DNA from: Rubritepida flocculans DSM 14296
Lineage (GTDB): Bacteria > Pseudomonadota > Alphaproteobacteria > Acetobacterales > Acetobacteraceae
Direction: 5' to 3'
Length of the DNA stretch: 64,000 nucleotides
Assembly: GCF_000425365.1 (NCBI RefSeq)
Contig: NZ_AUDH01000013.1
Span: 1 to 64,000, forward strand
Part shown: one piece after another, positions 1 to 64,000 of the stretch
Layout of the letters: every line of letters starts with the position of its first letter
Numbering within the stretch: the stretch's first letter is position 1
Made by a program: the position numbers and the translations under genes
Notes under the pieces: generated by a model
What the model was told of the DNA's origin: nothing
Databases searched by the model: none
What the model saw: only the letters and a program-made list of their open reading frames with translations

Positions 1-60
1 AGTGCCACAGTTTCATCCACGGCGGGTCGGGACCGCCGGTGGGTAACTGATACGGGCGGC
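1..60 (+). repeat. Element A (partial) plus start of element B
   Basis: The right-hand part of repeat module A, ending GGTAAC at 44-49 region, is followed directly by TGATACGGGCGGC, the first bases of module B. It matches the full copies at 15121-15236 and 43501-43616 almost base for base. The left part lies outside the window. Confidence 0.8.
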
Positions 61-127
61 GAAGCGGCGGTTAAGGCTTCGGAAAGAATCCGGCGCGAAG
101 CTTGGGGCCCCGCCCGGAGGAATGCCC

Positions 128-406
128 ATGTCGCCCTCGCCCGACGCCGCGATCTTCGCCGCGCTGGCCGCGGAGGCTCCGCCCGCGCCCAATGCGGCCG
201 ATCTCGCGCTCGAACTGACGGAGGAGGTGCGCGCGCTGACGCGGCTTCTGCGCGAGGCGACGGAGACGCTGCGCGCCCCGCCTGCGCCCGGCTCGGCCGC
301 GCGGCTTGCGGGGCTGCTCGCCGCCGCGGAGGAGACGGCGCAGCGCCAGGGCGAGGCGACCCTCGCCCTGCTGCGCCAGTTGGGCGCGCGGCGCAGCGCG
401 GCCTAG
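128..406 (+). CDS. Small hypothetical helical protein
   Basis: A 92-residue protein that I do not recognise. GGAGG at 116-120 sits 7 bases ahead of the ATG at 128; the ATG at 122 would be too close, so 128 is preferred. The sequence is Ala/Leu/Glu-rich with heptad-like spacing through residues 25-90, which predicts a short helical or coiled-coil protein with no signal peptide or membrane segment. Its last bases (GCGCGGCCTAG, including the stop) are part of the 140 bp unit that is then repeated three times, so its 3' end has been copied twice more downstream. Codon use and GC pattern look like real coding sequence, but function is unknown. Confidence 0.55.
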   Translation: MSPSPDAAIFAALAAEAPPAPNAADLALELTEEVRALTRLLREATETLRAPPAPGSAARLAGLLAAAEETAQRQGEATLALLRQLGARRSAA

Positions 407-815
407 CGCCGCCCGTATCAGTTACCCACCGGCGGTCCCGACCCGCCGTGGATGAAACTGTGGCACTATGGTTTGGGTGGTGGCGAGGTCGGCATGCCGA
501 TGGTGCGCCAGAGCCCGCATGTCAGTTTCTGTCTAGCGCGGCCTAGCGCCGCCCGTATCAGTTACCCACCGGCGGTCCCGACCCGCCGTGGATGAAACTG
601 TGGCACTATGGTTTGGGTGGTGGCGAGGTCGGCATGCCGATGGTGCGCCAGAGCCCGCATGTCAGTTTCTGTCTAGCGCGGCCTAGCGCCGCCCGTATCA
701 GTTACCCACCGGCGGTCCCGACCCGCCGTGGATGAAACTGTGGCACTATGGTTTGGGTGGTGGCGAGGTCGGCATGCCGATGGTGCGCCAGAGCCCGCAT
801 GTCAGTTTCTGTCTA
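396..815. repeat. Exact tandem triplication of a 140 bp unit
   Basis: Three consecutive identical 140 bp copies occupy 396-535, 536-675 and 676-815. Each unit holds the last 11 bases of the upstream gene (with its TAG), a scrap of element B (GCCGCCCGTATCA) and a complete element A in reverse orientation. I see no difference between copies, which points to recent expansion, by slipped replication or unequal recombination. The third copy runs into the stop codon of the Bug receptor gene on the other strand (813-815). Nothing else is visible in 407-812. Confidence 0.95.
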
Positions 816-1790
816 GTCCGCCTGGATGCGGTGCTCGCGCACCACCGCGCCCCATTTCGCGATCTCGCGCTCGAGGAAGTCGCGCAGATGCGCCGCATCG
901 CCCAGCACCACGCGGGCCTGCTGCGCCTCGGTCACGGTGCGCATCACCCGCTCCTCGCGGAAGCTCTCGGTCAGCGCCGCGGCCATGCGCTGCACCACGG
1001 GCGCGGGCGTGCCGCGCGGGGCGAAGACGCCCCACCAGGCCTCCGCCTCGAGGCCCGGGAATCCGCTCTCCGCGGCGGTGGGCACATCGCGCAGCGCAGG
1101 CAGGCGCTCGGGGCCGAACTGGACGATGGGGCGCAGATTGCCCGCGGCGATCTGCGGCGCCACCAGCGCGGCGCTGCCGATCATCATCTCCACATGCCCC
1201 GCCACCGTGTCGTTCACCGCAAGGCCGCCGCCGCGATAGGGCAGATGCGCCATGCGCACGCCGGCGCGCGCGGCGAGCAGGATCATGGTCAGATGGCCGA
1301 TGGTGCCGTTGCCCGTGCTCGCGTAGTTGATCGCATCGGGCCGCGCGCGCGCGGCGGCCAGCACATCGGCGAGGCTGCGGTAGGGCTTGTCCTGACGGGT
1401 CGCGATCACATAGGGCGCGCCGCCGATCAGCAGCACGGGGTCGAGGTCGTTCGTCAGGTTGAAGGGCAGGTTGGGCAGCAGCGCGGGCAGGGTGGCGTGG
1501 CTGTCGAAGGTCAGCAGCCAGGTCTGGCCGTCGTTGCGCGCCTGGGCCACCGCCTGGGTGCCGAGGCTGCCGGCCGCGCCGCTGCGGTTCTCCACCACCA
1601 CGGGCACGCCCAGGCGCTGCGTCAGCCCCGGCGCGGCGAGGCGCGCCACCGCGTCCGTGCTGCCGCCGGCCGCGAAGGGCACGATGATGCGGATGGGCCC
1701 CGAGGGCCAGGACTGCGCCCTGCCGGGGCCCGCAAGGGCGAAAGGCGCGGCGAGGGCGGCGCCGAGCGCGGCGCGGCGGGTGGTGGTCAC
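813..1790 (-). CDS. Tripartite tricarboxylate (Bug) solute receptor
   Basis: A 325-residue periplasmic binding protein of the Bug/TctC family, which captures small carboxylates or similar solutes for TctAB-type transporters. The GTG start at 1790 is preceded by AGGAGG six bases upstream. Residues 1-24 form a signal peptide with an RR pair ahead of an Ala-rich core, ending near AQS. Family hallmarks follow: [14 protein letters not shown] near residue 30, [11 protein letters not shown] near 60, and LPYRGGG in the centre. No TctA or TctB gene lies nearby, so it is an orphan receptor, as is common where this family is expanded. The stop TAG is the outer end of repeat element A. Substrate cannot be read from sequence. 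Confidence 0.93.
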
Positions 1791-1912
1791 GCGTTTTCCT
1801 CCTGGCGGGGGGCGGGCCCCGCATGCTTCGCGCCGCATGTGATCACCGCCCGCGCGCGCCGGCAAGCGAGGGGCCGGCCGCGCCCCGAGGCGAGGGCGCG
1901 GCAGGCGAGCGC

Positions 1913-2377
1913 CTACCCCTCCTCGCCGCGCAGCCGAGGGTGCGGCACGCTGCGCGGCGCGCCGCCGCCGGGGCGGGTGATGGGGATGCTGCGCACCTTG
2001 GCCTCCGGCATCGGGCGCTGCAGGTCGATGTGCAGCAGCCCGTTGTCCAGGAAGGCGCCCTCCACCTCGATGCCCTCGGCCAGCACGAAGGCGCGCTGGA
2101 ACTGGCGCGCGGCGATGCCGCGATGCAGGAAGACGCGCCCCTCGCCCTCCTCGCGCTGCCGGCCGCGGATGACGAGCTGGTTGTCCTCCTGCGTGATGGC
2201 CAGATCCTCCATGGCGAAGCCCGCCACCGCGAGGGTGATGCGCAGCCGGTTCGCCCCCGTCTGCTCGATGTTGTAGGGCGGATAGCCGTCGGCGTTCTTC
2301 TGCACGCGGTCGAGCATCTGCTCGAGATGGTCGAAGCCGAGGAAGAGCGGCGAGCCGAACACCGAGGAGCGGGACAT
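1913..2377 (-). CDS. Small heat shock protein, Hsp20/IbpA type
   Basis: A 154-residue ATP-independent holdase of the alpha-crystallin family. The ATG at 2377 has AGGAGG six bases upstream. The N-terminal arm ([16 protein letters not shown]) is the usual start of alphaproteobacterial IbpA-like proteins; the alpha-crystallin domain spans about residues 34-133, with the conserved GLL turn near 113-115 and a C-terminal I-P-I anchor at 131-133 that mediates oligomer assembly. It is transcribed divergently from def. Its leader carries an 11-bp GC stem and a possible heat-shock-type promoter (see separate entry). A Pro/Arg-rich tail of about 20 residues follows the anchor. Confidence 0.95.
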
Positions 2378-2400
2378 GCGGGGCCTCCTGAGGGCAGCGA

Positions 2401-2431
2401 GCCGGGCGCGCCCCGAAGCAGCGCGCCCGGC
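2401..2431 (-). promoter_or_regulatory. Perfect 11-bp hairpin in the hsp20 leader
   Basis: GCCGGGCGCGC at 2401-2411 pairs with GCGCGCCCGGC at 2421-2431 across a 9-base loop. On the minus strand the hairpin ends 11 bases before the AGGAGG (2384-2389) of the hsp20 gene. Upstream of it on the minus strand is CTTGCAA followed 16 bases later by CCAATTCT, a plausible but unproven sigma-32-like promoter. The stem does not include the ribosome binding site. Confidence 0.45.
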
Positions 2432-2495
2432 GCAGAATTGGCCCGCATGCCGCACCGTTGCAAGGCTCGGCCCCGCGCCCTAACTCCGCGCCGCC

Positions 2496-3023
2496 ATGAG
2501 CGACGCGCCCCTGCCCATCCTGATCGTCCCGGATCCGCGCCTGCGCCAGAAGGCCCGCCCCGTGGGCGAGGGGGACGGCGATGCGGTGCGCGAACTCGCC
2601 CCGCGCATGCTCGCCACCATGTACGCCGCGCCGGGCATCGGCCTCGCCGCACCGCAGGTGGGGGTGGGGCTGCGCCTCGTCGTGCTCGATGTGGGCCCGC
2701 GCGAGAAGCCCGAGCCCATGGTGCTGGTGAACCCCGAGATCGTAGCCGCGAGCACGGAGCGCGCGGTGCGCGAGGAGGGCTGCCTCTCCCTGCCCGGCCA
2801 GTTCGCGGATGTGGAGCGGCCCGCGCGCGTGCGCGTGCGCTGGCGCGAGCTCGACGGAACGCGGCGGGAGATGGAGGCGGAGGGGCTGCTCGGCGTCTGC
2901 CTGCAGCACGAGATCGACCACCTCGACGGCGTGCTTTTCGTGGACCACCTCTCGGCGCTCAAGCGCAACATGCTGCTGCGCAAGCTCGCCAAGGAGCAGC
3001 GCGCGAAGGCGCGGGCGGAGTGA
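2496..3023 (+). CDS. def: Peptide deformylase
   Basis: A 175-residue metalloenzyme that removes the N-formyl group from nascent proteins. All three family motifs are intact: [10 protein letters not shown] (residues 47-56), EGCLSLP (94-100, Cys96 as metal ligand) and QHEIDHLDG (137-145, with His138 and His142 as ligands and Glu139 as catalyst). It starts the operon def-fmt-truA: the fmt start codon GTG overlaps its TGA (GTGA), so the enzyme that adds the formyl group is translationally coupled to the one that removes it. Length is typical. The start ATG has little recognisable Shine-Dalgarno sequence. Confidence 0.98.
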
Positions 3024-3958
3024 GCGCGCGCGCCGGCTCGCCCCGCCTGCGCCTCGCCTTCATGGGCAGCCCCGGCTTCGCCGTGCCGGCGCTGCGCGCC
3101 CTGCACGCGGCGGGGCACGAGATCGCGGCCGTCTATTGCCAGCCGCCGCGCCCCGCCGGCCGCGGGCAGCGCGAGACCCCCTGCCCCGTCCACGCCGCCG
3201 CGCTGGAGCTCGGCCTTGCAGTGCGCACCCCCGCCCGGCTGCGCCGCGCGGCGGAGGAGCATGCCGCCTTCGCCGCGCTCGGCCTCGATGCGGCGGTGGT
3301 GGCGGCCTATGGGCTGATCCTGCCGCCCCCCATGCTGGAGGCCCCGCGGCGCGGCTGCCTCAACATCCATGCCTCGCTGCTGCCGCGCTGGCGCGGCGCG
3401 GCGCCCATCCAGGCCGCCATCCTGCACGGCGACGCCGAGAGCGGCGTCACCATCATGCGCATGGACGAGGGGCTCGACACCGGCCCCATGCTGCTGCGCG
3501 AGTCCATCGCCCTGCCGCCCCGCGCCACCACGCCCTGGCTGCATGACCGCCTGGCCGAGATGGGCGCGCGGCTGATCCTGCGCGCGCTCGAGGAGGATCC
3601 GCCCGCCATCCCGCAGCCGGAGGCCGGCGTGACCCATGCGCCCAAGCTGAGCAAGGCCGATGGCCGGCTCGACTGGTCGCGCCCGGCGGAGGAGCTCGAT
3701 CGGCGCATCCGCGCGATGAATCCCTGGCCCGGAGCCTGGTTCGAGCAGGGCGGCGAGGCCTGGCGCGTCTGGGAGGCCGAGCCCCTGGCCGGAGAGGGCG
3801 GGCCGCCCGGCCTCGTTCTGCCCGGCGCGCCGCTCACCATCGGCTGCGGCGCGGGGGCGCTGCGCCTGATCCGGCTGCAGCGCCCGGGGCGCGCGGCGAT
3901 GGAGGCCGAGGCCTTCCTGCGCGGCACGCCGCTGCCGCCCGGCACGCGGCTGGGCTGA
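3020..3958 (+). CDS. fmt: Methionyl-tRNA formyltransferase
   Basis: A 312-residue enzyme that formylates initiator Met-tRNA using 10-formyltetrahydrofolate. The GTG start at 3020 overlaps the def stop and puts FMGSPGFA near the N-terminus, as in the family. Catalytic residues are present: Asn115 and His117 in [17 protein letters not shown], and Asp153 in GLDTGPM (equivalent to Asn106, His108 and Asp144 of the E. coli protein). The C-terminal tRNA-binding domain follows after [15 protein letters not shown]. Its stop TGA overlaps the truA ATG by one base. Confidence 0.98.
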
Positions 3959-4722
3959 TGCCGGGCTATGCGCTGCTCGTCGAGTATCACGGCGCGGGCC
4001 TTGTGGGCTGGCAGCGCCAGCCCGACGGGCTCTCGGTGCAGGAGGCCATCGAGACCGCCGCCGCCCCGCTGAACGGCGGGGTCGCGCCGCTCGCCACCGC
4101 CGCGGGCCGGACGGATTCGGGCGTGCATGCGGAAGGCCAGGTGGTGCATCTCGAGATCGCGAAGCCCCTGCCCCTCGCGCGGCTGCGCGCCGCGCTCGAC
4201 TTCCACACCCGCCCGCACCGCATCGCCATCCGCGCCGCCTGCCTCGCGCCCGAGGGATGGTCGCCGCGCTTCTCGGCGCGGATGCGCCACTACCGCTACC
4301 GCATCCTCAACCGCCCGGCGAAGCCCGCGCTGGAGGAGGGGCGGGTGTGGCACGTGCCACAGAAGCTGGACGCGGAGGCGATGCACCGCGCCGCCCAGCG
4401 CCTGCTGGGCCGGCATGACTTCTCGGCCTATCGCGCCGCCTCCTGCCAGGCCGAGCACGCGGTGCGCACGCTGAGCCTGCTCGAGGTGCGGCGCGCGGGC
4501 GAGGAGCTCCACATCCGCGCCAGCGCGCGCAGCTTCCTGCACCACCAGGTGCGCAACCTGGTGGGCACGCTGGTCGAGGTGGGGCTGGGCCGGCGCGGGG
4601 AGGAATGGCCGCGCGCCGTGCTGGAGGGGCGCGACCGCCGCGCCGCCGGGCAGACCGCGCCGCCCGAGGGCCTCACCTTCCTCGGCGTGGACTACGACCC
4701 GCCCCTGCCATGGGAGGCATGA
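3958..4722 (+). CDS. truA: tRNA pseudouridine synthase A
   Basis: A 254-residue enzyme that converts uridines 38-40 of the tRNA anticodon arm to pseudouridine. The catalytic aspartate is Asp53 in GRTDSGVHA. A second conserved region, SFLHHQVRN, lies near residue 190. The ATG shares a base with the fmt stop (TGATG), so it is the last member of the def-fmt-truA operon. A perfect 9-bp hairpin follows 21 bases after its stop. Confidence 0.98.
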   Translation: MPGYALLVEYHGAGLVGWQRQPDGLSVQEAIETAAAPLNGGVAPLATAAGRTDSGVHAEGQVVHLEIAKPLPLARLRAALDFHTRPHRIAIRAACLAPEGWSPRFSARMRHYRYRILNRPAKPALEEGRVWHVPQKLDAEAMHRAAQRLLGRHDFSAYRAASCQAEHAVRTLSLLEVRRAGEELHIRASARSFLHHQVRNLVGTLVEVGLGRRGEEWPRAVLEGRDRRAAGQTAPPEGLTFLGVDYDPPLPWEA

Positions 4723-4743
4723 GCCGCCCGCCCCACCGGCCCC

Positions 4744-4763
4744 CAACGCGGCGTGCCGCGTTG
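4744..4763 (+). terminator. Hairpin after truA
   Basis: CAACGCGGC and GCCGCGTTG form a perfect 9-bp stem around GT. There is no U tract, only TGTGTGG, so its role as a terminator is by position, 21 bases after truA and facing the convergent gene at 4815. Confidence 0.45.
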
Positions 4764-4773
4764 TGTGGTGGCG

Positions 4774-4817
4774 ACCCGGCGGGCGCGATAGGTCCGGCGC
4801 AGCCGCCGGCCGTATCA
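4774..4817 (-). repeat. Element B fragment containing a stop codon
   Basis: Read on the minus strand it begins TGATACGGCCGGC and continues with GCCGGACCTATCGCGC, which matches the diverged copy at 23606-23684. The first three bases are the TGA stop of the minus-strand gene that ends at 4815. Confidence 0.7.
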
Positions 4818-5381
4818 GCTTCCCGCGATGCGCGCCGTGAAGCCCCCGATGAACAGGCCGAGCACCAGGTCGAGCAGCACGAACATCACCGCCGTCGGCC
4901 CCGCCACGGCCAGGGCCGCGCGCGCGACGAACCACTCGAGCCAGAGCGCATAGCCCAGCGCCACCAGCCCCAGCCCGTTGCCCAGCCAGTTCGGCAGGCC
5001 GAGCAGCGGCGGCAGCATCAGCGCCAGCAGCAGCAGATACTGCACGAGGTTGCACCAGTTCCAGGCCGCGATGAAATGCGGCCAATGCGCGCCGCGCTGC
5101 GCCTGCTCGGCCAGCAGCTTCGAGGCGAGCGCATACCCCGCCCAGGAGACGACATACCCCACCAGCTCCGCCGCGAGCGCGATGATCAGCCCGTTGCGCG
5201 GCTCGCCCTGCAGGGACCAGGAGAGCAGGCGCAGGCCCAGGAAGGCGGGAAGGCAGATCAGCGCGGCGCGGAAGGAGAAGCGCGCCGTCTCGATGTCGGG
5301 CGCGAGCAGCGCGAGCCCCTCCGGCCGGCCGCGCGCCAGCAGCAGCGCCGCGGCCAGGCCGTTGGGGATGCTCGGCGTCAC
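4815..5381 (-). CDS. Five-helix membrane protein of unknown function
   Basis: A 188-residue protein that I cannot assign. The GTG start at 5381 overlaps the dapE stop (GTGA), which argues for translational coupling. Five hydrophobic segments are visible at roughly residues 33-51, 62-83, 100-120, 127-146 and 150-170, with short loops, so it is an integral inner-membrane protein. A conserved-looking W-N-W motif precedes helix 3. It closes the HNH-dapD-dapE operon. Its stop is the first codon-sized piece of a repeat element B fragment. Confidence 0.75.
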   Translation of the reverse strand: MTPSIPNGLAAALLLARGRPEGLALLAPDIETARFSFRAALICLPAFLGLRLLSWSLQGEPRNGLIIALAAELVGYVVSWAGYALASKLLAEQAQRGAHWPHFIAAWNWCNLVQYLLLLALMLPPLLGLPNWLGNGLGLVALGYALWLEWFVARAALAVAGPTAVMFVLLDLVLGLFIGGFTARIAGS

Positions 5382-6532
5382 CCGAGGCACTCCTCGAGGA
5401 TCGCGCGATAGACGCCCGCGAGGGTGCGGAGGTTCTCCACCGAGGCGCGCTCGTCCACCTGGTGGCCGGTGGCGCCGACATCGCCGAACTCGGCCACCGG
5501 ACAATAGGCGCGGATGAACCGCGCATCCGAGGTGCCGCCGCCCGCGTTCAGCTCCGGCTCCTCGCCGGTGGTGCGGCGGATGGCGCGGATCAGCGCCTCC
5601 ACGAAGGGGCCGGGCTCGGTGAGGAAGGGGGCGGCGTTGCTCTCGATCTCGATGTCGTAGCGGCAGCCCGCGGCGCGCAGCGCGGCATGGAGGCGCTCGG
5701 TCAGGCTCTCGCGCGTGTGCAGGTCGTTGAAGCGGATGTTGAGCATGGCCCGCGCGGTGGCGGGGATCACGTTCGCCGCCCTGTTGCCGACGTCGAAGCC
5801 CGTCACCTGCAGAGTGGAGGGCGGGAAGAACTCCGTGCCCTGGTCGAGGGGCGCGGCGATGAGCGGGGCGAGGGCGGCCATCAGCCGGTGCACCGGGTTG
5901 TCGGCCTTCTGCGGCAGGGCGCTGTGGCCCTGCTTGCCGTGCACCGCGATGCGCGCGGTGAGCGAGCCGCGCCGGCCGATGCGGATCACATCGCCCACGC
6001 GCGCGAAGCTGCTCGGCTCACCCACCAGGGCCATGTCGGGCAGCAGGCCGCGCTCGGCGAGCCAGGGCATGACGCGCGCCACGCCGTCCACGCTGCGCGC
6101 CTCCTCATCGCCCGTGATCAGCAGGCTGATGCTGCCCGGATGGTCGGGGTGCGCGGCGAGATAATCCTTGAGCCCGGCGAGGAAGGCCGCCACGCCGCCC
6201 TTCATGTCGTTCGCACCGCGGCCGTAGAGCCAGCCCTCGCGCACCACGCCGGCGAAGGGGTCGTCGGTCCATTGCGAAGGGTCGCCGGGCGGGACCACAT
6301 CGGTGTGGCCGCAATACATGAAATGGGGCGAGCCGCTGCCGCGCCGCGCCCAGAGATTGTCCACCCGCCACTCCTCCGGGCCGAAGACCAGGCGCTCGCA
6401 GGCGAAGCCGAGGGATTCGAGGAAGCGCTGCACCACATCGAGCGCGCCGTGATCCGCCGGCGTGACGGAGGGGCAGCGGATCAGCGCCTGCGCGAGCGGG
6501 ATCGGGTCGGTCGGCGCGAGGGGATCAGTCAC
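5378..6532 (-). CDS. dapE: Succinyl-diaminopimelate desuccinylase
   Basis: A 384-residue M20-family zinc hydrolase that releases succinate from N-succinyl-LL-diaminopimelate in the lysine and peptidoglycan branch. The di-zinc site is intact: His76 in CGHTDVV, Asp109 in [10 protein letters not shown], and the Glu143-Glu144 pair in GDEEA. The start is GTG at 6532, which overlaps the end of dapD by 8 bases; no better start is present. With dapD upstream it supplies two consecutive steps of the succinylase route to meso-diaminopimelate. Confidence 0.97.
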
Positions 6533-7349
6533 GCAGCAGCTCGTTGATCGCGGTCTTGGCGCGGGTCTGCGCGTCCACGCGCTTGACGATCACGGCGCAG
6601 TAGAGCGAGGGGCCGGGCGAGCCGTCGGGCAGCGGCTTGCCGGGCAGGGAGCCGGGCACCACCACCGAATAGGCCGGCACGCGGCCCATGAAGACCTCGC
6701 CCGTCGCGCGGTCCACGATCTTCGTGGTGGCGCTGAGGAAGACGCCCATGGAGAGCACGCTGCCCTTCTCGACGATCACGCCCTCCACCACCTCGCTGCG
6801 CGCGCCGATGAAGCAGTCGTCCTCGATGATGACGGGGTTGGCCTGCAGGGGCTCCAGCACGCCGCCGATCCCCACGCCGCCCGAGAGATGCACGTTGCGC
6901 CCGATCTGCGCGCAGGAGCCGACGGTGGCCCAGGTGTCCACCATCGTCCCCTCGCCCACATAGGCGCCGAGATTCACGAAGGAGGGCATGAGCACCACGT
7001 TCGGCGCGATGTAGGCCGAGCGGCGGGCGATGGCGCCCGGCACGGCGCGGAAGCCCGCGGCCTTGAAGCGCGCCGCGTCCCAGCCCGCCCATTTCAGCGG
7101 CACCTTGTCGTAGGCGCCGGCGGCGGTGGCCATGGGCGCGCTGTCCTCCAGCCGGAAGGAGAGCAGCACCGCCTGCTTCAGCCACTGGTTCACCACCCAG
7201 CCCTGCGGCGTGGGTTCGGCGACGCGCGCCGCGCCGCGGTCGAGCAGGTCGAGGGCGGCCTCGATGGCCTCGCGGTCCGCGCCCTTCGTCGCGGGGGAGA
7301 GGCTGTCGCGCCGCGCCCAGAGGGCTTCGATGGTGGCTTGCAGGGACAT
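6525..7349 (-). CDS. dapD: Tetrahydrodipicolinate N-succinyltransferase
   Basis: A 274-residue acyltransferase that transfers succinate from succinyl-CoA to tetrahydrodipicolinate. The middle and C-terminal part shows a left-handed beta-helix of hexapeptide repeats (for example [18 protein letters not shown]) and the family stretch [20 protein letters not shown]-terminal residues 1-100 form the helical domain. It lies 58 bases after the HNH gene and overlaps dapE by 8 bases. Confidence 0.98.
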
Positions 7350-7407
7350 CAGACAAGCGGCTCCTGAATCGCGCCGCGTGATTCGCAGCGGGGCGAGGGC
7401 GAGTCAA

Positions 7408-7995
7408 TCAGCCCTGCTCGAGCTCCGAATCCCAGTAGAGGTAGTCGCGCCAGCTCTCGTGCAGGTGGTTGGGCGGGAAGGCGCGGCCATTCTCCTGCAG
7501 CTCCCAGCTCGTGGGCTGGCGGGGCTCCTGGCGGGGCAGCATGTTGCACTCGCGCGGCAGGCGGCTGCCCTTGCGCAGATTGCAGGGCCCGCAGGCGGCC
7601 ACGACATTCTGCCAGGAGGTGCGCCCCCCGCGCGAGCGCGGGATCACATGGTCGAAGGTGAGCTCCTGCGCGGGCTTCGCCTCGCCGCAGTACTGGCACT
7701 CGAAACGGTCGCGCAGGAAGACGTTGAAGCGCGTGAAGGCGGGGCGGCGCGCGGCGGGGATGTAGTCGCGCAGCGCGATGACCGAGGGCAGCCGCAGCGA
7801 GAAGGAGGGCGAGCGCACCTCCGTCTCGTATTCGCTCAGCACCGAAACGCGCTCCAGCACCACGGCCTTCACCGCATCCTGCCAGGACCACACCGAGAGC
7901 GGGAAATAGGAGAGCGGACGGAAATCCGCGTTCAGCACCAGGGCGGGGAAGCCGCCGGGGCCGGAGACCTGGGGGATGAGACTGCCGTCGGGCAA
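7408..7995 (-). CDS. HNH endonuclease
   Basis: A 195-residue protein with a zinc-ribbon HNH nuclease domain at about residues 105-150: CQYC, then FDHVIPRSRGG (catalytic His), then an Asn-containing stretch and CGPCN. The N-terminal part (PQVSGPGGFPALVLNADFRP) is the typical start of this alphaproteobacterial family. TTG at 7995 is chosen because GGAGGAG lies 8 bases upstream; a GTG at 8010 and a far-upstream ATG at 8178 remain possible but lack a ribosome binding site or would run into the gluQRS promoter. It heads the dapD-dapE operon. The family is widespread and chromosomal; its biological substrate is unknown. Confidence 0.85.
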   Translation of the reverse strand: MPDGSLIPQVSGPGGFPALVLNADFRPLSYFPLSVWSWQDAVKAVVLERVSVLSEYETEVRSPSFSLRLPSVIALRDYIPAARRPAFTRFNVFLRDRFECQYCGEAKPAQELTFDHVIPRSRGGRTSWQNVVAACGPCNLRKGSRLPRECNMLPRQEPRQPTSWELQENGRAFPPNHLHESWRDYLYWDSELEQG

Positions 7996-8198
7996 GCGAA
8001 GCTCCTCCACGTCTGGCGCGGCAGGAACCCCGGATGCCGGGAGCGGCGCGCTCCCGAGTCGGTTCGCCGCCACAACTGCATGGCCTGCATGACAGGCTTG
8101 CCGCAGCGCCGCAAGCCGTCGCGTGGTCGCCGGAGGCGGATTCACGGGCACGTCACGAAACCCTTGCGCGCCCGGCATGACGGCGCGACCAAGGGGCG

Positions 8199-9023
8199 AT
8201 GGCCGCGCACACCACCCGCTTCGCGCCCTCGCCCACGGGGCTGCTGCACCTCGGCCACGCGCATGCCGCGCTTTTCGCGGCGCGGCACGGGGCGCGGCTG
8301 CTGCTGCGCATCGAGGACATCGACGCCACGCGCTGCCGCCCCGAATTCGCCGAGGCCATCCTCGAGGATCTCGCCTGGCTCGGCCTCGGCTGGGAGGCGC
8401 CGGTGCGCGTGCAGTCCCGCCACATTGGCGAGTACGCCGCGGTGCTGCAGGCTCTCGCCGCGCGCGGGCTGCTCTATCCGTGCTTCTGCACGCGCGCCGA
8501 CATCGCCGCCGCCATCGCCGCCCAGCACGGGCCCGCGGCCGTCTATCCCGGCACCTGCCGCGGCCTCGATCCGGGGCGCGCCGCCCGGCGCGTGGCGGCG
8601 GGCGAGCCCCATGCGCTGCGCCTTGACGTGGCGCGCGCGCTGGCCGAGACGGGCCCCCTCGCCTTCACCGACCTCATCCACGGCCCGCGCCGCTGCGACC
8701 CGCTCGCCCAGGGCGATGTGGTGCTGGCCCGCAAGGATGTGCCGGCGAGCTACCATCTCTGCGCGACGCATGACGACGCGCTGCAGGGCGTCACGCTCGT
8801 CACGCGCGGGGAGGATCTGCTGCCCGCCACCGACATCCAGCGCCTGCTGCAGGCGCTGATGGGCTGGCCCGAGCCGCTCTATGCCCATCACGCCCTGATC
8901 CGGGGCCCGGAGGGCGAGCGGCTCGCCAAGCGGGCCGGGGCGCCCGCGCTGCGCGCCCTTCGCGAGGCGGGGCTGAGCCCCGCGCAGGTGCGCGCCATGG
9001 CCGGCTTCCCCGATGCCGCGTAG
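8199..9023 (+). CDS. gluQ: Glutamyl-Q tRNA(Asp) synthetase
   Basis: A 274-residue paralogue of glutamyl-tRNA synthetase that lacks the anticodon-binding domain and attaches glutamate to the queuosine of tRNA(Asp). It shows RFAPSPTGLLHLGHA (HIGH-type motif), the zinc-binding region with CFC and a later Cys (GTCRG), and a degenerate KMSKS motif (RLAKR). Its short length separates it from GltX. It starts a co-directional run of five genes to 12399 with very small or overlapping junctions. Confidence 0.95.
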   Translation: MAAHTTRFAPSPTGLLHLGHAHAALFAARHGARLLLRIEDIDATRCRPEFAEAILEDLAWLGLGWEAPVRVQSRHIGEYAAVLQALAARGLLYPCFCTRADIAAAIAAQHGPAAVYPGTCRGLDPGRAARRVAAGEPHALRLDVARALAETGPLAFTDLIHGPRRCDPLAQGDVVLARKDVPASYHLCATHDDALQGVTLVTRGEDLLPATDIQRLLQALMGWPEPLYAHHALIRGPEGERLAKRAGAPALRALREAGLSPAQVRAMAGFPDAA

Positions 9024-9032
9024 CCTCGCGCC

Positions 9033-9920
9033 GTGACGCCCCGCACCGCCGGCCTGCTGCTGCTGATGCTCACCACGCTGGGCTGGGGCTCCAACTGGCC
9101 CCTGCTCAAGCTGCTGCTGGCCGAGATGCCGCCGCTCGCCGCGCGCTCCTACGCCGCCTTCCTGGGCGCGGCGGCGCTCGGGCTGCTGGCGCTGGCGCGC
9201 GGCGAGAGCCTCGCCATCCCGCGCGCGCTGTGGGGGCGGACGATGCTGTTCGCCGCGCTCAACGTCACGGCCTGGATGGGGCTGACGACGGTGGCGCTGC
9301 TCTGGCTCTCGGCGGCGGAGGGGGCGATCATCGCCTACACCATGCCGGTCTGGGCGGCGCTGCTGGCCTGGGCGCTGCTGGGCGAGCGGCTGGGGGCCGC
9401 GCGCATCGCCGCGCTCGGCTTCGGCGGGCTCGGCGTGGCGCTGCTCGTGCTCGGCCAGCCCCTGGCGCTCGGTCCCGGGAAATGGCTGGGGGCGGCGATG
9501 GTGCTGGGCGCGGCGGTGGCCTTCGCGCTGGGCGCGGTCCTGGCCAAGCGCCGGCCGCTCGCCCTGCCGCCCAACGCCTCGGTGGCCTGGCAGCTCTTCC
9601 TCGGCTGCGCGCCGCTCGCGCTGCTCTCGCTGCTGCTGGAGGCGCCGCGCTGGGGCGCGCTCTCGGCCACGGCCTGGTTCTGCTTCGTCTGGATGGCGCT
9701 GGTCCCGCTCGCCATGGCCTATGTCTGCTGGTTCGCCGCGCTGCGCCGCCTGCCCGCGGGCACGGCGGCGCTGGGCACGCTGTTCGTGCCGGTGATCGGC
9801 ACGGCGGGCGCGGCGCTGCTGCTGGGCGAGGCTCTGGGCTGGCGGCAGGCCGCGGCGCTGGGCTGCATCCTGGCGGGGGTGGCGCTCGCCGTGCGCGCGG
9901 GCGAGGCGCGCGCGCCATGA
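9033..9920 (+). CDS. EamA-family (DMT) exporter 1
   Basis: A 295-residue inner-membrane protein with about ten hydrophobic helices arranged as two EamA repeats. Members of the drug/metabolite transporter superfamily export amino acids and other metabolites; substrate is not predictable here. It has a GTG start, and its TGA overlaps the ATG of a second EamA gene (ATGA). The two proteins share the opening LLxxTxxGWGSxWPxLKLxxAExPP, so they arose by tandem duplication and may act as a pair. Confidence 0.92.
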   Translation: MTPRTAGLLLLMLTTLGWGSNWPLLKLLLAEMPPLAARSYAAFLGAAALGLLALARGESLAIPRALWGRTMLFAALNVTAWMGLTTVALLWLSAAEGAIIAYTMPVWAALLAWALLGERLGAARIAALGFGGLGVALLVLGQPLALGPGKWLGAAMVLGAAVAFALGAVLAKRRPLALPPNASVAWQLFLGCAPLALLSLLLEAPRWGALSATAWFCFVWMALVPLAMAYVCWFAALRRLPAGTAALGTLFVPVIGTAGAALLLGEALGWRQAAALGCILAGVALAVRAGEARAP

Positions 9921-10801
9921 GCCCGCGCGCGGCGGGGGTGGCGCTGCTGCTCTTCACCTCCTTCGGCTGGGGCTCCACCTGGCCGGTGCTGAAGCTCGTC
10001 TTCGCCGAAATCCCGCCCTTCTCGGCCCGGGCGCTCACGGCCTATCTCGCCTGCCTGCTGCTGCTGGCGGCCGCCCGGCTGCGCGGCGAGGCGCTGTGGC
10101 CGCCGCGCGCCGTCTGGCCGCGGCTGCCGCTTGCGGCCTTTCTCAACGTCACCTGCTGGATGGCGCCGACGACGCTCGCGCTGCTGTATCTCACGGCCGC
10201 CGAGATCGCCATCGTCGCGGCCATCATGCCCGTCTGGGCCACGCTGCTCGGCGCGCTGCTGCTGCGCGAGGCGCTCACGCCCGCGCGGCTGCTCGCGCTG
10301 CTGCTCGGGCTCGGCGGGGTGCTGGCGCTCTTCGCCGGCGAGGCGCGCGCCCCCGGGGCGGGCCAGCTTCCGGGCGTGCTGCTGATGCTCTGCGCCACCT
10401 TCCTCTTCGCGCTGGGCGCGGTGCTGATGAAGCGCGCGCCGCTCGCCCTGCCGCCGGTCGCCGCCATCTTCTGGCAGATGAGCCTCGGCTGCCTGCCGCT
10501 GCCGCTGGCCGCCCTCGCGCTCGAGGCGCCGGCGTGGCAGGAGGTGACGCGCACGGGATGGCTCGCCGTGCTCTGGATGGTCATGGTGCCGATTTCCTCC
10601 TGCTACCTCGCCTGGTTCGCCGCGCTGCGGCGCCTGCCCGCCTCCGCCGCGGCGCTCGGAACCCTGCTTTCGCCCGTCATCGGCGTGGCCGCCGCCGCGC
10701 TGATGCTGGGCGAGCCGGTGGGCGGGCGCGAGCTCGCCGCGCTGGCGATGACGGGCGCGGCCATCCTCATCGCCGCGCGCGCCGGCGGGGGCCGGGCATG
10801 A
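9917..10801 (+). CDS. EamA-family (DMT) exporter 2
   Basis: A 294-residue paralogue of the preceding exporter, with ten predicted membrane helices and the same GWGS-WP-LKL opening. Its ATG overlaps the upstream stop, and its own stop overlaps the ATG of the methyltransferase gene (ATGA), so the three genes are translationally linked. Divergence from the first copy is considerable in the second half, which makes distinct substrates or a heterodimeric transporter both possible. Confidence 0.92.
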   Translation: MSPRAAGVALLLFTSFGWGSTWPVLKLVFAEIPPFSARALTAYLACLLLLAAARLRGEALWPPRAVWPRLPLAAFLNVTCWMAPTTLALLYLTAAEIAIVAAIMPVWATLLGALLLREALTPARLLALLLGLGGVLALFAGEARAPGAGQLPGVLLMLCATFLFALGAVLMKRAPLALPPVAAIFWQMSLGCLPLPLAALALEAPAWQEVTRTGWLAVLWMVMVPISSCYLAWFAALRRLPASAAALGTLLSPVIGVAAAALMLGEPVGGRELAALAMTGAAILIAARAGGGRA

Positions 10802-11982
10802 GCGCGCCCCCGCTGATCCGCCTGCTGCCGGGGCGCGACCGCCGGGTGAAGGCGGGCCACCCCTGGGCCTTCTCGAACGAGGTGGCGATGACGCCCGCCG
10901 CCCGCGCCCTGCCGCCGGGCAGCACCGTGCGGCTCGAGGGCGATGACGGCGTGCGCCACGGGCTGTGGCACTTCAACCCGCACAGCCTGATCGCGCTGCG
11001 CCTTCTGGACCGCGACGCCGAGGCGCGCATCGACGCCGCCTGGTTCGCGCGCCGCATCGAGGCGGCGATGGCGCTGCGCGCGCGGCTCGGCCTCGGCGCG
11101 CATCACCGCCTCGTCCATGCCGAGGCGGACGGGCTGCCGGGCCTGATCCTCGACCGCTACGGCGACGCCATCGCGCTGCAGGCCAACACCGCGGGCATGG
11201 AGGCCGCCACGCCGCTGATCCTCGAGGCGCTGCGGGGGCTGCTCGCGCCCCGGGCCGTCGCGGCGCGCAACGACGCGGCGGTGCGCGCGCTCGAGGGCCT
11301 CGACCAGCACGCGCGGCTGCTGCACGGCGCCGAGGCGCGCGCAAGGGTGGAGGAGGGCGGCCTCGCCTTCGAGGTGGACCTGCTCGGCGGGCAGAAGACG
11401 GGCTGGTTCCACGACCAGCGCGAGAACCGCCGGCGCGTCGCCGCCCTCGCCGCGGGCGAGACGATGCTCGACGCCTTCTGCCACACCGGCGGCTTCGGCC
11501 TGGTGGCGGCCCGGGCGGGCGCCCGCCAGGTCACGCTGCTCGACCGTTCGGAGCACGCCCTCGCCCTCGCCAGGGAGAGCGCGCGCGCGAACGGCCTCGC
11601 CGGGCGGGTGGAGGCGCTGCGCGGCGAGGCGATGGAGGCGCTGGAGCGCATGGCGGCCGAGGGCCGCCGCTTCGGCGTGGTGGTGGCCGACCCGCCCGCC
11701 TTCGCCAAGGCGCGCAAGGACATCCCGGCCGCGCTGCGGGCCTATCAGCGCCTCGCGCGGCTGGCCGCGCAGGTCACCGCGCCGGGGGGCGTGCTCTTCC
11801 TCGCCTCCTGCTCGCACCATGTGGGGCCGGGCGAGTTCCTGGACGCGGCGGCGCAGGGGCTCTGGCGCGCGCGGCGCGAGGCGCGGCTGCTCTGGAGCGG
11901 CGGGGCGGGGCCGGACCATCCCGTGCACCCGCTGCTGCCGGAGAGCGCCTATCTCAAGGCGATGCTCTTTGCGCTGGACTGA
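10798..11982 (+). CDS. rlmI: Class I 23S rRNA methyltransferase, RlmI type
   Basis: A 394-residue protein with an N-terminal PUA-like RNA-binding region (about 1-80), an EEHGVD-like central region and a C-terminal Rossmann methyltransferase. AdoMet motif I is LDAFCHTGGFGL, the catalytic motif IV is DPPAFAKARKD, and a conserved SCSHH follows. The family methylates carbon 5 of a cytosine in 23S rRNA; the exact site is not deducible here. The upstream stop overlaps the ATG. The symbol is by family resemblance. Confidence 0.88.
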   Translation: MSAPPLIRLLPGRDRRVKAGHPWAFSNEVAMTPAARALPPGSTVRLEGDDGVRHGLWHFNPHSLIALRLLDRDAEARIDAAWFARRIEAAMALRARLGLGAHHRLVHAEADGLPGLILDRYGDAIALQANTAGMEAATPLILEALRGLLAPRAVAARNDAAVRALEGLDQHARLLHGAEARARVEEGGLAFEVDLLGGQKTGWFHDQRENRRRVAALAAGETMLDAFCHTGGFGLVAARAGARQVTLLDRSEHALALARESARANGLAGRVEALRGEAMEALERMAAEGRRFGVVVADPPAFAKARKDIPAALRAYQRLARLAAQVTAPGGVLFLASCSHHVGPGEFLDAAAQGLWRARREARLLWSGGAGPDHPVHPLLPESAYLKAMLFALD

Positions 11983-11985
11983 GCC

Positions 11986-12399
11986 GTGACGCGCCACGCC
12001 GCCTATCGCGCGAGCCTCTACCGCGCGGGCGCGGTGGCGGTGCGGGTGGGGCGGCGCAGCGCCTCGGCCGATCGCTGGCTGCTGCGGCATGGCGCGGCCC
12101 AGGGAGTCTTCCTCACCGCCTGGAACCCGCTCTCGCGCCCCATGCCGGGGCGCTGGAACGCGCGCGCCATGGCGGCGCTGCGCCGCGCCCTCGGCCCCGC
12201 AGCGCATGAGACAGGCGAGGGCGCGCTGGGCCGCTGGCGCGAGGCGATGCTGCTGGCCGCCCTCTCCCGCACCGCCGCGCGGCGCCTCGCCCGGCGCTTC
12301 CGCCAGGCGGCCGTGGTGCTCGTCCCGCGCGGCCGGCCCGCGCGGCTGCTCTACATCGCCGGGCCGCGGGCCAGCCCCGCGCCCCATGCCCCTGCGTAG
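11986..12399 (+). CDS. DUF3293 protein
   Basis: A 137-residue cytosolic protein with a GTG start three bases after the preceding stop. It carries the DUF3293 signature: a basic N-terminus, FLTAWNPLSRPM near residue 45 and an Asn shortly after (GRWNARAM). No function is established for this family. The final bases include the first copy of a TGCGTAG direct repeat that lies upstream of the marR gene. Confidence 0.8.
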   Translation: MTRHAAYRASLYRAGAVAVRVGRRSASADRWLLRHGAAQGVFLTAWNPLSRPMPGRWNARAMAALRRALGPAAHETGEGALGRWREAMLLAALSRTAARRLARRFRQAAVVLVPRGRPARLLYIAGPRASPAPHAPA

Positions 12400-12488
12400 A
12401 GTTCCCATGCGTAGTTTTCCGAGGTTGCGGCGCGCCGGGCCCGGGCGGAGATTCAGGCCCGGACATTGGCTGCATCGGGATCGGTTTC

Positions 12489-12953
12489 ATGAGCGAACAC
12501 GCCCCCCACCGCTTCGTGGACGACTACCTGCTCTACCTGCTGGCGCGGGCCTCCCACACGATCTCGGCCGAGTTCCACGCCTCGCTGCGCCGCGCCGGCC
12601 TCACCGTGCCGGTCTGGCGGGTGCTGGCCAGCCTCTCGGGCGCCGAGCCGCAGACCGTGACCGGCCTCGCCGACGCCTGCCTGCTGCAGCAGCCCACCAT
12701 GACCAAGCTGCTCGACCGGATGGTGCGCGACGGGCTGGTGCGCCGCCTGCCCGACCCCAGGGACCGCCGGGTGGTCCGCATCGAGCTCACCCCCAAGGGG
12801 CAGGAGCTGGTGAAGGAGCCGCTGGAGGCCGCCAAGCGGCACGAGGCGCAGGTGATCCAGCGCTTCCCTCAGCTCGACGCCGAGGCCTTCAAGGCCCTGC
12901 TGCGCGAGATGATCGTCCGCCCCGCCCGCCCGCGCCGGGCGCTGGCGGCCTGA
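12489..12953 (+). CDS. MarR-family transcriptional regulator
   Basis: A 154-residue winged-helix dimeric regulator. The recognition helix lies at about residues 65-85 (LQQPTMTKLLDRM), and the wing has the family D-x-R-D-x-R pattern (DPRDRR). N- and C-terminal helices would form the dimer interface. The ligand and targets are unknown; the region upstream (12400-12488) contains two TGCGTAG copies 15 bases apart, which could be operator sites. Immediately downstream is a candidate 29-codon membrane peptide. Confidence 0.92.
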   Translation: MSEHAPHRFVDDYLLYLLARASHTISAEFHASLRRAGLTVPVWRVLASLSGAEPQTVTGLADACLLQQPTMTKLLDRMVRDGLVRRLPDPRDRRVVRIELTPKGQELVKEPLEAAKRHEAQVIQRFPQLDAEAFKALLREMIVRPARPRRALAA

Positions 12954-12956
12954 GGC

Positions 12957-13046
12957 GTGCCCGATCCGGGGCGGCTCGGCGGCTGGGTGCTGATCGCCGC
13001 CACCGTCGCGGCTGTGGTGCAGATCCTGGTCCTCGTCTTCCGCTGA
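12957..13046 (+). CDS. Candidate 29-residue single-pass membrane peptide
   Basis: A GTG-initiated frame three bases after the marR stop encodes 29 residues: a short polar start (VPDPGRLGG) and then one continuous hydrophobic helix (VLIAATVAAVVQILVLVF) ending in Arg. The position, length and composition fit a small membrane protein co-transcribed with the regulator. There is only a TGAGG-like ribosome binding site, so it remains a candidate. Confidence 0.4.
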   Translation: MPDPGRLGGWVLIAATVAAVVQILVLVFR

Positions 13047-13104
13047 GGGCGGGGCCGGCGCCGCGAGCATTCCGGACCGTCCCGATCTGCGCTATCGCCC
13101 GGGC

Positions 13105-14061
13105 GTGAGCGCGACCCGGCCCGACTTCCTCGACCATGACCGCCCGCCGGTGCCCGATCTCGTGGTGCCGCGCGGCGTCAACCCCTTCCACCTGCGGCGC
13201 AAGCCGGTGCGCGGGCGGCTGGTGCGGCTCGGCCCGCTGGCCGAGGCGCTGCTCACCCGCCACGACCATCCCGAGCCGGTGACGCGGCTGCAGGGCGAGG
13301 CGCTGGCGCTGACCGCGGGCCTCGCCTCGGCGCTGAAATACCAGGGCAGCTTCTCGCTGCAGGCCAAGGGCGATGGCCCCGTGCCCATGCTGCTGGCCGA
13401 CTGCACCCACACCGGGGCGCTGCGCGGCTATGCCCGGGTGGAGGCGGAGAAGCTCGCCCGCTACGGCCGCAACCCCTCGCCGCGGGCGCTGCTCGGCAAG
13501 GGCTACCTAGCCTTCACCTGCGACCAGGGGCCGCAGATGGACCGCTACCAGGGCATCGTCGCCATCGAGGGGGCGGATCTGGCGGAGATGACGGGCAGCT
13601 ATTTCGCCGCCTCCGAGCAGCTGCGCGCCTTCGTCCGCCTCGCCTGCGCGCGCGGGCCGGAGGGCTGGCGCGCCGCCGCCTTCCTGATGGAGCGCGTGGC
13701 CGGCGAGGGCGGCGTGGGCCCCGAGCTGGACGAGGCGGCGCAGGAGGAGGCCTGGACCACCGCCCTCGCGCTGGCCCACACCCTGACGGCCGAGGAGATG
13801 CTGGACGACGCGCTGCCGCCCGAGCGGCTGCTGCACCGCCTGTTCCACGAGGAGGGGCTGGCGCTGGATCAGCCCCGCGCGCTCGCCTATGGCTGCCGCT
13901 GCTCGCGCTCGCGCCTCGCGGGCGTGCTGGAGGGTTTCCCGCCGGAGGATCTCGACCACATGGCCGAGGACGGGACGATCACCATGACCTGCGAGTTCTG
14001 CAACCACGATTTCCGCTTCGCCCGCGAGGGGCTGCGCGGCGCGCCCGGGGGGGCGGCATGA
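13105..14061 (+). CDS. hslO: Redox-regulated chaperone Hsp33
   Basis: A 318-residue cytosolic holdase activated by oxidation. The N-terminal substrate-binding domain occupies about residues 30-215. The C-terminal redox switch has the four zinc-binding cysteines in the usual CxC...CxxC pattern: GCRCS and CEFC. Start is GTG at 13105. Its stop overlaps the next ATG (ATGA), which links it to a lipoprotein gene. Confidence 0.97.
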   Translation: MSATRPDFLDHDRPPVPDLVVPRGVNPFHLRRKPVRGRLVRLGPLAEALLTRHDHPEPVTRLQGEALALTAGLASALKYQGSFSLQAKGDGPVPMLLADCTHTGALRGYARVEAEKLARYGRNPSPRALLGKGYLAFTCDQGPQMDRYQGIVAIEGADLAEMTGSYFAASEQLRAFVRLACARGPEGWRAAAFLMERVAGEGGVGPELDEAAQEEAWTTALALAHTLTAEEMLDDALPPERLLHRLFHEEGLALDQPRALAYGCRCSRSRLAGVLEGFPPEDLDHMAEDGTITMTCEFCNHDFRFAREGLRGAPGGAA

Positions 14062-14735
14062 GCGCGACGGCCCCGCCCGCGCGCCGTCTGGCGCGAGACG
14101 ATGCCTCCGCGCACCTTCTGGCGCGACGCACCCTCCTGCTCGCCCCGGCCGTGCTGGCCGCCTGCGCGAGCCCCCCGCCCCGGCTGGAGGGGCCGCCCAT
14201 CGGCTACCGCCACCTCACCCCCATCGCGCTCGATGTGGCGCAGGTGGAGATCGACGAGCGCACGCCCAACGCCGGCCCCGGCGATGTGGGGCGCGAACTT
14301 TCGCCCAGCGCGGCCGAAGCCGTGCGCATCATGGGGCGCGACCGCCTCTCCGCCTTCGGGCGCGAGAACCGCGCGCGCTTCCTCGTGGTGCGCGCCCAGA
14401 TCCTGCGCGCGCGCAACCCGCGCGGCGGCGGCTATTTCGCGGCCGACCCGGGCGAGCGGCTGGACTGCACCCTGACCGCACGGCTCGAAATCCTGGGCGA
14501 GAACGACCGCCGCCTCGGCTTCGCCGAGGCCACCGCCTCGCGCAGCCGCAACGCCGAGAGCACCGCCGAGGGCCGGCGCATCGCCGCCGAATCCCTGCTG
14601 CGGCTGACCATGTTCGACCTCAACACCGAGTTCGAGTTCCAGGTGCGGCGCGCGCTGCGCCCCTATCTGGCCCCCTCGGCCGGCGCCGCCCCCCCGCCCG
14701 CCGGCGTCCAGCGCGAGGAGCTGCCCCGCACATGA
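14058..14735 (+). CDS. Predicted lipoprotein of unknown function
   Basis: A 225-residue envelope protein. It opens with a basic stretch (ARR at 22-24), a hydrophobic segment and a lipobox LAAC with Cys36 as the lipidation site, then SPPP. The mature domain is mixed alpha/beta without recognised motifs. ATG overlaps the hslO stop and its own stop overlaps the ATG of the RidA-like gene, so three genes are coupled. An earlier part of the N-terminus is long for a signal peptide; a start closer to residue 20 is possible. Confidence 0.8.
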   Translation: MSATAPPARRLARDDASAHLLARRTLLLAPAVLAACASPPPRLEGPPIGYRHLTPIALDVAQVEIDERTPNAGPGDVGRELSPSAAEAVRIMGRDRLSAFGRENRARFLVVRAQILRARNPRGGGYFAADPGERLDCTLTARLEILGENDRRLGFAEATASRSRNAESTAEGRRIAAESLLRLTMFDLNTEFEFQVRRALRPYLAPSAGAAPPPAGVQREELPRT

Positions 14736-15124
14736 GCCTGACCTTCACGAACCCCGAGGGCGTGCGCGCCCCCGCCTCGCGCTATTCCCATGCCTGCCTG
14801 GTCGAGGGGCCGGGGCGGCGCCTCGTGATCTCGGGCCAGGTGGGCCTCGCCCCGGACGGCAGCCTGCCGGCGACCGCGGAGGGGCAGATCCGCCAGTCGC
14901 TGGCCAACCTCCGCACCATCCTCGCCGCGCACGGGATGGGCGTGCGCGACCTCGTGAAGATCACCGTGTTCCTGACCGACACGGCGCTGGTGAAGCCCTG
15001 GCGCGCGCTGCGCGACGAGGCGCTGGAGGGGCATGCGCCCACCTCCACCCTCCTCATCGTCGCGGGGCTCGCCGATCCGCGCTTTCTCGTGGAGGTCGAG
15101 GCGGAGGCGTTCCGGGCGGGCTAG
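14732..15124 (+). CDS. RidA-fold protein
   Basis: A 130-residue YjgF/YER057c/UK114-family protein. The family core ISGQVGLAPDG and the helix QIRQSLANLRTILAAHG are clear. RidA deaminases hydrolyse reactive enamines using an Arg in a V-A-R-L stretch (Arg105 in E. coli); by eye the equivalent here is V-A-G-L, so deaminase activity is doubtful and a different Rid subfamily is likely. ATG overlaps the lipoprotein stop. Its TAG lies in the CTAG that forms the outer end of element A. Confidence 0.9.
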   Translation: MSLTFTNPEGVRAPASRYSHACLVEGPGRRLVISGQVGLAPDGSLPATAEGQIRQSLANLRTILAAHGMGVRDLVKITVFLTDTALVKPWRALRDEALEGHAPTSTLLIVAGLADPRFLVEVEAEAFRAG

Positions 15125-15236
15125 ACAGAAACTGACACGCGGGCTCTGGCGCACCATCGGCATGCCGACCTCTCCACCAGCCAAACCATAGTGCCACAGT
15201 TTCATCCACGGCGGGTCGGGACCGCCGGTGGGTAAC
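15121..15236 (+). repeat. Element A, full copy
   Basis: A 116 bp module running from CTAGACAGAAACTGAC to GGTAAC. It contains the palindrome GGCATGCC and an imperfect stem CCAC-GGCGG / CCGCC-GTGG. Its left end supplies the TAG stop of the RidA-fold gene. It is fused to a full element B at 15237. Confidence 0.9.
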
Positions 15237-15363
15237 TGATACGGTCGGCATGACATGCCGACCGTATCGCGCGCAGGGTTGGCGTGGCGGCTGCGCGCCA
15301 AAACAAAGGCATACCAGCGGCCGCTCCGCCTCCTGAGGAATCCAAATCAGCGGCCGCTGGTAT
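15237..15363 (+). repeat. Element B, full copy
   Basis: A 127 bp module made of three nested stems: a 15-bp perfect arm pair around 15238-15268 (GATACGGTCGGCATG and its complement), GCGCGCAG...CTGCGCGC, and a 15-bp outer pair ATACCAGCGGCCGCT...AGCGGCCGCTGGTAT. It agrees closely with the copies at 43619-43745 and 57502-57628, which are also exactly 127 bp. The 15125-15433 gap holds only this composite and the leader of the Bug gene. Confidence 0.92.
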
Positions 15364-15433
15364 AACAGGGCCGCGCCCATTGATCGGCGCGCGCGGGGCG
15401 GGCGAAGCTTCCCTCCCCGGAAGGACACCGCCC

Positions 15434-16420
15434 ATGCGCATCGCCCGCCCCCGCCTCGCCCGCCGCGCCCTGCTCGCCGCGCCGCTGCTGCTTCCAGCCG
15501 CCGCCCGCGCCCAGGCCTGGCAGCCCAGCCGCCCATTGCGCCTCATCGTGCCCTTCGCCCCCGGCGGCAGCACCGATGTGGGCGGGCGCATCCTGGCCGA
15601 GCGGATGAGCGAGACCATCGGGCAGAGCGTGGTGGTGGAAAACCGCACCGGCGCGGGCGGGGCGGTGGGCATCGAGGCCGCCGCCCGCAGCGCGCCCGAC
15701 GGGCACACGCTGCTGGTCGCCACCAATGGCGCCTTCACCCTCGCCCCGCATCTGGGGCTCATGCGCGCGGTGGATGTCCGGCGCGAGCTGGTGATGGCCT
15801 CCAAGCTCTTCACCACCGACGTGATCCTGGTGGTGAACCCCGCCCTGCCCGTGGGCAGCATCGCCGAGTTCCTGGCCTACGCCCGCGCGCGGCCGGGGCA
15901 GCTCAGCTTCGGCACCTCCGGCGTGGGCACGGGCACGCACATCTTCACGGAGCTCTTCATGGCCGAGGCGGGCATCCGCATGGTGCATGTGCCCTATCGC
16001 GGCTCGGGCCAGGCCATGGCGGACATCGTGAGCGGCACCATCCAGGTGATGCTGGACCAGCCCGCCTCCGCCCTGCCGCAGGTGCGCCAGGGGCGGCTGC
16101 GGGCGCTGGCCACCTCGGGGCCGCGGCGCATCGCCGTGCTGCCCGATCTGCCCACCTTCGCCGAGGCCGGGCTGCCCGGGGCCACCGCCCAGTCCTGGGG
16201 CGGGATCGCCCTGCCCGCGGGCAGCCCGCCGGCCGCGGTCGCGCGCATCTCCGAGGCGGTGCGCGAGGCCGTCTCGCACCGCCCCACCGCCGAGCGCATG
16301 GCCGCGGCGGGGCTCGATGCCGTGGCCAGCACGCCGGCCGAGATGGAGGCCTTCGTCGCCGCCGAGTTCGAGCGCTGGGGCCGCGTCATCCGCGAGCGGA
16401 ACATCCGCGTCGAGGGCTGA
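15434..16420 (+). CDS. Tripartite tricarboxylate (Bug) solute receptor 2
   Basis: A 328-residue periplasmic receptor. ATG at 15434 has GGAAGGA nine bases upstream and puts an RR-containing signal peptide at residues 1-25 ending AAARAQA. Bug landmarks are LRLIVPFAPGGSTDVGGR, VVVENRTGAGG, GTSGVGTGTH and HVPYRGSGQA. It ends four bases before the agmatinase start codon, so the two genes probably share a transcript. No membrane partner is encoded nearby. Confidence 0.94.
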   Translation: MRIARPRLARRALLAAPLLLPAAARAQAWQPSRPLRLIVPFAPGGSTDVGGRILAERMSETIGQSVVVENRTGAGGAVGIEAAARSAPDGHTLLVATNGAFTLAPHLGLMRAVDVRRELVMASKLFTTDVILVVNPALPVGSIAEFLAYARARPGQLSFGTSGVGTGTHIFTELFMAEAGIRMVHVPYRGSGQAMADIVSGTIQVMLDQPASALPQVRQGRLRALATSGPRRIAVLPDLPTFAEAGLPGATAQSWGGIALPAGSPPAAVARISEAVREAVSHRPTAERMAAAGLDAVASTPAEMEAFVAAEFERWGRVIRERNIRVEG

Positions 16421-16424
16421 GCCG

Positions 16425-17378
16425 GTGGAGGAGTGGCCCCGCCCCCTGCTGGGCAGCGAGAGCCCGCGCTTCTCCGGCCCCGCGAGCTTCTTCCGCCTGC
16501 CGCTGCGCCGCGCGGGCCTCGACATCGCGCTGTTCGGCGTGCCCTTCGACGGGGCGACGACGCTTCGCCCCGGCGCGCGGCTCGGCCCGCGCGCGCTGCG
16601 CGAGGCCTCGACGCTGATCCGCCCGCGCCACGGGCGCAGCGGCCTCGCGCCCTTCGATCTCTGCCGCGTGGCGGATGCAGGGGATGCGCCGGTGCGCCCC
16701 TTCGACATCCCGGCCACCCTCGCGAGCGTGGAGGGCTTCGTGGCAGAGCTCTGCGCCGGCGGCGCCGCGCCGCTGATGGCCGGCGGCGACCATCTGATGA
16801 GCCTGCCCGTGCTGCGCGGCCTGGCGCGGGCCGGCGCCGCGCCGCCCCCGCCCTGGGGGATGGTGCATCTCGACGCCCATTCCGACACGGCCGAGAGCTT
16901 CCTGGGCGCGCGCTTCACCCATGGCACGCCCTTCCGCCGCGCGGTGGAGGAGGGGCTGCTCGACCCCGCCCGGGTGGTGCAGATCGGCCTGCGCGGCGGG
17001 GCCTATGGCCCCGATGACCTGGGCTGGGCGCGCGCGGCCGGGATCACGCTGCTCGACATGCCCGCGGTCGAGGCGCTGGGCGCGGCCGGGCTGGCGGCGC
17101 GGGCGCGCGAGGTGGTCGGCGCCGCGCCCTGCTGGGTGAGCTTCGACCTCGACGCGCTGGACCCGGCCTTCGCCCCCGGCACGGGCACGCCCGAATGGGG
17201 CGGGCTGACGCCGCGCGAGGTGCTGGGCGTGCTGGACGGGCTGCGCGGCGCGCGGGTGATCGGCGGCGATGTGGTCGAGCTCTCGCCGCCGCATGACCCG
17301 GCCGGGGTCAGCGCCCTGGCCGGGGCCACGGTGCTGTTCGAGCTGCTCTGCCTGATCGCGGCGGCGCGGGCGGGGTGA
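16425..17378 (+). CDS. speB: Agmatinase-type ureohydrolase
   Basis: A 317-residue manganese hydrolase of the arginase/agmatinase family. All metal ligands are visible: His123 in GGDH, Asp150, His152 and Asp154 in LDAHSD, and Asp241 and Asp243 in SFDLDALDP. GGDH favours agmatinase or a related guanidinohydrolase (guanidinobutyrase, guanidinopropionase) over arginase. Start is GTG at 16425. Co-transcription with a Bug receptor suggests that the receptor may bind a guanidino or related nitrogen compound, but that is inference. The TGA stop is the start of an element B fragment. Confidence 0.9.
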   Translation: MEEWPRPLLGSESPRFSGPASFFRLPLRRAGLDIALFGVPFDGATTLRPGARLGPRALREASTLIRPRHGRSGLAPFDLCRVADAGDAPVRPFDIPATLASVEGFVAELCAGGAAPLMAGGDHLMSLPVLRGLARAGAAPPPPWGMVHLDAHSDTAESFLGARFTHGTPFRRAVEEGLLDPARVVQIGLRGGAYGPDDLGWARAAGITLLDMPAVEALGAAGLAARAREVVGAAPCWVSFDLDALDPAFAPGTGTPEWGGLTPREVLGVLDGLRGARVIGGDVVELSPPHDPAGVSALAGATVLFELLCLIAAARAG

Positions 17379-17411
17379 TACGGGCGGCATCATACCGGCG
17401 GCCGCTGGGAT
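17376..17411 (+). repeat. Element B, internally deleted copy
   Basis: TGATACGGGCGGCAT (left end of element B) is joined directly to ATACCGGCGGCCGCTGG (its right-hand stem). The middle is missing. The TGA is the agmatinase stop codon. It lies between convergent genes. Confidence 0.75.
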
Positions 17412-17438
17412 GATGCGATCGCCCGGCTCGGCCCGCGA

Positions 17439-17780
17439 TCAGGCCTTGCGCGCCAGTGTCGGGATTTCCTCGCGCAGCCGGAAGCGCAGGGCGGACCAGG
17501 TGTTGTCCAGCGCCACCTGCGTCACCGGCAGCAGCCCGGCCTGGGTCAGCGGCTCCCAGCCATGGTCGCGGTCGAGGTCGGAGCGGATGGGGCCGTTCTT
17601 CTTCGGATAGGCCATCCACAGCCGCCCGCCCACGCCGTAGAGGTCGAGCGCGCGCGCGGCCACGCGGGCGAGGGAGGCGCGGTCGGTCGCGAAGGCGAGG
17701 ATCAGTTCGGGCTCGGAGGCGTTGGTCGCCGGCAGCCCATGCTTGAATCCGGCCGGCGGCTCCAGGACGGAGCAGACCAT
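17439..17780 (-). CDS. DUF3052-like protein
   Basis: A 113-residue protein counted from ATG 17780, with the recognisable stretch GRLWMAYPKK near residue 55 and a C-terminal DETW-like DNTWSALRFR. In relatives the protein begins with a Lys/Gly-rich turn of the form KKLGIKPG; the same turn (IPRKLGFKPG) is encoded in frame just upstream of this ATG, but no ATG, GTG or TTG exists between it and an in-frame TGA. Translation may therefore start at a rare codon (ATT at 17834 or CTG at 17837), coupled to the stop of the Bug gene which overlaps there. Function unknown. Confidence 0.75.
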   Translation of the reverse strand: MVCSVLEPPAGFKHGLPATNASEPELILAFATDRASLARVAARALDLYGVGGRLWMAYPKKNGPIRSDLDRDHGWEPLTQAGLLPVTQVALDNTWSALRFRLREEIPTLARKA

Positions 17781-17829
17781 GCCGGGCTTGAATCCAAGCT
17801 TCCGGGGAATGGAAGCCTCGAGCGCGGTG

Positions 17830-18840
17830 TCAATCAGCGGTCACTCCGGCGGCGCGGGCCACCGGCCCCCAAATGGAATCCTGTGCGCGGATCGTGGCCG
17901 CGAGCTCCGTCCGCGTTCCCCCGACAGGGTCCGCGGCCAGGGCGCGCAGCCGCCCGGCCACCGCGGGGTCACGCACCGCCGCGATGGCCGCCGCCTCGAA
18001 CCGCTTCACCAGCACCTCGGGCAGGCCGCGGGGGCCCATCAGGGCCACCCAGCTTTCCGCCTCGAAGCCCGGGATGGTCTCGCCCACCGCCGGCACCTCC
18101 GGCAGCAGCGGCGAGCGCGCGCGGGAGGTGACGGCGAGCGGGCGAACGCGCCCCTCCCGCACCAGTGGCAGTCCGATGACAGCGGACTCGACATAGACCT
18201 GGACCCCCCCGCTGATCAATTCCGCGACGGCGCCGTTGCGGCCGCGGTAGTGCAGCATGTCGCAGCGGGCGTTGAGCGTGCGCAGCAGCAGCTCGAGGGT
18301 GAGGTGGCTGACCGTTCCGGCCCCGGAAGTGCCGCAACTTCCGGGCCTTGCCTTGAGCAGATCGGCCAGTTCGGAGAGGGTGCGCGGCCCCGCCCCCGGG
18401 GGGCCCAGCACCAGCAGCGGGATGCTGGCAAGGCGGCTGATGGGGGTCAGCTCTGCCTGTGGGTCATGGCCGAGCTGCCGGGCGAGGTGCCGGTCGAGGA
18501 CCAGCAGGCTCGCCGGGACGATTCCGAGCGTGTTGCCGTCCGGCGTGGCGCGGGCGAGGGTCTCGGCGGCCAGGCCGCCCCGCCCGCCGGTGCGGTTCTC
18601 CACCTCCACCGGGCGCATCACGCGCTGCGCCAGCCCCTCCGCCACGGCGCGGGCGAGCAGGTCCACCGTGCTGCCCGGCGGGAAGCCGACGAGCAGGCGG
18701 ATGGGCTCCGCCCCGGCGGGGGGGGCGGCCGGGGGCGGGTTGCCGGCCGGCGGCTGCGGCTGGGCGGCGGCCGCGGCGGCCGCGCCCAGCATCAGCGCGA
18801 GAAGCGCGGCATGAATCCTTCGGATCACGGCGATGCCCAT
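17830..18840 (-). CDS. Tripartite tricarboxylate (Bug) solute receptor 3
   Basis: A 336-residue periplasmic receptor. A hydrophobic signal peptide (AALLALMLGAAAAAAA) is followed by a Pro-rich linker of about 20 residues, unusual for the family, before IRLLVGFPPGSTVDLLAR. VEVENRTGGRGG and MLHYRGRNGA are further family marks. ATG 18840 is directly after GGGGAGG; the GTG 12 bases later is an alternative. It precedes the DUF3052-like gene with overlapping ends. Third orphan Bug receptor in the window. Confidence 0.9.
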   Translation of the reverse strand: MGIAVIRRIHAALLALMLGAAAAAAAQPQPPAGNPPPAAPPAGAEPIRLLVGFPPGSTVDLLARAVAEGLAQRVMRPVEVENRTGGRGGLAAETLARATPDGNTLGIVPASLLVLDRHLARQLGHDPQAELTPISRLASIPLLVLGPPGAGPRTLSELADLLKARPGSCGTSGAGTVSHLTLELLLRTLNARCDMLHYRGRNGAVAELISGGVQVYVESAVIGLPLVREGRVRPLAVTSRARSPLLPEVPAVGETIPGFEAESWVALMGPRGLPEVLVKRFEAAAIAAVRDPAVAGRLRALAADPVGGTRTELAATIRAQDSIWGPVARAAGVTAD

Positions 18841-19154
18841 CCTCCCCGGCCGGCGTGGGTGGTGCGGCCCAGAGGCCCGGCCGCGCAGAGTCTTGCGCCG
18901 CCCGGGCCAGGTCAACCGGGGATTTGCACGCCGAGGGTAACTTTCCGCTGACGAGACATTCGGCATGCGCATGACCGGGCGCGCGATTGACGGCCCCGTG
19001 ACGCGACGCCTAGAAGCGAGGCCGAGGAAGCAAGGCTGGAGTTCCCGATGCCGGAGTTCCCGATGCCGGGCGCGGTTCCGGTGGTGGCTGGCGACGCCGG
19101 CGCGCGGCGCGCGGGGCTGGGCTGCGGCGGGAACCCGGCAGGGAGGCTCAGCCC
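18841..19154 (+). promoter_or_regulatory. Divergent promoter region and sdh leader
   Basis: This 314-base gap between a Bug gene and sdhC holds a plausible sigma-70 promoter, TTGACG at 18987-18992 and TAGAAG at 19011-19016 (18-base spacer), facing sdhC. The leader contains a perfect 15-bp tandem duplication at 19038-19067, each copy with GTTCCCG, and a single complementary CGGGAAC at 19128-19134 just ahead of the sdhC ribosome binding site (GCAGGGAGG). No gene is evident. Confidence 0.5.
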
Positions 19155-19592
19155 ATGACCGACCCGAGGGAGGCCGGCTTCGTCGGCCGGCGCAGCGACG
19201 GAAGCCTGATCCGCCGCCCGCTTTCGCCGCATCTGCAGGTCTATGACATGGCGCAGATGACCAGCGCCCTGTCCATCATGCACCGCATCACGGGCGTGAT
19301 CTGGTCGGCCGGCACGCTGCTGCTGGTGTGGTGGCTGATGGCCGCCGCCACGGGCGAGGCCGCCTTCGCGGCGGTGCAGTGGTTCCTCGGCTCCTTCCTC
19401 GGGCTGCTGCTGCTGTTCGGGCTGACGGCGGCAGGCTGGTACCACACGCTGGCCGGCATCCGGCATCTGATGTGGGATGCCGGGCGCGGCTTCGATCTCC
19501 CCTCGGTTTATGCCACGGGGCGCGCGGTGCTGATCGGCACCGCCGTGCTGACCGTGCTGACCTGGGTGCTCCTCCTCCTGTTCTGGAACTGA
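19155..19592 (+). CDS. sdhC: Succinate dehydrogenase cytochrome b556 subunit
   Basis: A 145-residue membrane anchor of complex II with three hydrophobic helices. RPLSPHLQVY and SIMHRITGV near the N-terminus help form the quinone site, and YHTLAGIRHLMWD carries the haem-ligating histidine. GGGAGG lies 10 bases before the ATG. First gene of sdhCDAB, the usual alphaproteobacterial order. Confidence 0.97.
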   Translation: MTDPREAGFVGRRSDGSLIRRPLSPHLQVYDMAQMTSALSIMHRITGVIWSAGTLLLVWWLMAAATGEAAFAAVQWFLGSFLGLLLLFGLTAAGWYHTLAGIRHLMWDAGRGFDLPSVYATGRAVLIGTAVLTVLTWVLLLLFWN

Positions 19593-19596
19593 CGCG

Positions 19597-20004
19597 ATGG
19601 CGGACGGCAAGACGGTGCATGAGGCGGCGCTGCGCACCCCGCTCGGGCGGGTGCGCGGGCTGGGTTCGGCGAAATCGGGCACGCATCACTGGTGGATGCA
19701 GCGCGTCACCTCGCTCGCGCTGCTGCCGCTGACGCTGTGGTTCGTGATCAGCCTGATCGGCCTCGCCGGCGCCTCCTATGCGGAGACGCTGGCCTTCATC
19801 GGCGCGCCGGTGAACGCGGTGCTGCTGCTGGCGCTGATCGCCGCCACCTTCCACCACATGGCCGCCGGGCTGCAGGTGGTGGTGGAGGACTATGTGCGGG
19901 GCGAGTTGCGGCGCAAGGGGCTGATCCTGCTCATCCAGGGCGGCTCTGCACTGATGGCGCTGGCCTCCGCCTTCGCGGTGCTGCGCATCGCCCTCGCCTC
20001 GTGA
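19597..20004 (+). CDS. sdhD: Succinate dehydrogenase membrane anchor subunit
   Basis: A 135-residue hydrophobic subunit of complex II with three membrane helices. [10 protein letters not shown] starts the first helix and [16 protein letters not shown] holds the second haem- or quinone-proximal histidines. Four bases separate it from sdhC. The 94 bases before sdhA contain a GC palindrome (GCGCCCGGGCGC) that might modulate the stoichiometry of anchor and catalytic subunits. Confidence 0.96.
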
Positions 20005-20098
20005 CGGTGGCGGAACGGCATGTGACGCGGCGCCCGGGCGCGCCGAGTATCGGGATGACGCGCCGCGCGGCGGCGCGAGGCGGGACGGACCGGAACGG

Positions 20099-21910
20099 AT
20101 GAACGCGATCAGCAAGCCTTCGATGGGCGCCTACCGCATCGTCGATCACACTTATGACGTGGTGGTGGTGGGCGCGGGCGGCGCGGGGCTGCGGGCCACC
20201 TTCGGCATGGGCGCCGCGGGCCTCAAGACCGCCTGCATCACCAAGGTGTTCCCGACCCGCAGCCACACCGTGGCGGCGCAGGGCGGCGTCGGCGCCGCAC
20301 TCGGCAACATGGGCGAGGACGACTGGCGCTGGCACATGTACGACACCGTGAAGGGGTCGGACTGGCTCGGCGACCAGGACGCCATTGAGTACATGTGCCG
20401 CGAGGCCATCCCCGCCATCATCGAGCTCGAGCATTTCGGCGTGCCCTTCAGCCGCACCGAGGACGGGCGCATCTACCAGCGCCCCTTCGGCGGCCACATG
20501 CAGCACTACGGCAAGACGCCCGCGATGCGCGCCTGCGCCGCGGCCGACCGCACGGGCCACGCCATCCTGCACACGCTCTACCAGCAGAGCCTGAAGCACA
20601 ACTGCGAGTTCTTCGTGGAGTATTTCGCCCTCGACCTCCTGATGGACGACGAGGGCGTCTGCCGCGGCGTCATCGCCTGGTGCCTGGAGGACGGCTCGAT
20701 CCATCGCTTCCGCGCGCAGAAGACGGTGCTCGCCACCGGGGGCTACGGCCGCGCCTGGTTCTCCTGCACCTCGGCGCACACCTGCACGGGCGATGGCGGC
20801 GGCATGGTGCTGCGGGCGGGGCTTCCCCTGCAGGACCAGGAGTTCGTGCAGTTCCACCCCACGGGCATCTACGGCTCGGGCTGCCTCGTCACCGAGGGGG
20901 CGCGCGGCGAGGGCGGCTACCTCACCAACTCCGAGGGCGAGCGCTTCATGGAGCGCTACGCCCCCACCGCGAAGGATCTCGCCTCGCGCGACGTGGTCTC
21001 GCGCGCCATGTCCATCGAAATCCGCGAGGGGCGCGGCTGCGGCCCGAAAAAGGACCACATCCACCTCCATCTCGAGCATCTGGGCGCCGATCTGCTGCAC
21101 GAGCGCCTGCCCGGCATCTCCGAGACGGCCAAGATCTTCGCCGGCGTGGACGTGACGAAGGAGCCGATCCCGATGCTCCCCACCGTCCACTACAACATGG
21201 GCGGCATCCCCACGAACATCCACACCGAGGTGCTGCGCCCCACGCGCGAGGACGAGGACGCGATCGTGCCCGGCCTGATGGCGGTGGGCGAGGCCGCCTG
21301 CGTCTCGGTGCACGGGGCGAACCGGCTGGGCACCAACTCCCTGCTCGACCTCGTGGTGTTCGGCCGCGCGGCCGCGCACCGTGCCGTGGAGACGGTGAAG
21401 CCCGGCGCGCCGCAGCCGCCGCTCCCGCCCCGCGCGGGCGAGGCCTCGCTCGACCGCTTCGACCGCGTGCGCCATGCCAAGGGCTCGACCGGGACGGCCG
21501 AAATCCGCCTCGAGATGCAGCGCACCATGCAGGACCACGCGGCGGTGTTCCGCACCTCCGCCCTGCTGGCCGAGGGGGTGGAGAAGATGCGCAAGGTGCA
21601 TGCCGGCCTCTCCGACCTCTGCGTGAACGACCGCAGCCTGATCTGGAACAGCGACCTCGTGGAGGCGCTCGAGCTGCACAACCTCGCCGGCAACGCGATG
21701 ACCACCATCGTCAGCGCCGAGGCGCGCAAGGAGAGCCGCGGCGCCCACGCCCATGAGGACTACCCCGAGCGCGACGACGCGAACTGGATGAAGCACACCC
21801 TCGCCTGGATGGACGAGAAGGGCGAGGTGCGGCTCGACTACCGCGGCGTGAAGATGCGCACGCTGACCAACGAGGTGCAGGTCTTCCCCCCCAAGGCGCG
21901 GGTCTATTGA
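20099..21910 (+). CDS. sdhA: Succinate dehydrogenase flavoprotein subunit
   Basis: A 603-residue catalytic subunit oxidising succinate to fumarate and linking the citric acid cycle to the ubiquinone pool. It has the dinucleotide fold [12 protein letters not shown] at 21-32, the covalent FAD histidine in [10 protein letters not shown] (His56), the substrate-binding HPTGIYGSG and TEGARGEGG regions, the catalytic Arg in [10 protein letters not shown], and NMGGIPT. The C-terminal domain ends normally. Length is typical. Confidence 0.99.
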
Positions 21911-21923
21911 GGAGAGCGGGACC

Positions 21924-22706
21924 ATGGCGACCTTCACCCTTCCCCGCAACTCCGTCGTCGGCGAGGGCAAGACCTTCAAGGCCCCGCCCGGGGCCACGAA
22001 CGTCAAGGCGTTCAAGATCTACCGCTGGGATCCGGACGGCGACGCGAACCCGCGGCTGGACACCTACGAGGTGGACCTCGACGCCTGCGGGCCGATGGTC
22101 CTGGACGCGCTCATCAAGATCAAGAACGAGGTGGACAGCACGCTCACCTTCCGCCGCTCCTGCCGCGAGGGCATCTGCGGCTCCTGCGCGATGAACATCG
22201 ACGGGCTGAACACGCTCGCCTGCCTCAAGCCCATCGAGGACGTGAAGGGCGATGTGCGCATCCACCCGCTGCCGCACATGCCGGTGGTGAAGGACCTGGT
22301 GCCGGATCTCACGCAGATCTACGCGCAGTACCGCTCCATCGAGCCCTGGCTGAAGAGCGACACGCCCCCCCCGCCCGACGAGGAGCGCCGCCAGTCCAAG
22401 GAGGAGCGCGCGAAGCTGGACGGGATGTGGGAGTGCATCCTGTGCTTCTGCTGCTCCACCTCCTGCCCCAGCTACTGGTGGAACGGCGACCGCTACCTCG
22501 GCCCCGCCGTGCTGCTCGCCGCCTATCGCTGGATCGCCGACTCGCGCGACGAGGCGACGGGCGAGCGCCTCGACCAGCTCGAGGACCCGTTCCGCCTCTA
22601 CCGCTGCCACACCATCATGAACTGCACGCGGACCTGCCCGAAGGGGCTGAACCCCGCGGAGGCGATCGGCAAGATCAAGCAGCTCATGGTCGAGCGGCAG
22701 GGCTAG
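21924..22706 (+). CDS. sdhB: Succinate dehydrogenase iron-sulfur subunit
   Basis: A 260-residue electron-transfer subunit. Three cluster motifs are intact: the [2Fe-2S] site in [16 protein letters not shown] with a later Cys, the [4Fe-4S] site in [12 protein letters not shown], and the [3Fe-4S] site in [21 protein letters not shown] precedes the ATG. It ends the sdh operon; a hydrolase-like gene follows after five bases. Confidence 0.99.
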
Positions 22707-22711
22707 CGCGC

Positions 22712-23482
22712 ATGGAGCCGGGGGCGGGGCTGGCGGAGTTCCTCCGCGGCCGCCGCGCCCTTCTCTGCTACGGGCTGATGGGCGATGCGGTGGTGCGCCT
22801 CGGCCTCGACTACATGGACGCGCACGCCGAATGGCTGGCCGCGCAGGGCGCGCGGCCCGAGGTGCTGAAGGTTCCCACCGCCGACCCCGTGGCCGCCAAT
22901 GCCGAGCGCCTCGCCGCCGCGCTGAGGGACGGCCCGCCGGGCGCGCTGGTGATCGCGCACAGCAAGGGCGGGGTGGAGGCGCTGGCGGCGCTCGTCGCGC
23001 CCGAGACCGCCGCGCGCTGCGCCGCCTTCCTCGCCTTCCAGTCGCCCTTCTACGGCAGCGAGGTGGCGGATCTCGTGACCGAATCCCGCCCGCTGACGGG
23101 GCTTGCCCTCGCCACGGCCCGGCTGTTCCGCAGCGGCAGCGGCCAGGGCCTGCGCGACCTCACCACCGCCGCGCGAGCGGCCTGGATGGCCGAGCACGCC
23201 GAGGCCGTCCAGCGCCTCGTGCGCAGCCTGCCGGTGGTGACGGTGGCCAGCCATTTCCGCCCGCGGCTGCGCATCGCGCGCGGCCCGCACCTGGCCGCGC
23301 TGGCGCTCTGGCTACAGGACAAGGTGGGGCCCAATGACGGGCAGGTGGCCGTCACCTCCGCCCTGCTGCCCGGGGCGCGGCACCTGGTCGAGCAGGGCAG
23401 CCACATCGCCCTCGTCACGCGCGGGCCGGGGCAGGACCCGCAGGGTGCGCTGCGGCGCGCGCTGCTCGCCGCGCTGGTGTGA
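22712..23482 (+). CDS. Alpha/beta-hydrolase-like protein
   Basis: A 256-residue cytosolic protein that looks like an alpha/beta hydrolase. The nucleophile elbow is IAHSKGG with Ser84; the first Gly of the usual G-x-S-x-G is Ala. A C-terminal histidine in QGSHIAL is a candidate for the triad. Five bases separate it from sdhB, so it is probably co-transcribed with complex II, but there is no evidence for a role there. Its TGA stop is the first three bases of a full element B. Confidence 0.75.
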   Translation: MEPGAGLAEFLRGRRALLCYGLMGDAVVRLGLDYMDAHAEWLAAQGARPEVLKVPTADPVAANAERLAAALRDGPPGALVIAHSKGGVEALAALVAPETAARCAAFLAFQSPFYGSEVADLVTESRPLTGLALATARLFRSGSGQGLRDLTTAARAAWMAEHAEAVQRLVRSLPVVTVASHFRPRLRIARGPHLAALALWLQDKVGPNDGQVAVTSALLPGARHLVEQGSHIALVTRGPGQDPQGALRRALLAALV

Positions 23483-23605
23483 TACGGGCGGCATCACATG
23501 CCGACCGTATCGCGCGCAGGGTTGGCGTGGCGGCTGCGCGCCAAAACACAGGCATGCCAGCGGCCGCGCGACTGCCGCACGCGTCACGGCAAGCGGCCGC
23601 TGGTG
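23480..23605 (+). repeat. Element B copy
   Basis: This copy is 126 bp and begins with the stop codon of the preceding gene. The GATACGG palindrome and the GCGCGCAG/CTGCGCGC stem are kept, but the GCGGCCGC stem region has diverged. Confidence 0.88.
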
Positions 23606-23684
23606 TGATACGGGCGGCCGAATGGCCGGACCTATCGCGCACGCCAGGCTGGCGGGCAGCGGCGTGCCGGAACACCGGCATGAC
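23606..23684 (+). repeat. Diverged second element B
   Basis: It starts again with TGATACGGGCGGC immediately after the previous copy and shares GGCCGGACCTATCGCGC with the fragment at 4774-4817. Together the two copies fill most of the 242-base gap before the DUF1489 gene. Confidence 0.65.
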
Positions 23685-23724
23685 GCTTGCCCGACTCCGC
23701 CCCCGCGCCACATGGGGGAAGGCG

Positions 23725-24147
23725 ATGCTGCACCTCATCAAGCTCTCGGTCGGCGTGCGGGACGTGGCGCATCTGCGCGCGATCCAGGAGCGCCGGGCGC
23801 TGGCCGAGCCGCCGCTGCGCCATCAGACGCGCATGCTGCCCAAGCGGCGCGAGGAGCTGCTGGCGGGCGGCAGCATCTACTGGGTGATCGGGGGCTTCGT
23901 GCAGGTGCGCCAGCGCCTGCTGGACGTGATCGAGGACCGCTGGGACGACGGCACGCCCTGCTGCGGCCTGGTGCTGCATCCCGAGCTGGTGCCGGTGGCC
24001 GCCCGGGCGCAGAAGCCCTTCCAGGGCTGGCGCTACCTCGCGGCCGAGGACGCGCCGCCCGATCTCGCCGCCGCGCCGGCGGCCGAAGGGCTGGAGGCGC
24101 TGCCCCCCGCGCTGCGCGCCGCGCTGCGGGAGGCCTGTCTGATCTGA
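23725..24147 (+). CDS. DUF1489 protein
   Basis: A 140-residue protein with the DUF1489 opening MLHLIKLSVGVRDVAHLRA and the central YWVIGGFVQVRQ. The family is common in Alphaproteobacteria and uncharacterised; no membrane segment or signal is present. ATG at 23725 follows GGGGGAAGG. Its TGA fuses with the stop of hisS on the other strand as TGATCA, leaving no intergenic base. Confidence 0.88.
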   Translation: MLHLIKLSVGVRDVAHLRAIQERRALAEPPLRHQTRMLPKRREELLAGGSIYWVIGGFVQVRQRLLDVIEDRWDDGTPCCGLVLHPELVPVAARAQKPFQGWRYLAAEDAPPDLAAAPAAEGLEALPPALRAALREACLI

Positions 24148-25404
24148 TCAGCCCGGCGCGACGCGCCCCGCCGCCGCCTCCAGCGGCACCTCCTCCTGCG
24201 TCCCCGCATCGAGGTCGCGGAACTGCGCCACCCCGCGCGCCGCCTCGCTCTCGCCGATGATGAAGGCGGCGCGCGCGCCCTGCTTGTTGGCGCGCTCCAT
24301 GCGGCGCTTGAGGTTGCCGCGATAGGCCATCTCCGCCGCCACCCCCGCCGCGCGCAGCCGCTGCAGCAGGGCGAGCGCCACCCCCTCCTCCGCCTCGCTG
24401 ACCGGGATGACGGCGACGAGGCGCGGCGCGGGCGGCGTGAGGCCGGCGCGCTCCATCAGCATCGCCAGCCGCTCCACCCCCGCCGCCCAGCCGACGCTGG
24501 GGGTGGGCGGGCCGCCCATCTCCTCCACGAGGCCGTCATAGCGCCCGCCGCCCATCACCGTGCCCTGCGCGCCCAGCCGCTCCGTCACGAACTCGAAGGC
24601 GGTGTGGCTGTAGTAGTCGAGGCCGCGCACGATGCGCGGGTTCTCCCGCCAGGGCAGGCCGAAGGCGTCGAGGTGGCGGCGCAGCGCGTCCCAATGCGCC
24701 TGGGCCGCGGGGGTGAGGAAGGCGGCGATGGTCGGCGCCCCGGCCACCAGCGCCTTGTCCTCGGGCTCCTTGCTGTCGATGATCCGCAGCGGGTTCTTCT
24801 CGAGGCGCCGGCGGCTGTCCTCGCTGAGCTCGTCGCGGTGCGCGGCGAAATGCGCGATCAGCGCGGCGCGATAGGCCTCGCGGCTCGGCGCGTCGCCCAG
24901 CGTGTTCACCTCCAGCACCACGCCGTCCGCCAGGCCGAGCTCGCGGATGATGTGGTGCCCGCAGGCGATCACCTCCGCATCCGCCAGCGGCTCGGCCGCG
25001 CCCAGCACCTCCGCGCCGATCTGGTGGAACTGGCGGTAGCGCCCGGCCTGGGGCCGCTCGTAGCGGAACATGGGCCCGGCATAGAACACCTTGCGCGGCA
25101 GGGATTGCGTGAGCCCGTTGGAGACGAGGGCGCGGCAGACGCCCGCCGTGTTCTCCGGGCGCAGGGTGATGCTCTCCCCGCCGCGGTCCTCGAAGCTGTA
25201 CATCTCCTTGGAGACGACGTCGGAGGTCTCGCCCAGCCCGCGGGCGAAGACGCGCGTGTCCTCGAAGATGGGCGTGGCCCATTCCTCGAAGCCGTAGAGC
25301 GCGCTGATGCGCCGCGCCGTCTTGATCACCCGGTGGTGGCGGCGGAACTCCTCGCCGATCAGGTCACGGGTGCCGCGCGGCGGCTGGAGCTTGATGGTCG
25401 CCAT
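24148..25404 (-). CDS. hisS: Histidyl-tRNA synthetase
   Basis: A 418-residue class II aminoacyl-tRNA synthetase. Motif 2 is seen in [19 protein letters not shown], the histidine-specific [13 protein letters not shown] follows, and motif 3 is [12 protein letters not shown]. The C-terminal anticodon-binding domain begins around residue 325 ([10 protein letters not shown]). ATG 25404 gives the standard start [15 protein letters not shown]. Stop codon abuts that of the DUF1489 gene. Confidence 0.98.
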
Positions 25405-25513
25405 GATGCGGGGCGGGTAGCGCCGCCCGCGGCGGGCGGCAAGGGCGCGCCCCCCTTCAAGGCGCGGCGCGCGCGCGGCAGCATGCGCGGCCCCGCCGCC
25501 GAGGAGTCCCGCC

Positions 25514-26851
25514 TTGCCCGCCCTGCCCTGCCTCGCCCCCGAGAGCGCCGAGGCGCTCCCCATCCATGTCGTCACCCCCGGGGCCTGGGAGGCGCTGCCC
25601 GGCGCGGGGCTGGCGCGCGCGAGCGGCTTCGCGGCCAAGCCTGGCGAGCTCGCGCTGCTCACCGACGGCGAAGGGCTGACGGGGGCGATCTTCGGGCGGC
25701 CGGAGAGCCATTTCGGCTATGGCGCGCTGGCCACCGCCCTTCCCGCCCGGAGCTGGCGCTTCGCGGAGCCCGCGCCGGAGGGCGCGCTGCTCGGCTTCTG
25801 CCTCGGCGCCTACCGCTTCGAGCGGTTCCGCGCGCCCGGCCCGGCGCGCGCGCGCCTCATCCCGCCCGCCGGGCGCGAGGCGGAGCTCGTGGAGGCCGCG
25901 GCGATCTGGCGCGTGCGCGACCTGATCAACACGCCCGCCAACCATCTGGGCCCGGCCGAGCTCGCCGCCGCGGTGCAGGCGCTCGGCGCGGAGCACGGCG
26001 CGCGCGTGAGCCTGATCGAGGGCGAGGCGCTGGAGCGCGGCTACCCCGCCCTGGCCGCCGTGGGGCGCGGCAGCCCGCGCGCCCCGCGCGTCGCCCTGCT
26101 GGAATGGGGCGAGGAGGAGGCCCCGCTGCTCGCGCTCTGCGGCAAGGGGGTGTGCTTCGACACGGGCGGGCTCGACCTCAAGCCCTCCTCCGCCATGCTG
26201 CGCATGAAGAAGGACATGGGCGGCGCGGCGGTGATGATCGGCCTCGCCGAGACGCTGATGGCGCTGCGCGCGCCGCTGCGCCTGCTGCTGCTGGTCGGCG
26301 CGGTGGAGAACAGCGTCAGCGGCGGCGCCATGCGCCCGCTGGACGTGATCCCCACGCGCAAGGGGCTGACGGTGGAGATCGGCAACACCGACGCCGAGGG
26401 CCGGCTGGTGCTGGCCGACCTGCTGGCGCATGCCGCCGAGCGACGCCCGCGCCTGATCCTGGACGCGGCGACGCTGACCGGCGCGGCCCGAGTCGCGCTC
26501 GGGCCGGACCTCCCCGCCCTCTTCGCCAATGACGAGGCGCTGGCCGAGTCGCTCCTGGCGGGCGGCCGCGCGGCGGGCGAGCCGCTGTGGCGGCTGCCGC
26601 TCCACCCGGGCTACGAGAGCTGGCTGGACAGCGGCGTGGCCGATCTCTCGAACGTGGCGAGCAAGCCCATGGCCGGGGCCATCATCGGGGGGCTGTTCCT
26701 CAAGCGCTTCGTTCCGAACGACATTCCGTGGGGACACCTCGACCTGTACGCCTGGAATGACAGCAGCCGGCCCGGCCGGCCCGAGGGCGGAGAGGCCACC
26801 GGGCTGCGCGCCCTGCGCCAGGGGGTGCTGGGTCACCTCGGGATGGCGTGA
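25514..26851 (+). CDS. Leucyl aminopeptidase-family (M17) peptidase
   Basis: A 445-residue dinuclear-metal aminopeptidase. The catalytic half contains [16 protein letters not shown] (metal ligands and Lys) and the signature NTDAEGRL. The N-terminal domain is shorter and more divergent than in PepA, as in many alphaproteobacterial M17 proteins. Start TTG at 25514 is chosen because GAGGAG lies seven bases upstream and no in-frame ATG or GTG is better. Acts on N-terminal residues of cytosolic peptides. Confidence 0.93.
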
Positions 26852-27033
26852 CCGTTGGGAAAACGTAACGCCTTTCTCAAGGGTCTCATCACATGAATTT
26901 CTTGCAATTCCTCTCCGGATAGGCCCTAATCGGCGGCGATGACATCCCCATCTGTGACGTCGGGAATGTCATCCTCCGCGGCAGGCCGGGCGGCTCCGCG
27001 CCGATCTGTCCCGCGGCAAGAAGGAAGGAAGCC
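26852..27033 (+). promoter_or_regulatory. Leader of the small MarR gene with an inverted repeat
   Basis: This gap is clearly AT-richer than its surroundings. GATGACAT (26938-26945) and ATGTCATC (26966-26973) form a perfect 8-bp inverted repeat with a 20-base centre, a candidate operator or hairpin. A weak promoter, TTGCAA (26902-26907) and CTAATC (26926-26931), precedes it. Confidence 0.4.
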
Positions 27034-27438
27034 ATGTCGAACCCCAACAACCCCGATCATCTGGTGGGGGTGCTGCGCGACACCATCGTCGCGCTGGTGC
27101 GCCGGGACGGGCCCGACCTCTCCGCACGGCAGCTCGCCGTGTTTCTCACCGTCTATCTCAGCCCGGGGCCGCATACGGTGCGCGGCCTGGCGCAGGAGTT
27201 GAACGTCTCCAAGCCCGCCATCACCCGCGCGCTGGACAGGCTGGGCGAGCTCGACCTCGCCCGCCGCAAGGTGGACCCGATGGACCGCCGCTCGGTGCTG
27301 GTGCAGCGCACGCTCAAGGGGGCCGTGTTCCTGCGCGACCTGCGCACCACCATGGCCGAGGCGGAGGGCGTGATCAGCGAGATGCCCCTGCCCGAGACCA
27401 TGGGCGAGGAGCTGGAGCCCTCCGTCCGCTACGCCTGA
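27034..27438 (+). CDS. Small MarR-type winged-helix regulator
   Basis: A 134-residue regulator with a helix-turn-helix at about residues 50-72 (VRGLAQELNVSKPAITRALDRL) and a basic wing containing DPMDRR. It lacks the long C-terminal dimerisation helices of larger MarR proteins. It stands alone between a peptidase gene and a convergent dehydrogenase; an inverted repeat in its own leader suggests autoregulation. Stop codon forms TGATCA with the next gene on the other strand. Confidence 0.88.
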   Translation: MSNPNNPDHLVGVLRDTIVALVRRDGPDLSARQLAVFLTVYLSPGPHTVRGLAQELNVSKPAITRALDRLGELDLARRKVDPMDRRSVLVQRTLKGAVFLRDLRTTMAEAEGVISEMPLPETMGEELEPSVRYA

Positions 27439-28371
27439 TCAGTAGCCGGCCGCGAAATCCACCAGGTTGATGAGCGGCCGCCCCTCGCGCGCGCGGTGGA
27501 TGTTCTCCACCACCTGGGGCGCCGCGCTCTCCGGGATGGTGATGCTCGCCGCGTGCGGCCAGACCAGCACGCGCGGATGGCCCCAGAAGGGGTGATCGGC
27601 CGGCAGGGGCTCGGGCTCGAACACGTCGAGCGCGGCGGCGGCGATGTGCCCGGAATCGAGGGCGGCCAGCAGATCCTCCGCCACCACATGCCCGCCGCGC
27701 GCGGCGTTGATCACGAAGGCCCCGCGCGGCAGCAGGGCGAGGCTGCGCGCGTTGATCACGCCGCGCGTCTCGGGCGTCAGCGGCAGCAGGCAGACCAGGA
27801 TGTCCGTCCGCGCCAGCATGGCCGAGAGCCCCTCGGCGCCATGGAAGCATTCCACCCCCTCGCGCCGGCGCGGCCTGCGCGTCCAGCCCATCACCGGGAA
27901 GCCGAGGGCGCGGAGCGCATCGGCCGCCGCCCCGCCCAGCTCGCCCAGGCCGAGGATGCCCACGCGGCGCTTCGCCGTGTCCGGCGCGGGCAGCTCCTCC
28001 CACAGGCGCGCTGCCTGCTGGGCGCGGTATTCCAGGTCCTGCCGGTGGAAGCGCAGCACGTTCAGCAGCACCCACTCTGTCATGCCCTGGGTGAGCCGCG
28101 CATCCTTGAGCCGCGCCACCGGCACGCCGGGCGGGGGCCCGGGCGGGCGGAGCAGATGGTCCACCCCCGCGCCCATGGAGACGAGCAGCCGCAGCTTCGG
28201 ATAGCGGCGCAGCTCCGCCATGTCGTGCTGCGTCCAGCACACGGCGGCCTCGATCTCGGCCGGATCGCCGGCATCGGGGTGGAGGCGGATGTCGAGGCTC
28301 GGGTCCACCGCCAGCAGCGCGGCCTTCCAGGCCTGCATGGTCGCGGCCTTGGTGGAGAGCAGAACGGCCAT
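27439..28371 (-). CDS. 2-hydroxyacid dehydrogenase, GhrA type
   Basis: A 310-residue NAD(P)-dependent reductase, most like glyoxylate/hydroxypyruvate reductase A. The coenzyme fold has GLGELGG; the catalytic set is Arg in NAARGGH, Glu in DVFEPEPLP and His in WPHAAS. It is the last gene of the minus-strand run that starts with yejA; its ATG shares a base with the stop of the membrane-protein gene upstream. Confidence 0.92.
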   Translation of the reverse strand: MAVLLSTKAATMQAWKAALLAVDPSLDIRLHPDAGDPAEIEAAVCWTQHDMAELRRYPKLRLLVSMGAGVDHLLRPPGPPPGVPVARLKDARLTQGMTEWVLLNVLRFHRQDLEYRAQQAARLWEELPAPDTAKRRVGILGLGELGGAAADALRALGFPVMGWTRRPRRREGVECFHGAEGLSAMLARTDILVCLLPLTPETRGVINARSLALLPRGAFVINAARGGHVVAEDLLAALDSGHIAAAALDVFEPEPLPADHPFWGHPRVLVWPHAASITIPESAAPQVVENIHRAREGRPLINLVDFAAGY

Positions 28372-28826
28372 CAGGGCGTGTCCTCGTGGAAGGAGCGGAC
28401 ATAGGCGCGCCAGTCGTCGCGGCGCGTCGCCACCCGCTCCGCGCCGTCGGGCAGCTTCGCGTAGAGGCTCAGCACGCCGCGCGACCAGAGCAGGTCGAAG
28501 CGCGCGGGGTCGGCCAGCGCATAGGCGGCGCTGCGGTCGAAGACGCCATCCTTCACCCGCGGCAGCACCTTCGCGATCCACCACCAGCAGCCGACGGCGA
28601 GCACCGCCGCGCCCAGGTAGAAATGCACGAGCGCGGTGGCGAGGAAGCTCGACGTCAGGATCAGCGCGGCGGGCCAGATGTTCTCGCCATAGCGATAGAC
28701 CGGGCTGCCGGGCGAGTTCATCTTGCGGATGTGCACGCCGAGCTTCACCCGCCCCTGGTCCAGCAGGTCGCGCAGGCGTTCCAGCTCCTCGCCCTCCCAG
28801 GGGTGTCTCGCCTCAGCCGCTTGCAT
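28371..28826 (-). CDS. Two-helix membrane protein of unknown function
   Basis: A 151-residue protein with a charged N-terminal 45 residues, two adjacent membrane helices (about 50-70 and 71-88, with a WWW run at the end) and a charged C-terminal half. I do not recognise it. Its start lies 14 bases inside the end of yejF and its stop shares a base with the dehydrogenase ATG, so all three are coupled. Confidence 0.7.
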   Translation of the reverse strand: MQAAEARHPWEGEELERLRDLLDQGRVKLGVHIRKMNSPGSPVYRYGENIWPAALILTSSFLATALVHFYLGAAVLAVGCWWWIAKVLPRVKDGVFDRSAAYALADPARFDLLWSRGVLSLYAKLPDGAERVATRRDDWRAYVRSFHEDTP

Positions 28827-30432
28827 CTCGTTCCGTCGGGCCCTGTTCCTCGGCGCGCAGCTCGAAGGCGGCGGCCATCAGGGCGCGCGTATAGGGCTCG
28901 CGCGGCGCGGAGGTAAGGGCCTCGGCCTCGCCTTCCTCGACGATGCGGCCCGCGCGCATCACCGCGATGCGGTGCGCCATGGCGCGCACCACGCGCAGGT
29001 CGTGCGAGATGAAGATGTAGGCCAGCCGATGGCGCGCCTGCAGCTCGCGCAGCAGCTCCACCACCTGCGCCTGCACGCTGACGTCGAGCGCCGAGGTCGG
29101 CTCGTCCAGCACCACGAGGCGCGGCTTGAGCACCAGGGCGCGGGCGATGGCGATGCGCTGGCGCTGCCCGCCCGAGAACTCGTGCGGGTAGCGCCCGGCC
29201 ATGGCGGGATCGAGCCCCACCTCGGCCAGCGCCTCGGCCACCCGCGCCGCGCGCTCGGCCGGCGGCAGCGAGGGCGCGTGCACCGTCAGCCCCTCCCCCA
29301 CGATCTCGCCCGCGCTCATCCGCGGCGAGAGCGAGCCGTAGGGGTCCTGGAAGACGATCTGCATCCGCGCGCGCAGCGGGCGCAGCGCGGCGCGCGAGAG
29401 GCCCTGCAGATCGCGCCCCTCGAAGCGGATCGCGCCCTCGCTGGCCTCCAGCCGCAGCAGGGCGAGGCCGAGCGTGGTCTTGCCCGAGCCGCTCTCGCCC
29501 ACGAGGCCGAGCGTCTCGCCCTCGCGCACCGAAAGGCGCACGCCGTCCACCGCCTTCACGTATCCCACCGTCCGGCGCAGCAGGCCGCGGCGGATGGGGA
29601 AATGGACGCGCACATCCTCGGCGCGCAGCAGCTCCGCCGCCTCGGCGGGCACGGGGGCGGGCCGGCCCTTGGGCTCGGTGGCCAGCAGCATGCGCGTGTA
29701 GGGGTGCTCGGGCGCGGCGAAGACGCGCGCCACCCCGCCCTGCTCCACCACCCGCCCGTCCTTCATCACCACCACGCGGTCGGCGTGGCGCTTCACGATG
29801 GTGAGGTCATGGGTGATGAGCAGCATCGCCATGGAGAGGCGGCGCTTGAGATCGGCCAGCAGCTCCAGGATCTGCGCCTGGATGGTGACGTCGAGCGCGG
29901 TGGTGGGCTCGTCGGCGATGAGCAGCTTCGGATCATTGGCCAGCGCCGCCGCGATCATCACGCGCTGGCGCTGCCCGCCCGAGAGCTGGTGCGGATAGGC
30001 GCCGAGCCGCTCCTCCGCATTCGGCAGCCCGGCGCGGCGCAGCTTCTCGATCACCTCCGCGCGCAGCGCCTCGCCGCGCAGGGGGCGGTGCAGCGTGATC
30101 GCCTCGCCCACCTGCCGGCCGATCGTGTGCAGCGGGTTGAGCGAGGTCATCGGCTCCTGGAACACCATGCCGGCCACGCCGCCGCGCAGCCGTCGCAGCT
30201 CGGCCTCGCCCGCCGTCAGCACCTCCACGCCGTCGAGCGTGATGCGCCCCTCGGGGTTGCTGCCGGCGGCGGAGAGGAGGCGCAGGAGGGAGAGCGCGGT
30301 GACGGATTTCCCGCTGCCCGATTCGCCCACCAGCGCCACCGTCTCCCCCGCCTCGACGCGGAAGGAGACGCCCTCCACCACGCGCCGGCCGCGGAAGGCG
30401 ACGGCGAGGTTCTCGACGCTGAGCAGGCTCAT
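28813..30432 (-). CDS. yejF: Peptide ABC importer, fused dual ATPase
   Basis: A 539-residue protein with two complete ABC domains in tandem. Each has a Walker A (GESGSGKS and GESGSGKT), a signature (LSGGQRQR and FSGGQRQR) and a Walker B (LLIADEP and LVVLDEP), with HPYTRMLLA-type oligopeptide-transporter tails after the first domain. This fused form is characteristic of YejF, which powers uptake of oligopeptides and microcin C. Its ATG overlaps the yejE stop (ATGA). Confidence 0.96.
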
Positions 30433-31469
30433 CGCGCGCCTCCGGGCAGCTTGCGCGGGTCGAAGGCGTCGCGCACCGCCTCGCCGATGAAGATCAGCAG
30501 CGTCAGCACGCCGCCCAGCACGATGAAGCCGGTGAAGGCGAGCCAGGGGGCCTGGAGGTTGTTCTTCCCCTGGCTCAGCAGCTCGCCCAGCGAAGGCGAG
30601 CCGGGCGGCAGCCCGAAGCCCAGGAAGTCGAGCGAGGCGAGCACGGTGACGCTGCCCGAGAGGATGAAGGGCAGGAAGGTGAGGGTGGCCACCATCGCGT
30701 TGGGCAGGATGTGGCTCGCCATCAGCCGCGCATCCGAGACGCCGAGCGCGCGCGCCGCGCGCACATAGTCGAGGTTGCGCCCGCGCAGGAACTCCGCGCG
30801 CACCACCCCCACCAGCCCCATCCAGGAGAAGAGCAGCAGGAAGACGAGCAGCGTCCAGAAGGAGGGCTCGATCACGGAGGCCAGGATGATGAGCAGGAAG
30901 AGCTGCGGCATGCCCGACCAGATCTCGATGAAGCGCTGGAAGAGCAGGTCCGTCAGCCCGCCGTAATAGCCCTGCACCGCCCCCGCCGCGATGCCGATGA
31001 GAGAGGCCGCGATGGTCAGCGTGAAGCCGAACAGCACCGAGATGCGGAAGCCGTAGATCACGCGGGCCAGCACGTCGCGCGCCTGGTCGTCGGTGCCGAG
31101 CCAGTTGCGCGCGGAGGGCGGCGAGGGCGCGGGGGTGGGCAGGTCCCGCACGATGGTGGCGTGGCTGAAGGGAATGAGCGGCCAGACCATCCAGCCGCCC
31201 GCGGCCGCGATGTCGGCCTGGAAGTCGCGGTCCTTCCAGTCGGCGCGGGTGGGCAGCCCGTTCTCCACCACGTCGCTCTCCGCGTACTCGACGAGGATGG
31301 GGAAGAACCACCTGCCCTCCACCCGCGCCAGCAGCGGCCGGTCATTTGCGATCACCTCCGCGAAGAGGGTGAGGAGGAAGAGCAGGCCGAAGATCCACAG
31401 CGAGACCATGCCGCGCCGGTTCGCGCGGAAATTCGCGAGGCGGCGCTGCGTGATGGGCGAGAGGCTCAT
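30429..31469 (-). CDS. yejE: Peptide ABC importer permease
   Basis: A 346-residue inner-membrane permease of the BPD_transp family with six predicted helices. The N-terminal cytosolic piece SPITQRRLANFRANRRG and a long periplasmic insertion after helix 1 are typical of YejE. The EAA loop for contact with the ATPase is VRAARALGVSDARLMASHILPNA. It is coupled by ATGA overlaps to the DUF3891 gene upstream and yejF downstream. Confidence 0.96.
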   Translation of the reverse strand: MSLSPITQRRLANFRANRRGMVSLWIFGLLFLLTLFAEVIANDRPLLARVEGRWFFPILVEYAESDVVENGLPTRADWKDRDFQADIAAAGGWMVWPLIPFSHATIVRDLPTPAPSPPSARNWLGTDDQARDVLARVIYGFRISVLFGFTLTIAASLIGIAAGAVQGYYGGLTDLLFQRFIEIWSGMPQLFLLIILASVIEPSFWTLLVFLLLFSWMGLVGVVRAEFLRGRNLDYVRAARALGVSDARLMASHILPNAMVATLTFLPFILSGSVTVLASLDFLGFGLPPGSPSLGELLSQGKNNLQAPWLAFTGFIVLGGVLTLLIFIGEAVRDAFDPRKLPGGAR

Positions 31470-32194
31470 GCGCGGGCGAGGCGGAAGCGCAGCGTCTCGC
31501 GCGGGGCGGCCGCGAGGCCCGCCCGCATGGCCGCCGCATCGGCGAAGCGGCCGGGCAGGCGCAGCGCCTCCGTCTCCACCACCAGCGCCGCCGGCGCGAG
31601 CGGCCAGGGGTCGAGCGTGGCGGCGAAGGGGCCGGTGCGTATCAGCGTGGCGCCCGCGCAGTCGAAGCGCGGCTGGCCCCAGCACAGGCCGAGCGCGATG
31701 CCGTCCACGAGCGCGAGCTTCCGCTGCTGCGGGCGCACCTCGGCCTCGCTCACGCCGAGGCGCGCCATGATCCCGGCGCTCCACGCCCTCTCGCGCGCGA
31801 TGTAGCCCTCCATGGCCGCGCGGCTCTCGGGCGCGGGGGCCATGCGGTTGCCGAGGATGCCCATGCGGTAGATGTGCGTGCCGTGCAGCAGGACGAGCAG
31901 CCCCACCCAGAGCCCCCAGTTGGCCAGCGCGGCCTCCACGCCCTTCTCCCACATCGGCACATGCTCCGCGCCCGAAAGGGCGTTGAAGTGGCGCGGCAGG
32001 CCGGTCGCCGGGTCGAACTCCGGCGCCTGCTCCCAGGGCATCCAGGCGCAATCGTGCTGGGCGGCGGCGGTGCACACCGCCTCGAAGGGCTCGGGCCGTT
32101 CGGCCAGCGCGCGCATGAGCTGCCCCGCGATCAGCGCATGCGCGGGCTGGGGCGTGGCGAGGACGGAGCCATCCTCCTGCGGCCAGAGGATCAA
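31466..32194 (-). CDS. DUF3891 protein inside the yej operon
   Basis: A 242-residue soluble protein of the DUF3891 family, recognised by the opening LWPQEDGS, HALIAGQL near residue 20 and QHDCAW near residue 46, which suggests a histidine-rich metal or substrate site. GGAGG eight bases upstream selects a TTG start at 32194; the alternative Val codon in frame is GTA and cannot start. It sits between the two permease genes yejB and yejE and overlaps yejE by four bases, so it is translated with the transporter. Function unknown. Confidence 0.85.
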   Translation of the reverse strand: MILWPQEDGSVLATPQPAHALIAGQLMRALAERPEPFEAVCTAAAQHDCAWMPWEQAPEFDPATGLPRHFNALSGAEHVPMWEKGVEAALANWGLWVGLLVLLHGTHIYRMGILGNRMAPAPESRAAMEGYIARERAWSAGIMARLGVSEAEVRPQQRKLALVDGIALGLCWGQPRFDCAGATLIRTGPFAATLDPWPLAPAALVVETEALRLPGRFADAAAMRAGLAAAPRETLRFRLARA

Positions 32195-32199
32195 ACCGC

Positions 32200-33318
32200 C
32201 TACCTCCTCGCCTCGAAGTCGATCCGCGGATCCACCAGCGTGTAGGTGAAGTCGCTCACGATCTGCATGAGAAGCCCCAGCAGGGTGAAGATGTAGAGCG
32301 TGCCGAACATCACCGGATAATCCCGCCGGATCGCTGCCTCGAAGCCGAGCAGGCCGAGCCCGTCCAGCGAGAAGATGATCTCCACCAGCAGCGCGCCGGT
32401 GAACAGGATGCCGATGAAGGCCGCCGGGAAGCCCGCAATGATGATGAGCATCGCGTTGCGGAACACATGGCCGTAGAGCACGCGGCGCTCCGTCGCGCCC
32501 TTGGCGCGCGCCGTCAGCACATATTGCTTGTTGATCTCCTCGAGGAAGGAGTTCTTGGTCAGCATGGTGAGGCCCGCGAAGCCGCCGATCACCAGCGTCA
32601 GCGTGGGCAGGGTGATGTGCCAGGCGTAGTCCAGCGCGCGCTGCCAGAAGGGCCAGGCCTCCGCGCCCGAGCTCGCGAGCCCCCGCAGCGGGAACCATTG
32701 CAGGAAGCTGCCGCCGGCGAAGAGCACCACCAGCAGCACGGCGAAGAGGAAGCCCGGGATCGCATAGCCCACCAGCACCACCGCGCTCGTCCAGAGATCG
32801 AAGCGCGACCCGTCGCGCACCGCCTTGCGGATGCCGAGCGGAATGGAGATCAGGTAGATGATCAGCGTGGACCACAGCCCGAGCGAGATGGAGACGGGCA
32901 GCTTCTCCACCACCAGATCCCACACCGGCCGGTCGCGGAACAGGGAACGGCCGAGGTCGAAGGTGAGATAGCCGCGCAGCATCTCCGCAAGCCGCGCATG
33001 CCAGGGCTTGTCGAAGCCGAAGGCGCGCTCGATCTCGGCCACGATGGCGGGATCGAGACCCCGCGCGCCGCGATAGGCGCCGCGCGGCCCCTCCCCGCCC
33101 CCGCCACCGGCCGAAAGCCCGGGCTGCTGGGGCGGACGCACCTCGCCAGGCCCCTCGCCCGTCAGCCGGCCCATCGTGTCGCCCTCGCCACGCAGCTCGG
33201 CCAGCATCTGCTCCACAGGCCCGCCCGGCGCGAACTGGATCACAGCGAAGTTGATGAGGATGATCCCGAGCAGCGTCGGCACCACCAGCAACAACCGCCG
33301 CAGCAGATAGGCGGTCAC
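32200..33318 (-). CDS. yejB: Peptide ABC importer permease
   Basis: A 372-residue permease. [19 protein letters not shown] is the standard opening (GTG start at 33318), helix 1 is followed by a large periplasmic domain with a Gly-rich insert near residues 70-85, and the EAA loop is [22 protein letters not shown]. Pairs with YejE to form the channel. It is separated from yejA by 259 bases full of hairpins. Confidence 0.96.
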
Positions 33319-33378
33319 GGGCGGCGATCTCCGGGGCGATGCGCCAGCGGGAGGGCGCCGCCCTCCCGCACCCTCCCG

Positions 33379-33556
33379 CCGGGGACTTTTGGTCCCCGGA
33401 CCCCTCGGAACCTTGTGGGATGTGGAGGGAGGGGCGTCACGGATGCGTCTGAGGAGAAGCGCGCGCCATGCCCCTCCCTCCACATCCCACCAACGATCAT
33501 GGGTCCAGGGAACAAGTTCCCTGGCGGGGGAGCGCGAGGGGGCAGCGCCCCCTCGC
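33379..33556 (-). repeat. Hairpin cluster between yejA and yejB
   Basis: Four strong inverted repeats follow one another: CCGGGGAC/GTCCCCGG (33379-33399), a perfect 21-bp arm pair at 33415-33435 and 33470-33490 around a 34-base centre, CCAGGGAAC/GTTCCCTGG (33505-33524) and GCGAGGGGGC/GCCCCCTCGC (33534-33556). No gene is seen in 33319-33577. Position after the binding-protein gene and before the first permease suggests transcript processing, 3'-end protection of yejA or partial termination. Confidence 0.8.
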
Positions 33557-33577
33557 CGGTGCAGCCGGCCCGGAGGA

Positions 33578-35407
33578 TCACAGTCCGCGCCGTGCTTCCG
33601 CGAGGGCGCGGTCGCGGGTGGGGTCGATCCACCAGGAGTCGAAGCCGAGGCCGTAGCGCGGGTTGCGTTCGGGCCGGCCGAAGCGGTCCCAGAAGGCGAT
33701 CCAGAAGCGGCGGTTGTGCCATTGCGGGATGACGAAGTGGTGGTGCAGCAGCACGCGGTCCAGCGCGCGGGTGCGGTGGATGAGTTCCTCGCGGTCGGGC
33801 GCGGTGATGAGGAGCTCCACGAGTTCGTCGATGACCGGGTCGCAGATGCCGGCCACGTTCTGGCTGCCGTTCTGGCGGGCCTTCTCGCAGGTCCAGTAGT
33901 CGCGCTGCTCGTTGCCGGGCGAGAGGGACTGGCCCATCACGTCAACGGTCATGTCGTAGTCGAAGGCGTCGATGCGCACCTGGTATTGCGCGGGGTCCAC
34001 CGTGCGCACGCGCGCCTCGATGCCCAGGCGCTCCAGCCACTGCACATAGGGCAGGGCGATGCGCTCGAAGCTCGCGCCGTTGAGCAGGATTTCGAAGCTG
34101 AAGCGCTGCCCCTGGGCGTTGACGAGGCGCCGGTCGCGCACCGTCCAGCCCGCCTCGCGCAGCAGGGCGAGCGCCCGGCGCGCCCCCTCGCGGTTGTTGC
34201 CCGAGCCGTCGGTGACGGGCAGGCGGTGCTCGGTGGTGAAGACGCTCTCCGGGATGCGGCCGCGGAAGCGCTGCAGGATTTCGAGCTCGCGCCCGGTGGG
34301 CAGCCCGGAGGAGGCGAGTTCCGAGTTGGAGAAGAAGCTCGTGGTGCGGTTGTAGAGCCCGTTGAAGATGTTGGCGTTCAGCCACTCGAAGTCGAACACC
34401 TCGATCAGCGCCTGGCGCACCCGGGCGTCCTGGAACAGCGGGCGGCGGAGGTTCACCACGAAGGCCTGCATGCCGGTGGGCAGTTCGTGGCGGATTTCGT
34501 CGCGCCGCACGAGGCCGCGCCGCGCGGCCGGGAAATCGTAGCCGGTGGCCCAGTTGCGCGCGATGTTCTCGGTGCGGAAGTCGATCTGCCCGGCCTTGAA
34601 GGCCTCGAAGGCCACCGTCACGTCGCGGAAATACTCGTAACGCATCGCGTCGAAGTTGTGCTGGCCGCGCCGGGTGTTGAGGTCGCGCGCCCAGTAGTCC
34701 TCGACGCGGCGGTAGATCACGGTGCGGCCAGGCTCGAATCGCTCCAGGCGATAGGGGCCGGAGCCGAGCGGGATGTCGAGCGAGGGGCGCGCGAACTCCC
34801 GCCCCTCCCAGAAATGCCGCGGCAGGATCTGCATCTGGCCGAGGATGAGCGCGAGCTCGCGGTTCTCGTTGGTGCGGAAGCGGAAGGTCACGCGGCGGGG
34901 CGATTCGGCGAGAACCTCGCTCACGTCCGACCAGTAGGCGCGGTAGAAGGGCCGCCCCTGGCTGCGCAGCGTGTTGAAGGTGAAGGCCACGTCCTCGGCG
35001 GTGATGGGCCGGCCGTCGTGCCAGCGCGCGCCCTCGCGCAGCTCGAAGGAGACGCCCATGCGGTCGGCCGGGAGTTCCACCACCTCCGCCACATGCGCGT
35101 ATTCGGTGCTCGCCTCGTCGGCGCTCTCCTGCAGCAGCGAGTCGTAGAGGTTGACGAGGCCCACCGCCGGGGTGCCGCGCAGGATGAAGCCGTTGAAGCT
35201 GTCGAAGCTGCCGATGGCGGTCAGCGCCACCTCGCCGCCCTTGGGCGCATGCGGGTTCACCCAGGGCCAATGGGCGAAGCCGGGGGGCAACGCCGGCTCG
35301 CCCAGCAGCGAGAGGGCGTGGGTGCGGATCGTGCCCTGCCGGGCCATGGCCCGGCCGGAGAAGGCGACGAGGCCCACCCCGGCGGCGAAGAGGTCGCGGC
35401 GCTTCAT
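33578..35407 (-). CDS. yejA: Peptide ABC importer solute-binding protein
   Basis: A 609-residue family 5 periplasmic binding protein. The signal peptide contains a twin-arginine-like MKRRDLF before a hydrophobic stretch ending AMARQG. YejA-type features include [15 protein letters not shown] near residue 45 and the [16 protein letters not shown] motif common to the family. It is the first gene of the yej operon and lies divergently 74 bases from pdxA. Length matches YejA. Confidence 0.96.
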
Positions 35408-35481
35408 GCCCCTGACATTGGGGGCGCGGGCGCGCGGCGGCAACCGTTTCCGGCGGCGCGGGCGGCTGCTACACCGCCCCC

Positions 35482-36450
35482 ATGCTGGCGCTGACCATGG
35501 GCGAGCCCGCCGGGATCGGCCCGGAGATCGCCGCCAAGGCCTGGAGGGCGCTCCGCGCGGGCGGGCCGGCCTTTCTTTTCCTGGGCGATGCGGGGCTGGT
35601 CGCGGGGGTTCCCGTGGCGTGCGTCGAATCGGTCGAGCAGGCCGCGCGCGCCTTCCCCACGGCGCTGCCCGTGCTGCACCGCCCCCTGCCCGCCTCCGCC
35701 ACCCCGGGCCGGCCGAGCCCGGCCACCGCCCCCGCCGTGATCGCCGCCATCGAGGAGGCGGTGGCGCTGGCGAGATCGGGCGCGGTGGGTGCCGTGGTGA
35801 CCAACCCGATCCAGAAATCCGTGCTGACGGCCGCGGGCTTTCCCCATCCCGGCCACACCGAGTTCCTGGGCGCGCTGGCCGGCACGGGCGTGCCGCCCGT
35901 GATGATGCTGGCCTGCCCCGGGCTGCGCGTGGTGCCGGTGACGGTGCATGAGCCGCTGCGCCAGGCCATCGCGCGCCTCACGCCGGGGCTGATCGCGGAG
36001 CACGCCCGGGTGGCCCATGCGGCGCTGCGGCGGGATTTCGGCATCGCCGCCCCGCGCCTCGCCGTCGCGGGCCTCAACCCGCACGCGGGCGAGAACGGCA
36101 CGCTGGGCGACGAGGAGGGCCGCATCGTCGCCCCCGCCATCGCCCTGCTGCGCGCCGAGGGCATCGCGGCCACCGGCCCGCACCCGCCCGACACGCTGTT
36201 CACCGCCGCCATGCGCCCGCGCTACGACGCCGCCATCTGCCTCTACCACGACCAGGCGCTCATCCCGGTCAAGACGCTGGACATGGCGGGCGGGGTGAAC
36301 GTGACGCTCGGGCTCTCCATCATCCGCACCAGCCCCGACCACGGCACCGCGCTCGACATCGCCGGGCGCGGCGTGGCCGGGCCGGAGAGCCTGATCGCCG
36401 CGCTGCGCTTCGCCCAGAGCCTCGCAGAGACCCGGAGCCGCACGCCATGA
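35482..36450 (+). CDS. pdxA: 4-hydroxythreonine-4-phosphate dehydrogenase
   Basis: A 322-residue metal-dependent dehydrogenase of the DXP-dependent vitamin B6 pathway. MGEPAGIGPEI at the start, GHTEFL, the metal-binding histidines and the C-terminal SPDHGTALDIAG region are intact. Its stop overlaps the pdxJ start (ATGA), so the product, which decomposes quickly, is made next to the enzyme that uses it. Confidence 0.97.
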   Translation: MLALTMGEPAGIGPEIAAKAWRALRAGGPAFLFLGDAGLVAGVPVACVESVEQAARAFPTALPVLHRPLPASATPGRPSPATAPAVIAAIEEAVALARSGAVGAVVTNPIQKSVLTAAGFPHPGHTEFLGALAGTGVPPVMMLACPGLRVVPVTVHEPLRQAIARLTPGLIAEHARVAHAALRRDFGIAAPRLAVAGLNPHAGENGTLGDEEGRIVAPAIALLRAEGIAATGPHPPDTLFTAAMRPRYDAAICLYHDQALIPVKTLDMAGGVNVTLGLSIIRTSPDHGTALDIAGRGVAGPESLIAALRFAQSLAETRSRTP

Positions 36451-37184
36451 GGCTGTCCGTCAACATCGACCATGTCGCCACGCTGAGGAACGCGCGCGGC
36501 GGCGCGCATCCCTGCCCGGTGGCGATGGCGCAACTCTGCCTGGATGCGGGGGCCGAGGGCATCACCTTCCACCTGCGCGAGGACCGCCGCCACATCCGCG
36601 ACGCCGATGTGCGCCGCCTGCACGCGGAGCTGCGCACGCGCCTCAACTTCGAGATGGCCGCGACCCCGGAGATGGTGGGCATCGCCGAGAGCCTGGCGCG
36701 CTCTCCCCGGGGCCTCGCCGCCTGCTGCTTCGTGCCGGAGAAGCGCGAGGAGCTGACCACCGAGGGCGGGCTCGACGTGCTGCGCGCCGGGCCCTTCCTC
36801 GCCGAGGCCATCGCGCGCATGGCCGCGCAGGGGACGGAGGTGAGCCTCTTCGTGGAGCCGGACGCGGCGCAGATCGAGGCCGCCGCGCGGCTCGGCGCCA
36901 AGGCGGTGGAGCTGCACACCGGCAGCTATGCGGACGCGGCGCCCGAGGCGCGCCCGGCGCTGGTCGCGCGGCTCGCGGAGGGCGCGCGGGTGGCGGCGGG
37001 GCTCGGCCTCGCGGTGCATGCGGGGCACGGGCTCTCCTTCGAGACGATCGGGCCCGTGGCGGCGATCCCCGAGATCTGCGAGGTCTCCATCGGGCATTTC
37101 CTGGTGGGGGCGGCGCTGGCCGAGGGGTTCCCCGGGGCGGTGGCGCGCATGCGCGGGCTGATCCGGACCGCGCGCGGGGGGTGA
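36447..37184 (+). CDS. pdxJ: Pyridoxine 5'-phosphate synthase
   Basis: A 245-residue TIM-barrel enzyme that condenses the PdxA product with deoxyxylulose 5-phosphate. SVNIDHVATLRNARGG at the start, FHLREDRRHI and GHGLS are signature regions. Overlaps pdxA. The TGA stop is also the first three bases of a diverged element B (TGATCCGGGCGGC). Confidence 0.98.
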   Translation: MRLSVNIDHVATLRNARGGAHPCPVAMAQLCLDAGAEGITFHLREDRRHIRDADVRRLHAELRTRLNFEMAATPEMVGIAESLARSPRGLAACCFVPEKREELTTEGGLDVLRAGPFLAEAIARMAAQGTEVSLFVEPDAAQIEAAARLGAKAVELHTGSYADAAPEARPALVARLAEGARVAAGLGLAVHAGHGLSFETIGPVAAIPEICEVSIGHFLVGAALAEGFPGAVARMRGLIRTARGG

Positions 37185-37276
37185 TCCGGGCGGCCTGCGA
37201 GGCCGACCGCGTCCTGCCGGCCGGCACGGCGGTGGCTGTTCACCGCGCGTCAAGCTTTCTCCGCCAGCATGCCGGG
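37182..37276 (+). repeat. Diverged element B
   Basis: It opens TGATCCGGGCGGCCTGCGAGG and ends with a CGGGATGAC-like tail comparable to the CCGGCATGAC at the end of the copy at 23606-23684. It contains the pdxJ stop codon and fills the gap to the next small gene. Confidence 0.5.
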
Positions 37277-37444
37277 ATGACCCAGCCGACACAGCCCCCA
37301 CGCCTCGACCGGACGCCCAAGGCCCAGGCCCGCACACGGCGCTATGCCGAGGCGCAGACGCCGCTGCCGACCTACATCCTGCAGGGCGCGGCGGGGATGC
37401 TGTTCATGATGTTCATTTTCTGGCTCGCGGGCTTCGGCTCCTAG
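37277..37444 (+). CDS. 55-residue single-pass membrane peptide 1
   Basis: A short protein with a basic, Thr/Pro-rich cytosolic half (PKAQARTRRY) and one C-terminal membrane helix at about residues 34-53 ending MMFIFWLAGFGS. It is clearly paralogous to the 55-residue gene at 37781: same length, the same A-RTR-Y spacing and an identical FIFWLAGFG end. I do not recognise the family. The start ATG is supported by the shared length. Confidence 0.75.
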   Translation: MTQPTQPPRLDRTPKAQARTRRYAEAQTPLPTYILQGAAGMLFMMFIFWLAGFGS

Positions 37445-37780
37445 GCACGGCTTCGCCGCGCGTCGCCGGGCGGGGCATCGCTCCGGGGCGCGCGAGAACA
37501 GGCGCCCGCCGTCACCCCGGGGCATCCGCGCAAGCGGATCGGGCCCCGGGCCCGCGGCGGGCGCCATGCGTTCCGGCAGGACGCCCACCGCACATCCCGG
37601 CCGCTCTGGAAGCCCGCGTTGCATTTTGCAGGGCCTTGCCGAAGGCGAGCGGGGGCGCCGCGCGGATCGCGCCAAAAAGCCATGCGAATCAAATTTCTGC
37701 GCGCCTGGCATGGCGCCCGGCCTCCGGCGCGGGATTTGCGAGGCGGGGGCCAGGATCGGCCAGAGGAGAGAGCCACCGCC
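37445..37780 (+). other. Gap between the two small membrane genes
   Basis: This 336-base gap holds a large imperfect hairpin (37502-37564): outer arms GCGCCCGCCG and CGGCGGGCGC pair perfectly, and an inner ATCCGC/GCGGAT stem closes on GCAA. It is followed by an AT-richer stretch with TTGCATTTTGC (37618-37628) and CAAATTTCTGC (37691-37701) that could be a promoter for the second small gene, and GAGGAGAG ahead of its ATG. No other gene is convincing. Confidence 0.5.
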
Positions 37781-37948
37781 ATGACCCCGACCTCGAGCAG
37801 CCTGCGCCCCGCCCGGACCCTCAAGGCCCCCGCGCGCACCCGCAAATACGACAACGCCCCGGCCTCGCTCGGCAGCTATCTGGCGCAGGGCGCCATGGGC
37901 CTGGGCGCGATGATGTTCATCTTCTGGCTGGCCGGCTTCGGGTTCTGA
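37781..37948 (+). CDS. 55-residue single-pass membrane peptide 2
   Basis: Paralogue of the preceding small gene: APARTRKY around residues 17-23, a conserved Y-x-x-Q-G-A turn and a C-terminal helix ending MMFIFWLAGFGF. GAGGAGAG lies upstream of the ATG. Tandem duplication with an independent leader suggests that each copy is expressed separately. A role as a small subunit or regulator of a membrane complex is possible but unproven. Confidence 0.78.
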   Translation: MTPTSSSLRPARTLKAPARTRKYDNAPASLGSYLAQGAMGLGAMMFIFWLAGFGF

Positions 37949-37965
37949 TCGGTCCGGCCTGACCG

Positions 37966-38020
37966 CCGCCCGTATCGTGCCGGCGGCCGCTTGCCGTCGC
38001 TCCCGAAAAGGCGGCGCGGC
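37966..38020 (-). repeat. Element B fragment
   Basis: On the minus strand GGCAAGCGGCCGC is followed by GATACGGGCGGC, the same order as at 23590-23620. It lies between the convergent small-peptide gene and ispG. Confidence 0.6.
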
Positions 38021-38091
38021 CGCCGCACCGGCGCGCGGTGGCCGGGCGGCGAGCAGGGCCGGCACGCCCGGCACCGCCCGCGGCGGGCCGC

Positions 38092-39252
38092 CTACTCCGC
38101 CGCCGGCGCCATGGCGGCGGCCTTCGCCGCCTTCTCCGCGGCCGCCTTCGCCTCCGCCTCGGCCTTCAGCAGCGCGGCGCGGCGCTCCACCAGCTCCACC
38201 AGATGGTCCACCATCTCCTCGGTGGTGGTGGTGTGGTCCTGCTTGCCGGCGGCATAGACCATGTGCTTGTCGGCCCCGCCGCCGGTGAGGCCGATGTCGG
38301 TCATCAGCGCCTCGCCCGGGCCGTTCACCACGCAGCCGATGATCGAGAGCGTCACGGGCTGCTCGATGTGCGCGAGGCGCTCCTCCAGCATCGCCACCGT
38401 CTTCACCACGTCGAAGCCCTGCCGCGCGCAGGAGGGGCAGGAGACGATCTTCACGCCCCGGTGCCTGAGGTGCAGCGCCTTCAGGATTTCCCAGCCCACA
38501 TGCACCTCCTCCTCCGGCTCGGTGGAGAGGGAGACGCGGATGGTGTCGCCGATGCCGGCCCAGAGCAGGTTGCCGAGGCCGATCGCGCTCTTGACCGTGC
38601 CGGTGCGCCGCCCGCCCGCCTCGGTGATGCCGATGTGCAGCGGGTGGTCGCAGGCCTCGGCAAGCTGGGTGTAGGCCGCAACCGCGAGGAACACGTCGGA
38701 GGCCTTCACGCTGATCTTGAACTCATGGAAGTCGTTCTGCAGCAGGTGGTCGGCGTGCCAGAGGGCGGATTCCACCAGCGCCTCGGGGTTCGGCTCGCCA
38801 TATTTCTCGAGCAGGTGCCGCTCCAGGCTGCCCGCGTTCACGCCGATGCGGATGGCGCAGCCGTGGTCCTTCGCGGCCTTCACCACCTCCTTCACGCGCT
38901 CGGGGCTGCCGATATTGCCCGGATTGATGCGCAGGCAGGCGGCACCGGCCTCGGCGGCCTCGATGGCGCGGCGGTAGTGGAAGTGGATGTCGGCCACGAT
39001 GGGCACGTTCACCTCGCGCACGATCTCGCGCAGCGCCGCGGTGCTCTCCTCGTCGGGGCAGGAGACGCGCACGATGTCCACCCCCGCGAGTTCGCAGCGG
39101 CGGATTTGCGCGATGGTGGACGCGGCGTCCGAGGTCAGCGTGTTGGTCATGGTCTGCACGCTGATCGGCGCGTCGCCGCCGACGAGCACCTTGCCCACCC
39201 GGATCTGGCGGGACTTGCGGCGGGCGATGTGCTGGTAGGGGCGGTAGCTCAT
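38092..39252 (-). CDS. ispG: 4-hydroxy-3-methylbut-2-enyl diphosphate synthase
   Basis: A 386-residue [4Fe-4S] enzyme of the MEP isoprenoid pathway (also called GcpE). The barrel domain starts after [17 protein letters not shown]; cluster cysteines are in [11 protein letters not shown] and [12 protein letters not shown] 35-residue Ala/Glu/Lys-rich tail extends beyond the usual end and is probably a flexible or helical extension. It lies 64 bases after rodZ, the same pairing as in enterobacteria. Confidence 0.97.
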
Positions 39253-39316
39253 GAAATCCCTCGGGCGTGGCGTCGGGAATATAGGCCGCGCGGGGGGCGC
39301 GCCCCAAGCGGCGGCG

Positions 39317-40366
39317 TCAGGGCCGCCCCATCGGCGGCGCGCCGGCGGGGGCGGGCGCCGGGGCGGGCTGCAGCCGCGCCGGCGCGGGCGGGGCGGCCGC
39401 GGGCGGGGCCGGGGGGGCGGCGGGCGGCCGTGCGGCGGCCGGCGCGGGCGCGGCGGCGGGCGGCGGCGCGGGCGAGGGCGGCGGCGCGGGCCGGTTGCGC
39501 AGCTCGGCCGGGTTGAGCGGCACGTCGCGCCGCACCCCCTGGGTGGCGGCGAAGACCTGCGAGACCTGCCCATCCACCAGCACGTCGATGTTCTGGGCCG
39601 CGCCGGTGGAGAGCAGCAGCCCCGTGCGGTCGGCGGGCACGGTCCAGCTCTCGCCCGGCCGCATCACCCGCGCGAGCAGGTTCTGGTTCGCGCGCGGGTC
39701 GCGCACCTGCACCCAGGCCTCGCCCTTGGCGCGGATCACCATGCGCCCCTCGCCGGGGGCCGGGGCCGAGGGCTGGGCGGGGGCGGGCGCGGGCGGCGGC
39801 GGCACCTGCACGGGAACCGGGGTGGGCACGGGCAGGCTGGGGCTGGGCGGGGCGGCGGCCTGCGGCACGGGGGCGGCGGGCCCCTCCGGGCGCAGCGCCT
39901 CGCCCTCGCGCACCGCGCTCTCGAGGCGCGGCGGCGGGGGGGGCACTGCGTCCACCGTCCGGTCGCCCGAGCCGGTCCAGTTGTACCAGGTGATGTAGCT
40001 GCCGATGGCCACCGCCGCCCCCAGCAGCACCAGCACACCGGCGGGGAAGCCGCGCTCGGGCACCGGCTCGGGAAAGACCAGATCCTGCCGCTTTCCGGAG
40101 GCCGCCTCGCGGAAGCGGCGCACCATGTCGTTCACGTCGAGGCCGAGCGCGCCCGCATAGTTCCGCACGAAGCCGATGGCGTAGGCGGGCGAGGGCAGAT
40201 CCTTCAGCCGCCCCTCCTCCAGCGCGATGAGATAGACGCGCCGGATGCGGAGCTGGGCCGCCATGTCCTCGATGGAGGCGCCGAGGGCGAGCCGCGCGTC
40301 GCGCAGCTCCTCGCCCAGCCGCGCGGCGTCCACCGGCGGGGCCTCGGGGGTGCGGAAACGCTTCAT
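39317..40366 (-). CDS. rodZ: RodZ-like cell-shape protein
   Basis: A 349-residue bitopic protein. Residues 13-85 form the RodZ-type helix-turn-helix ([30 protein letters not shown]) that binds MreB in the cytosol, followed by one membrane helix near 105-125 ([17 protein letters not shown]), a Pro-rich periplasmic linker and a DUF4115 beta-domain (residues about 215-290). A further 50 residues of Pro/Ala repeats follow. ATG 40366 is preferred over an in-frame GTG 12 bases upstream. Confidence 0.9.
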
Positions 40367-40441
40367 GTCCTCGAACACGCGGCCATGGTTAGAGCAAGCC
40401 CCCCGCGGGGCCAAGCGCGCAATGGGCGCGGCGCGGAACCG

Positions 40442-41488
40442 TCATGGGCCGCACCGGCGGGCGGCCAGCGCCGCCGCGGCCTGGGCGATCAGCTCCGCCA
40501 CGATCTCGGCCGCCGGCTGCTCGCGCGTCACCATCCCCACGCTCTGGCCGGCCATCAGCGAGCCGTTCTCCACATCGCCCTCGATCACCGCGCGCCGCAG
40601 CGCCCCCGCCCAGAAATGCTCGATGTCGAGCTGCGCGGCCTCCCGCGTCAGCTCGCCGGCCTGGAAGCGGCGCAGCACCTCGGCCTGATGGGCCATGAAG
40701 CGCTTGGTGCCCTCGTTCTGCAGGGCGCGCACGGGGATGACCGGGAAGCGCTCGTCGAGCTGCACCGAGGGAAGCGCGTCGCGCGCCGCGCCGCGGATGA
40801 AGGCGCGCTTGAAGTTCGGGTGCGCGATGCTCTCGGTGGCGCAGACGAAGCGCGTGCCGAGCTGCGCCCCCGCCGCCCCCATCTCGAGATAGGCGAGGAT
40901 CGCCTCGCCCCGGCCGATGCCGCCGGCGACGAAGACCGGCACCTCGCGCACATGCGGCAGGATTTCCTGCGCGAGCACGTTGAGGCTGACGGGGCCGATG
41001 TGTCCGCCCGCCTCGCTGCCCTCGATGACCAGCGCATCCGCCCCGCCGCGGATCAGCTTCCGCGCCAGCGCCAGCGCCGGGGCGAAGCAGATCACCTTCG
41101 CCCCCCCGTCCTTGGCGCGCTTCATCGCCGCCCCGGGCGGGATGCCGCCCGCGAAGACGATGTGCGACACCCCCGCGGCGAGGCAGACGTCCACCAGCGC
41201 CTCGAGCTGCGGGTGCAGGGTGATGAGGTTCACGCCGAAGGGGCGCGCGGTGAGCGCCCGCGTGGCGGCGATCTCCTCGGCCAGCCGCTCGGGCGCCATT
41301 GCCCCGCAGGCGATCACGCCGAAGGCCCCCGCGTTGGAGAGGGCGGCGACGAGGTTGCGCTCGCTCACCCAGGACATCGCACCGCCCAGAATGGCGTGGC
41401 GCGCGCCCAGGAAGGCCGCGCCCCGCGCCATCAGCGCATCGAGCGCGGCGAAGGCGGCCTCGGGGATCGCGGGCGGCGCCTCAGGCAT
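40442..41488 (-). CDS. Nitronate monooxygenase
   Basis: A 348-residue FMN-dependent TIM-barrel protein of the NMO/2-nitropropane dioxygenase family. GGAMSWVSERNLVAALSNAG near the start, GSEAGGH and AGGIGRGEA are family motifs that bind flavin and substrate. It would oxidise propionate 3-nitronate or similar nitronates. ATG 41488 overlaps the end of lysC by eight bases; an ATG three codons earlier is also possible. Confidence 0.9.
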   Translation of the reverse strand: MPEAPPAIPEAAFAALDALMARGAAFLGARHAILGGAMSWVSERNLVAALSNAGAFGVIACGAMAPERLAEEIAATRALTARPFGVNLITLHPQLEALVDVCLAAGVSHIVFAGGIPPGAAMKRAKDGGAKVICFAPALALARKLIRGGADALVIEGSEAGGHIGPVSLNVLAQEILPHVREVPVFVAGGIGRGEAILAYLEMGAAGAQLGTRFVCATESIAHPNFKRAFIRGAARDALPSVQLDERFPVIPVRALQNEGTKRFMAHQAEVLRRFQAGELTREAAQLDIEHFWAGALRRAVIEGDVENGSLMAGQSVGMVTREQPAAEIVAELIAQAAAALAARRCGP

Positions 41489-42698
41489 CGAGGCCATAGG
41501 CCGTGTGCAGCGCGCGCACCGCGAGCTCGGTGTAGTCGGCCGCGACGAGCACGCTGACCTTGATCTCGGAGGTGGAGATGACCTGGATGTTGATGCCCTT
41601 CTCCGCCAGCGCCCGGAACATGGTGGAGGCCACGCCCGCATGGGTGCGCATGCCGATGCCCACGACGCTGATCTTCGCCACGTCCGGATCGGCGATCAGC
41701 GCCTCGTAGCCGAGCTCGGCGCGCGCCTTCTCGAGGATGTCGGTCGCGCGCGGCAGGTCCGCCCGGCCCACGGTGAAGGTCATGTCGGTGGAGCCGTCCG
41801 CGCCGATGTTCTGCACGATCATGTCCACGTTCACGTTCGCGGCCGAGAGGGGGCCGAACACCTTCGCCGCCACGCCCGGCCGGTCGGGCACGCGGCGCAG
41901 CGTCACCTTCGCCTCGTCGCGGGAATAGGCGATGCCCGACACGATGGGCTTTTCCATGATCTCGTCCTCATCCACCACGAGCGAGCCCGGCTTGTCCTCG
42001 AAGGAGGACAGCACCTGCACCCGCACGCGCTCCTTCATCGCGAGTTCGACGCTGCGCGTCTGCAGCACCTTGGCGCCCACCGAGGCGAGCTCCAGCATCT
42101 CCTCGTAGGAAATCCGCTCGAGCTTGCGCGCCCGCGGCACGATGCGCGGGTCGGTGGTGTAGACGCCGTCCACATCGGTGTAGATGTCGCAGCGGTCGGC
42201 CTTCAGCGCGGCGGCCAGCGCCACCGCCGAGAGGTCCGACCCGCCGCGGCCGAGGGTGGTGACGCGGTTGCGCGCGGGCTCGATGCCCTGGAAGCCCGCC
42301 ACCACCGGCACCTGGCCCTGCTCCATGCGCCGGATCAGCTCCGCCCCCTCGATGGATTCGACGCGCGCCTTGCCGTGCGCGGCGTCGGTGCGGATGGGGA
42401 TCTGCCAGCCCATCCAGGAGCGCGCCTCCACGCCGATGGCCTGCAACGCGATGGCGAGCAGGCCGATCGTCACCTGCTCGCCGGTGGCCACCACCACGTC
42501 GTATTCGCGCGCGTCGTGCAGGGGCGAGAGGTCCTGGCACCATTTTACGAGCTGGTTGGTCGCGCCCGCCATGGCGGAGACGACGACGGCCACCTGGTGG
42601 CCGGCCTCCACCTCGCGCTTCACGCGGGCGGCGACGTTGCGGATGCGGTCGAGATCGGCGACGGAGGTGCCGCCGAACTTCATCACGATGCGTGCCAT
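41481..42698 (-). CDS. lysC: Aspartate kinase
   Basis: A 405-residue monofunctional kinase for the first step of lysine, threonine, methionine and diaminopimelate synthesis. The kinase domain has [15 protein letters not shown] at the start, and two ACT domains cover about residues 265-405 and sense end products. The ATG at 42698 is preferred over a TTG one codon earlier. The family often has an internal start for a beta subunit; none stands out here. Divergent from ubiG across 79 bases. Confidence 0.97.
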
Positions 42699-42777
42699 CA
42701 ACGATCCTGGCCCCTCGCGCTCCTGACCCCGGGATGCGGGCCTTGCGGGGGCCTCAAGGGCGGGTCAGATACCGGGC

Positions 42778-43500
42778 ATGGACGGGCGAGACAACCGGCC
42801 CCCCGCCACGGGGGCCAGCGCCGACGCGGCGGAGGTGGCGAAATTCGACGCGCTGGCCGCCGAGTGGTGGAACCCGCGCGGGCCCATGGCCCCGCTGCAC
42901 GCCATGAATCCCGCCCGCATGGGCTGGATCGCCGCGCGCCTCGGCCCGCTCGAGGGCCTGCGGGTGCTGGATGTGGGCTGCGGGGCGGGGCTCGCCTCGG
43001 AATGGCTCGCCCGGCGCGGGGCGGCCGTCACCGGGCTCGACGCCGCCGGGGCCGCGCTGGAGGCCGCACGCGCCCATGCCGCCGCCGCCGGGGTGGCGGT
43101 GGACTACCGCGAGGGCACGCCGGAGACGCTGGGGGAGACGGGCTTCGACGCGGTGCTGGCGCTGGAGGTCATCGAGCATGTGCCGCCCGCCGAGCGGCCG
43201 GGCTTCCTCGCCGCCCTCGCCCGCGCCGTGCGGCCGGGGGGGCAGGTGATCCTCTCCACCCTCAACCGCACGCCGCGCGCCTGGCTGACAGCGAAGCTCG
43301 GCGCGGAATACCTGCTGCGCTGGTTGCCCCCGGGCACGCATGAGTTCCGCCTCTTCCTCCGCCCCGCCGAGCTCGGCGCGCTGATGCGCGGGGCGGGGCT
43401 GGTGGTGGAGGAGGTGGCGGGACTCTCGCCCAGCCTGCGCGAGGGCTTCGCCGTCACGCGCGACGTGGGGGTGAACTACCTGATGGCAGGGCGGCGGTAG
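42778..43500 (+). CDS. ubiG: Ubiquinone O-methyltransferase
   Basis: A 240-residue enzyme that performs both O-methylations of the ubiquinone ring. Motif I VLDVGCGAGLASEWLARRG and the downstream EVIEHVP and STLNRTP regions are typical UbiG. The N-terminal FDALAAEWWNPRGPMAPLHAMNP is diagnostic. Its TAG is followed directly by the CTAG end of element A. Confidence 0.96.
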   Translation: MDGRDNRPPATGASADAAEVAKFDALAAEWWNPRGPMAPLHAMNPARMGWIAARLGPLEGLRVLDVGCGAGLASEWLARRGAAVTGLDAAGAALEAARAHAAAAGVAVDYREGTPETLGETGFDAVLALEVIEHVPPAERPGFLAALARAVRPGGQVILSTLNRTPRAWLTAKLGAEYLLRWLPPGTHEFRLFLRPAELGALMRGAGLVVEEVAGLSPSLREGFAVTRDVGVNYLMAGRR

Positions 43501-43616
43501 CTAGACAGAAACTGACACGCGGGCTCTGGCGCACCATCGGCATGCCGACCTCGCCACCACCCAAACCATAGTGCCACAGTTTCATCCACGGCGGGTGGGG
43601 ACCGCCGGTGGGTAAC
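43501..43616 (+). repeat. Element A, full copy
   Basis: A 116 bp copy from CTAG to GGTAAC, in the same orientation as that at 15121 and differing from it at only a few positions. It starts one base after the ubiG stop codon. Confidence 0.92.
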
Positions 43617-43618
43617 TC

Positions 43619-43745
43619 ATACCAGCGGCCGCTGATTTCGACTCCTGAGGAGCCGGTGCGGCCGCTGGTATGCTTCTGTTTTGGCGCGCAGCCGCCACAC
43701 CAACCCTGCGCGCGATACGGTCGGCATGTGATGCCGACCGTATCA
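43619..43745 (-). repeat. Element B, full copy, reversed relative to element A
   Basis: A 127 bp copy with ATACCAGCGGCCGC first and CCGTATCA last, the opposite order to the A-B fusion at 15121-15363. All three stems are retained. With element A it fills most of the 292-base gap between ubiG and the antiporter gene. Confidence 0.92.
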
Positions 43746-43792
43746 GCCCGGCGGCCGCCGGTGTCATGGCCGCGACGTCAGCCCCGCCCGCC

Positions 43793-45511
43793 TCACCGCA
43801 CCCCCCTCCGCTCCGCCACCACCGCGCGCGCCGCCTCCTCCGGAACGCCGAGGCGCAGCAGCGCCGCCTCGCCCAGCAGCAGCGCGGCCTCGCGCACCTC
43901 GGGCACCACATCGCTCGCCCCGGCGGCGCAGAGCTCGCGCGCATGCGCCTCGTCGCGCACGCGGGCGAGGATGGGCAGGCGCGGGAAGCCCTGGCGCGCG
44001 GCGGCCACCAGGGCGCGGGCCTGCGCGGCGTCGTTCACCGTCACCACCAGCAGCGCGGCGCGGGCGGCCCCGAGGCGGGCCAGGATTTCCACCTGCGTCG
44101 CCTCGCCATACCAGACGGCCGCGCCCTGCCGGCGCAGCGCCGCCACCCGCGCCGCGTCGCGATCGAGCGCCACATGCGGCACGCGCTGGCCGTCCAGCAC
44201 CTCGCCCACCAGCCGCCCCACCCGGCCATAGCCCACGATGATGACATGGTCGCGCAGCCCCTCATCGGCCTCGGGCGCGGGGGCCTCGCCCTGCCCCGGC
44301 GGCGCGAGCCGCGCGCCGAGTCGCCGGCCCAGGCCGGCCAGCGCGGGCGTGGCCAGCATGGTCAGCGCCACCACGATGGCGGCGAACTGCGCCGTCTCCG
44401 GCGGCAGGACGGCGAGCGAGGCGGCCAGCGCGACGACGATGAAGCCGAACTCGCCCCCCTGGCCGAGCAGCAGCGCCGCCTCGGCCGCCACCTCGCGCCG
44501 CTCGCCCCAGGCGCGCATCAGCGCATACAGCAGCGCCGCCTTCACAAGGACGAGGCCCGCCACCGTGCCGGCGAGGGCGAGCGGGGCGCGCGCCACCGCG
44601 CCGAGGTCGATCATCAGCCCCACGCTGACGAAGAAGACGCCGAGCAGCAGCCCCTTGAAAGGCTCCAGATCCACCGCGACCTGGGCGCGGAACTCCGTCT
44701 CGGCCAGCAGCACCCCCGCCAGGAAGGCGCCGAGCGCGAGGGAGAGCCCCGCCGCCTCGGTGGCGATGGCGGTGCCGATGGCGGCGAGCAGCACCGCCGC
44801 CAGGAAGGCCTCGCGACTCTCGGTCGCCGCCACGGCGCGCAGCAGCGGGCGCATCACGAGCCGCCCCGCCAGCACGATGAGCATGATGGCCAGCGCCGCC
44901 TTGCCCAGCGCCAGCAGCACGTCGGCCGCGATCTCGCCGCCGCTGGGCGCCGCGACCCCGGCGGCTCCGAGCAGCCCCACCAGCAGCAGCACCGGCACCA
45001 CCGCCAGATCCTGGAACAGCAGCACCGCGAAGGCCGCACGCCCGGTGGGCGTGCCCAGCCGCCCGCGCTCGGCGAGGAGCTGCACGACGATGGCGGTGGA
45101 GGAAAGGGCAAGCCCCGCCCCCAGCACCACCGCCGCCGCGGGCGCATGGCCCATGCCCCAGGCCAGGGCGGCGATGACGGCCGCCGTCAGCCCCACCTGC
45201 GCGCCGCCGAGGCCGAAAACGAGCCCGCGCATGCGCCACAGCCTCTCCAGCGAGAGCTCGAGCCCGATCATGAACAGCAGGAAGGCGACGCCGAGCTCTG
45301 CGGCGAGCTTCATCCCCTCCGTCTGGCGCAGCACCAGCAGCCCCGCCCAGGAGCCCTCCGGCGCCAGCGCGCCCAGCCCGTGCGGGCCGATCAGCAGCCC
45401 GACGGCGAGGAAGCCCAGCACGGTGCTGATGCGCGCGCGGTGGCAGGCCAGCGCCACCAGCCCGGTGGCGCCCAGCAACACCACCACCTCGCGCAACTCG
45501 GCGGCCACCAT
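43793..45511 (-). CDS. CPA2-family cation:proton antiporter with TrkA-N domain
   Basis: A 572-residue membrane protein of the KefB/KefC/YbaL type. Residues 1-390 form about twelve helices of a Na+/H+ exchanger domain, including [11 protein letters not shown] and [10 protein letters not shown]. Residues about 410-530 form a Rossmann TrkA-N domain with GYGRVGR that binds NAD(H) and regulates transport. It probably exports K+ or exchanges K+/Na+ for H+. No separate ancillary oxidoreductase is adjacent. ATG 45511 is used. Confidence 0.93.
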
Positions 45512-45569
45512 GGCTTTCGCGCGCTCTCCCCACCCCTCTGGCCGGAGGTGCCGCAAGCGGCGGGGCGCG

Positions 45570-46141
45570 TCAAACCTTCAGGCGATCGGGGATGGGCAGG
45601 CCCAGCCGGTCGGGGATGGGCCATTCCTCGCGCACCACGCGCAGCACCCGGAAGCCCGCCTTGAGATAGTTGGGCAGGGCGCGCGGATGATCGGCCGTGC
45701 AGGTGTTCACCGTCAGCGCCGAAGGCCCCTCGGCCCAGGCGGCGGCGATGGCGTGGTGCAGGAAGGCCATGCCGAGGCCCTGCCCGATCGCCCCCGGCAT
45801 CAGCCCGAAATAGGCGAGGTTGATGACGCCGCGCGGGCGGCGGTCCAGCTCGTAGAAGCCGGCCTCGCGCCCCGCGGGGTCGTGCAGCACATGGACGCTG
45901 AGCGTGGGCTCGGCCAGCACCTCGTCGAGCTCGGCATCCGAGAGGCTGCGGCGCAGCCACCACACATAGTCGCGGCCCACCCCGTCATAGAGGCGGCGAT
46001 ACTGCTGCACCGAGCAGCGCGGCCTGAGGCGGGTGACGCGCCAGCCATCCGGCAGCGCGGGCTGGCCCGGCGGCGGCGGCGCGTCCATCCGCATGAAGGT
46101 GACCTCCACCGCGACCAGGGTGGAGGGCTCGGCCGTCCACA

Positions 46142-46142
<1 letters not shown>
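45570..46142 (-). CDS. GNAT-family acetyltransferase
   Basis: A 190-residue protein with the acetyl-CoA binding region [23 protein letters not shown] near residues 120-140 and a C-terminal NYLKAGFRV typical of GNAT enzymes. Substrate is unknown. Its ATG shares a base with the rpoD stop (TGATG), so it is translated after the sigma factor, a common arrangement in this lineage. A duplicated tail motif ([10 protein letters not shown]) ends the protein. Confidence 0.88.
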
Positions 46143-48049
<1,907 letters not shown>

Positions 48050-48112
48050 GCGCCACTCCGTCGCTGCCGGGGGAGAAACCCCCTCTACCCTATGTGCATC
48101 GCCGCGGGCGGG

Positions 48113-49894
48113 TCAGCCCGCCGCGGAGAGATCCTCCACCTCGCCCCGGCGCAGCGCGTCCAGCGCCGCGGTGAGGCGGATCAGCCGGGCCTGGGCCGCG
48201 GCGTCATTCGTCTCGGCCAGGGCCGCCGCAGCGGCCCGGGCGTCCTCGACGAGCTCCGCCTCGCCGCGCAGGAAGCCGAACATCTGCCAGAAGGCGTCCA
48301 GCGCCTCCTTGGGCTGCGCGCCCGGCCGGGCCTCCGGCGGCAGGCCGGCCGGCCTGAGCACCAGGGCGCAGGCCTCCGCCGCCGGACCATCGGCGAGGTG
48401 GGCGATCAACTCCGCCGAGTCAAGGCGTTCGGCCTGCCGAATCCAGGCGAGGAGGGCATCCCTGACCTGCTTCGCCGGCCCCTCGGGAAAATCGAGCAGG
48501 GCCAGCGGCTCCTCGATCTCGGGCAGGAGCTCGGGCTGCCGGAGGCAGATGGCCATGACGATGCGCGCCCGCTCGGCGCGGATGGCCTCGGCGTCGGGCA
48601 CGGGGCGGGGGTGGCGGGGGGCGGCGGCGGGGCCGGGGCGGCGGGAGAGCGCGAAGAAGCGGTCGAGCAGGGCGCGGCGGAACTCGGCGGCCAGGGCGCG
48701 ATCCGGGATGGACTGCGCCGCCTGGATCAGCCGGTGGCGGATGGCCGCGCGCGCCTCCGGCCCCTCGGGCAGCTTCGCCCCGGCGATCAGGGAAAAGAGC
48801 GCCTCCGCCAGCGGCCGCGCCGCCTCCAGCACCGCCTCCATCCCGGCCGGACCGCGCCTGGCGAGGAGCGTGTCGGGGTCCTCGCCGGCGGGGAGGGTGG
48901 CGAAGCGCAGGGTGCGCTCGGGGCTGAGCAGGGGCAGCGCCACCTCGGCCGCGCGCGCCGCCGCCCGCGCCCCGGCCGCGTCGCCGTCGAAGCAGAGCAC
49001 GGGTTCGGGGCTGATGCGCCACAGCGCCTCGAGCTGCTCGGGCGTGAGTGCGGTGCCCAGCGGCGCCACCGCCCCGGCGAAGCCCGCCTGGTGCAGCGCG
49101 ATCACGTCCATGTAGCCCTCGACCACCAGCAGCCGCGCGCCGCGGAACACGCCCTCGCGCGCCAGGTCGAGGCCGTAGAGGTTGCGCCGCTTGGAGAAGA
49201 GCGCCGTCTCCGGCCCGTTCACGTATTTGGGCTGCCCATCGCCCAGGATGCGGCCGCCGAAGCTGATGGTGCGGCCGCGCCGGTCGCGGATGGGGAACAT
49301 CACGCGGTTGAAGAAGAGATCGACGGGCGGCCCCTCCTCGCGCGGCTGCATCAGCCCGGCCTCGACAAGCTGGGCGGGCTCGATGCCCTGTTCGCGCAGC
49401 TCCGCCGCCAGCGCCCCGCGCCCCGCGCCGGACCAGCCCAGGCCGAAGCGGGCGATGGTCTCCTCCGTCAGCCCGCGCCGGCGCAGATAGGCGAAGCCCT
49501 CCGCCCCCTCGGGGCTCGTCAGGCGGCGGCGATAGGCGGCCTCGGCGGCGGCGAGCACGGCGTGCAGGTCGCGCGCGCGCTGTTCGCGGGCGCGGGCCTC
49601 GGGGCCGGGTTTGGGCAGCTCCATCCCCGCCTCGGCGGCCAGCCGCTCGACGGCCTCCATGAAGCCCAGCCCCTCGCAGCGCATGAGCCAGGCGAAGGCA
49701 TCGCCATGCGCGCCGCAGCCGAAACAGTGGAAGCTGTCCTCATAGACGTAGAAGGAGGGGGTCTTCTCGTTGTGGAAGGGGCAGAGGCCCTTCCAGTTCC
49801 GCCCGGATTTCGAGAGCCGCACGCGCCGGGCGGCCAGCGCCGGCATGGGGGTGCGGGCGCGCAGCTCGTCGAGGAAGGCGGGAGGGAGGGCCAT
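48113..49894 (-). CDS. dnaG: DNA primase
   Basis: A 593-residue primase that lays RNA primers at replication forks. Domains in order: a CHC2 zinc finger (CPFHNEKTPSFYV ... CFGCGAHGDA), the TOPRIM catalytic core around residues 235-340 with LLVVEGYMDVIALHQAG and CFDGDAAG, and a C-terminal DnaB-binding region. ATG 49894 gives MALPPAFLDELR. Divergent from the cyd regulator across 128 bases. Confidence 0.98.
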   Translation of the reverse strand: MALPPAFLDELRARTPMPALAARRVRLSKSGRNWKGLCPFHNEKTPSFYVYEDSFHCFGCGAHGDAFAWLMRCEGLGFMEAVERLAAEAGMELPKPGPEARAREQRARDLHAVLAAAEAAYRRRLTSPEGAEGFAYLRRRGLTEETIARFGLGWSGAGRGALAAELREQGIEPAQLVEAGLMQPREEGPPVDLFFNRVMFPIRDRRGRTISFGGRILGDGQPKYVNGPETALFSKRRNLYGLDLAREGVFRGARLLVVEGYMDVIALHQAGFAGAVAPLGTALTPEQLEALWRISPEPVLCFDGDAAGARAAARAAEVALPLLSPERTLRFATLPAGEDPDTLLARRGPAGMEAVLEAARPLAEALFSLIAGAKLPEGPEARAAIRHRLIQAAQSIPDRALAAEFRRALLDRFFALSRRPGPAAAPRHPRPVPDAEAIRAERARIVMAICLRQPELLPEIEEPLALLDFPEGPAKQVRDALLAWIRQAERLDSAELIAHLADGPAAEACALVLRPAGLPPEARPGAQPKEALDAFWQMFGFLRGEAELVEDARAAAAALAETNDAAAQARLIRLTAALDALRRGEVEDLSAAG

Positions 49895-49986
49895 CGTCTG
49901 GGCATGTAGCAGGAGAGGCGGCCGGGCGGACGGGGGATGCGGGCCTGCCATTTTCGGAACGCTCGCGGAAAGTCCGACTGCCAGGC

Positions 49987-50015
49987 TTGAATTTTCAGAA
50001 ATTGCTGAACATACG
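49987..50015 (+). promoter_or_regulatory. Promoter with palindromic operator for gbsR-cydAB
   Basis: TTGAAT (49987-49992) and CATACG (50010-50015) are separated by 17 bases. The spacer is almost entirely a palindrome, TTCAG-AAATTG-CTGAA (49994-50009). A repressor bound there would exclude RNA polymerase. The adjacent gene encodes a GbsR/MarR regulator, so autoregulation together with cydAB is likely. The -10 box is weak. Confidence 0.55.
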
Positions 50016-50022
50016 CTCAGCC

Positions 50023-50604
50023 ATGGACCTCCCTCCCGCCACCGCCGCCTTCGTCCTCCACTTCGGCGAGATGGGCTCGCGCTGGGGCATCAACCGCACC
50101 GTGGGGCAGATCTATGCCCTGCTCTTCCTCTCCGAGCGCCCCCTGCCGGCCGACGAGATCGCGCAGAAGCTCGGCTTCTCCCGCTCCAACGTCTCCATGG
50201 GGCTGAAGGAGCTGGAGGCCTGGCGGCTGGTGCGCCTGCAGCACCTGCCGGGCGACCGGCGCGAGCATTTCTCCACGCCCGAGGATGTCTGGCAGATCGT
50301 GCGAATCCTCGCCGAGGAGCGCCGCAAGCGCGAGGTGGACCCCACCCTCACCTTGCTGCGCGACACGCTGATGCAGCGGCCCGCCAGCGCCGAGGAGGCG
50401 CACGCCCAGGCGCGCATGCAGTCCCTCTACGAGGTGATCTCGCTGCTCACCGGCTGGATGGACGATGTCCAGAAACTGCCGGACGAGCGGCTGATCGCCC
50501 TGCTCAAGCTCGGCGGGCGCGTCGCCCGCGTGCTGGAGGCGACGGAACGCTTCCAGGAGATCGTCACCCGCAAGCCGCGGCGCCGCGCCGCGAAGGAAGG
50601 CTGA
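50023..50604 (+). CDS. GbsR/MarR-type transcriptional regulator
   Basis: A 193-residue regulator with an unusual N-terminal region (FGEMGSRWGINRTVGQIYALLFLS) typical of GbsR-like proteins, a winged helix (ADEIAQKLGFSRSNVSMGLKEL) and a C-terminal helical domain. It lies three bases ahead of cydA, so it probably controls the oxidase. ATG 50023 is preferred; a TTG at 49987 would overlap the promoter. Confidence 0.88.
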   Translation: MDLPPATAAFVLHFGEMGSRWGINRTVGQIYALLFLSERPLPADEIAQKLGFSRSNVSMGLKELEAWRLVRLQHLPGDRREHFSTPEDVWQIVRILAEERRKREVDPTLTLLRDTLMQRPASAEEAHAQARMQSLYEVISLLTGWMDDVQKLPDERLIALLKLGGRVARVLEATERFQEIVTRKPRRRAAKEG

Positions 50605-50607
50605 GCC

Positions 50608-51957
50608 ATGGACCCGCTGCTGCTCGCGCGCATCCAGTTCGCCGCGAACATCTCCTTCCACATCCTCTTTCCCACCATCACCATCGCGCTGGGCTGGCTT
50701 CTGCTCTTCTTCAAGCTGCGCTTCAACGCGACGCGCGACGAGGCGTGGATGGAGGCCTACCGCTTCTGGGTGAAGGTCTTCGCCCTCAGCTTCGCCCTCG
50801 GCGTCGTCTCGGGGCTGACCATGAGCTTCCAGTTCGGCACCAACTGGCCGGGCTTCATGGAGCGCGTGGGCAACATCGCGGGCCCGCTGCTGGCCTATGA
50901 GGTCGTCACCGCCTTCTTCCTCGAGGCCTCCTTCCTCGCGATCATGCTCTTCGGCTACCGCCGCGTGCCGGACTGGCTGCACACGCTCGCCACGGTGCTG
51001 GTGGCGGTGGGCACCTCGCTCTCGGCCTTCTGGATCCTGGTGCTGAACTCCTGGATGCACACGCCCGCGGGCTTCGAGATGCGCGAGGGCGTGGCGCACG
51101 CGACCGACTGGTTCGCCATCGTCTTCAACCCCTCCATGCCCTACCGCCTGGCGCACATGCTGCTCGCCTCGGGGCTGACGGCCGCCTTCCTGATCGCCGG
51201 CCTCTCGGCCTGGCGCTGGCTGCGCGGGGACCGCACGCCCGGCGTGCTGGCCGCGCTGCGCACGGGCGTGGTGCTGGGCGCGGTGCTCATCCCGGTGCAG
51301 ATCTTCGCGGGCGACCTGCACGGGCTGAACACGCTGAAGCACCAGCCGCAGAAGGTGGCGGCGATGGAGGGCGTGTGGGAGACGGAGCGCGGCGCGGCCC
51401 TGCGCCTCTTCGCCATCCCCGACGAGGCCAGCCGCAGCAACCGCTTCGAGATCGCCATCCCCAACATGGCCTCGCTCATCCTCACCCATGAGTGGGAGGG
51501 CGAGGTGCGCGGCCTCAACGAGTTCATCGGCGAGCATCCGCCCGTGGCGCCCGTCTTCTACGCCTTCCGGATCATGGTGGGGATGGGCGTGCTGATGCTG
51601 CTGGTGGGCTGGTGGGGGGCCTTCGCGCTGCGGCGCGGGCGCGAGCCCGGGCGCTGGCTGGCCCGCGCCCTGGTGGCGATGACCTTCTCGGGATGGGTGG
51701 CCACCCTCGCGGGCTGGTATGTCACCGAGATCGGCCGCCAGCCCTGGCTCGTCACGGGCATCCTGCGCACGGGCGAGGCCGCGGGGCCCGTGCCGGCGGC
51801 CAGCATCGGCGTCTCGCTCGCGCTCTACCTCGCCATCTACGCGGTGCTGCTCGCGGCCTATATCGGCACGCTCTACCACCTCGCGGGCAAGCGCGGCGGC
51901 GCGGGCCAGGAAGTCCGCACCGGGCCCTTCCGGCCCCAGGCCCAGCCCGCGGAGTGA
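50608..51957 (+). CDS. cydA: Cytochrome bd-type quinol oxidase subunit I
   Basis: A 449-residue membrane subunit carrying haems b558, b595 and d. The N-terminal RIQFAANISFHILFPT contains the haem-ligating histidine. The quinol loop between helices 6 and 7 is short, and total length is below that of the E. coli enzyme, which fits the cyanide-insensitive oxidase (CioA) group. It reduces oxygen to water with high affinity in the inner membrane. The cydB start follows after a few bases. Confidence 0.96.
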   Translation: MDPLLLARIQFAANISFHILFPTITIALGWLLLFFKLRFNATRDEAWMEAYRFWVKVFALSFALGVVSGLTMSFQFGTNWPGFMERVGNIAGPLLAYEVVTAFFLEASFLAIMLFGYRRVPDWLHTLATVLVAVGTSLSAFWILVLNSWMHTPAGFEMREGVAHATDWFAIVFNPSMPYRLAHMLLASGLTAAFLIAGLSAWRWLRGDRTPGVLAALRTGVVLGAVLIPVQIFAGDLHGLNTLKHQPQKVAAMEGVWETERGAALRLFAIPDEASRSNRFEIAIPNMASLILTHEWEGEVRGLNEFIGEHPPVAPVFYAFRIMVGMGVLMLLVGWWGAFALRRGREPGRWLARALVAMTFSGWVATLAGWYVTEIGRQPWLVTGILRTGEAAGPVPAASIGVSLALYLAIYAVLLAAYIGTLYHLAGKRGGAGQEVRTGPFRPQAQPAE

Positions 51958-51962
51958 GCGCC

Positions 51963-52973
51963 ATGGAGACCCTGCCCCCGGGCGCCTGGCTGCCCATCGC
52001 CTTCGCCGTGCTCATGGCGCTCTCCATGCTGCTCTACGCCATGCTGGACGGCTTCGACCTCGGCGTGGGGGTGCTGCTGCGCCGCACCCCCGAGGAGGCC
52101 GAGCGCGACCGGATGATCCACTCCATCGGTCCCTTCTGGGACGCGAACGAGACCTGGCTGGTGCTGGGGGTGGGGCTGCTGCTCGTGGCCTTCCCGATGG
52201 CGCATGGCATGATCCTCACCGCGCTCTACCTGCCGGTGGCGCTGATGCTGGCCGCGCTGATCCTGCGCGGGGTGGCCTTCGAGTTCCGCGCCAAGGCGCC
52301 CGAGGCGCAGAAGCCGCGCTGGGACATGGCCTTCCAGGCGGGCTCGGTGCTCGCCGCCTTCAGCCAGGGCTGGATGCTGGGCAGCTACATCCTGGGCTTC
52401 GCCGAGGGCTGGGCGGCGCTGCTCTTCTCCTTCCTGGTGGGCGCCATCGTGGTGGCGGGCTACACGCTGATCGGCGCCTGCTGGCTGGTCTGGCGCACCG
52501 AGGGCGCGCTGCAGGCGCGCGCGGCCGCCTGGGCGCGCGGCGCGCTCTACGCCACCTGGGCGGGGGTGCTGGTGATCAGCGCCGCCACCCCGCTCGCCAG
52601 CCCGCGCATCTTCGAGCGCTGGTTCGACTTCCCGCAGGTGCTCGGCCTCGCGCCCATCCCGCTCGCCACGGGGGCGCTGTTCCTGCTGCTGCACATCTTC
52701 CTGCGCCGCTTCCCGCGCGCGGACCACGCGCTCGACTGGGTGCCCTTCGCCGCGTGCTGCGCCATCTTCGCGCTGTGCTTCCAGGGTCTCGCCTATTCCT
52801 TCTGGCCCTATGTGGTGCCCGAGCGGCTGACCATCTTCGAGGCCGCCGCCGCCCCCGAGAGCCTGCTCATCATCCTGGTCGGCGCGGGGCTCGTGCTGCC
52901 GGTGATCGGCCTCTACACGGTGGTGATCTGGCGCGTGTTCGGGGGCAAGGCCCGGCCGCTCAGCTACTACTGA
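51963..52973 (+). CDS. cydB: Cytochrome bd-type quinol oxidase subunit II
   Basis: A 336-residue partner of CydA with eight to nine predicted helices. The opening contains [12 protein letters not shown] and the region [12 protein letters not shown] that are invariant in the family. ATG 51963 is five bases past the cydA stop. No cydX or cydCD genes lie in the window. Confidence 0.97.
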
Positions 52974-53040
52974 TCATCCCCCGCGCGGGGCTTTTCACGG
53001 CCCCGCGCGCGGTCCATCTCTGGGGGGAGGAGTTCCCCCC

Positions 53041-54018
53041 ATGAGCGACACCCGCGCACCCGTCCCCGTCACCGTGCTGACCGGCTATCTCGGCGCCGGC
53101 AAGACCACGCTGCTCAACCGCATCCTCACCGAGAACCACGGCCGGAAATTCGCCGTGGTGATCAACGAGTTCGGCGAGCTCGGCGTGGACAACGACCTCG
53201 TCGTGGACGCCGACGAGGAAGTCTTCGAGATGAACAACGGCTGCATCTGCTGCACCGTGCGCGGAGACCTCATCCGCATCCTCTCGGGGCTGATGAAGCG
53301 GCGCGAGCGCTTCGACGGCATCATCGTCGAGACCACGGGCCTCGCCGATCCCGCCCCCGTCGCGCAGACCTTCTTCGTGGACGAGGACGTGAAGCGCGCC
53401 ACGAAGCTCGATTCCATCGTGACGGTGGTGGACGCGAAGCACCTCTCCCAGCGCCTGAACGATTCGCGGGAAGCCGAGAAGCAGATCGCCTTCGCCGACC
53501 TCATCCTGCTCAACAAGATGGATCTCGTCACCGAGGCCGAGGCCGCAGCGGTCGAGGCGAAGATCCGCGCCATCAACCCCTGGGCGGAGCTGATCCGCTC
53601 GACGCGCTCCGCCGTGCCCATCGACCGCGTGATCGGCCGCGACGCCTTCAGCCTGGAGCGCATCCTGGCGCGCGAGCCCGAGTTCCTCTCCGGCGATGAC
53701 GCGCACGAGCACGACAGCGAGGTGAACAGCGTCTCCTTCGAGGTCTCCCGCCCCATCGACCCCGAGAAGTTCAACGCCTGGATGACGGAGCTCCTCGCCA
53801 ACAAGGGGCAGGACCTGCTGCGCACCAAGGGCATCCTCGCCTATCCCGGCGAGGACCGCCGCTTCGCCTTCCAGGCCGTGCACATGATCGCGGACGGCGA
53901 CTTCATCTCGCCCTGGCGCGAGGGCGAGCCGCGCAGGTCGAAGATCGTCTTCATCGGGCGCGACCTCAACCGCCCCGCGCTGCGCCGCGGCTTCGAAGCC
54001 TGCCAGGTGGAGGCGTGA
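53041..54018 (+). CDS. CobW/COG0523 G3E-family GTPase
   Basis: A 325-residue metallochaperone-type GTPase. The P-loop is GYLGAGKT (15-22), the metal-binding CxCC is CICC with Cys68, Cys70 and Cys71, and NKMD gives guanine specificity. The CobW C-terminal domain begins around residue 232. Members deliver zinc or cobalt; a His/Asp-rich stretch (DDAHEHDSE) may help bind metal. GGGGGGAGG lies upstream. The next gene (WD40) overlaps its stop (GTGA). Confidence 0.95.
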
Positions 54019-55049
54019 GCGCCAGCCAGGAGATCGCCTACCTCCTGCACTCCCGCGGCGTGGCGCGGGAGCTCGGGGCCTGGGTGGTCGGCCTCGCCTT
54101 CGGACGGGAGGGGCGCTCGCTCGCCTTCGGGCTCGGCGATGGCAGCGTGCATGTGGCGGATGCGCGCGCCCCGGCCGGCGACTGGCTGCGGGTGGAGGCG
54201 CACAAGGGCGCGGTGCTCGCCCTCTGCGCCGATGTGGCCGAGGGCGTGCTGACGGGCGGCGACGACGGCCGCCTCGCCCGCGTCACCCCGGCCGGCCAGG
54301 TGGAGGAGGTGGCGGGCTTCGGCCGCAAATGGGTGGAGCATGTCGCGGCCCATGAATCGGGGGTGCGCGCGGCGGCCGTGGCCAAGGCCGTGCATGTGCT
54401 GGACGCGAAGGGCCAGGCGCTGAAGTCGCTGCCGCACCCCTCCACCTTGGCGGGCCTCGCCTTCGACGCGAAGGGCAAGCGCGTGGCGGCCAGCCACTAC
54501 AACGGCGCCTCGCTCTGGTTCGTCGCCGCGCGCGAGGACAAGCCGCGGCTGCTGGAATGGAAGGGCAGCCACCACGCCATCGCGATCCACCCCGAGGGGA
54601 CGCATGTCGTCACCGCCATGCAGGAGAACGCGCTGCATGGCTGGCGCCTCGCGGACGGGCAGCACATGCGCATGTCCGGCTATCCGGCCAAGACGCACAG
54701 CCTCTCCTTCAGCGCCAAGGGCCGCTGGCTCGCCACCAGCGGGGCGGAGAGCGTGGTGCTCTGGCCCTTCTTCGGGGGCGGGCCGATGGGCAAGGCGCCC
54801 ACCGAGCTTGCGGGCGGGGATTCCGTGCTCTGCACCCGGGTCGCCTGCCATCCGCAGCACGAGATGGTGGCCGCGGGCTTCGAGGACGGTCTCGTGCTGC
54901 TGGCCGACATCGCCTCGGGCCGGGTGCTGCCCATCGCCCCGCCGGGGCGCGGCGCGGTCTCGGCGCTGGGCTGGAACGCGAATGGCGCGCTGCTCGCCTT
55001 CGGCACCGAGCAGGGCTTCGCCGCGCTGCTCGACCTTTCGAAGAAGTGA
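54015..55049 (+). CDS. WD40-repeat protein
   Basis: A 344-residue protein built of about seven WD40-like blades, with no signal peptide. Repeats show the usual VTGLAFD...LAVASHYNG pattern (for example [20 protein letters not shown] near 135). It starts with GTG that overlaps the CobW stop, so the two are coupled; a beta-propeller partner for the GTPase or for a metal-loading target is the simplest inference. The remainder of the sequence is unremarkable. Confidence 0.88.
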
Positions 55050-55054
55050 CGCCG

Positions 55055-55874
55055 ATGATCCTGGACACGCCCCTTCTGCGCATGCCCGCCCTCGGCCTCG
55101 GCACCTGGCCGATGCGCGGGGCGGAATGCCAGGCGGCGGTGGAGGGCGCGCTGGCGCTGGGCTACCGCCACATCGACACGGCCGAGATGTACGGCAACGA
55201 GGCGGAGGTGGGGGCCGCGCTGCGCGCGGCCGGCCTGCCGCGCGGCGAGGTCTTCGTCACCACCAAGATCTGGTGGGACAAGCCCGACGGGCCGCGCTTC
55301 CGCGCCGCCGCCCTCGCCTCCCTCGAGCGGCTCGGCCTCGATGCGGTGGATCTGCTGCTCGTCCACTGGCCCTCCCCCGAGCTCGACCTGCCTTCCGTGC
55401 TGGAGGCGCTCGCGCGGCTGCGCGAGGAGGGGCGGGCCAAGGCGGTGGGCGTCTCCAACTTCCCGGCCGGGCTGCTGCGCCGCGCGCTCGACCTCGCCAT
55501 CGCCCCGCTCGCCTGCCTGCAGGTGGAGCACCACGCGATGCTCGACCAGTCGCGCCTGCTGGCGCTGACAGAGGCGGCGGGGATGGTGCTGACGAGCTAC
55601 ACCCCCCCTCGGCAAGGGCGAGGTGGCGGCCCACCCCGCGGTGCGCGCCATCGCCGCGCGCCATGGCGCGACGGGGGCGCAGGTGGCGCTCGCCTATCTG
55701 CTCGGCAAGGGGCGGGTGGCGGCCGTGCCCAAGGCGGCGAGCGCGGCCCGCCAGGCGGAGAACCTGGGCGCGCTCGGGCTGCGGCTCGCGCCCGAGGATG
55801 TCGCGGCGCTGGACGCGCTGCCGAAGAACCGCCGCTTCGTGAACCCCGCCTTCGCGCCCGACTGGGACGGCTGA
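55055..55874 (+). pseudogene. Aldo/keto reductase broken by a frameshift
   Basis: The first part (55055 to about 55601) encodes a normal aldo/keto reductase N-terminus, with DTAEMYGNE (catalytic Asp and Tyr), a TTKIWW Lys and a VHWP His. At 55602-55608 a run of seven C shifts the frame; the rest (YTPLGKGEVAAHPAVRA ... NRRFVNPAFAPDW) continues in the next frame to 55874. Removing one C gives a complete 272-residue protein of normal length. Cause may be a genuine mutation, slippage or a sequencing error in the homopolymer. It lies five bases after the WD40 gene. Confidence 0.85.
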
Positions 55875-57002
55875 TCACCCCTCCCAGCGCGCCAGCCAGC
55901 CGAGGTCGTGGCAGAGGATCAGGTCCTCGTAGCGGAGGGGCGACATCAGCACCTCGTGCACCAGGTCCGAGCGCGCGAAGGGGCCCTCCACCACCCGCGG
56001 CCGCCCCTCGCGCAGCACCACGAGATGGGGGAAGAGCGCCGCCCACTCCTCCATCACGCGGAAGGGGTTGCGGTCGGCGAAGCGCATCAGCGTCCAGAGA
56101 TTGAACTCCACCTGCACGAGCGGGCGGAAGCGGCGCAGCGCCTCGCGCCCGCCCGCCAGCGCGGCCGGCTCGCTGCCCTCGAGGTCGAGCTTCACGAGGT
56201 CGAGCCGCGGCAGGGAGGCGGCCACGGCGTCGAGGGTTGTGACGGGCACGCGCTGGTCCTCGGCCCAGCCATGGGGCGCCGGGGCGTCGGGCCCCGCGAG
56301 GAAGGCGACGGAGGCGTTGTCGCGCGGGACGCGCAGCACCGCCTCGCCCGGGGCGGCGCCCAGCGCCTCCGCCCGGCATTCGGCGCGCGCGAGCCCGTGC
56401 CGCGCCAGGTTCTGCGCGAGATGCGCGCGCAGCGCCGCATTGGGCTCGAAGGCGAGCAGCCGCGCGTGGCGCGGCGCGCCGAGGCCCATGGCGAGCGCGC
56501 CGAGCCCGAGATTCGCCCCGCCATCCAGCAGCACCGCCCCCTCCCCGCCATCGGGCAGCAGGGCGCGCGTCACGCGCAGCAGCCCCTCCTGCGCGGCGGC
56601 CTCGGCGGCCAGCGCGCGGGCGTAGTCATCGCCCGCCGGGGCGGAGAGCGACAGCGCACGCCCCCCGAGGCGCACCGGCGGCGGCGCCTCGGGGAAGGCG
56701 GCGAGTAGGCCCTCGCGCAGCGCGGCGATCTCGGCCGGCGGGGCGGGCGCATCGGGCGGCGGGCGGGCGCCGAAACGGAGCTGCCGCCAGGCGTCGAGCG
56801 CCTCGGCGTCCGGCGCGGCGGCGATGCGCGGCGCGAAGGGCCGGCCGCGCAACGCCCGGTGCTCGGGGCTGGCGAGGAAGGCGGCGGCGAGGGCGCGCGG
56901 ATCATCCGCCCCCTGCCAGTTCGCGACGACTTCCGCGCTCTCGGGCTCGCGGCCTAAGATGATTCTGTAGGCCCAGACGACCACATGCTCGGCGATCGGC
57001 AT
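55875..57002 (-). CDS. FkbM-family methyltransferase
   Basis: A 375-residue protein. The C-terminal two thirds is an FkbM methyltransferase: LLDGGANLGLGALAMG (motif I), AFEPN (motif II) and LDLEGSE. The N-terminal 70 residues include ILGREPESAEVVANW and FLASPEHRAL, resembling DUF4214/phycobilisome-linker-like repeats often attached to glycan or S-layer proteins. Substrate is unknown, but exopolysaccharide or glycan modification is plausible. Stop fuses with that of the reductase as TGATCA. Confidence 0.85.
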   Translation of the reverse strand: MPIAEHVVVWAYRIILGREPESAEVVANWQGADDPRALAAAFLASPEHRALRGRPFAPRIAAAPDAEALDAWRQLRFGARPPPDAPAPPAEIAALREGLLAAFPEAPPPVRLGGRALSLSAPAGDDYARALAAEAAAQEGLLRVTRALLPDGGEGAVLLDGGANLGLGALAMGLGAPRHARLLAFEPNAALRAHLAQNLARHGLARAECRAEALGAAPGEAVLRVPRDNASVAFLAGPDAPAPHGWAEDQRVPVTTLDAVAASLPRLDLVKLDLEGSEPAALAGGREALRRFRPLVQVEFNLWTLMRFADRNPFRVMEEWAALFPHLVVLREGRPRVVEGPFARSDLVHEVLMSPLRYEDLILCHDLGWLARWEG

Positions 57003-57069
57003 GCTGGCTTCGGCTCCCTGCGCTTGCCGGGCCAGGCGCCCGGCCATGACGAACGAGGACGGCACGAGC

Positions 57070-57483
57070 ATGGCAGACACGGACGAAGACGGCGAAGAGC
57101 TGGACCTCGGCATCTCGCTCGAGGTGGTGGCGACGGTGGTGGACCTCGCCCATGCGGTCCAGGACGCCGAGGAGGCGGAGATCGGCCGCCCCGAGGACGA
57201 CGAGGAGCTGGACGACGACGAGGAGAACGAGATCACCGAGGAGATGCTGACCGACTACATCGACGAGCTGAACGAGGAGCAGCAGAACGCCCTCATCGCG
57301 CTCGCCTGGGTCGGCCGCGGCGACTACGAGCCGGAGGAATGGGAGGAGGCGCTGAAGCTCGCCGCCGAGCGCAACGCGCGCGGCGAGGCCTCGAGCTACC
57401 TCGCCGGCATGGACGGGCTGGGCGATCTGCTCTCCGAGGGGCTCGCCGCCTTCGGCATCGCGGTGGAGGAGGTGGAGCGCTGA
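57070..57483 (+). CDS. DUF3775 acidic protein
   Basis: A 137-residue, very acidic protein (an Asp/Glu-rich stretch covers residues 35-65) followed by the DUF3775 core (YIDELNEEQQNALIALAWVGRGDYE, WEEALKLA). No function is known. The ATG at 57070 follows CGAGGACGG; an in-frame ATG at 57046 is possible. Divergent from the FkbM gene across 67 bases. Confidence 0.82.
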   Translation: MADTDEDGEELDLGISLEVVATVVDLAHAVQDAEEAEIGRPEDDEELDDDEENEITEEMLTDYIDELNEEQQNALIALAWVGRGDYEPEEWEEALKLAAERNARGEASSYLAGMDGLGDLLSEGLAAFGIAVEEVER

Positions 57484-57501
57484 GGCGCTCCACGGCCCCT
57501 C

Positions 57502-57628
57502 ATACCAGCGGCCGCTGATTTCGACTCCTGAGAAGTCGGTACGGCCGCTGGTATGCCTCTGTTTTGGCGCGCAGCCGCCACACCAACCCTGCGCGCGATA
57601 CGGTCGGCATGTCATGCCGACCGTATCA
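57502..57628 (-). repeat. Element B, full copy containing the metH stop
   Basis: A complete 127 bp copy, with ATACCAGCGGCCGC at the left and CCGTATCA at the right. The final TCA (57626-57628) is the TGA stop of metH on the minus strand. It lies between the DUF3775 gene and metH. Confidence 0.93.
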
Positions 57629-60600
57629 CACCGTGAAGTACTTGGCCCGCGGGTGGTGCAGCACGATGGCGCTCGTGCTCTGCTCCGGATGGAGCTGCCA
57701 CTCCTCGGAGAGCGAGACGCCGATGCGCTCGGCACCCAGCAGCTTCAGCAGCGGCGCCTGGTCCTCGAGGCGCGGGCAGGCGGGGTAGCCGAAGGAGTAG
57801 CGGCCGCCGCGATAGCCCTGTTGCAGCATCTTCTCCATGTCGCGCTCGTCCTCGCCCGCGAAGCCGAGCTCGGCGCGGATGCGCTTGTGGACGTATTCCG
57901 CCAGCGCCTCGGCCATCTCCACCGAGAGTCCGTGCAGGTAGAGGTAGTCCTGATAGCGGTTCTCCTCGAACCACTCGCGCGCCATGTCGGAGGCCTTCTG
58001 CCCGACGGTGACGACCTGCAGGCCGATCACGTCGCGCTCCGCGTCGTCCACGTCGCGCACGAAATCGGCGATGCACTCGCCATCCTCCTTGGGCTGGCGC
58101 GGCAGGTGGAAGCGCGCCGCCTCGGTCACGCCGTCCTCCTCGAAGAGGATCAGGTCGTTCCCCTGCCCCGCGCATTTCCAGTAGCCGTAGATGGCCTGGG
58201 GCTTGAGGATCTGCTGCTCCTCGGTCAGCGCCAGCATGCGCTTGAGCACGGGGCGCAGCTCCTGCTTCGCCCAGCCGAGGAAATCCTCCAGGCTGCGGCC
58301 CGCTTTGCGGAAGCCCCACTGGAACTGGTAGAGGCTGCGCTCGTTGATGAAGGGCACCAGGGCCTTGGGCGCGGCCTCCATCACCCGCGGCCCCCAGAAG
58401 GGCGGCGTGGGCACGGGAAGGCCCGCCGTCTGCCGCCGCCGCCGGGCCTGGGCGTAGGCGAGATCCACGGGCGCGAAGCCGCGCGGGTCGGCGGCGCCCA
58501 GCACGCGCTTCTCGTTGCGCGCCTTGCCCGCGCGCCGGGCCTGGATGGCGGCGAGGTAGCCGTCGAAGTCGTTGCCCATCACCTTGTCCATCAGGTGCAG
58601 GCCGTCGAAGGCGTCGCGCGCATAGGCCACGCGCCCGCAGGCATAGGCCTTCACGCAATCCTCCTCGACATAGTTGCGCGTCAGCGCCGCCCCGCCCAGC
58701 AGCACGGGCAGCTCGATGCCCATGCGCGACATCTCCTCGAGATTCTCGCGCATCACGACGGTGGACTTCACCAGCAGCCCCGACATGCCGATGGCGTGCG
58801 CCTTGTGCTCGCGCGCGGCGGCCACGATGTCGGCGAGCGGCACCTTGATGCCGAGGTTGATCACCTTGTAGCCGTTGTTGGTGAGGATGATGTCCACGAG
58901 GTTCTTGCCGATGTCGTGCACGTCGCCCTTGACGGTGCCGAGCACGATGACGCCCTTCTCCTGCCCCTCCACGCGCTCCATGAAGGGTTCGAGATAGGCG
59001 ACCGCCGCCTTCATCGTCTCGGCCGACTGCAGCACGAAGGGGAGCTGCATCTTGCCCGCGCCGAAGAGGTCGCCCACCACCTTCATGCCGTCGAGCAGGA
59101 TGTCGTTGATGATCGCGAGCGGCGTGAGCCCCTTGGCCAGCGCGTCCGCCAGCTCCTCCTCCAGCCCCTTGCGGTCGCCGTCCACGATGCGGTCCCTGAG
59201 GCGCTCCTCGACCGTCTCGGCCTTCTTCTTCGCCGCGGCGTCGGCGGCCTTGCGGCCGGCGAACATCTCCAGGACCTTCTGCAGCGGGTCGTAGCCCTCG
59301 CGGCGGCGGTCGAAGATCAGATCCTCCATCACCTGCACCTCCTCGGGCGGGATCTGATGGAGCGGCTTGATCTTGGAGACGTGCACGATCGCCCCCGTCA
59401 TGCCGGCCTTCACCGCGTGGTCGAGGAAGACGGAGTTGAGCACGTGCCGCGCCGCCGGGTTGAGGCCGAAGGAGATGTTCGACAGGCCGAGGATGATCTG
59501 GATGTCCGGAAACTCCTCCCGAATCATCCGGATGCCCTCGAGCGTCCACAGCCCCAGTTTCCGGTCGTCCTCGTTGCCGGTGGCGATGGTGAAGGTCAGC
59601 GGGTCGATCAGCAGGTCTGACTGCGGCAAACCATGGCGGTTGCAGGCGAAGTCCACGAGGCGGCGGGCGATGCGCAGCTTGTCCTCGGCGGTCTTGGCCA
59701 TGCCCTGCTCGTCGATGGTGAGCGCGATGACGGCGGCGCCGAATTTCCGCGCCAGCACCATGCGGTCATGCGCGGCGCCCTCGCCCTCCTCGAAGTTGAT
59801 CGAGTTGATGATGGGCTTGCCGCCGTGCAGCTTCAGCGCGGCCTCGATCACCGGGGTCTCGGTGCTGTCTATGACGAGCGGCGCGTTCACGCTGGCGGTG
59901 AAGCGCTTCACCACCTCGCACATCTCGGCCATCTCGTCGCGGCCGACGAAGGCGGTGCAGATGTCGAGCGAGTTCGAGCCCTCCGCCACCTGCTCGCGCC
60001 CGATGGCGAGGCAGCCGTCCCAGTCGTGCGCCGCCTGGCGCTCGCGCCAGGCCTTGGAGCCGTTGGCGTTGCAGCGCTCGCCGATCGAGAAGTAGCTGTT
60101 CTCCTGGCGGAGGCTCACGGCGCTGTAGAGCGAGGCGACGGAGGGCACCCAGTGGACGCGGCGCCGCACCGGCGCGGGCCGCGCCGCCCCGCCCGCGAGC
60201 TTGCGCAGCACCGCATCCAGCGCGGCGATGTGCGGGGTGGAGGTGCCGCAGCAGCCGCCGATGAGGTTGAACCCGTCCTCGACGACGAAGCGCTCCATCC
60301 ACACCGCCATCTCCTCGGGCGAGAGCGGGTAGTGCGTCCTGCCGTCCACCAGCTCCGGCAGCCCGGCATTGGGCTGCACGCTGAGCAGCCCGGGCCAGTT
60401 CTGCGAGAGCCAGCGGATGTGCTCGGCCATCTCCTGCGGCCCCGTCGCGCAGTTGAGGCCGAGGAGCGGCACGTCCAGCGCGTGCACCACCGCCGCCGCG
60501 GCGGCGATGTCGGGGCCCACCAGCAGCGTGCCGGTCGTCTCCACCGTCACCTGCACGAAGATGGGGATGTCGCTCTTGGCCTCGGCCTTCGCGGCCTTGG

Positions 60601-61120
60601 CGGCGTTCACCGCGGCCTTGATGTAGAGCGTGTCCTGGTTCGTCTCGGTCAGCAGCGCGTCCGCCCCGCCGGCGATGAGGCCGCGGCACTGCTCGGTCAG
60701 CGCCGCCTCCAGCGCGTCGTAGGAGATGTGGCCGAGCGAGGGCAGCTTGGTGCCCGGCCCGATGTCGCCCACCACCCAGCGGTGGCGGCCGTCGGCGAAG
60801 CTCTCGGCGGCCTCGCGCGCGAGGCCGACGGCGAGCTTGTTGATCTCGAAGGCGCGGTGGCCGAGCTCGAACTCCTCCAGCGTCACGGGGCTGCCGCCGA
60901 AGGTGTTGGTCAGCACCATGTCGGCGCCGGCCTCGAAATAGCTGCGATGGATCTCGCGCACGATGTCGGGGCGCGAGAGGTTGAGCACCTCGGTGCAGTT
61001 CTCCTTGTCCCAGAAATCGCGCGCCACATCGAGGTCCATCGCCTGCACGCGCGCGCCCATGCCGCCGTCGCAGAGCAGCACGCGGTCGCGCAGAACCTCG
61101 AGGAGATGCGGTCGGGCCAT
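57626..61120 (-). CDS. metH: Cobalamin-dependent methionine synthase
   Basis: A 1164-residue cytosolic enzyme that methylates homocysteine from methyltetrahydrofolate. Domains in order: homocysteine-binding barrel with zinc ligands Cys224 (GLNCATG), Cys290 and Cys291 (GGCCGTS); pterin-binding barrel from about residue 345; cobalamin cap and B12-binding domain with the base-off DVHDIGKN near 700; and the C-terminal AdoMet reactivation domain. Length is close to that of E. coli MetH. It lies 24 bases after the SahR-like regulator. Confidence 0.98.
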   Translation of the reverse strand: MARPHLLEVLRDRVLLCDGGMGARVQAMDLDVARDFWDKENCTEVLNLSRPDIVREIHRSYFEAGADMVLTNTFGGSPVTLEEFELGHRAFEINKLAVGLAREAAESFADGRHRWVVGDIGPGTKLPSLGHISYDALEAALTEQCRGLIAGGADALLTETNQDTLYIKAAVNAAKAAKAEAKSDIPIFVQVTVETTGTLLVGPDIAAAAAVVHALDVPLLGLNCATGPQEMAEHIRWLSQNWPGLLSVQPNAGLPELVDGRTHYPLSPEEMAVWMERFVVEDGFNLIGGCCGTSTPHIAALDAVLRKLAGGAARPAPVRRRVHWVPSVASLYSAVSLRQENSYFSIGERCNANGSKAWRERQAAHDWDGCLAIGREQVAEGSNSLDICTAFVGRDEMAEMCEVVKRFTASVNAPLVIDSTETPVIEAALKLHGGKPIINSINFEEGEGAAHDRMVLARKFGAAVIALTIDEQGMAKTAEDKLRIARRLVDFACNRHGLPQSDLLIDPLTFTIATGNEDDRKLGLWTLEGIRMIREEFPDIQIILGLSNISFGLNPAARHVLNSVFLDHAVKAGMTGAIVHVSKIKPLHQIPPEEVQVMEDLIFDRRREGYDPLQKVLEMFAGRKAADAAAKKKAETVEERLRDRIVDGDRKGLEEELADALAKGLTPLAIINDILLDGMKVVGDLFGAGKMQLPFVLQSAETMKAAVAYLEPFMERVEGQEKGVIVLGTVKGDVHDIGKNLVDIILTNNGYKVINLGIKVPLADIVAAAREHKAHAIGMSGLLVKSTVVMRENLEEMSRMGIELPVLLGGAALTRNYVEEDCVKAYACGRVAYARDAFDGLHLMDKVMGNDFDGYLAAIQARRAGKARNEKRVLGAADPRGFAPVDLAYAQARRRRQTAGLPVPTPPFWGPRVMEAAPKALVPFINERSLYQFQWGFRKAGRSLEDFLGWAKQELRPVLKRMLALTEEQQILKPQAIYGYWKCAGQGNDLILFEEDGVTEAARFHLPRQPKEDGECIADFVRDVDDAERDVIGLQVVTVGQKASDMAREWFEENRYQDYLYLHGLSVEMAEALAEYVHKRIRAELGFAGEDERDMEKMLQQGYRGGRYSFGYPACPRLEDQAPLLKLLGAERIGVSLSEEWQLHPEQSTSAIVLHHPRAKYFTV

Positions 61121-61144
61121 GTTCTTCTTCCTGGTGGCGGCGTG

Positions 61145-62083
61145 TCAGGCGTCGGCGAGGAGCCGGGCGGGCAGCTTCTCCGCGCGCCAGAGGCGCACGG
61201 CGAGCGGCCCGGGGATGTCGGCGGGCCGGGGCGCGGCGCAGCCGGCCGCGCCCAGCCAGCCGGCGATGGCGGCGTCGTCGAAGCCGGGCCAGCGATGGGC
61301 GAAGCGGCGCATCACCTCGGCGCGGTCATGCGGGGCGAGGTCGAGCACGAGCAGCGCGCCCCCTGGGCGCAGCACCCGCGCGGCCTCGGCCAGCGCCGCG
61401 GCCGGGTCCTCGGCGTAGTGCAGCACCATCTGCAGCGTCACGGCGTCGAAGCGCGCATCGGGCAGCGGCAGGCGATACATGTCGGCAAGGCGCACCGTGC
61501 AGCGCTCGGCGAGGCCGCGTTCGGACAGGCGCGCGCGCGCCAGCGCCAGCATCTCGCGGCTCGCGTCCACGCCCAGCGCCCGGCCGACGCGCGGCGCCAC
61601 CAGCTCGAGCAGCGCGCCCGTGCCGGTGCCGATGTCGAGCAGGCTCTCCACCCGCTCGGGCAGCGCCGCGAGCAGCGCGGCCTCGATGGCCGCGGCGTCG
61701 AGGCCGAGGGCGCGGATTTCGTCCCACTCCATCCCCTCGCGCTGGAAGGCCTCGGAGGCGGCGCGGGCGCGATCGGCGGCGATGCGCGCGGCCTGGCGGC
61801 GATCGGCCTGCAGCAGGGGGTCCTCCTCCGGCAGGCGCGCCAGCAGGGCGCGGGCGAGATCGGCCCCGGCCGGGAGCTGGAAATAGACGTGCGGCCCCTC
61901 GGGCAGCCGCTCGAGCAGCCCGGCCTCGTGCAGCAGCTTCAGGTGGCGGGAAAGGCGCGGCTGGGACTGGCCGAGCACGGCGCAGAGCTCGCTCACGTTG
62001 AAGGCCCCGCGCGCGCAGAGGGCGAGCAGGCGCAGCCGGGTCGGCTCGGCGGCGGCGCGGAGTTGGGTGAGCAGCGGCTCCAT
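61145..62083 (-). CDS. sahR: SahR-like regulator: ArsR domain fused to a methyltransferase domain
   Basis: A 312-residue protein. Residues 1-95 form an ArsR/SmtB winged helix (FNVSELCAVLGQSQPRLSRHLKLLHEAG) without the metal-binding cysteines of metal sensors. Residues about 140-312 form a class I methyltransferase fold with LLDIGTGTGALLEL, which in the described SahR family binds S-adenosylhomocysteine as a ligand rather than acting as an enzyme. SahR regulates methionine-cycle genes. Here metH follows 24 bases downstream, in one transcript. A palindrome lies in its own promoter. Confidence 0.88.
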   Translation of the reverse strand: MEPLLTQLRAAAEPTRLRLLALCARGAFNVSELCAVLGQSQPRLSRHLKLLHEAGLLERLPEGPHVYFQLPAGADLARALLARLPEEDPLLQADRRQAARIAADRARAASEAFQREGMEWDEIRALGLDAAAIEAALLAALPERVESLLDIGTGTGALLELVAPRVGRALGVDASREMLALARARLSERGLAERCTVRLADMYRLPLPDARFDAVTLQMVLHYAEDPAAALAEAARVLRPGGALLVLDLAPHDRAEVMRRFAHRWPGFDDAAIAGWLGAAGCAAPRPADIPGPLAVRLWRAEKLPARLLADA

Positions 62084-62096
62084 GGCTTGCAAATGG

Positions 62097-62114
62097 CATA
62101 AACATATCCTTATG
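62097..62114. promoter_or_regulatory. Palindromic candidate SahR operator
   Basis: CATAA-ACATATCC-TTATG is an 18-base palindrome between the divergent sahR (from 62083) and the small gene at 62123. It is conspicuously AT-rich in a very GC-rich window and has the spacing usual for ArsR-family operators. Control of both genes is inferred. Confidence 0.6.
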
Positions 62115-62122
62115 TCCAGCGC

Positions 62123-62491
62123 ATGGCCTGGTCGCTGGACGCCCGCATCCCCGTCACGCTCCTGCCCGACATGGCGGCGGTGGAGGCGGCGCTGGCCGAG
62201 GGCAAGCCGGCCGCCCTGGTCACCGCGGCCCCCCCTCCCCCCAAGCCCGCGCGCGCGGCGGCGGCCGTCTCCTTCGCGCCCGGGCTGGCCGCGCATCGCG
62301 CGGCCTGCGCCTGCTGCCAGGGGAGGAGCCCGGCCGCCCAGGCGCTGGACCGGCTCTTCCAGGCCCGCGCGCGCGGCGCCGCCCCCTGGTTCGAGCGGGT
62401 GCTGGTGCTGGACGAGGAGGGCGTGGGCGCGGAGCTGCGCCGGGCGCTGCGGGAGGACGCGCTGGCGGCCGCACGGTTCCGGGCGGACTGA
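62123..62491 (+). CDS. Small CxCC protein
   Basis: A 122-residue protein that I cannot assign with certainty. Its centre has CACC (Cys62, Cys64, Cys65) followed by a helix and FERVLVLDEEG; this order resembles the metal-site segment of CobW GTPases (CICC, helix, IIVETTG), but there is no P-loop or NKxD. It may be a stripped-down relative that binds metal. It shares its promoter with the SahR-like gene and may be under the same control. Confidence 0.65.
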   Translation: MAWSLDARIPVTLLPDMAAVEAALAEGKPAALVTAAPPPPKPARAAAAVSFAPGLAAHRAACACCQGRSPAAQALDRLFQARARGAAPWFERVLVLDEEGVGAELRRALREDALAAARFRAD

Positions 62492-62531
62492 GCCCGCGTT
62501 ACATTGCCCGGGAAAAGACCAGGACGCCGCC

Positions 62532-63506
62532 ATGAGCTTCGCCAGCACCCAGGATCTCGCCGAGAAACGCGTCTCCTTCGACGAGCTCGGCCCCGGGCTC
62601 TACGCCTACACCGCCGAGGGCGATCCCAACTCCGGCGTCATCCTGGGCCCCGAGGGCGTGGTGGTGGTGGACGCCCAGGCCACGCCGCTGATGGCGCGCG
62701 ACGTGCAGGCGCGCATCGCCACCGTCACGCCGCTGCCGGTGAAGCAGGTGGTGCTGACGCACTACCACGCCGTGCGGGTGCTCGGCGCCTCCGGCTACCC
62801 GGCCCATTCGATCCTCTGCTCGGAGGCCACCCGCGCGCTGATCGTCGAGCGCGGAGCCCAGGACATGGACAGTGAGATCGGCCGCTTCCCGCGCCTGTTC
62901 CGCGGGCGCGAGACCATCCCCGGCCTCACCTGGCCCACCCACACATTCGAGCGGCGCATGACGCTCTGGCTCGGCGAGCGCGAGGCGCAGGTGATCCACA
63001 TCGGCCGCAGCCACACGGCGGGCGACACGGTGGTCTGGCTGCCCAAGGAGCGCGTGCTCTTCGCCGGAGACACGGTGGAGTTCGGCGCCACCCCCTATTG
63101 CGGCGACGCGCATTTCGCCGACTGGCCCGCCACGCTGGCCGCCATCCGCGCGCTGAACCCGGAGAAGCTGGTGCCCGGCCGCGGCGCGGCGCTGCTCAAC
63201 CCGCAGGATGTGGCCGAGGCGCTGCACCAGACGGAGAGCTACGTGACCGACCTCTTCGCGCTGGCGCAGCGCGCGGTCGCGAAGGGCTGGACGCTGAAGC
63301 AGCTCTACGACGAGGCGATGGCCGCGCTGCGCCCCAAATACGGGCATTGGGTGATCTTCGAGCACTGCATGCCCTTCAACGTCAGCCGCGCCTTCGACGA
63401 GGCGAGCGGGATCGCGCATCCGCGCATCTGGACCGCCGAGCGCGACCTCGAGATGTGGCGCGCGCTGGAGCAGGGCGCGCCGATGAAGAGCGCCGAAGCG
63501 CATTGA
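62532..63506 (+). CDS. Metallo-beta-lactamase-fold hydrolase with altered metal motif
   Basis: A 324-residue MBL-fold protein. The metal motif HxHxDH is THYHAVRV here (His77, His79; Val81 and Arg82 replace Asp and His), a change found in one subfamily that is often near aromatic-degradation genes, so binding of a second metal is doubtful. A later GRSHTAGDT and AGDTVEFG complete the fold. Its TGA overlaps the ATG of the FAD monooxygenase, so they share a transcript. Confidence 0.88.
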   Translation: MSFASTQDLAEKRVSFDELGPGLYAYTAEGDPNSGVILGPEGVVVVDAQATPLMARDVQARIATVTPLPVKQVVLTHYHAVRVLGASGYPAHSILCSEATRALIVERGAQDMDSEIGRFPRLFRGRETIPGLTWPTHTFERRMTLWLGEREAQVIHIGRSHTAGDTVVWLPKERVLFAGDTVEFGATPYCGDAHFADWPATLAAIRALNPEKLVPGRGAALLNPQDVAEALHQTESYVTDLFALAQRAVAKGWTLKQLYDEAMAALRPKYGHWVIFEHCMPFNVSRAFDEASGIAHPRIWTAERDLEMWRALEQGAPMKSAEAH

Positions 63507-64000
63507 TGGCGGCCCGCTTCGCGCCCCCGCGCTACGCCTCGCCCCCGCCGCGCCATCCGGGCGGCGAGGAGGCGGCGCGCCTGGTGGTGGCGGGCGGCGG
63601 GCTCGTGGGCCTCACGGTCGCGCTCGACCTCGCGCGGCGCGGCGTGGATGTGGTGCTGCTGGACGAGGACGACACCGTCTCCACCGGCAGCCGCGCCATC
63701 TGCTTCGCCAAGCGCACGCTGGAGATCTACGGCCGGCTCGGCCTCGGCGCGAGGTTCCTGGAGAAGGGCGTCACCTGGAACCGCGGCCGCGTCTTCCACG
63801 GCGAGCGCGAGGCCTACGCCTTCGACCTGCTGCCCGAGCAGGGGCACGAATACCCGGCCTTCGTGAACCTCCAGCAGTATTACGCCGAGGCCTGGCTGGT
63901 GGAGGCCTGCGCGGCCACGGGCCGGGTGGATCTGCGCTGGCGGCACAAGGTCACCGGCATCGAGAACCGCCCGGACGGCGCGCGCCTCGCCGTCGAGACG
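63506..64000 (+). CDS. FAD-dependent aromatic-ring monooxygenase, MhpA-like (partial)
   Basis: The first 165 residues of a flavoprotein that runs off the window. After a Pro-rich start comes the FAD-binding VVAGGGLVGLTVALDLARRG and VVLLDED, then RAICFAKRTLEIYGRLGL, typical of phenol/3-hydroxyphenylpropionate hydroxylases. The TGATG overlap with the MBL gene suggests an aromatic-acid catabolic operon. The rest cannot be seen. Confidence 0.85.
   Translation, partial: MAARFAPPRYASPPPRHPGGEEAARLVVAGGGLVGLTVALDLARRGVDVVLLDEDDTVSTGSRAICFAKRTLEIYGRLGLGARFLEKGVTWNRGRVFHGEREAYAFDLLPEQGHEYPAFVNLQQYYAEAWLVEACAATGRVDLRWRHKVTGIENRPDGARLAVET

What the first reader, a model, noticed from the sequence alone, without database searches (positions are those of the whole stretch)
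4774..57628. A dispersed palindromic module (element B) whose first bases are the stop codon of the gene beside it
A 127 bp module beginning TGATACGG(T/G/C)CGGC occurs complete at 15237, 43619 and 57502, near-complete at 23480 and in fragments at 4774, 17376, 23606, 37182 and 37966. The TGA that opens it is the actual stop codon of five unrelated genes: the membrane protein ending at 4815, agmatinase (17378), the hydrolase (23482), pdxJ (37184, as TGATCC) and metH (57626). Each module has three nested stems. Such regular coincidence with stop codons suggests that it inserts at, or is copied onto, the TGA of genes and then serves as a 3' end. I know of no described repeat with this property, but I cannot search.
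Basis: partly seen in the sequence, partly recalled or inferred. Interest (0 to 1): 0.85.

Follow-up and report, generated by a model that had tools for sequence, protein, structure and literature searches.

The report
Mobile DNA repeat landing on stop codons
This is a small non-coding jumping DNA element, present in many copies, that lands on the three letters TGA or TAA and duplicates them, so it can sit exactly on a gene's stop codon without changing the protein; which enzyme moves it is unknown.

Summary
The window's genome holds 117 exact module starts and at least 41 long matches (capped scoring). Of 113 starts read in context, 64 are the in-frame stop codon of the gene before them; no other frame exceeds 4. 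In 50 orthologs of eight such genes from eight same-genus genomes the protein ends at the same position; one (rho in G018) seems to carry a diverged copy. SoxZ, CynS-like and MetH give DNA-level empty sites. Of 69 own modules with both ends, 61 read TGA...TGA, 2 TAA...TAA, 6 differ; of 68 elements from other genomes, TGA/TGA 53, TAA/TAA 7, TTA/TTA 3, unequal 5. So it duplicates a TNA target, here nearly always TGA. Stops are hit largely because they are harmless TGA sites at gene ends, mostly convergent; a 3.5- to 4.7-fold excess over other TGA/TAA stays unexplained. Related elements occur in 37 of 99 family genera, own included: core and hairpin shapes stay, end sequences change. No transposase was found. 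New variant of CIR/MITE-type elements.

The parts
57500..57628 (-). Complete module (126 bp + duplicated TGA) at the metH stop; left TGA 57626-57628 is the stop codon, right TGA 57500-57502
   Evidence: empty site in same-genus genome G018
43617..43745 (-). Complete module, TGA at both ends; not at a stop codon; the right end abuts element A
15237..15365 (+). Complete module, TGA left and TAA right; lies after an element A copy, not at a stop codon
23480..23608 (+). Complete module; left TGA is the stop of the ORF 22427-23482; right TGA is the start of a second, partial module
23606..23648 (+). Start of a second, partial module in tandem (first-hairpin variant)
17376..17412 (+). Fragment with both terminal motifs but no core; TGA is the stop of the arginase-family gene
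4746..4817 (-). Degenerate copy; TGA 4815-4817 is the stop of the ORF 4815-5504
37182..37242 (+). Decayed copy (TGATCCGG) on the pdxJ stop
37965..38025 (-). Fragments of first and third hairpins
15122..15236 (+). Element A (separate element) between the gene end (A's TAG is the gene's stop) and the module's TGATACGG
43502..43618 (+). Element A against the other end of a module (TCATACC)
395..816 (-). Three tandem 140-bp units of element A, each carrying the first 13 bases of the module

Best explanation
The module is a miniature, non-coding mobile element: hairpin 1 (TAC...GTA foot), a conserved core stem (GCGCGC-AGGGTTGG..GGCGGCT-GCGCGC), an A-rich linker and hairpin 3 (TAC...GTA foot). An unidentified enzyme acting in trans inserts it into a TNA trinucleotide (here almost only TGA, sometimes TAA) in one orientation and duplicates that trinucleotide. 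On a stop codon the result reads gene-TGA-element-TGA, so the protein is untouched. Insertions inside genes are lost by selection; those at gene 3' ends, above all convergent ones, persist, and there the commonest same-strand TGA is the stop codon. SHOWN: insertion at the native stop, trinucleotide duplication, high copy number, family-wide architecture, and no matched TCA, TTA or TAG pair in the own stretches read. INFERRED: an enzyme in trans, selection as the main filter, and any effect of the hairpins on mRNA.
For: 117 exact starts in 3.83 Mb. In-frame stop at 64 of 113 sites, other same-strand frames 0 and 4. All 50 orthologs recovered for eight genes stop at the same position; SoxZ, CynS-like and MetH flanks close up in the same-genus genome G018 (3 of 6 sites tried). 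Equal trinucleotides at both ends in 63 of 69 own modules and 63 of 68 others, TAA/TAA and TTA/TTA pairs included. CDS-internal TGA/TAA: 2 insertions against 5,305 free sites; intergenic divergent 1 against 88, tandem 10 against 203, convergent 7 against 23; stops 65 against 182. Of TGA/TAA stops, those facing a convergent gene are hit in 37 of 63, those before a co-directional gene in 26 of 177 (OR 8.3, p = 7e-11).
Against: No transposase or autonomous partner was found: no PF01797 match in the own genome, a match in 1 of 21 genus genomes, and no gene-bearing copy in the own stretches or at the sites checked in G105. With gene configuration held equal, TGA/TAA stops are hit more often than other TGA/TAA (OR 4.7, p = 0.0018 convergent; OR 3.5, p = 0.0008 tandem; an earlier count that included TAG stops gave about 3). 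Plain tolerance does not predict this. If only 'TNA' mattered, TCA should be as common a target as TGA; it is not in this genome, and the strand rule has no known cause. Six of 69 own modules and 5 of 68 others have unequal ends.
Confidence: 0.78

Rival explanations
1. The moving machinery recognises stop codons or gene ends as such, for example through transcription, termination or a bound factor, and TGA is only part of the signal.
For: Excess of stops over other TGA/TAA in the same gene configuration (OR 4.7 and 3.5); in the high-GC relatives G140 14 of 23, G110 5 of 7 and G095 4 of 6 copies sit on stops, although stops are 34 of 235 and 24 of 189 of the called stop-plus-intergenic TGA/TAA there, element-borne ones included.
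Against: G105 1 of 13 at a stop; matched TTA and TCA pairs; no use of TAG seen; same-strand TGA/TAA just downstream of stops hit at a similar rate (7 of 41 against 65 of 247).
Confidence: 0.2
2. The element is kept at stops because it works as a 3' end: a hairpin beginning at the stop codon that ends or protects transcripts or stalls ribosomes.
For: Strong bias to convergent gene ends; the first stem includes the G and A of the stop codon; REPs within 15 nt of a stop are reported to stall ribosomes in E. coli (passages of PMC12306157); on the opposite strand hairpin 3 is followed by a T-rich stretch (reverse complement of the linker).
Against: 26 of 63 stop insertions are followed by a co-directional gene; a terminator scan found none at the metH copy, and at 43400-43900 two sites, both inside element A and not in the module. 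Bias to convergent ends is equally expected from tolerance.
Confidence: 0.3
3. An ordinary REP/BIME family spread by a REP-associated tyrosine transposase (RAYT).
For: Palindromic units, high copy number, tandem copies, and another element inserting at its ends.
Against: No Y1 transposase match in this genome; no GTAG foot in the printed copies; a 3-bp duplication, whereas IS200/IS605 members are described as not generating larger target duplications (passage of PMC2817692).
Confidence: 0.08
4. The stop-codon coincidence is accidental.
For: None beyond gene density.
Against: 64 of 113 in frame against 168 of 4,000 control TGAs from the same stretches; unchanged protein ends in relatives.
Confidence: 0.01

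Closest known systems
CIR elements of Caulobacter/Brucella (Chen and Shapiro 2003, not held; read through the review PMC2229807, sections 4 and 7)
   Same: About 110 bp, alphaproteobacterial, non-coding, two long hairpin arms joined by a linker, GANTC at the loop of one arm, many copies, mechanism of movement unknown
   Different: Here a third, conserved core stem; a demonstrated 3-bp duplication (CIR: '?'); insertion on stop codons; GANTC in only 40 of 69 own modules; no sequence comparison with CIR could be made
Bacterial MITEs (ERIC, Correia/NEMIS, RUP; sections of PMC2229807 and passages of PMC10969869)
   Same: Small, non-coding, dispersed, target duplication, mostly outside genes
   Different: Ends are two unlike hairpins sharing only TAC/GTA feet, not a terminal inverted repeat; the middle is conserved and the ends vary, the reverse of what I recall as usual; no parent transposon found
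MIRU of mycobacteria (one passage in PMC12548453; the 'DTGA' site is recalled)
   Same: Small repeat that inserts at a translation signal with little effect on the gene
   Different: MIRUs are described as inserting at start codons and carrying a coupled ORF; this one lands on stops and no such ORF is claimed
REP/BIME elements and RAYTs (passages of PMC3733652 and PMC2817692)
   Same: Palindromic, abundant, near gene 3' ends
   Different: No GTAG foot, no Y1 transposase match in this genome, target duplication present
IS elements that target REPs, incl. the IS110 family (passages of PMC1525189)
   Same: Element A sits at a module end in 21 of 21 right ends found in the fetched stretches, as IS110 members do in REPs
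   Different: This concerns element A, not the module itself

Membership tests
Miniature mobile element (MITE in the broad sense) | Non-coding, under about 200 bp, many dispersed copies | tested here: met
Miniature mobile element (MITE in the broad sense) | Target-site duplication on insertion | tested here: met
   63 of 69 own, 63 of 68 other, DNA-level empty sites in 3 of 6 tried
Miniature mobile element (MITE in the broad sense) | Terminal inverted repeat | tested here: not met
   Only TAC/GTA is shared between the two ends; each end is its own hairpin
Miniature mobile element (MITE in the broad sense) | Autonomous parent with matching ends | tested here: inconclusive
CIR | Two long hairpin arms joined by a linker, about 110 bp | tested here: met
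   plus an extra core stem
CIR | GANTC at the loop of one arm | tested here: inconclusive
   45 GANTC in 69 own modules, 40 with at least one, shuffle mean 19, highest 28; 27 in 28 elements of other loci, 20 with at least one, shuffle mean 10, highest 21; rows are related and position in the loop was not scored
CIR | Sequence homology to CIR1-CIR4 | not testable with these tools
   Original paper not held; the class-wide model search matched only the own genome among 190
REP/BIME with RAYT | RAYT (Y1 transposase) in the genome | tested here: not met
   1 of 21 genus genomes has a match
REP/BIME with RAYT | GTAG or CGTC tag at one foot of the palindrome | tested here: not met
   Foot is T(G/A)ATAC in the printed copies, which were selected by that motif
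Rfam families | Match at gathering score | tested here: not met
   No family in the window

The most novel reading that the evidence does not exclude
A class of miniature elements whose ends are recognised by hairpin shape and foot (TAC...GTA), not by sequence: in 20 loci from different genomes the outer ten positions of the two end hairpins pair 9.55 and 9.7 times out of ten on average, while 20 and 16 different arm sequences occur, and the constant part is the core in the middle. The enzyme would read the core and the end shapes, cut TNA on a defined strand, and use stop codons as safe landing sites; it may belong to no described transposase family.
Probability: 0.3. Interest if true: 0.8.

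Novelty: new variant of a known kind. Interest (0 to 1): 0.58.

Why it matters
It gives a worked case, with empty sites, of a bacterial repeat that can colonise stop codons at no cost to the protein, because the duplicated target is itself the stop codon. The conserved-middle, variable-end anatomy poses a testable question: what enzyme recognises ends whose sequence changes from genus to genus? It would also explain why some genes in this family carry large hairpins starting exactly at the stop codon, with possible effects on translation and mRNA ends.

Tried and rejected
RAYT mobility: rejected after PF01797 searches. IS1031/IS5 parent (TNA duplication recalled, not from a call): an IS-like end of the GAGTCTGTCTCGAAA type is visible at C1:118, unlike the module's end; a paper search for the TNA rule gave nothing usable. 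Autonomous copy: four long end-to-end spacings in the own stretches; their frames looked like ordinary genes or a contig edge by eye (no family search was run on them). In G105 the end pattern gave complete copies, a solo hairpin, one diverged copy and what look like chance matches; three of the odd places were read, others not. Wider target motif: positions +5 and +7 after the stop differ from control stops, partly because another module follows in tandem, so no rule is claimed. Rfam: none. Plasmid and phage collections: no match; one IMG/VR contig holds the core, not followed. Paper searches on repeats at stop codons listed nothing that I recognised as this element or this behaviour; I saw listings and a few passages, and only open-licence papers are held.

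Weak points. The codon model is home-made, trained on 129 ORFs of this genome and used unchanged on other genera; gene calls are approximate. The 88 stretches (400 kb of 3.83 Mb; 108 of the 117 exact sites) were chosen because they hold the element, so occupancy rates are inflated and only ratios are used. One search scored 40 of 204 candidates and missed, for one, the window copy at 23480, so 41 is a lower bound. My site patterns required T(G/A)A at the left end; a scan open to any left triplet of the same stretches found no matched TCA, TTA or TAG pair. In one search, 14 of 82 elements had unclear ends and were dropped, and two of the seven TAA/TAA pairs (L266, L269) have the same flanks, so are not independent. 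In one search, 2 of 24 loci were dropped for lack of a core match, and two more. Core conservation there is inflated because the elements were found through the core. Searches counted TAG stops among the free stops; one search repeats the tests without them and strengthens the excess at stops, for which I raised the gene-end rival from 0.15 to 0.2 and lowered my reading from 0.8 to 0.78. Rho in G018 is probably not an empty site; the model scan of the 50 ortholog loci found no clear module (best E 0.024) but missed that place, so diverged copies elsewhere cannot be excluded.
Full report
WHAT IS THERE. The motif and the listed coordinates are real. A model of the module finds four complete copies in the window and several relics. 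A complete copy is TGA, hairpin 1 (TACGGTCGGC...GCCGACCGTA), TC, the core stem GCGCGCAGGGTTGG..GTGGCGGCTGCGCGCC, an A-rich linker and hairpin 3 (ATACCAGCGGCCGC...GCGGCCGCTGGTA), followed by TGA. The three stems are side by side (37 predicted pairs). Two sizes exist, the two trinucleotides lying about 126 or 163 bp apart; the longer carries an inner hairpin in the core stem. The genome holds 117 exact TGATACGGNCGGC and at least 41 matches covering 87 or more of the 127 positions (40 of 204 candidates were scored).

STOP CODONS. I fetched stretches around the sites (88 pieces, 400 kb, 108 of the 117 exact sites) and trained a codon model on 129 long ORFs. Of 113 starts T(G/A)ATACGGNCGGC, 64 are the in-frame stop of coding sequence before them, 0 and 4 are in the other same-strand frames, 4 face the opposite strand, 15 are non-coding, 15 follow element A, 8 follow another module and 3 are at contig edges. 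Of 4,000 control TGAs sampled from 6,101 in the same stretches, 168 (4.2%) are in-frame stops. The link is not accidental. In the same-genus genome G018, 8 of 11 printed copies also open on an in-frame stop.

EMPTY SITES. For eight genes with the module on the stop (SoxZ-, EttA-, GuaA-, Rho-, Lpd- and CynS-like, MetH and an aldehyde dehydrogenase; names by resemblance, only MetH checked with Pfam) I compared the last 60 residues with eight same-genus genomes. Fifty orthologs were read (2 to 8 per gene): in all 50 the protein stops at the same position. A model scan of these 50 loci found no clear module (best E 0.024). One exception by eye: after the rho stop in G018 a stretch TGATACC...GGTATGA with a similar inner hairpin looks like a diverged long copy, so that site is probably shared, not empty. 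At the DNA level six own sites with the element taken out were aligned with G018: SoxZ and CynS-like align through a single TGA into the downstream DNA; MetH aligns through a TAG into the following DNA; EttA, Rho and ALDH give no clear alignment past the stop.

DUPLICATION. Among 69 own modules with both ends, 61 read TGA/TGA, 2 TAA/TAA and 6 are unequal. A covariance model (R1, 32 sequences) found related elements in 37 of 100 genomes of the family, 37 of 99 genera, the own genome included, and only in the own genome among 190 of the class. Of 82 elements read from relatives, 68 had clear ends: TGA/TGA 53, TAA/TAA 7, TTA/TTA 3, unequal 5. A further set recovered by the exact core in named genomes shows more TTA/TTA and TAA/TAA, one TCA/TCA and some unequal pairs. 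The covarying end triplets fix a 3-bp duplication of TNA, strongly biased to TGA in this genome.

WHY STOPS. In the own stretches, TGA/TAA stops carry the element in 65 of 247 cases, convergent intergenic TGA/TAA in 7 of 30, tandem intergenic in 10 of 213, divergent in 1 of 89; inside CDS there are 2 insertions against 5,305 free sites. TGA/TAA stops facing a convergent gene are hit in 37 of 63, those before a co-directional gene in 26 of 177. Same-strand TGA/TAA within 60 bp after a stop: 7 of 41, not different from stops (p = 0.25). Within one configuration stops keep a 4.7-fold (convergent) and 3.5-fold (tandem) excess in odds. In G105 (GC 64% in the fetched stretches) 1 of 13 copies is at a stop; in G140 14 of 23, G110 5 of 7, G095 4 of 6; over all 68 scored elements 32. 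The simplest account is TGA/TAA-directed insertion filtered by selection, with an unexplained preference for stops.

FAMILY ANATOMY. Over 22 loci from different genomes the core is 89% identical on average (65% for shuffled partners), hairpins 1 and 3 only 60% and 59% (51% and 50% shuffled; the core figure is inflated because elements were found through it). In 20 of these the outer ten positions of hairpin 1 pair in 9.55 of ten and of hairpin 3 in 9.7 of ten, with 20 and 16 different arm sequences. Shape and the TAC/GTA feet are kept while sequence is not.

MOVER. None found. No Y1 transposase match in this genome, one of 21 genus genomes has one, and no gene-bearing copy appeared in the places examined. 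The 3-bp duplication and the lack of a GTAG foot speak against RAYT-type movement.

COMPARISON. The closest described repeat is CIR of Caulobacter and Brucella (review PMC2229807, sections 4 and 7 read): two hairpin arms with a linker and GANTC in a loop. GANTC is enriched here but absent from 29 of 69 own modules. MIRUs are said to insert at start codons (one passage of PMC12548453). My searches listed no report that I recognised as this stop-codon behaviour (open-licence papers only).

Noticed in passing
window 1-47, 395-816, 15122-15236, 43502-43618; 30 matches in the genome: Element A (TAGACAGAAACTGACACG...GGTGGGTAAC): of 21 right ends in the fetched stretches 19 lie against the module's TGATACG and 2 against TCATACC, and its TAG is an in-frame stop in 9 of 15 copies. 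It is also the end of a larger IS at contig ends whose reading frame begins MEVLHPRCAGLDVHKDSV, which looks like an IS110-family transposase start (recalled motif; no Pfam hit for 42 residues). A looks like a miniature of an IS that targets module ends.
   Followed up: partly
G000:C44:11521-11649 (locus L146): A module copy lies inside the first part of a gene (VRAVYDAVG...GRWYEDIMATRG); because it adds 126 bp the frame stays open through it. Further on the coding signal changes frame, so the gene may be broken or misassembled.
   Followed up: partly
G018 loci L179, L218, L225, L228 and own C1:376531, C1:446008, C14:51380, C3:267736: Some insertions seem shared between the two genomes at the same gene ends (by eye), so the family was active before and after they split.
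   Followed up: no
G105:C1:2040250-2040290 (locus L303): A solo first hairpin between TGA and TTA without core or third hairpin, perhaps an excision or deletion trace.
   Followed up: no
IMG/VR contig IMGVR_UViG_3300036987_000503 (locus L448): The core sequence occurs once on a viral-catalogue contig; could be a provirus edge.
   Followed up: no
window 39335-39813: Dense GC-rich short repeats of the GGCGGG/GCGGCC kind in a stretch covered by long ORFs, perhaps a low-complexity protein region.
   Followed up: no
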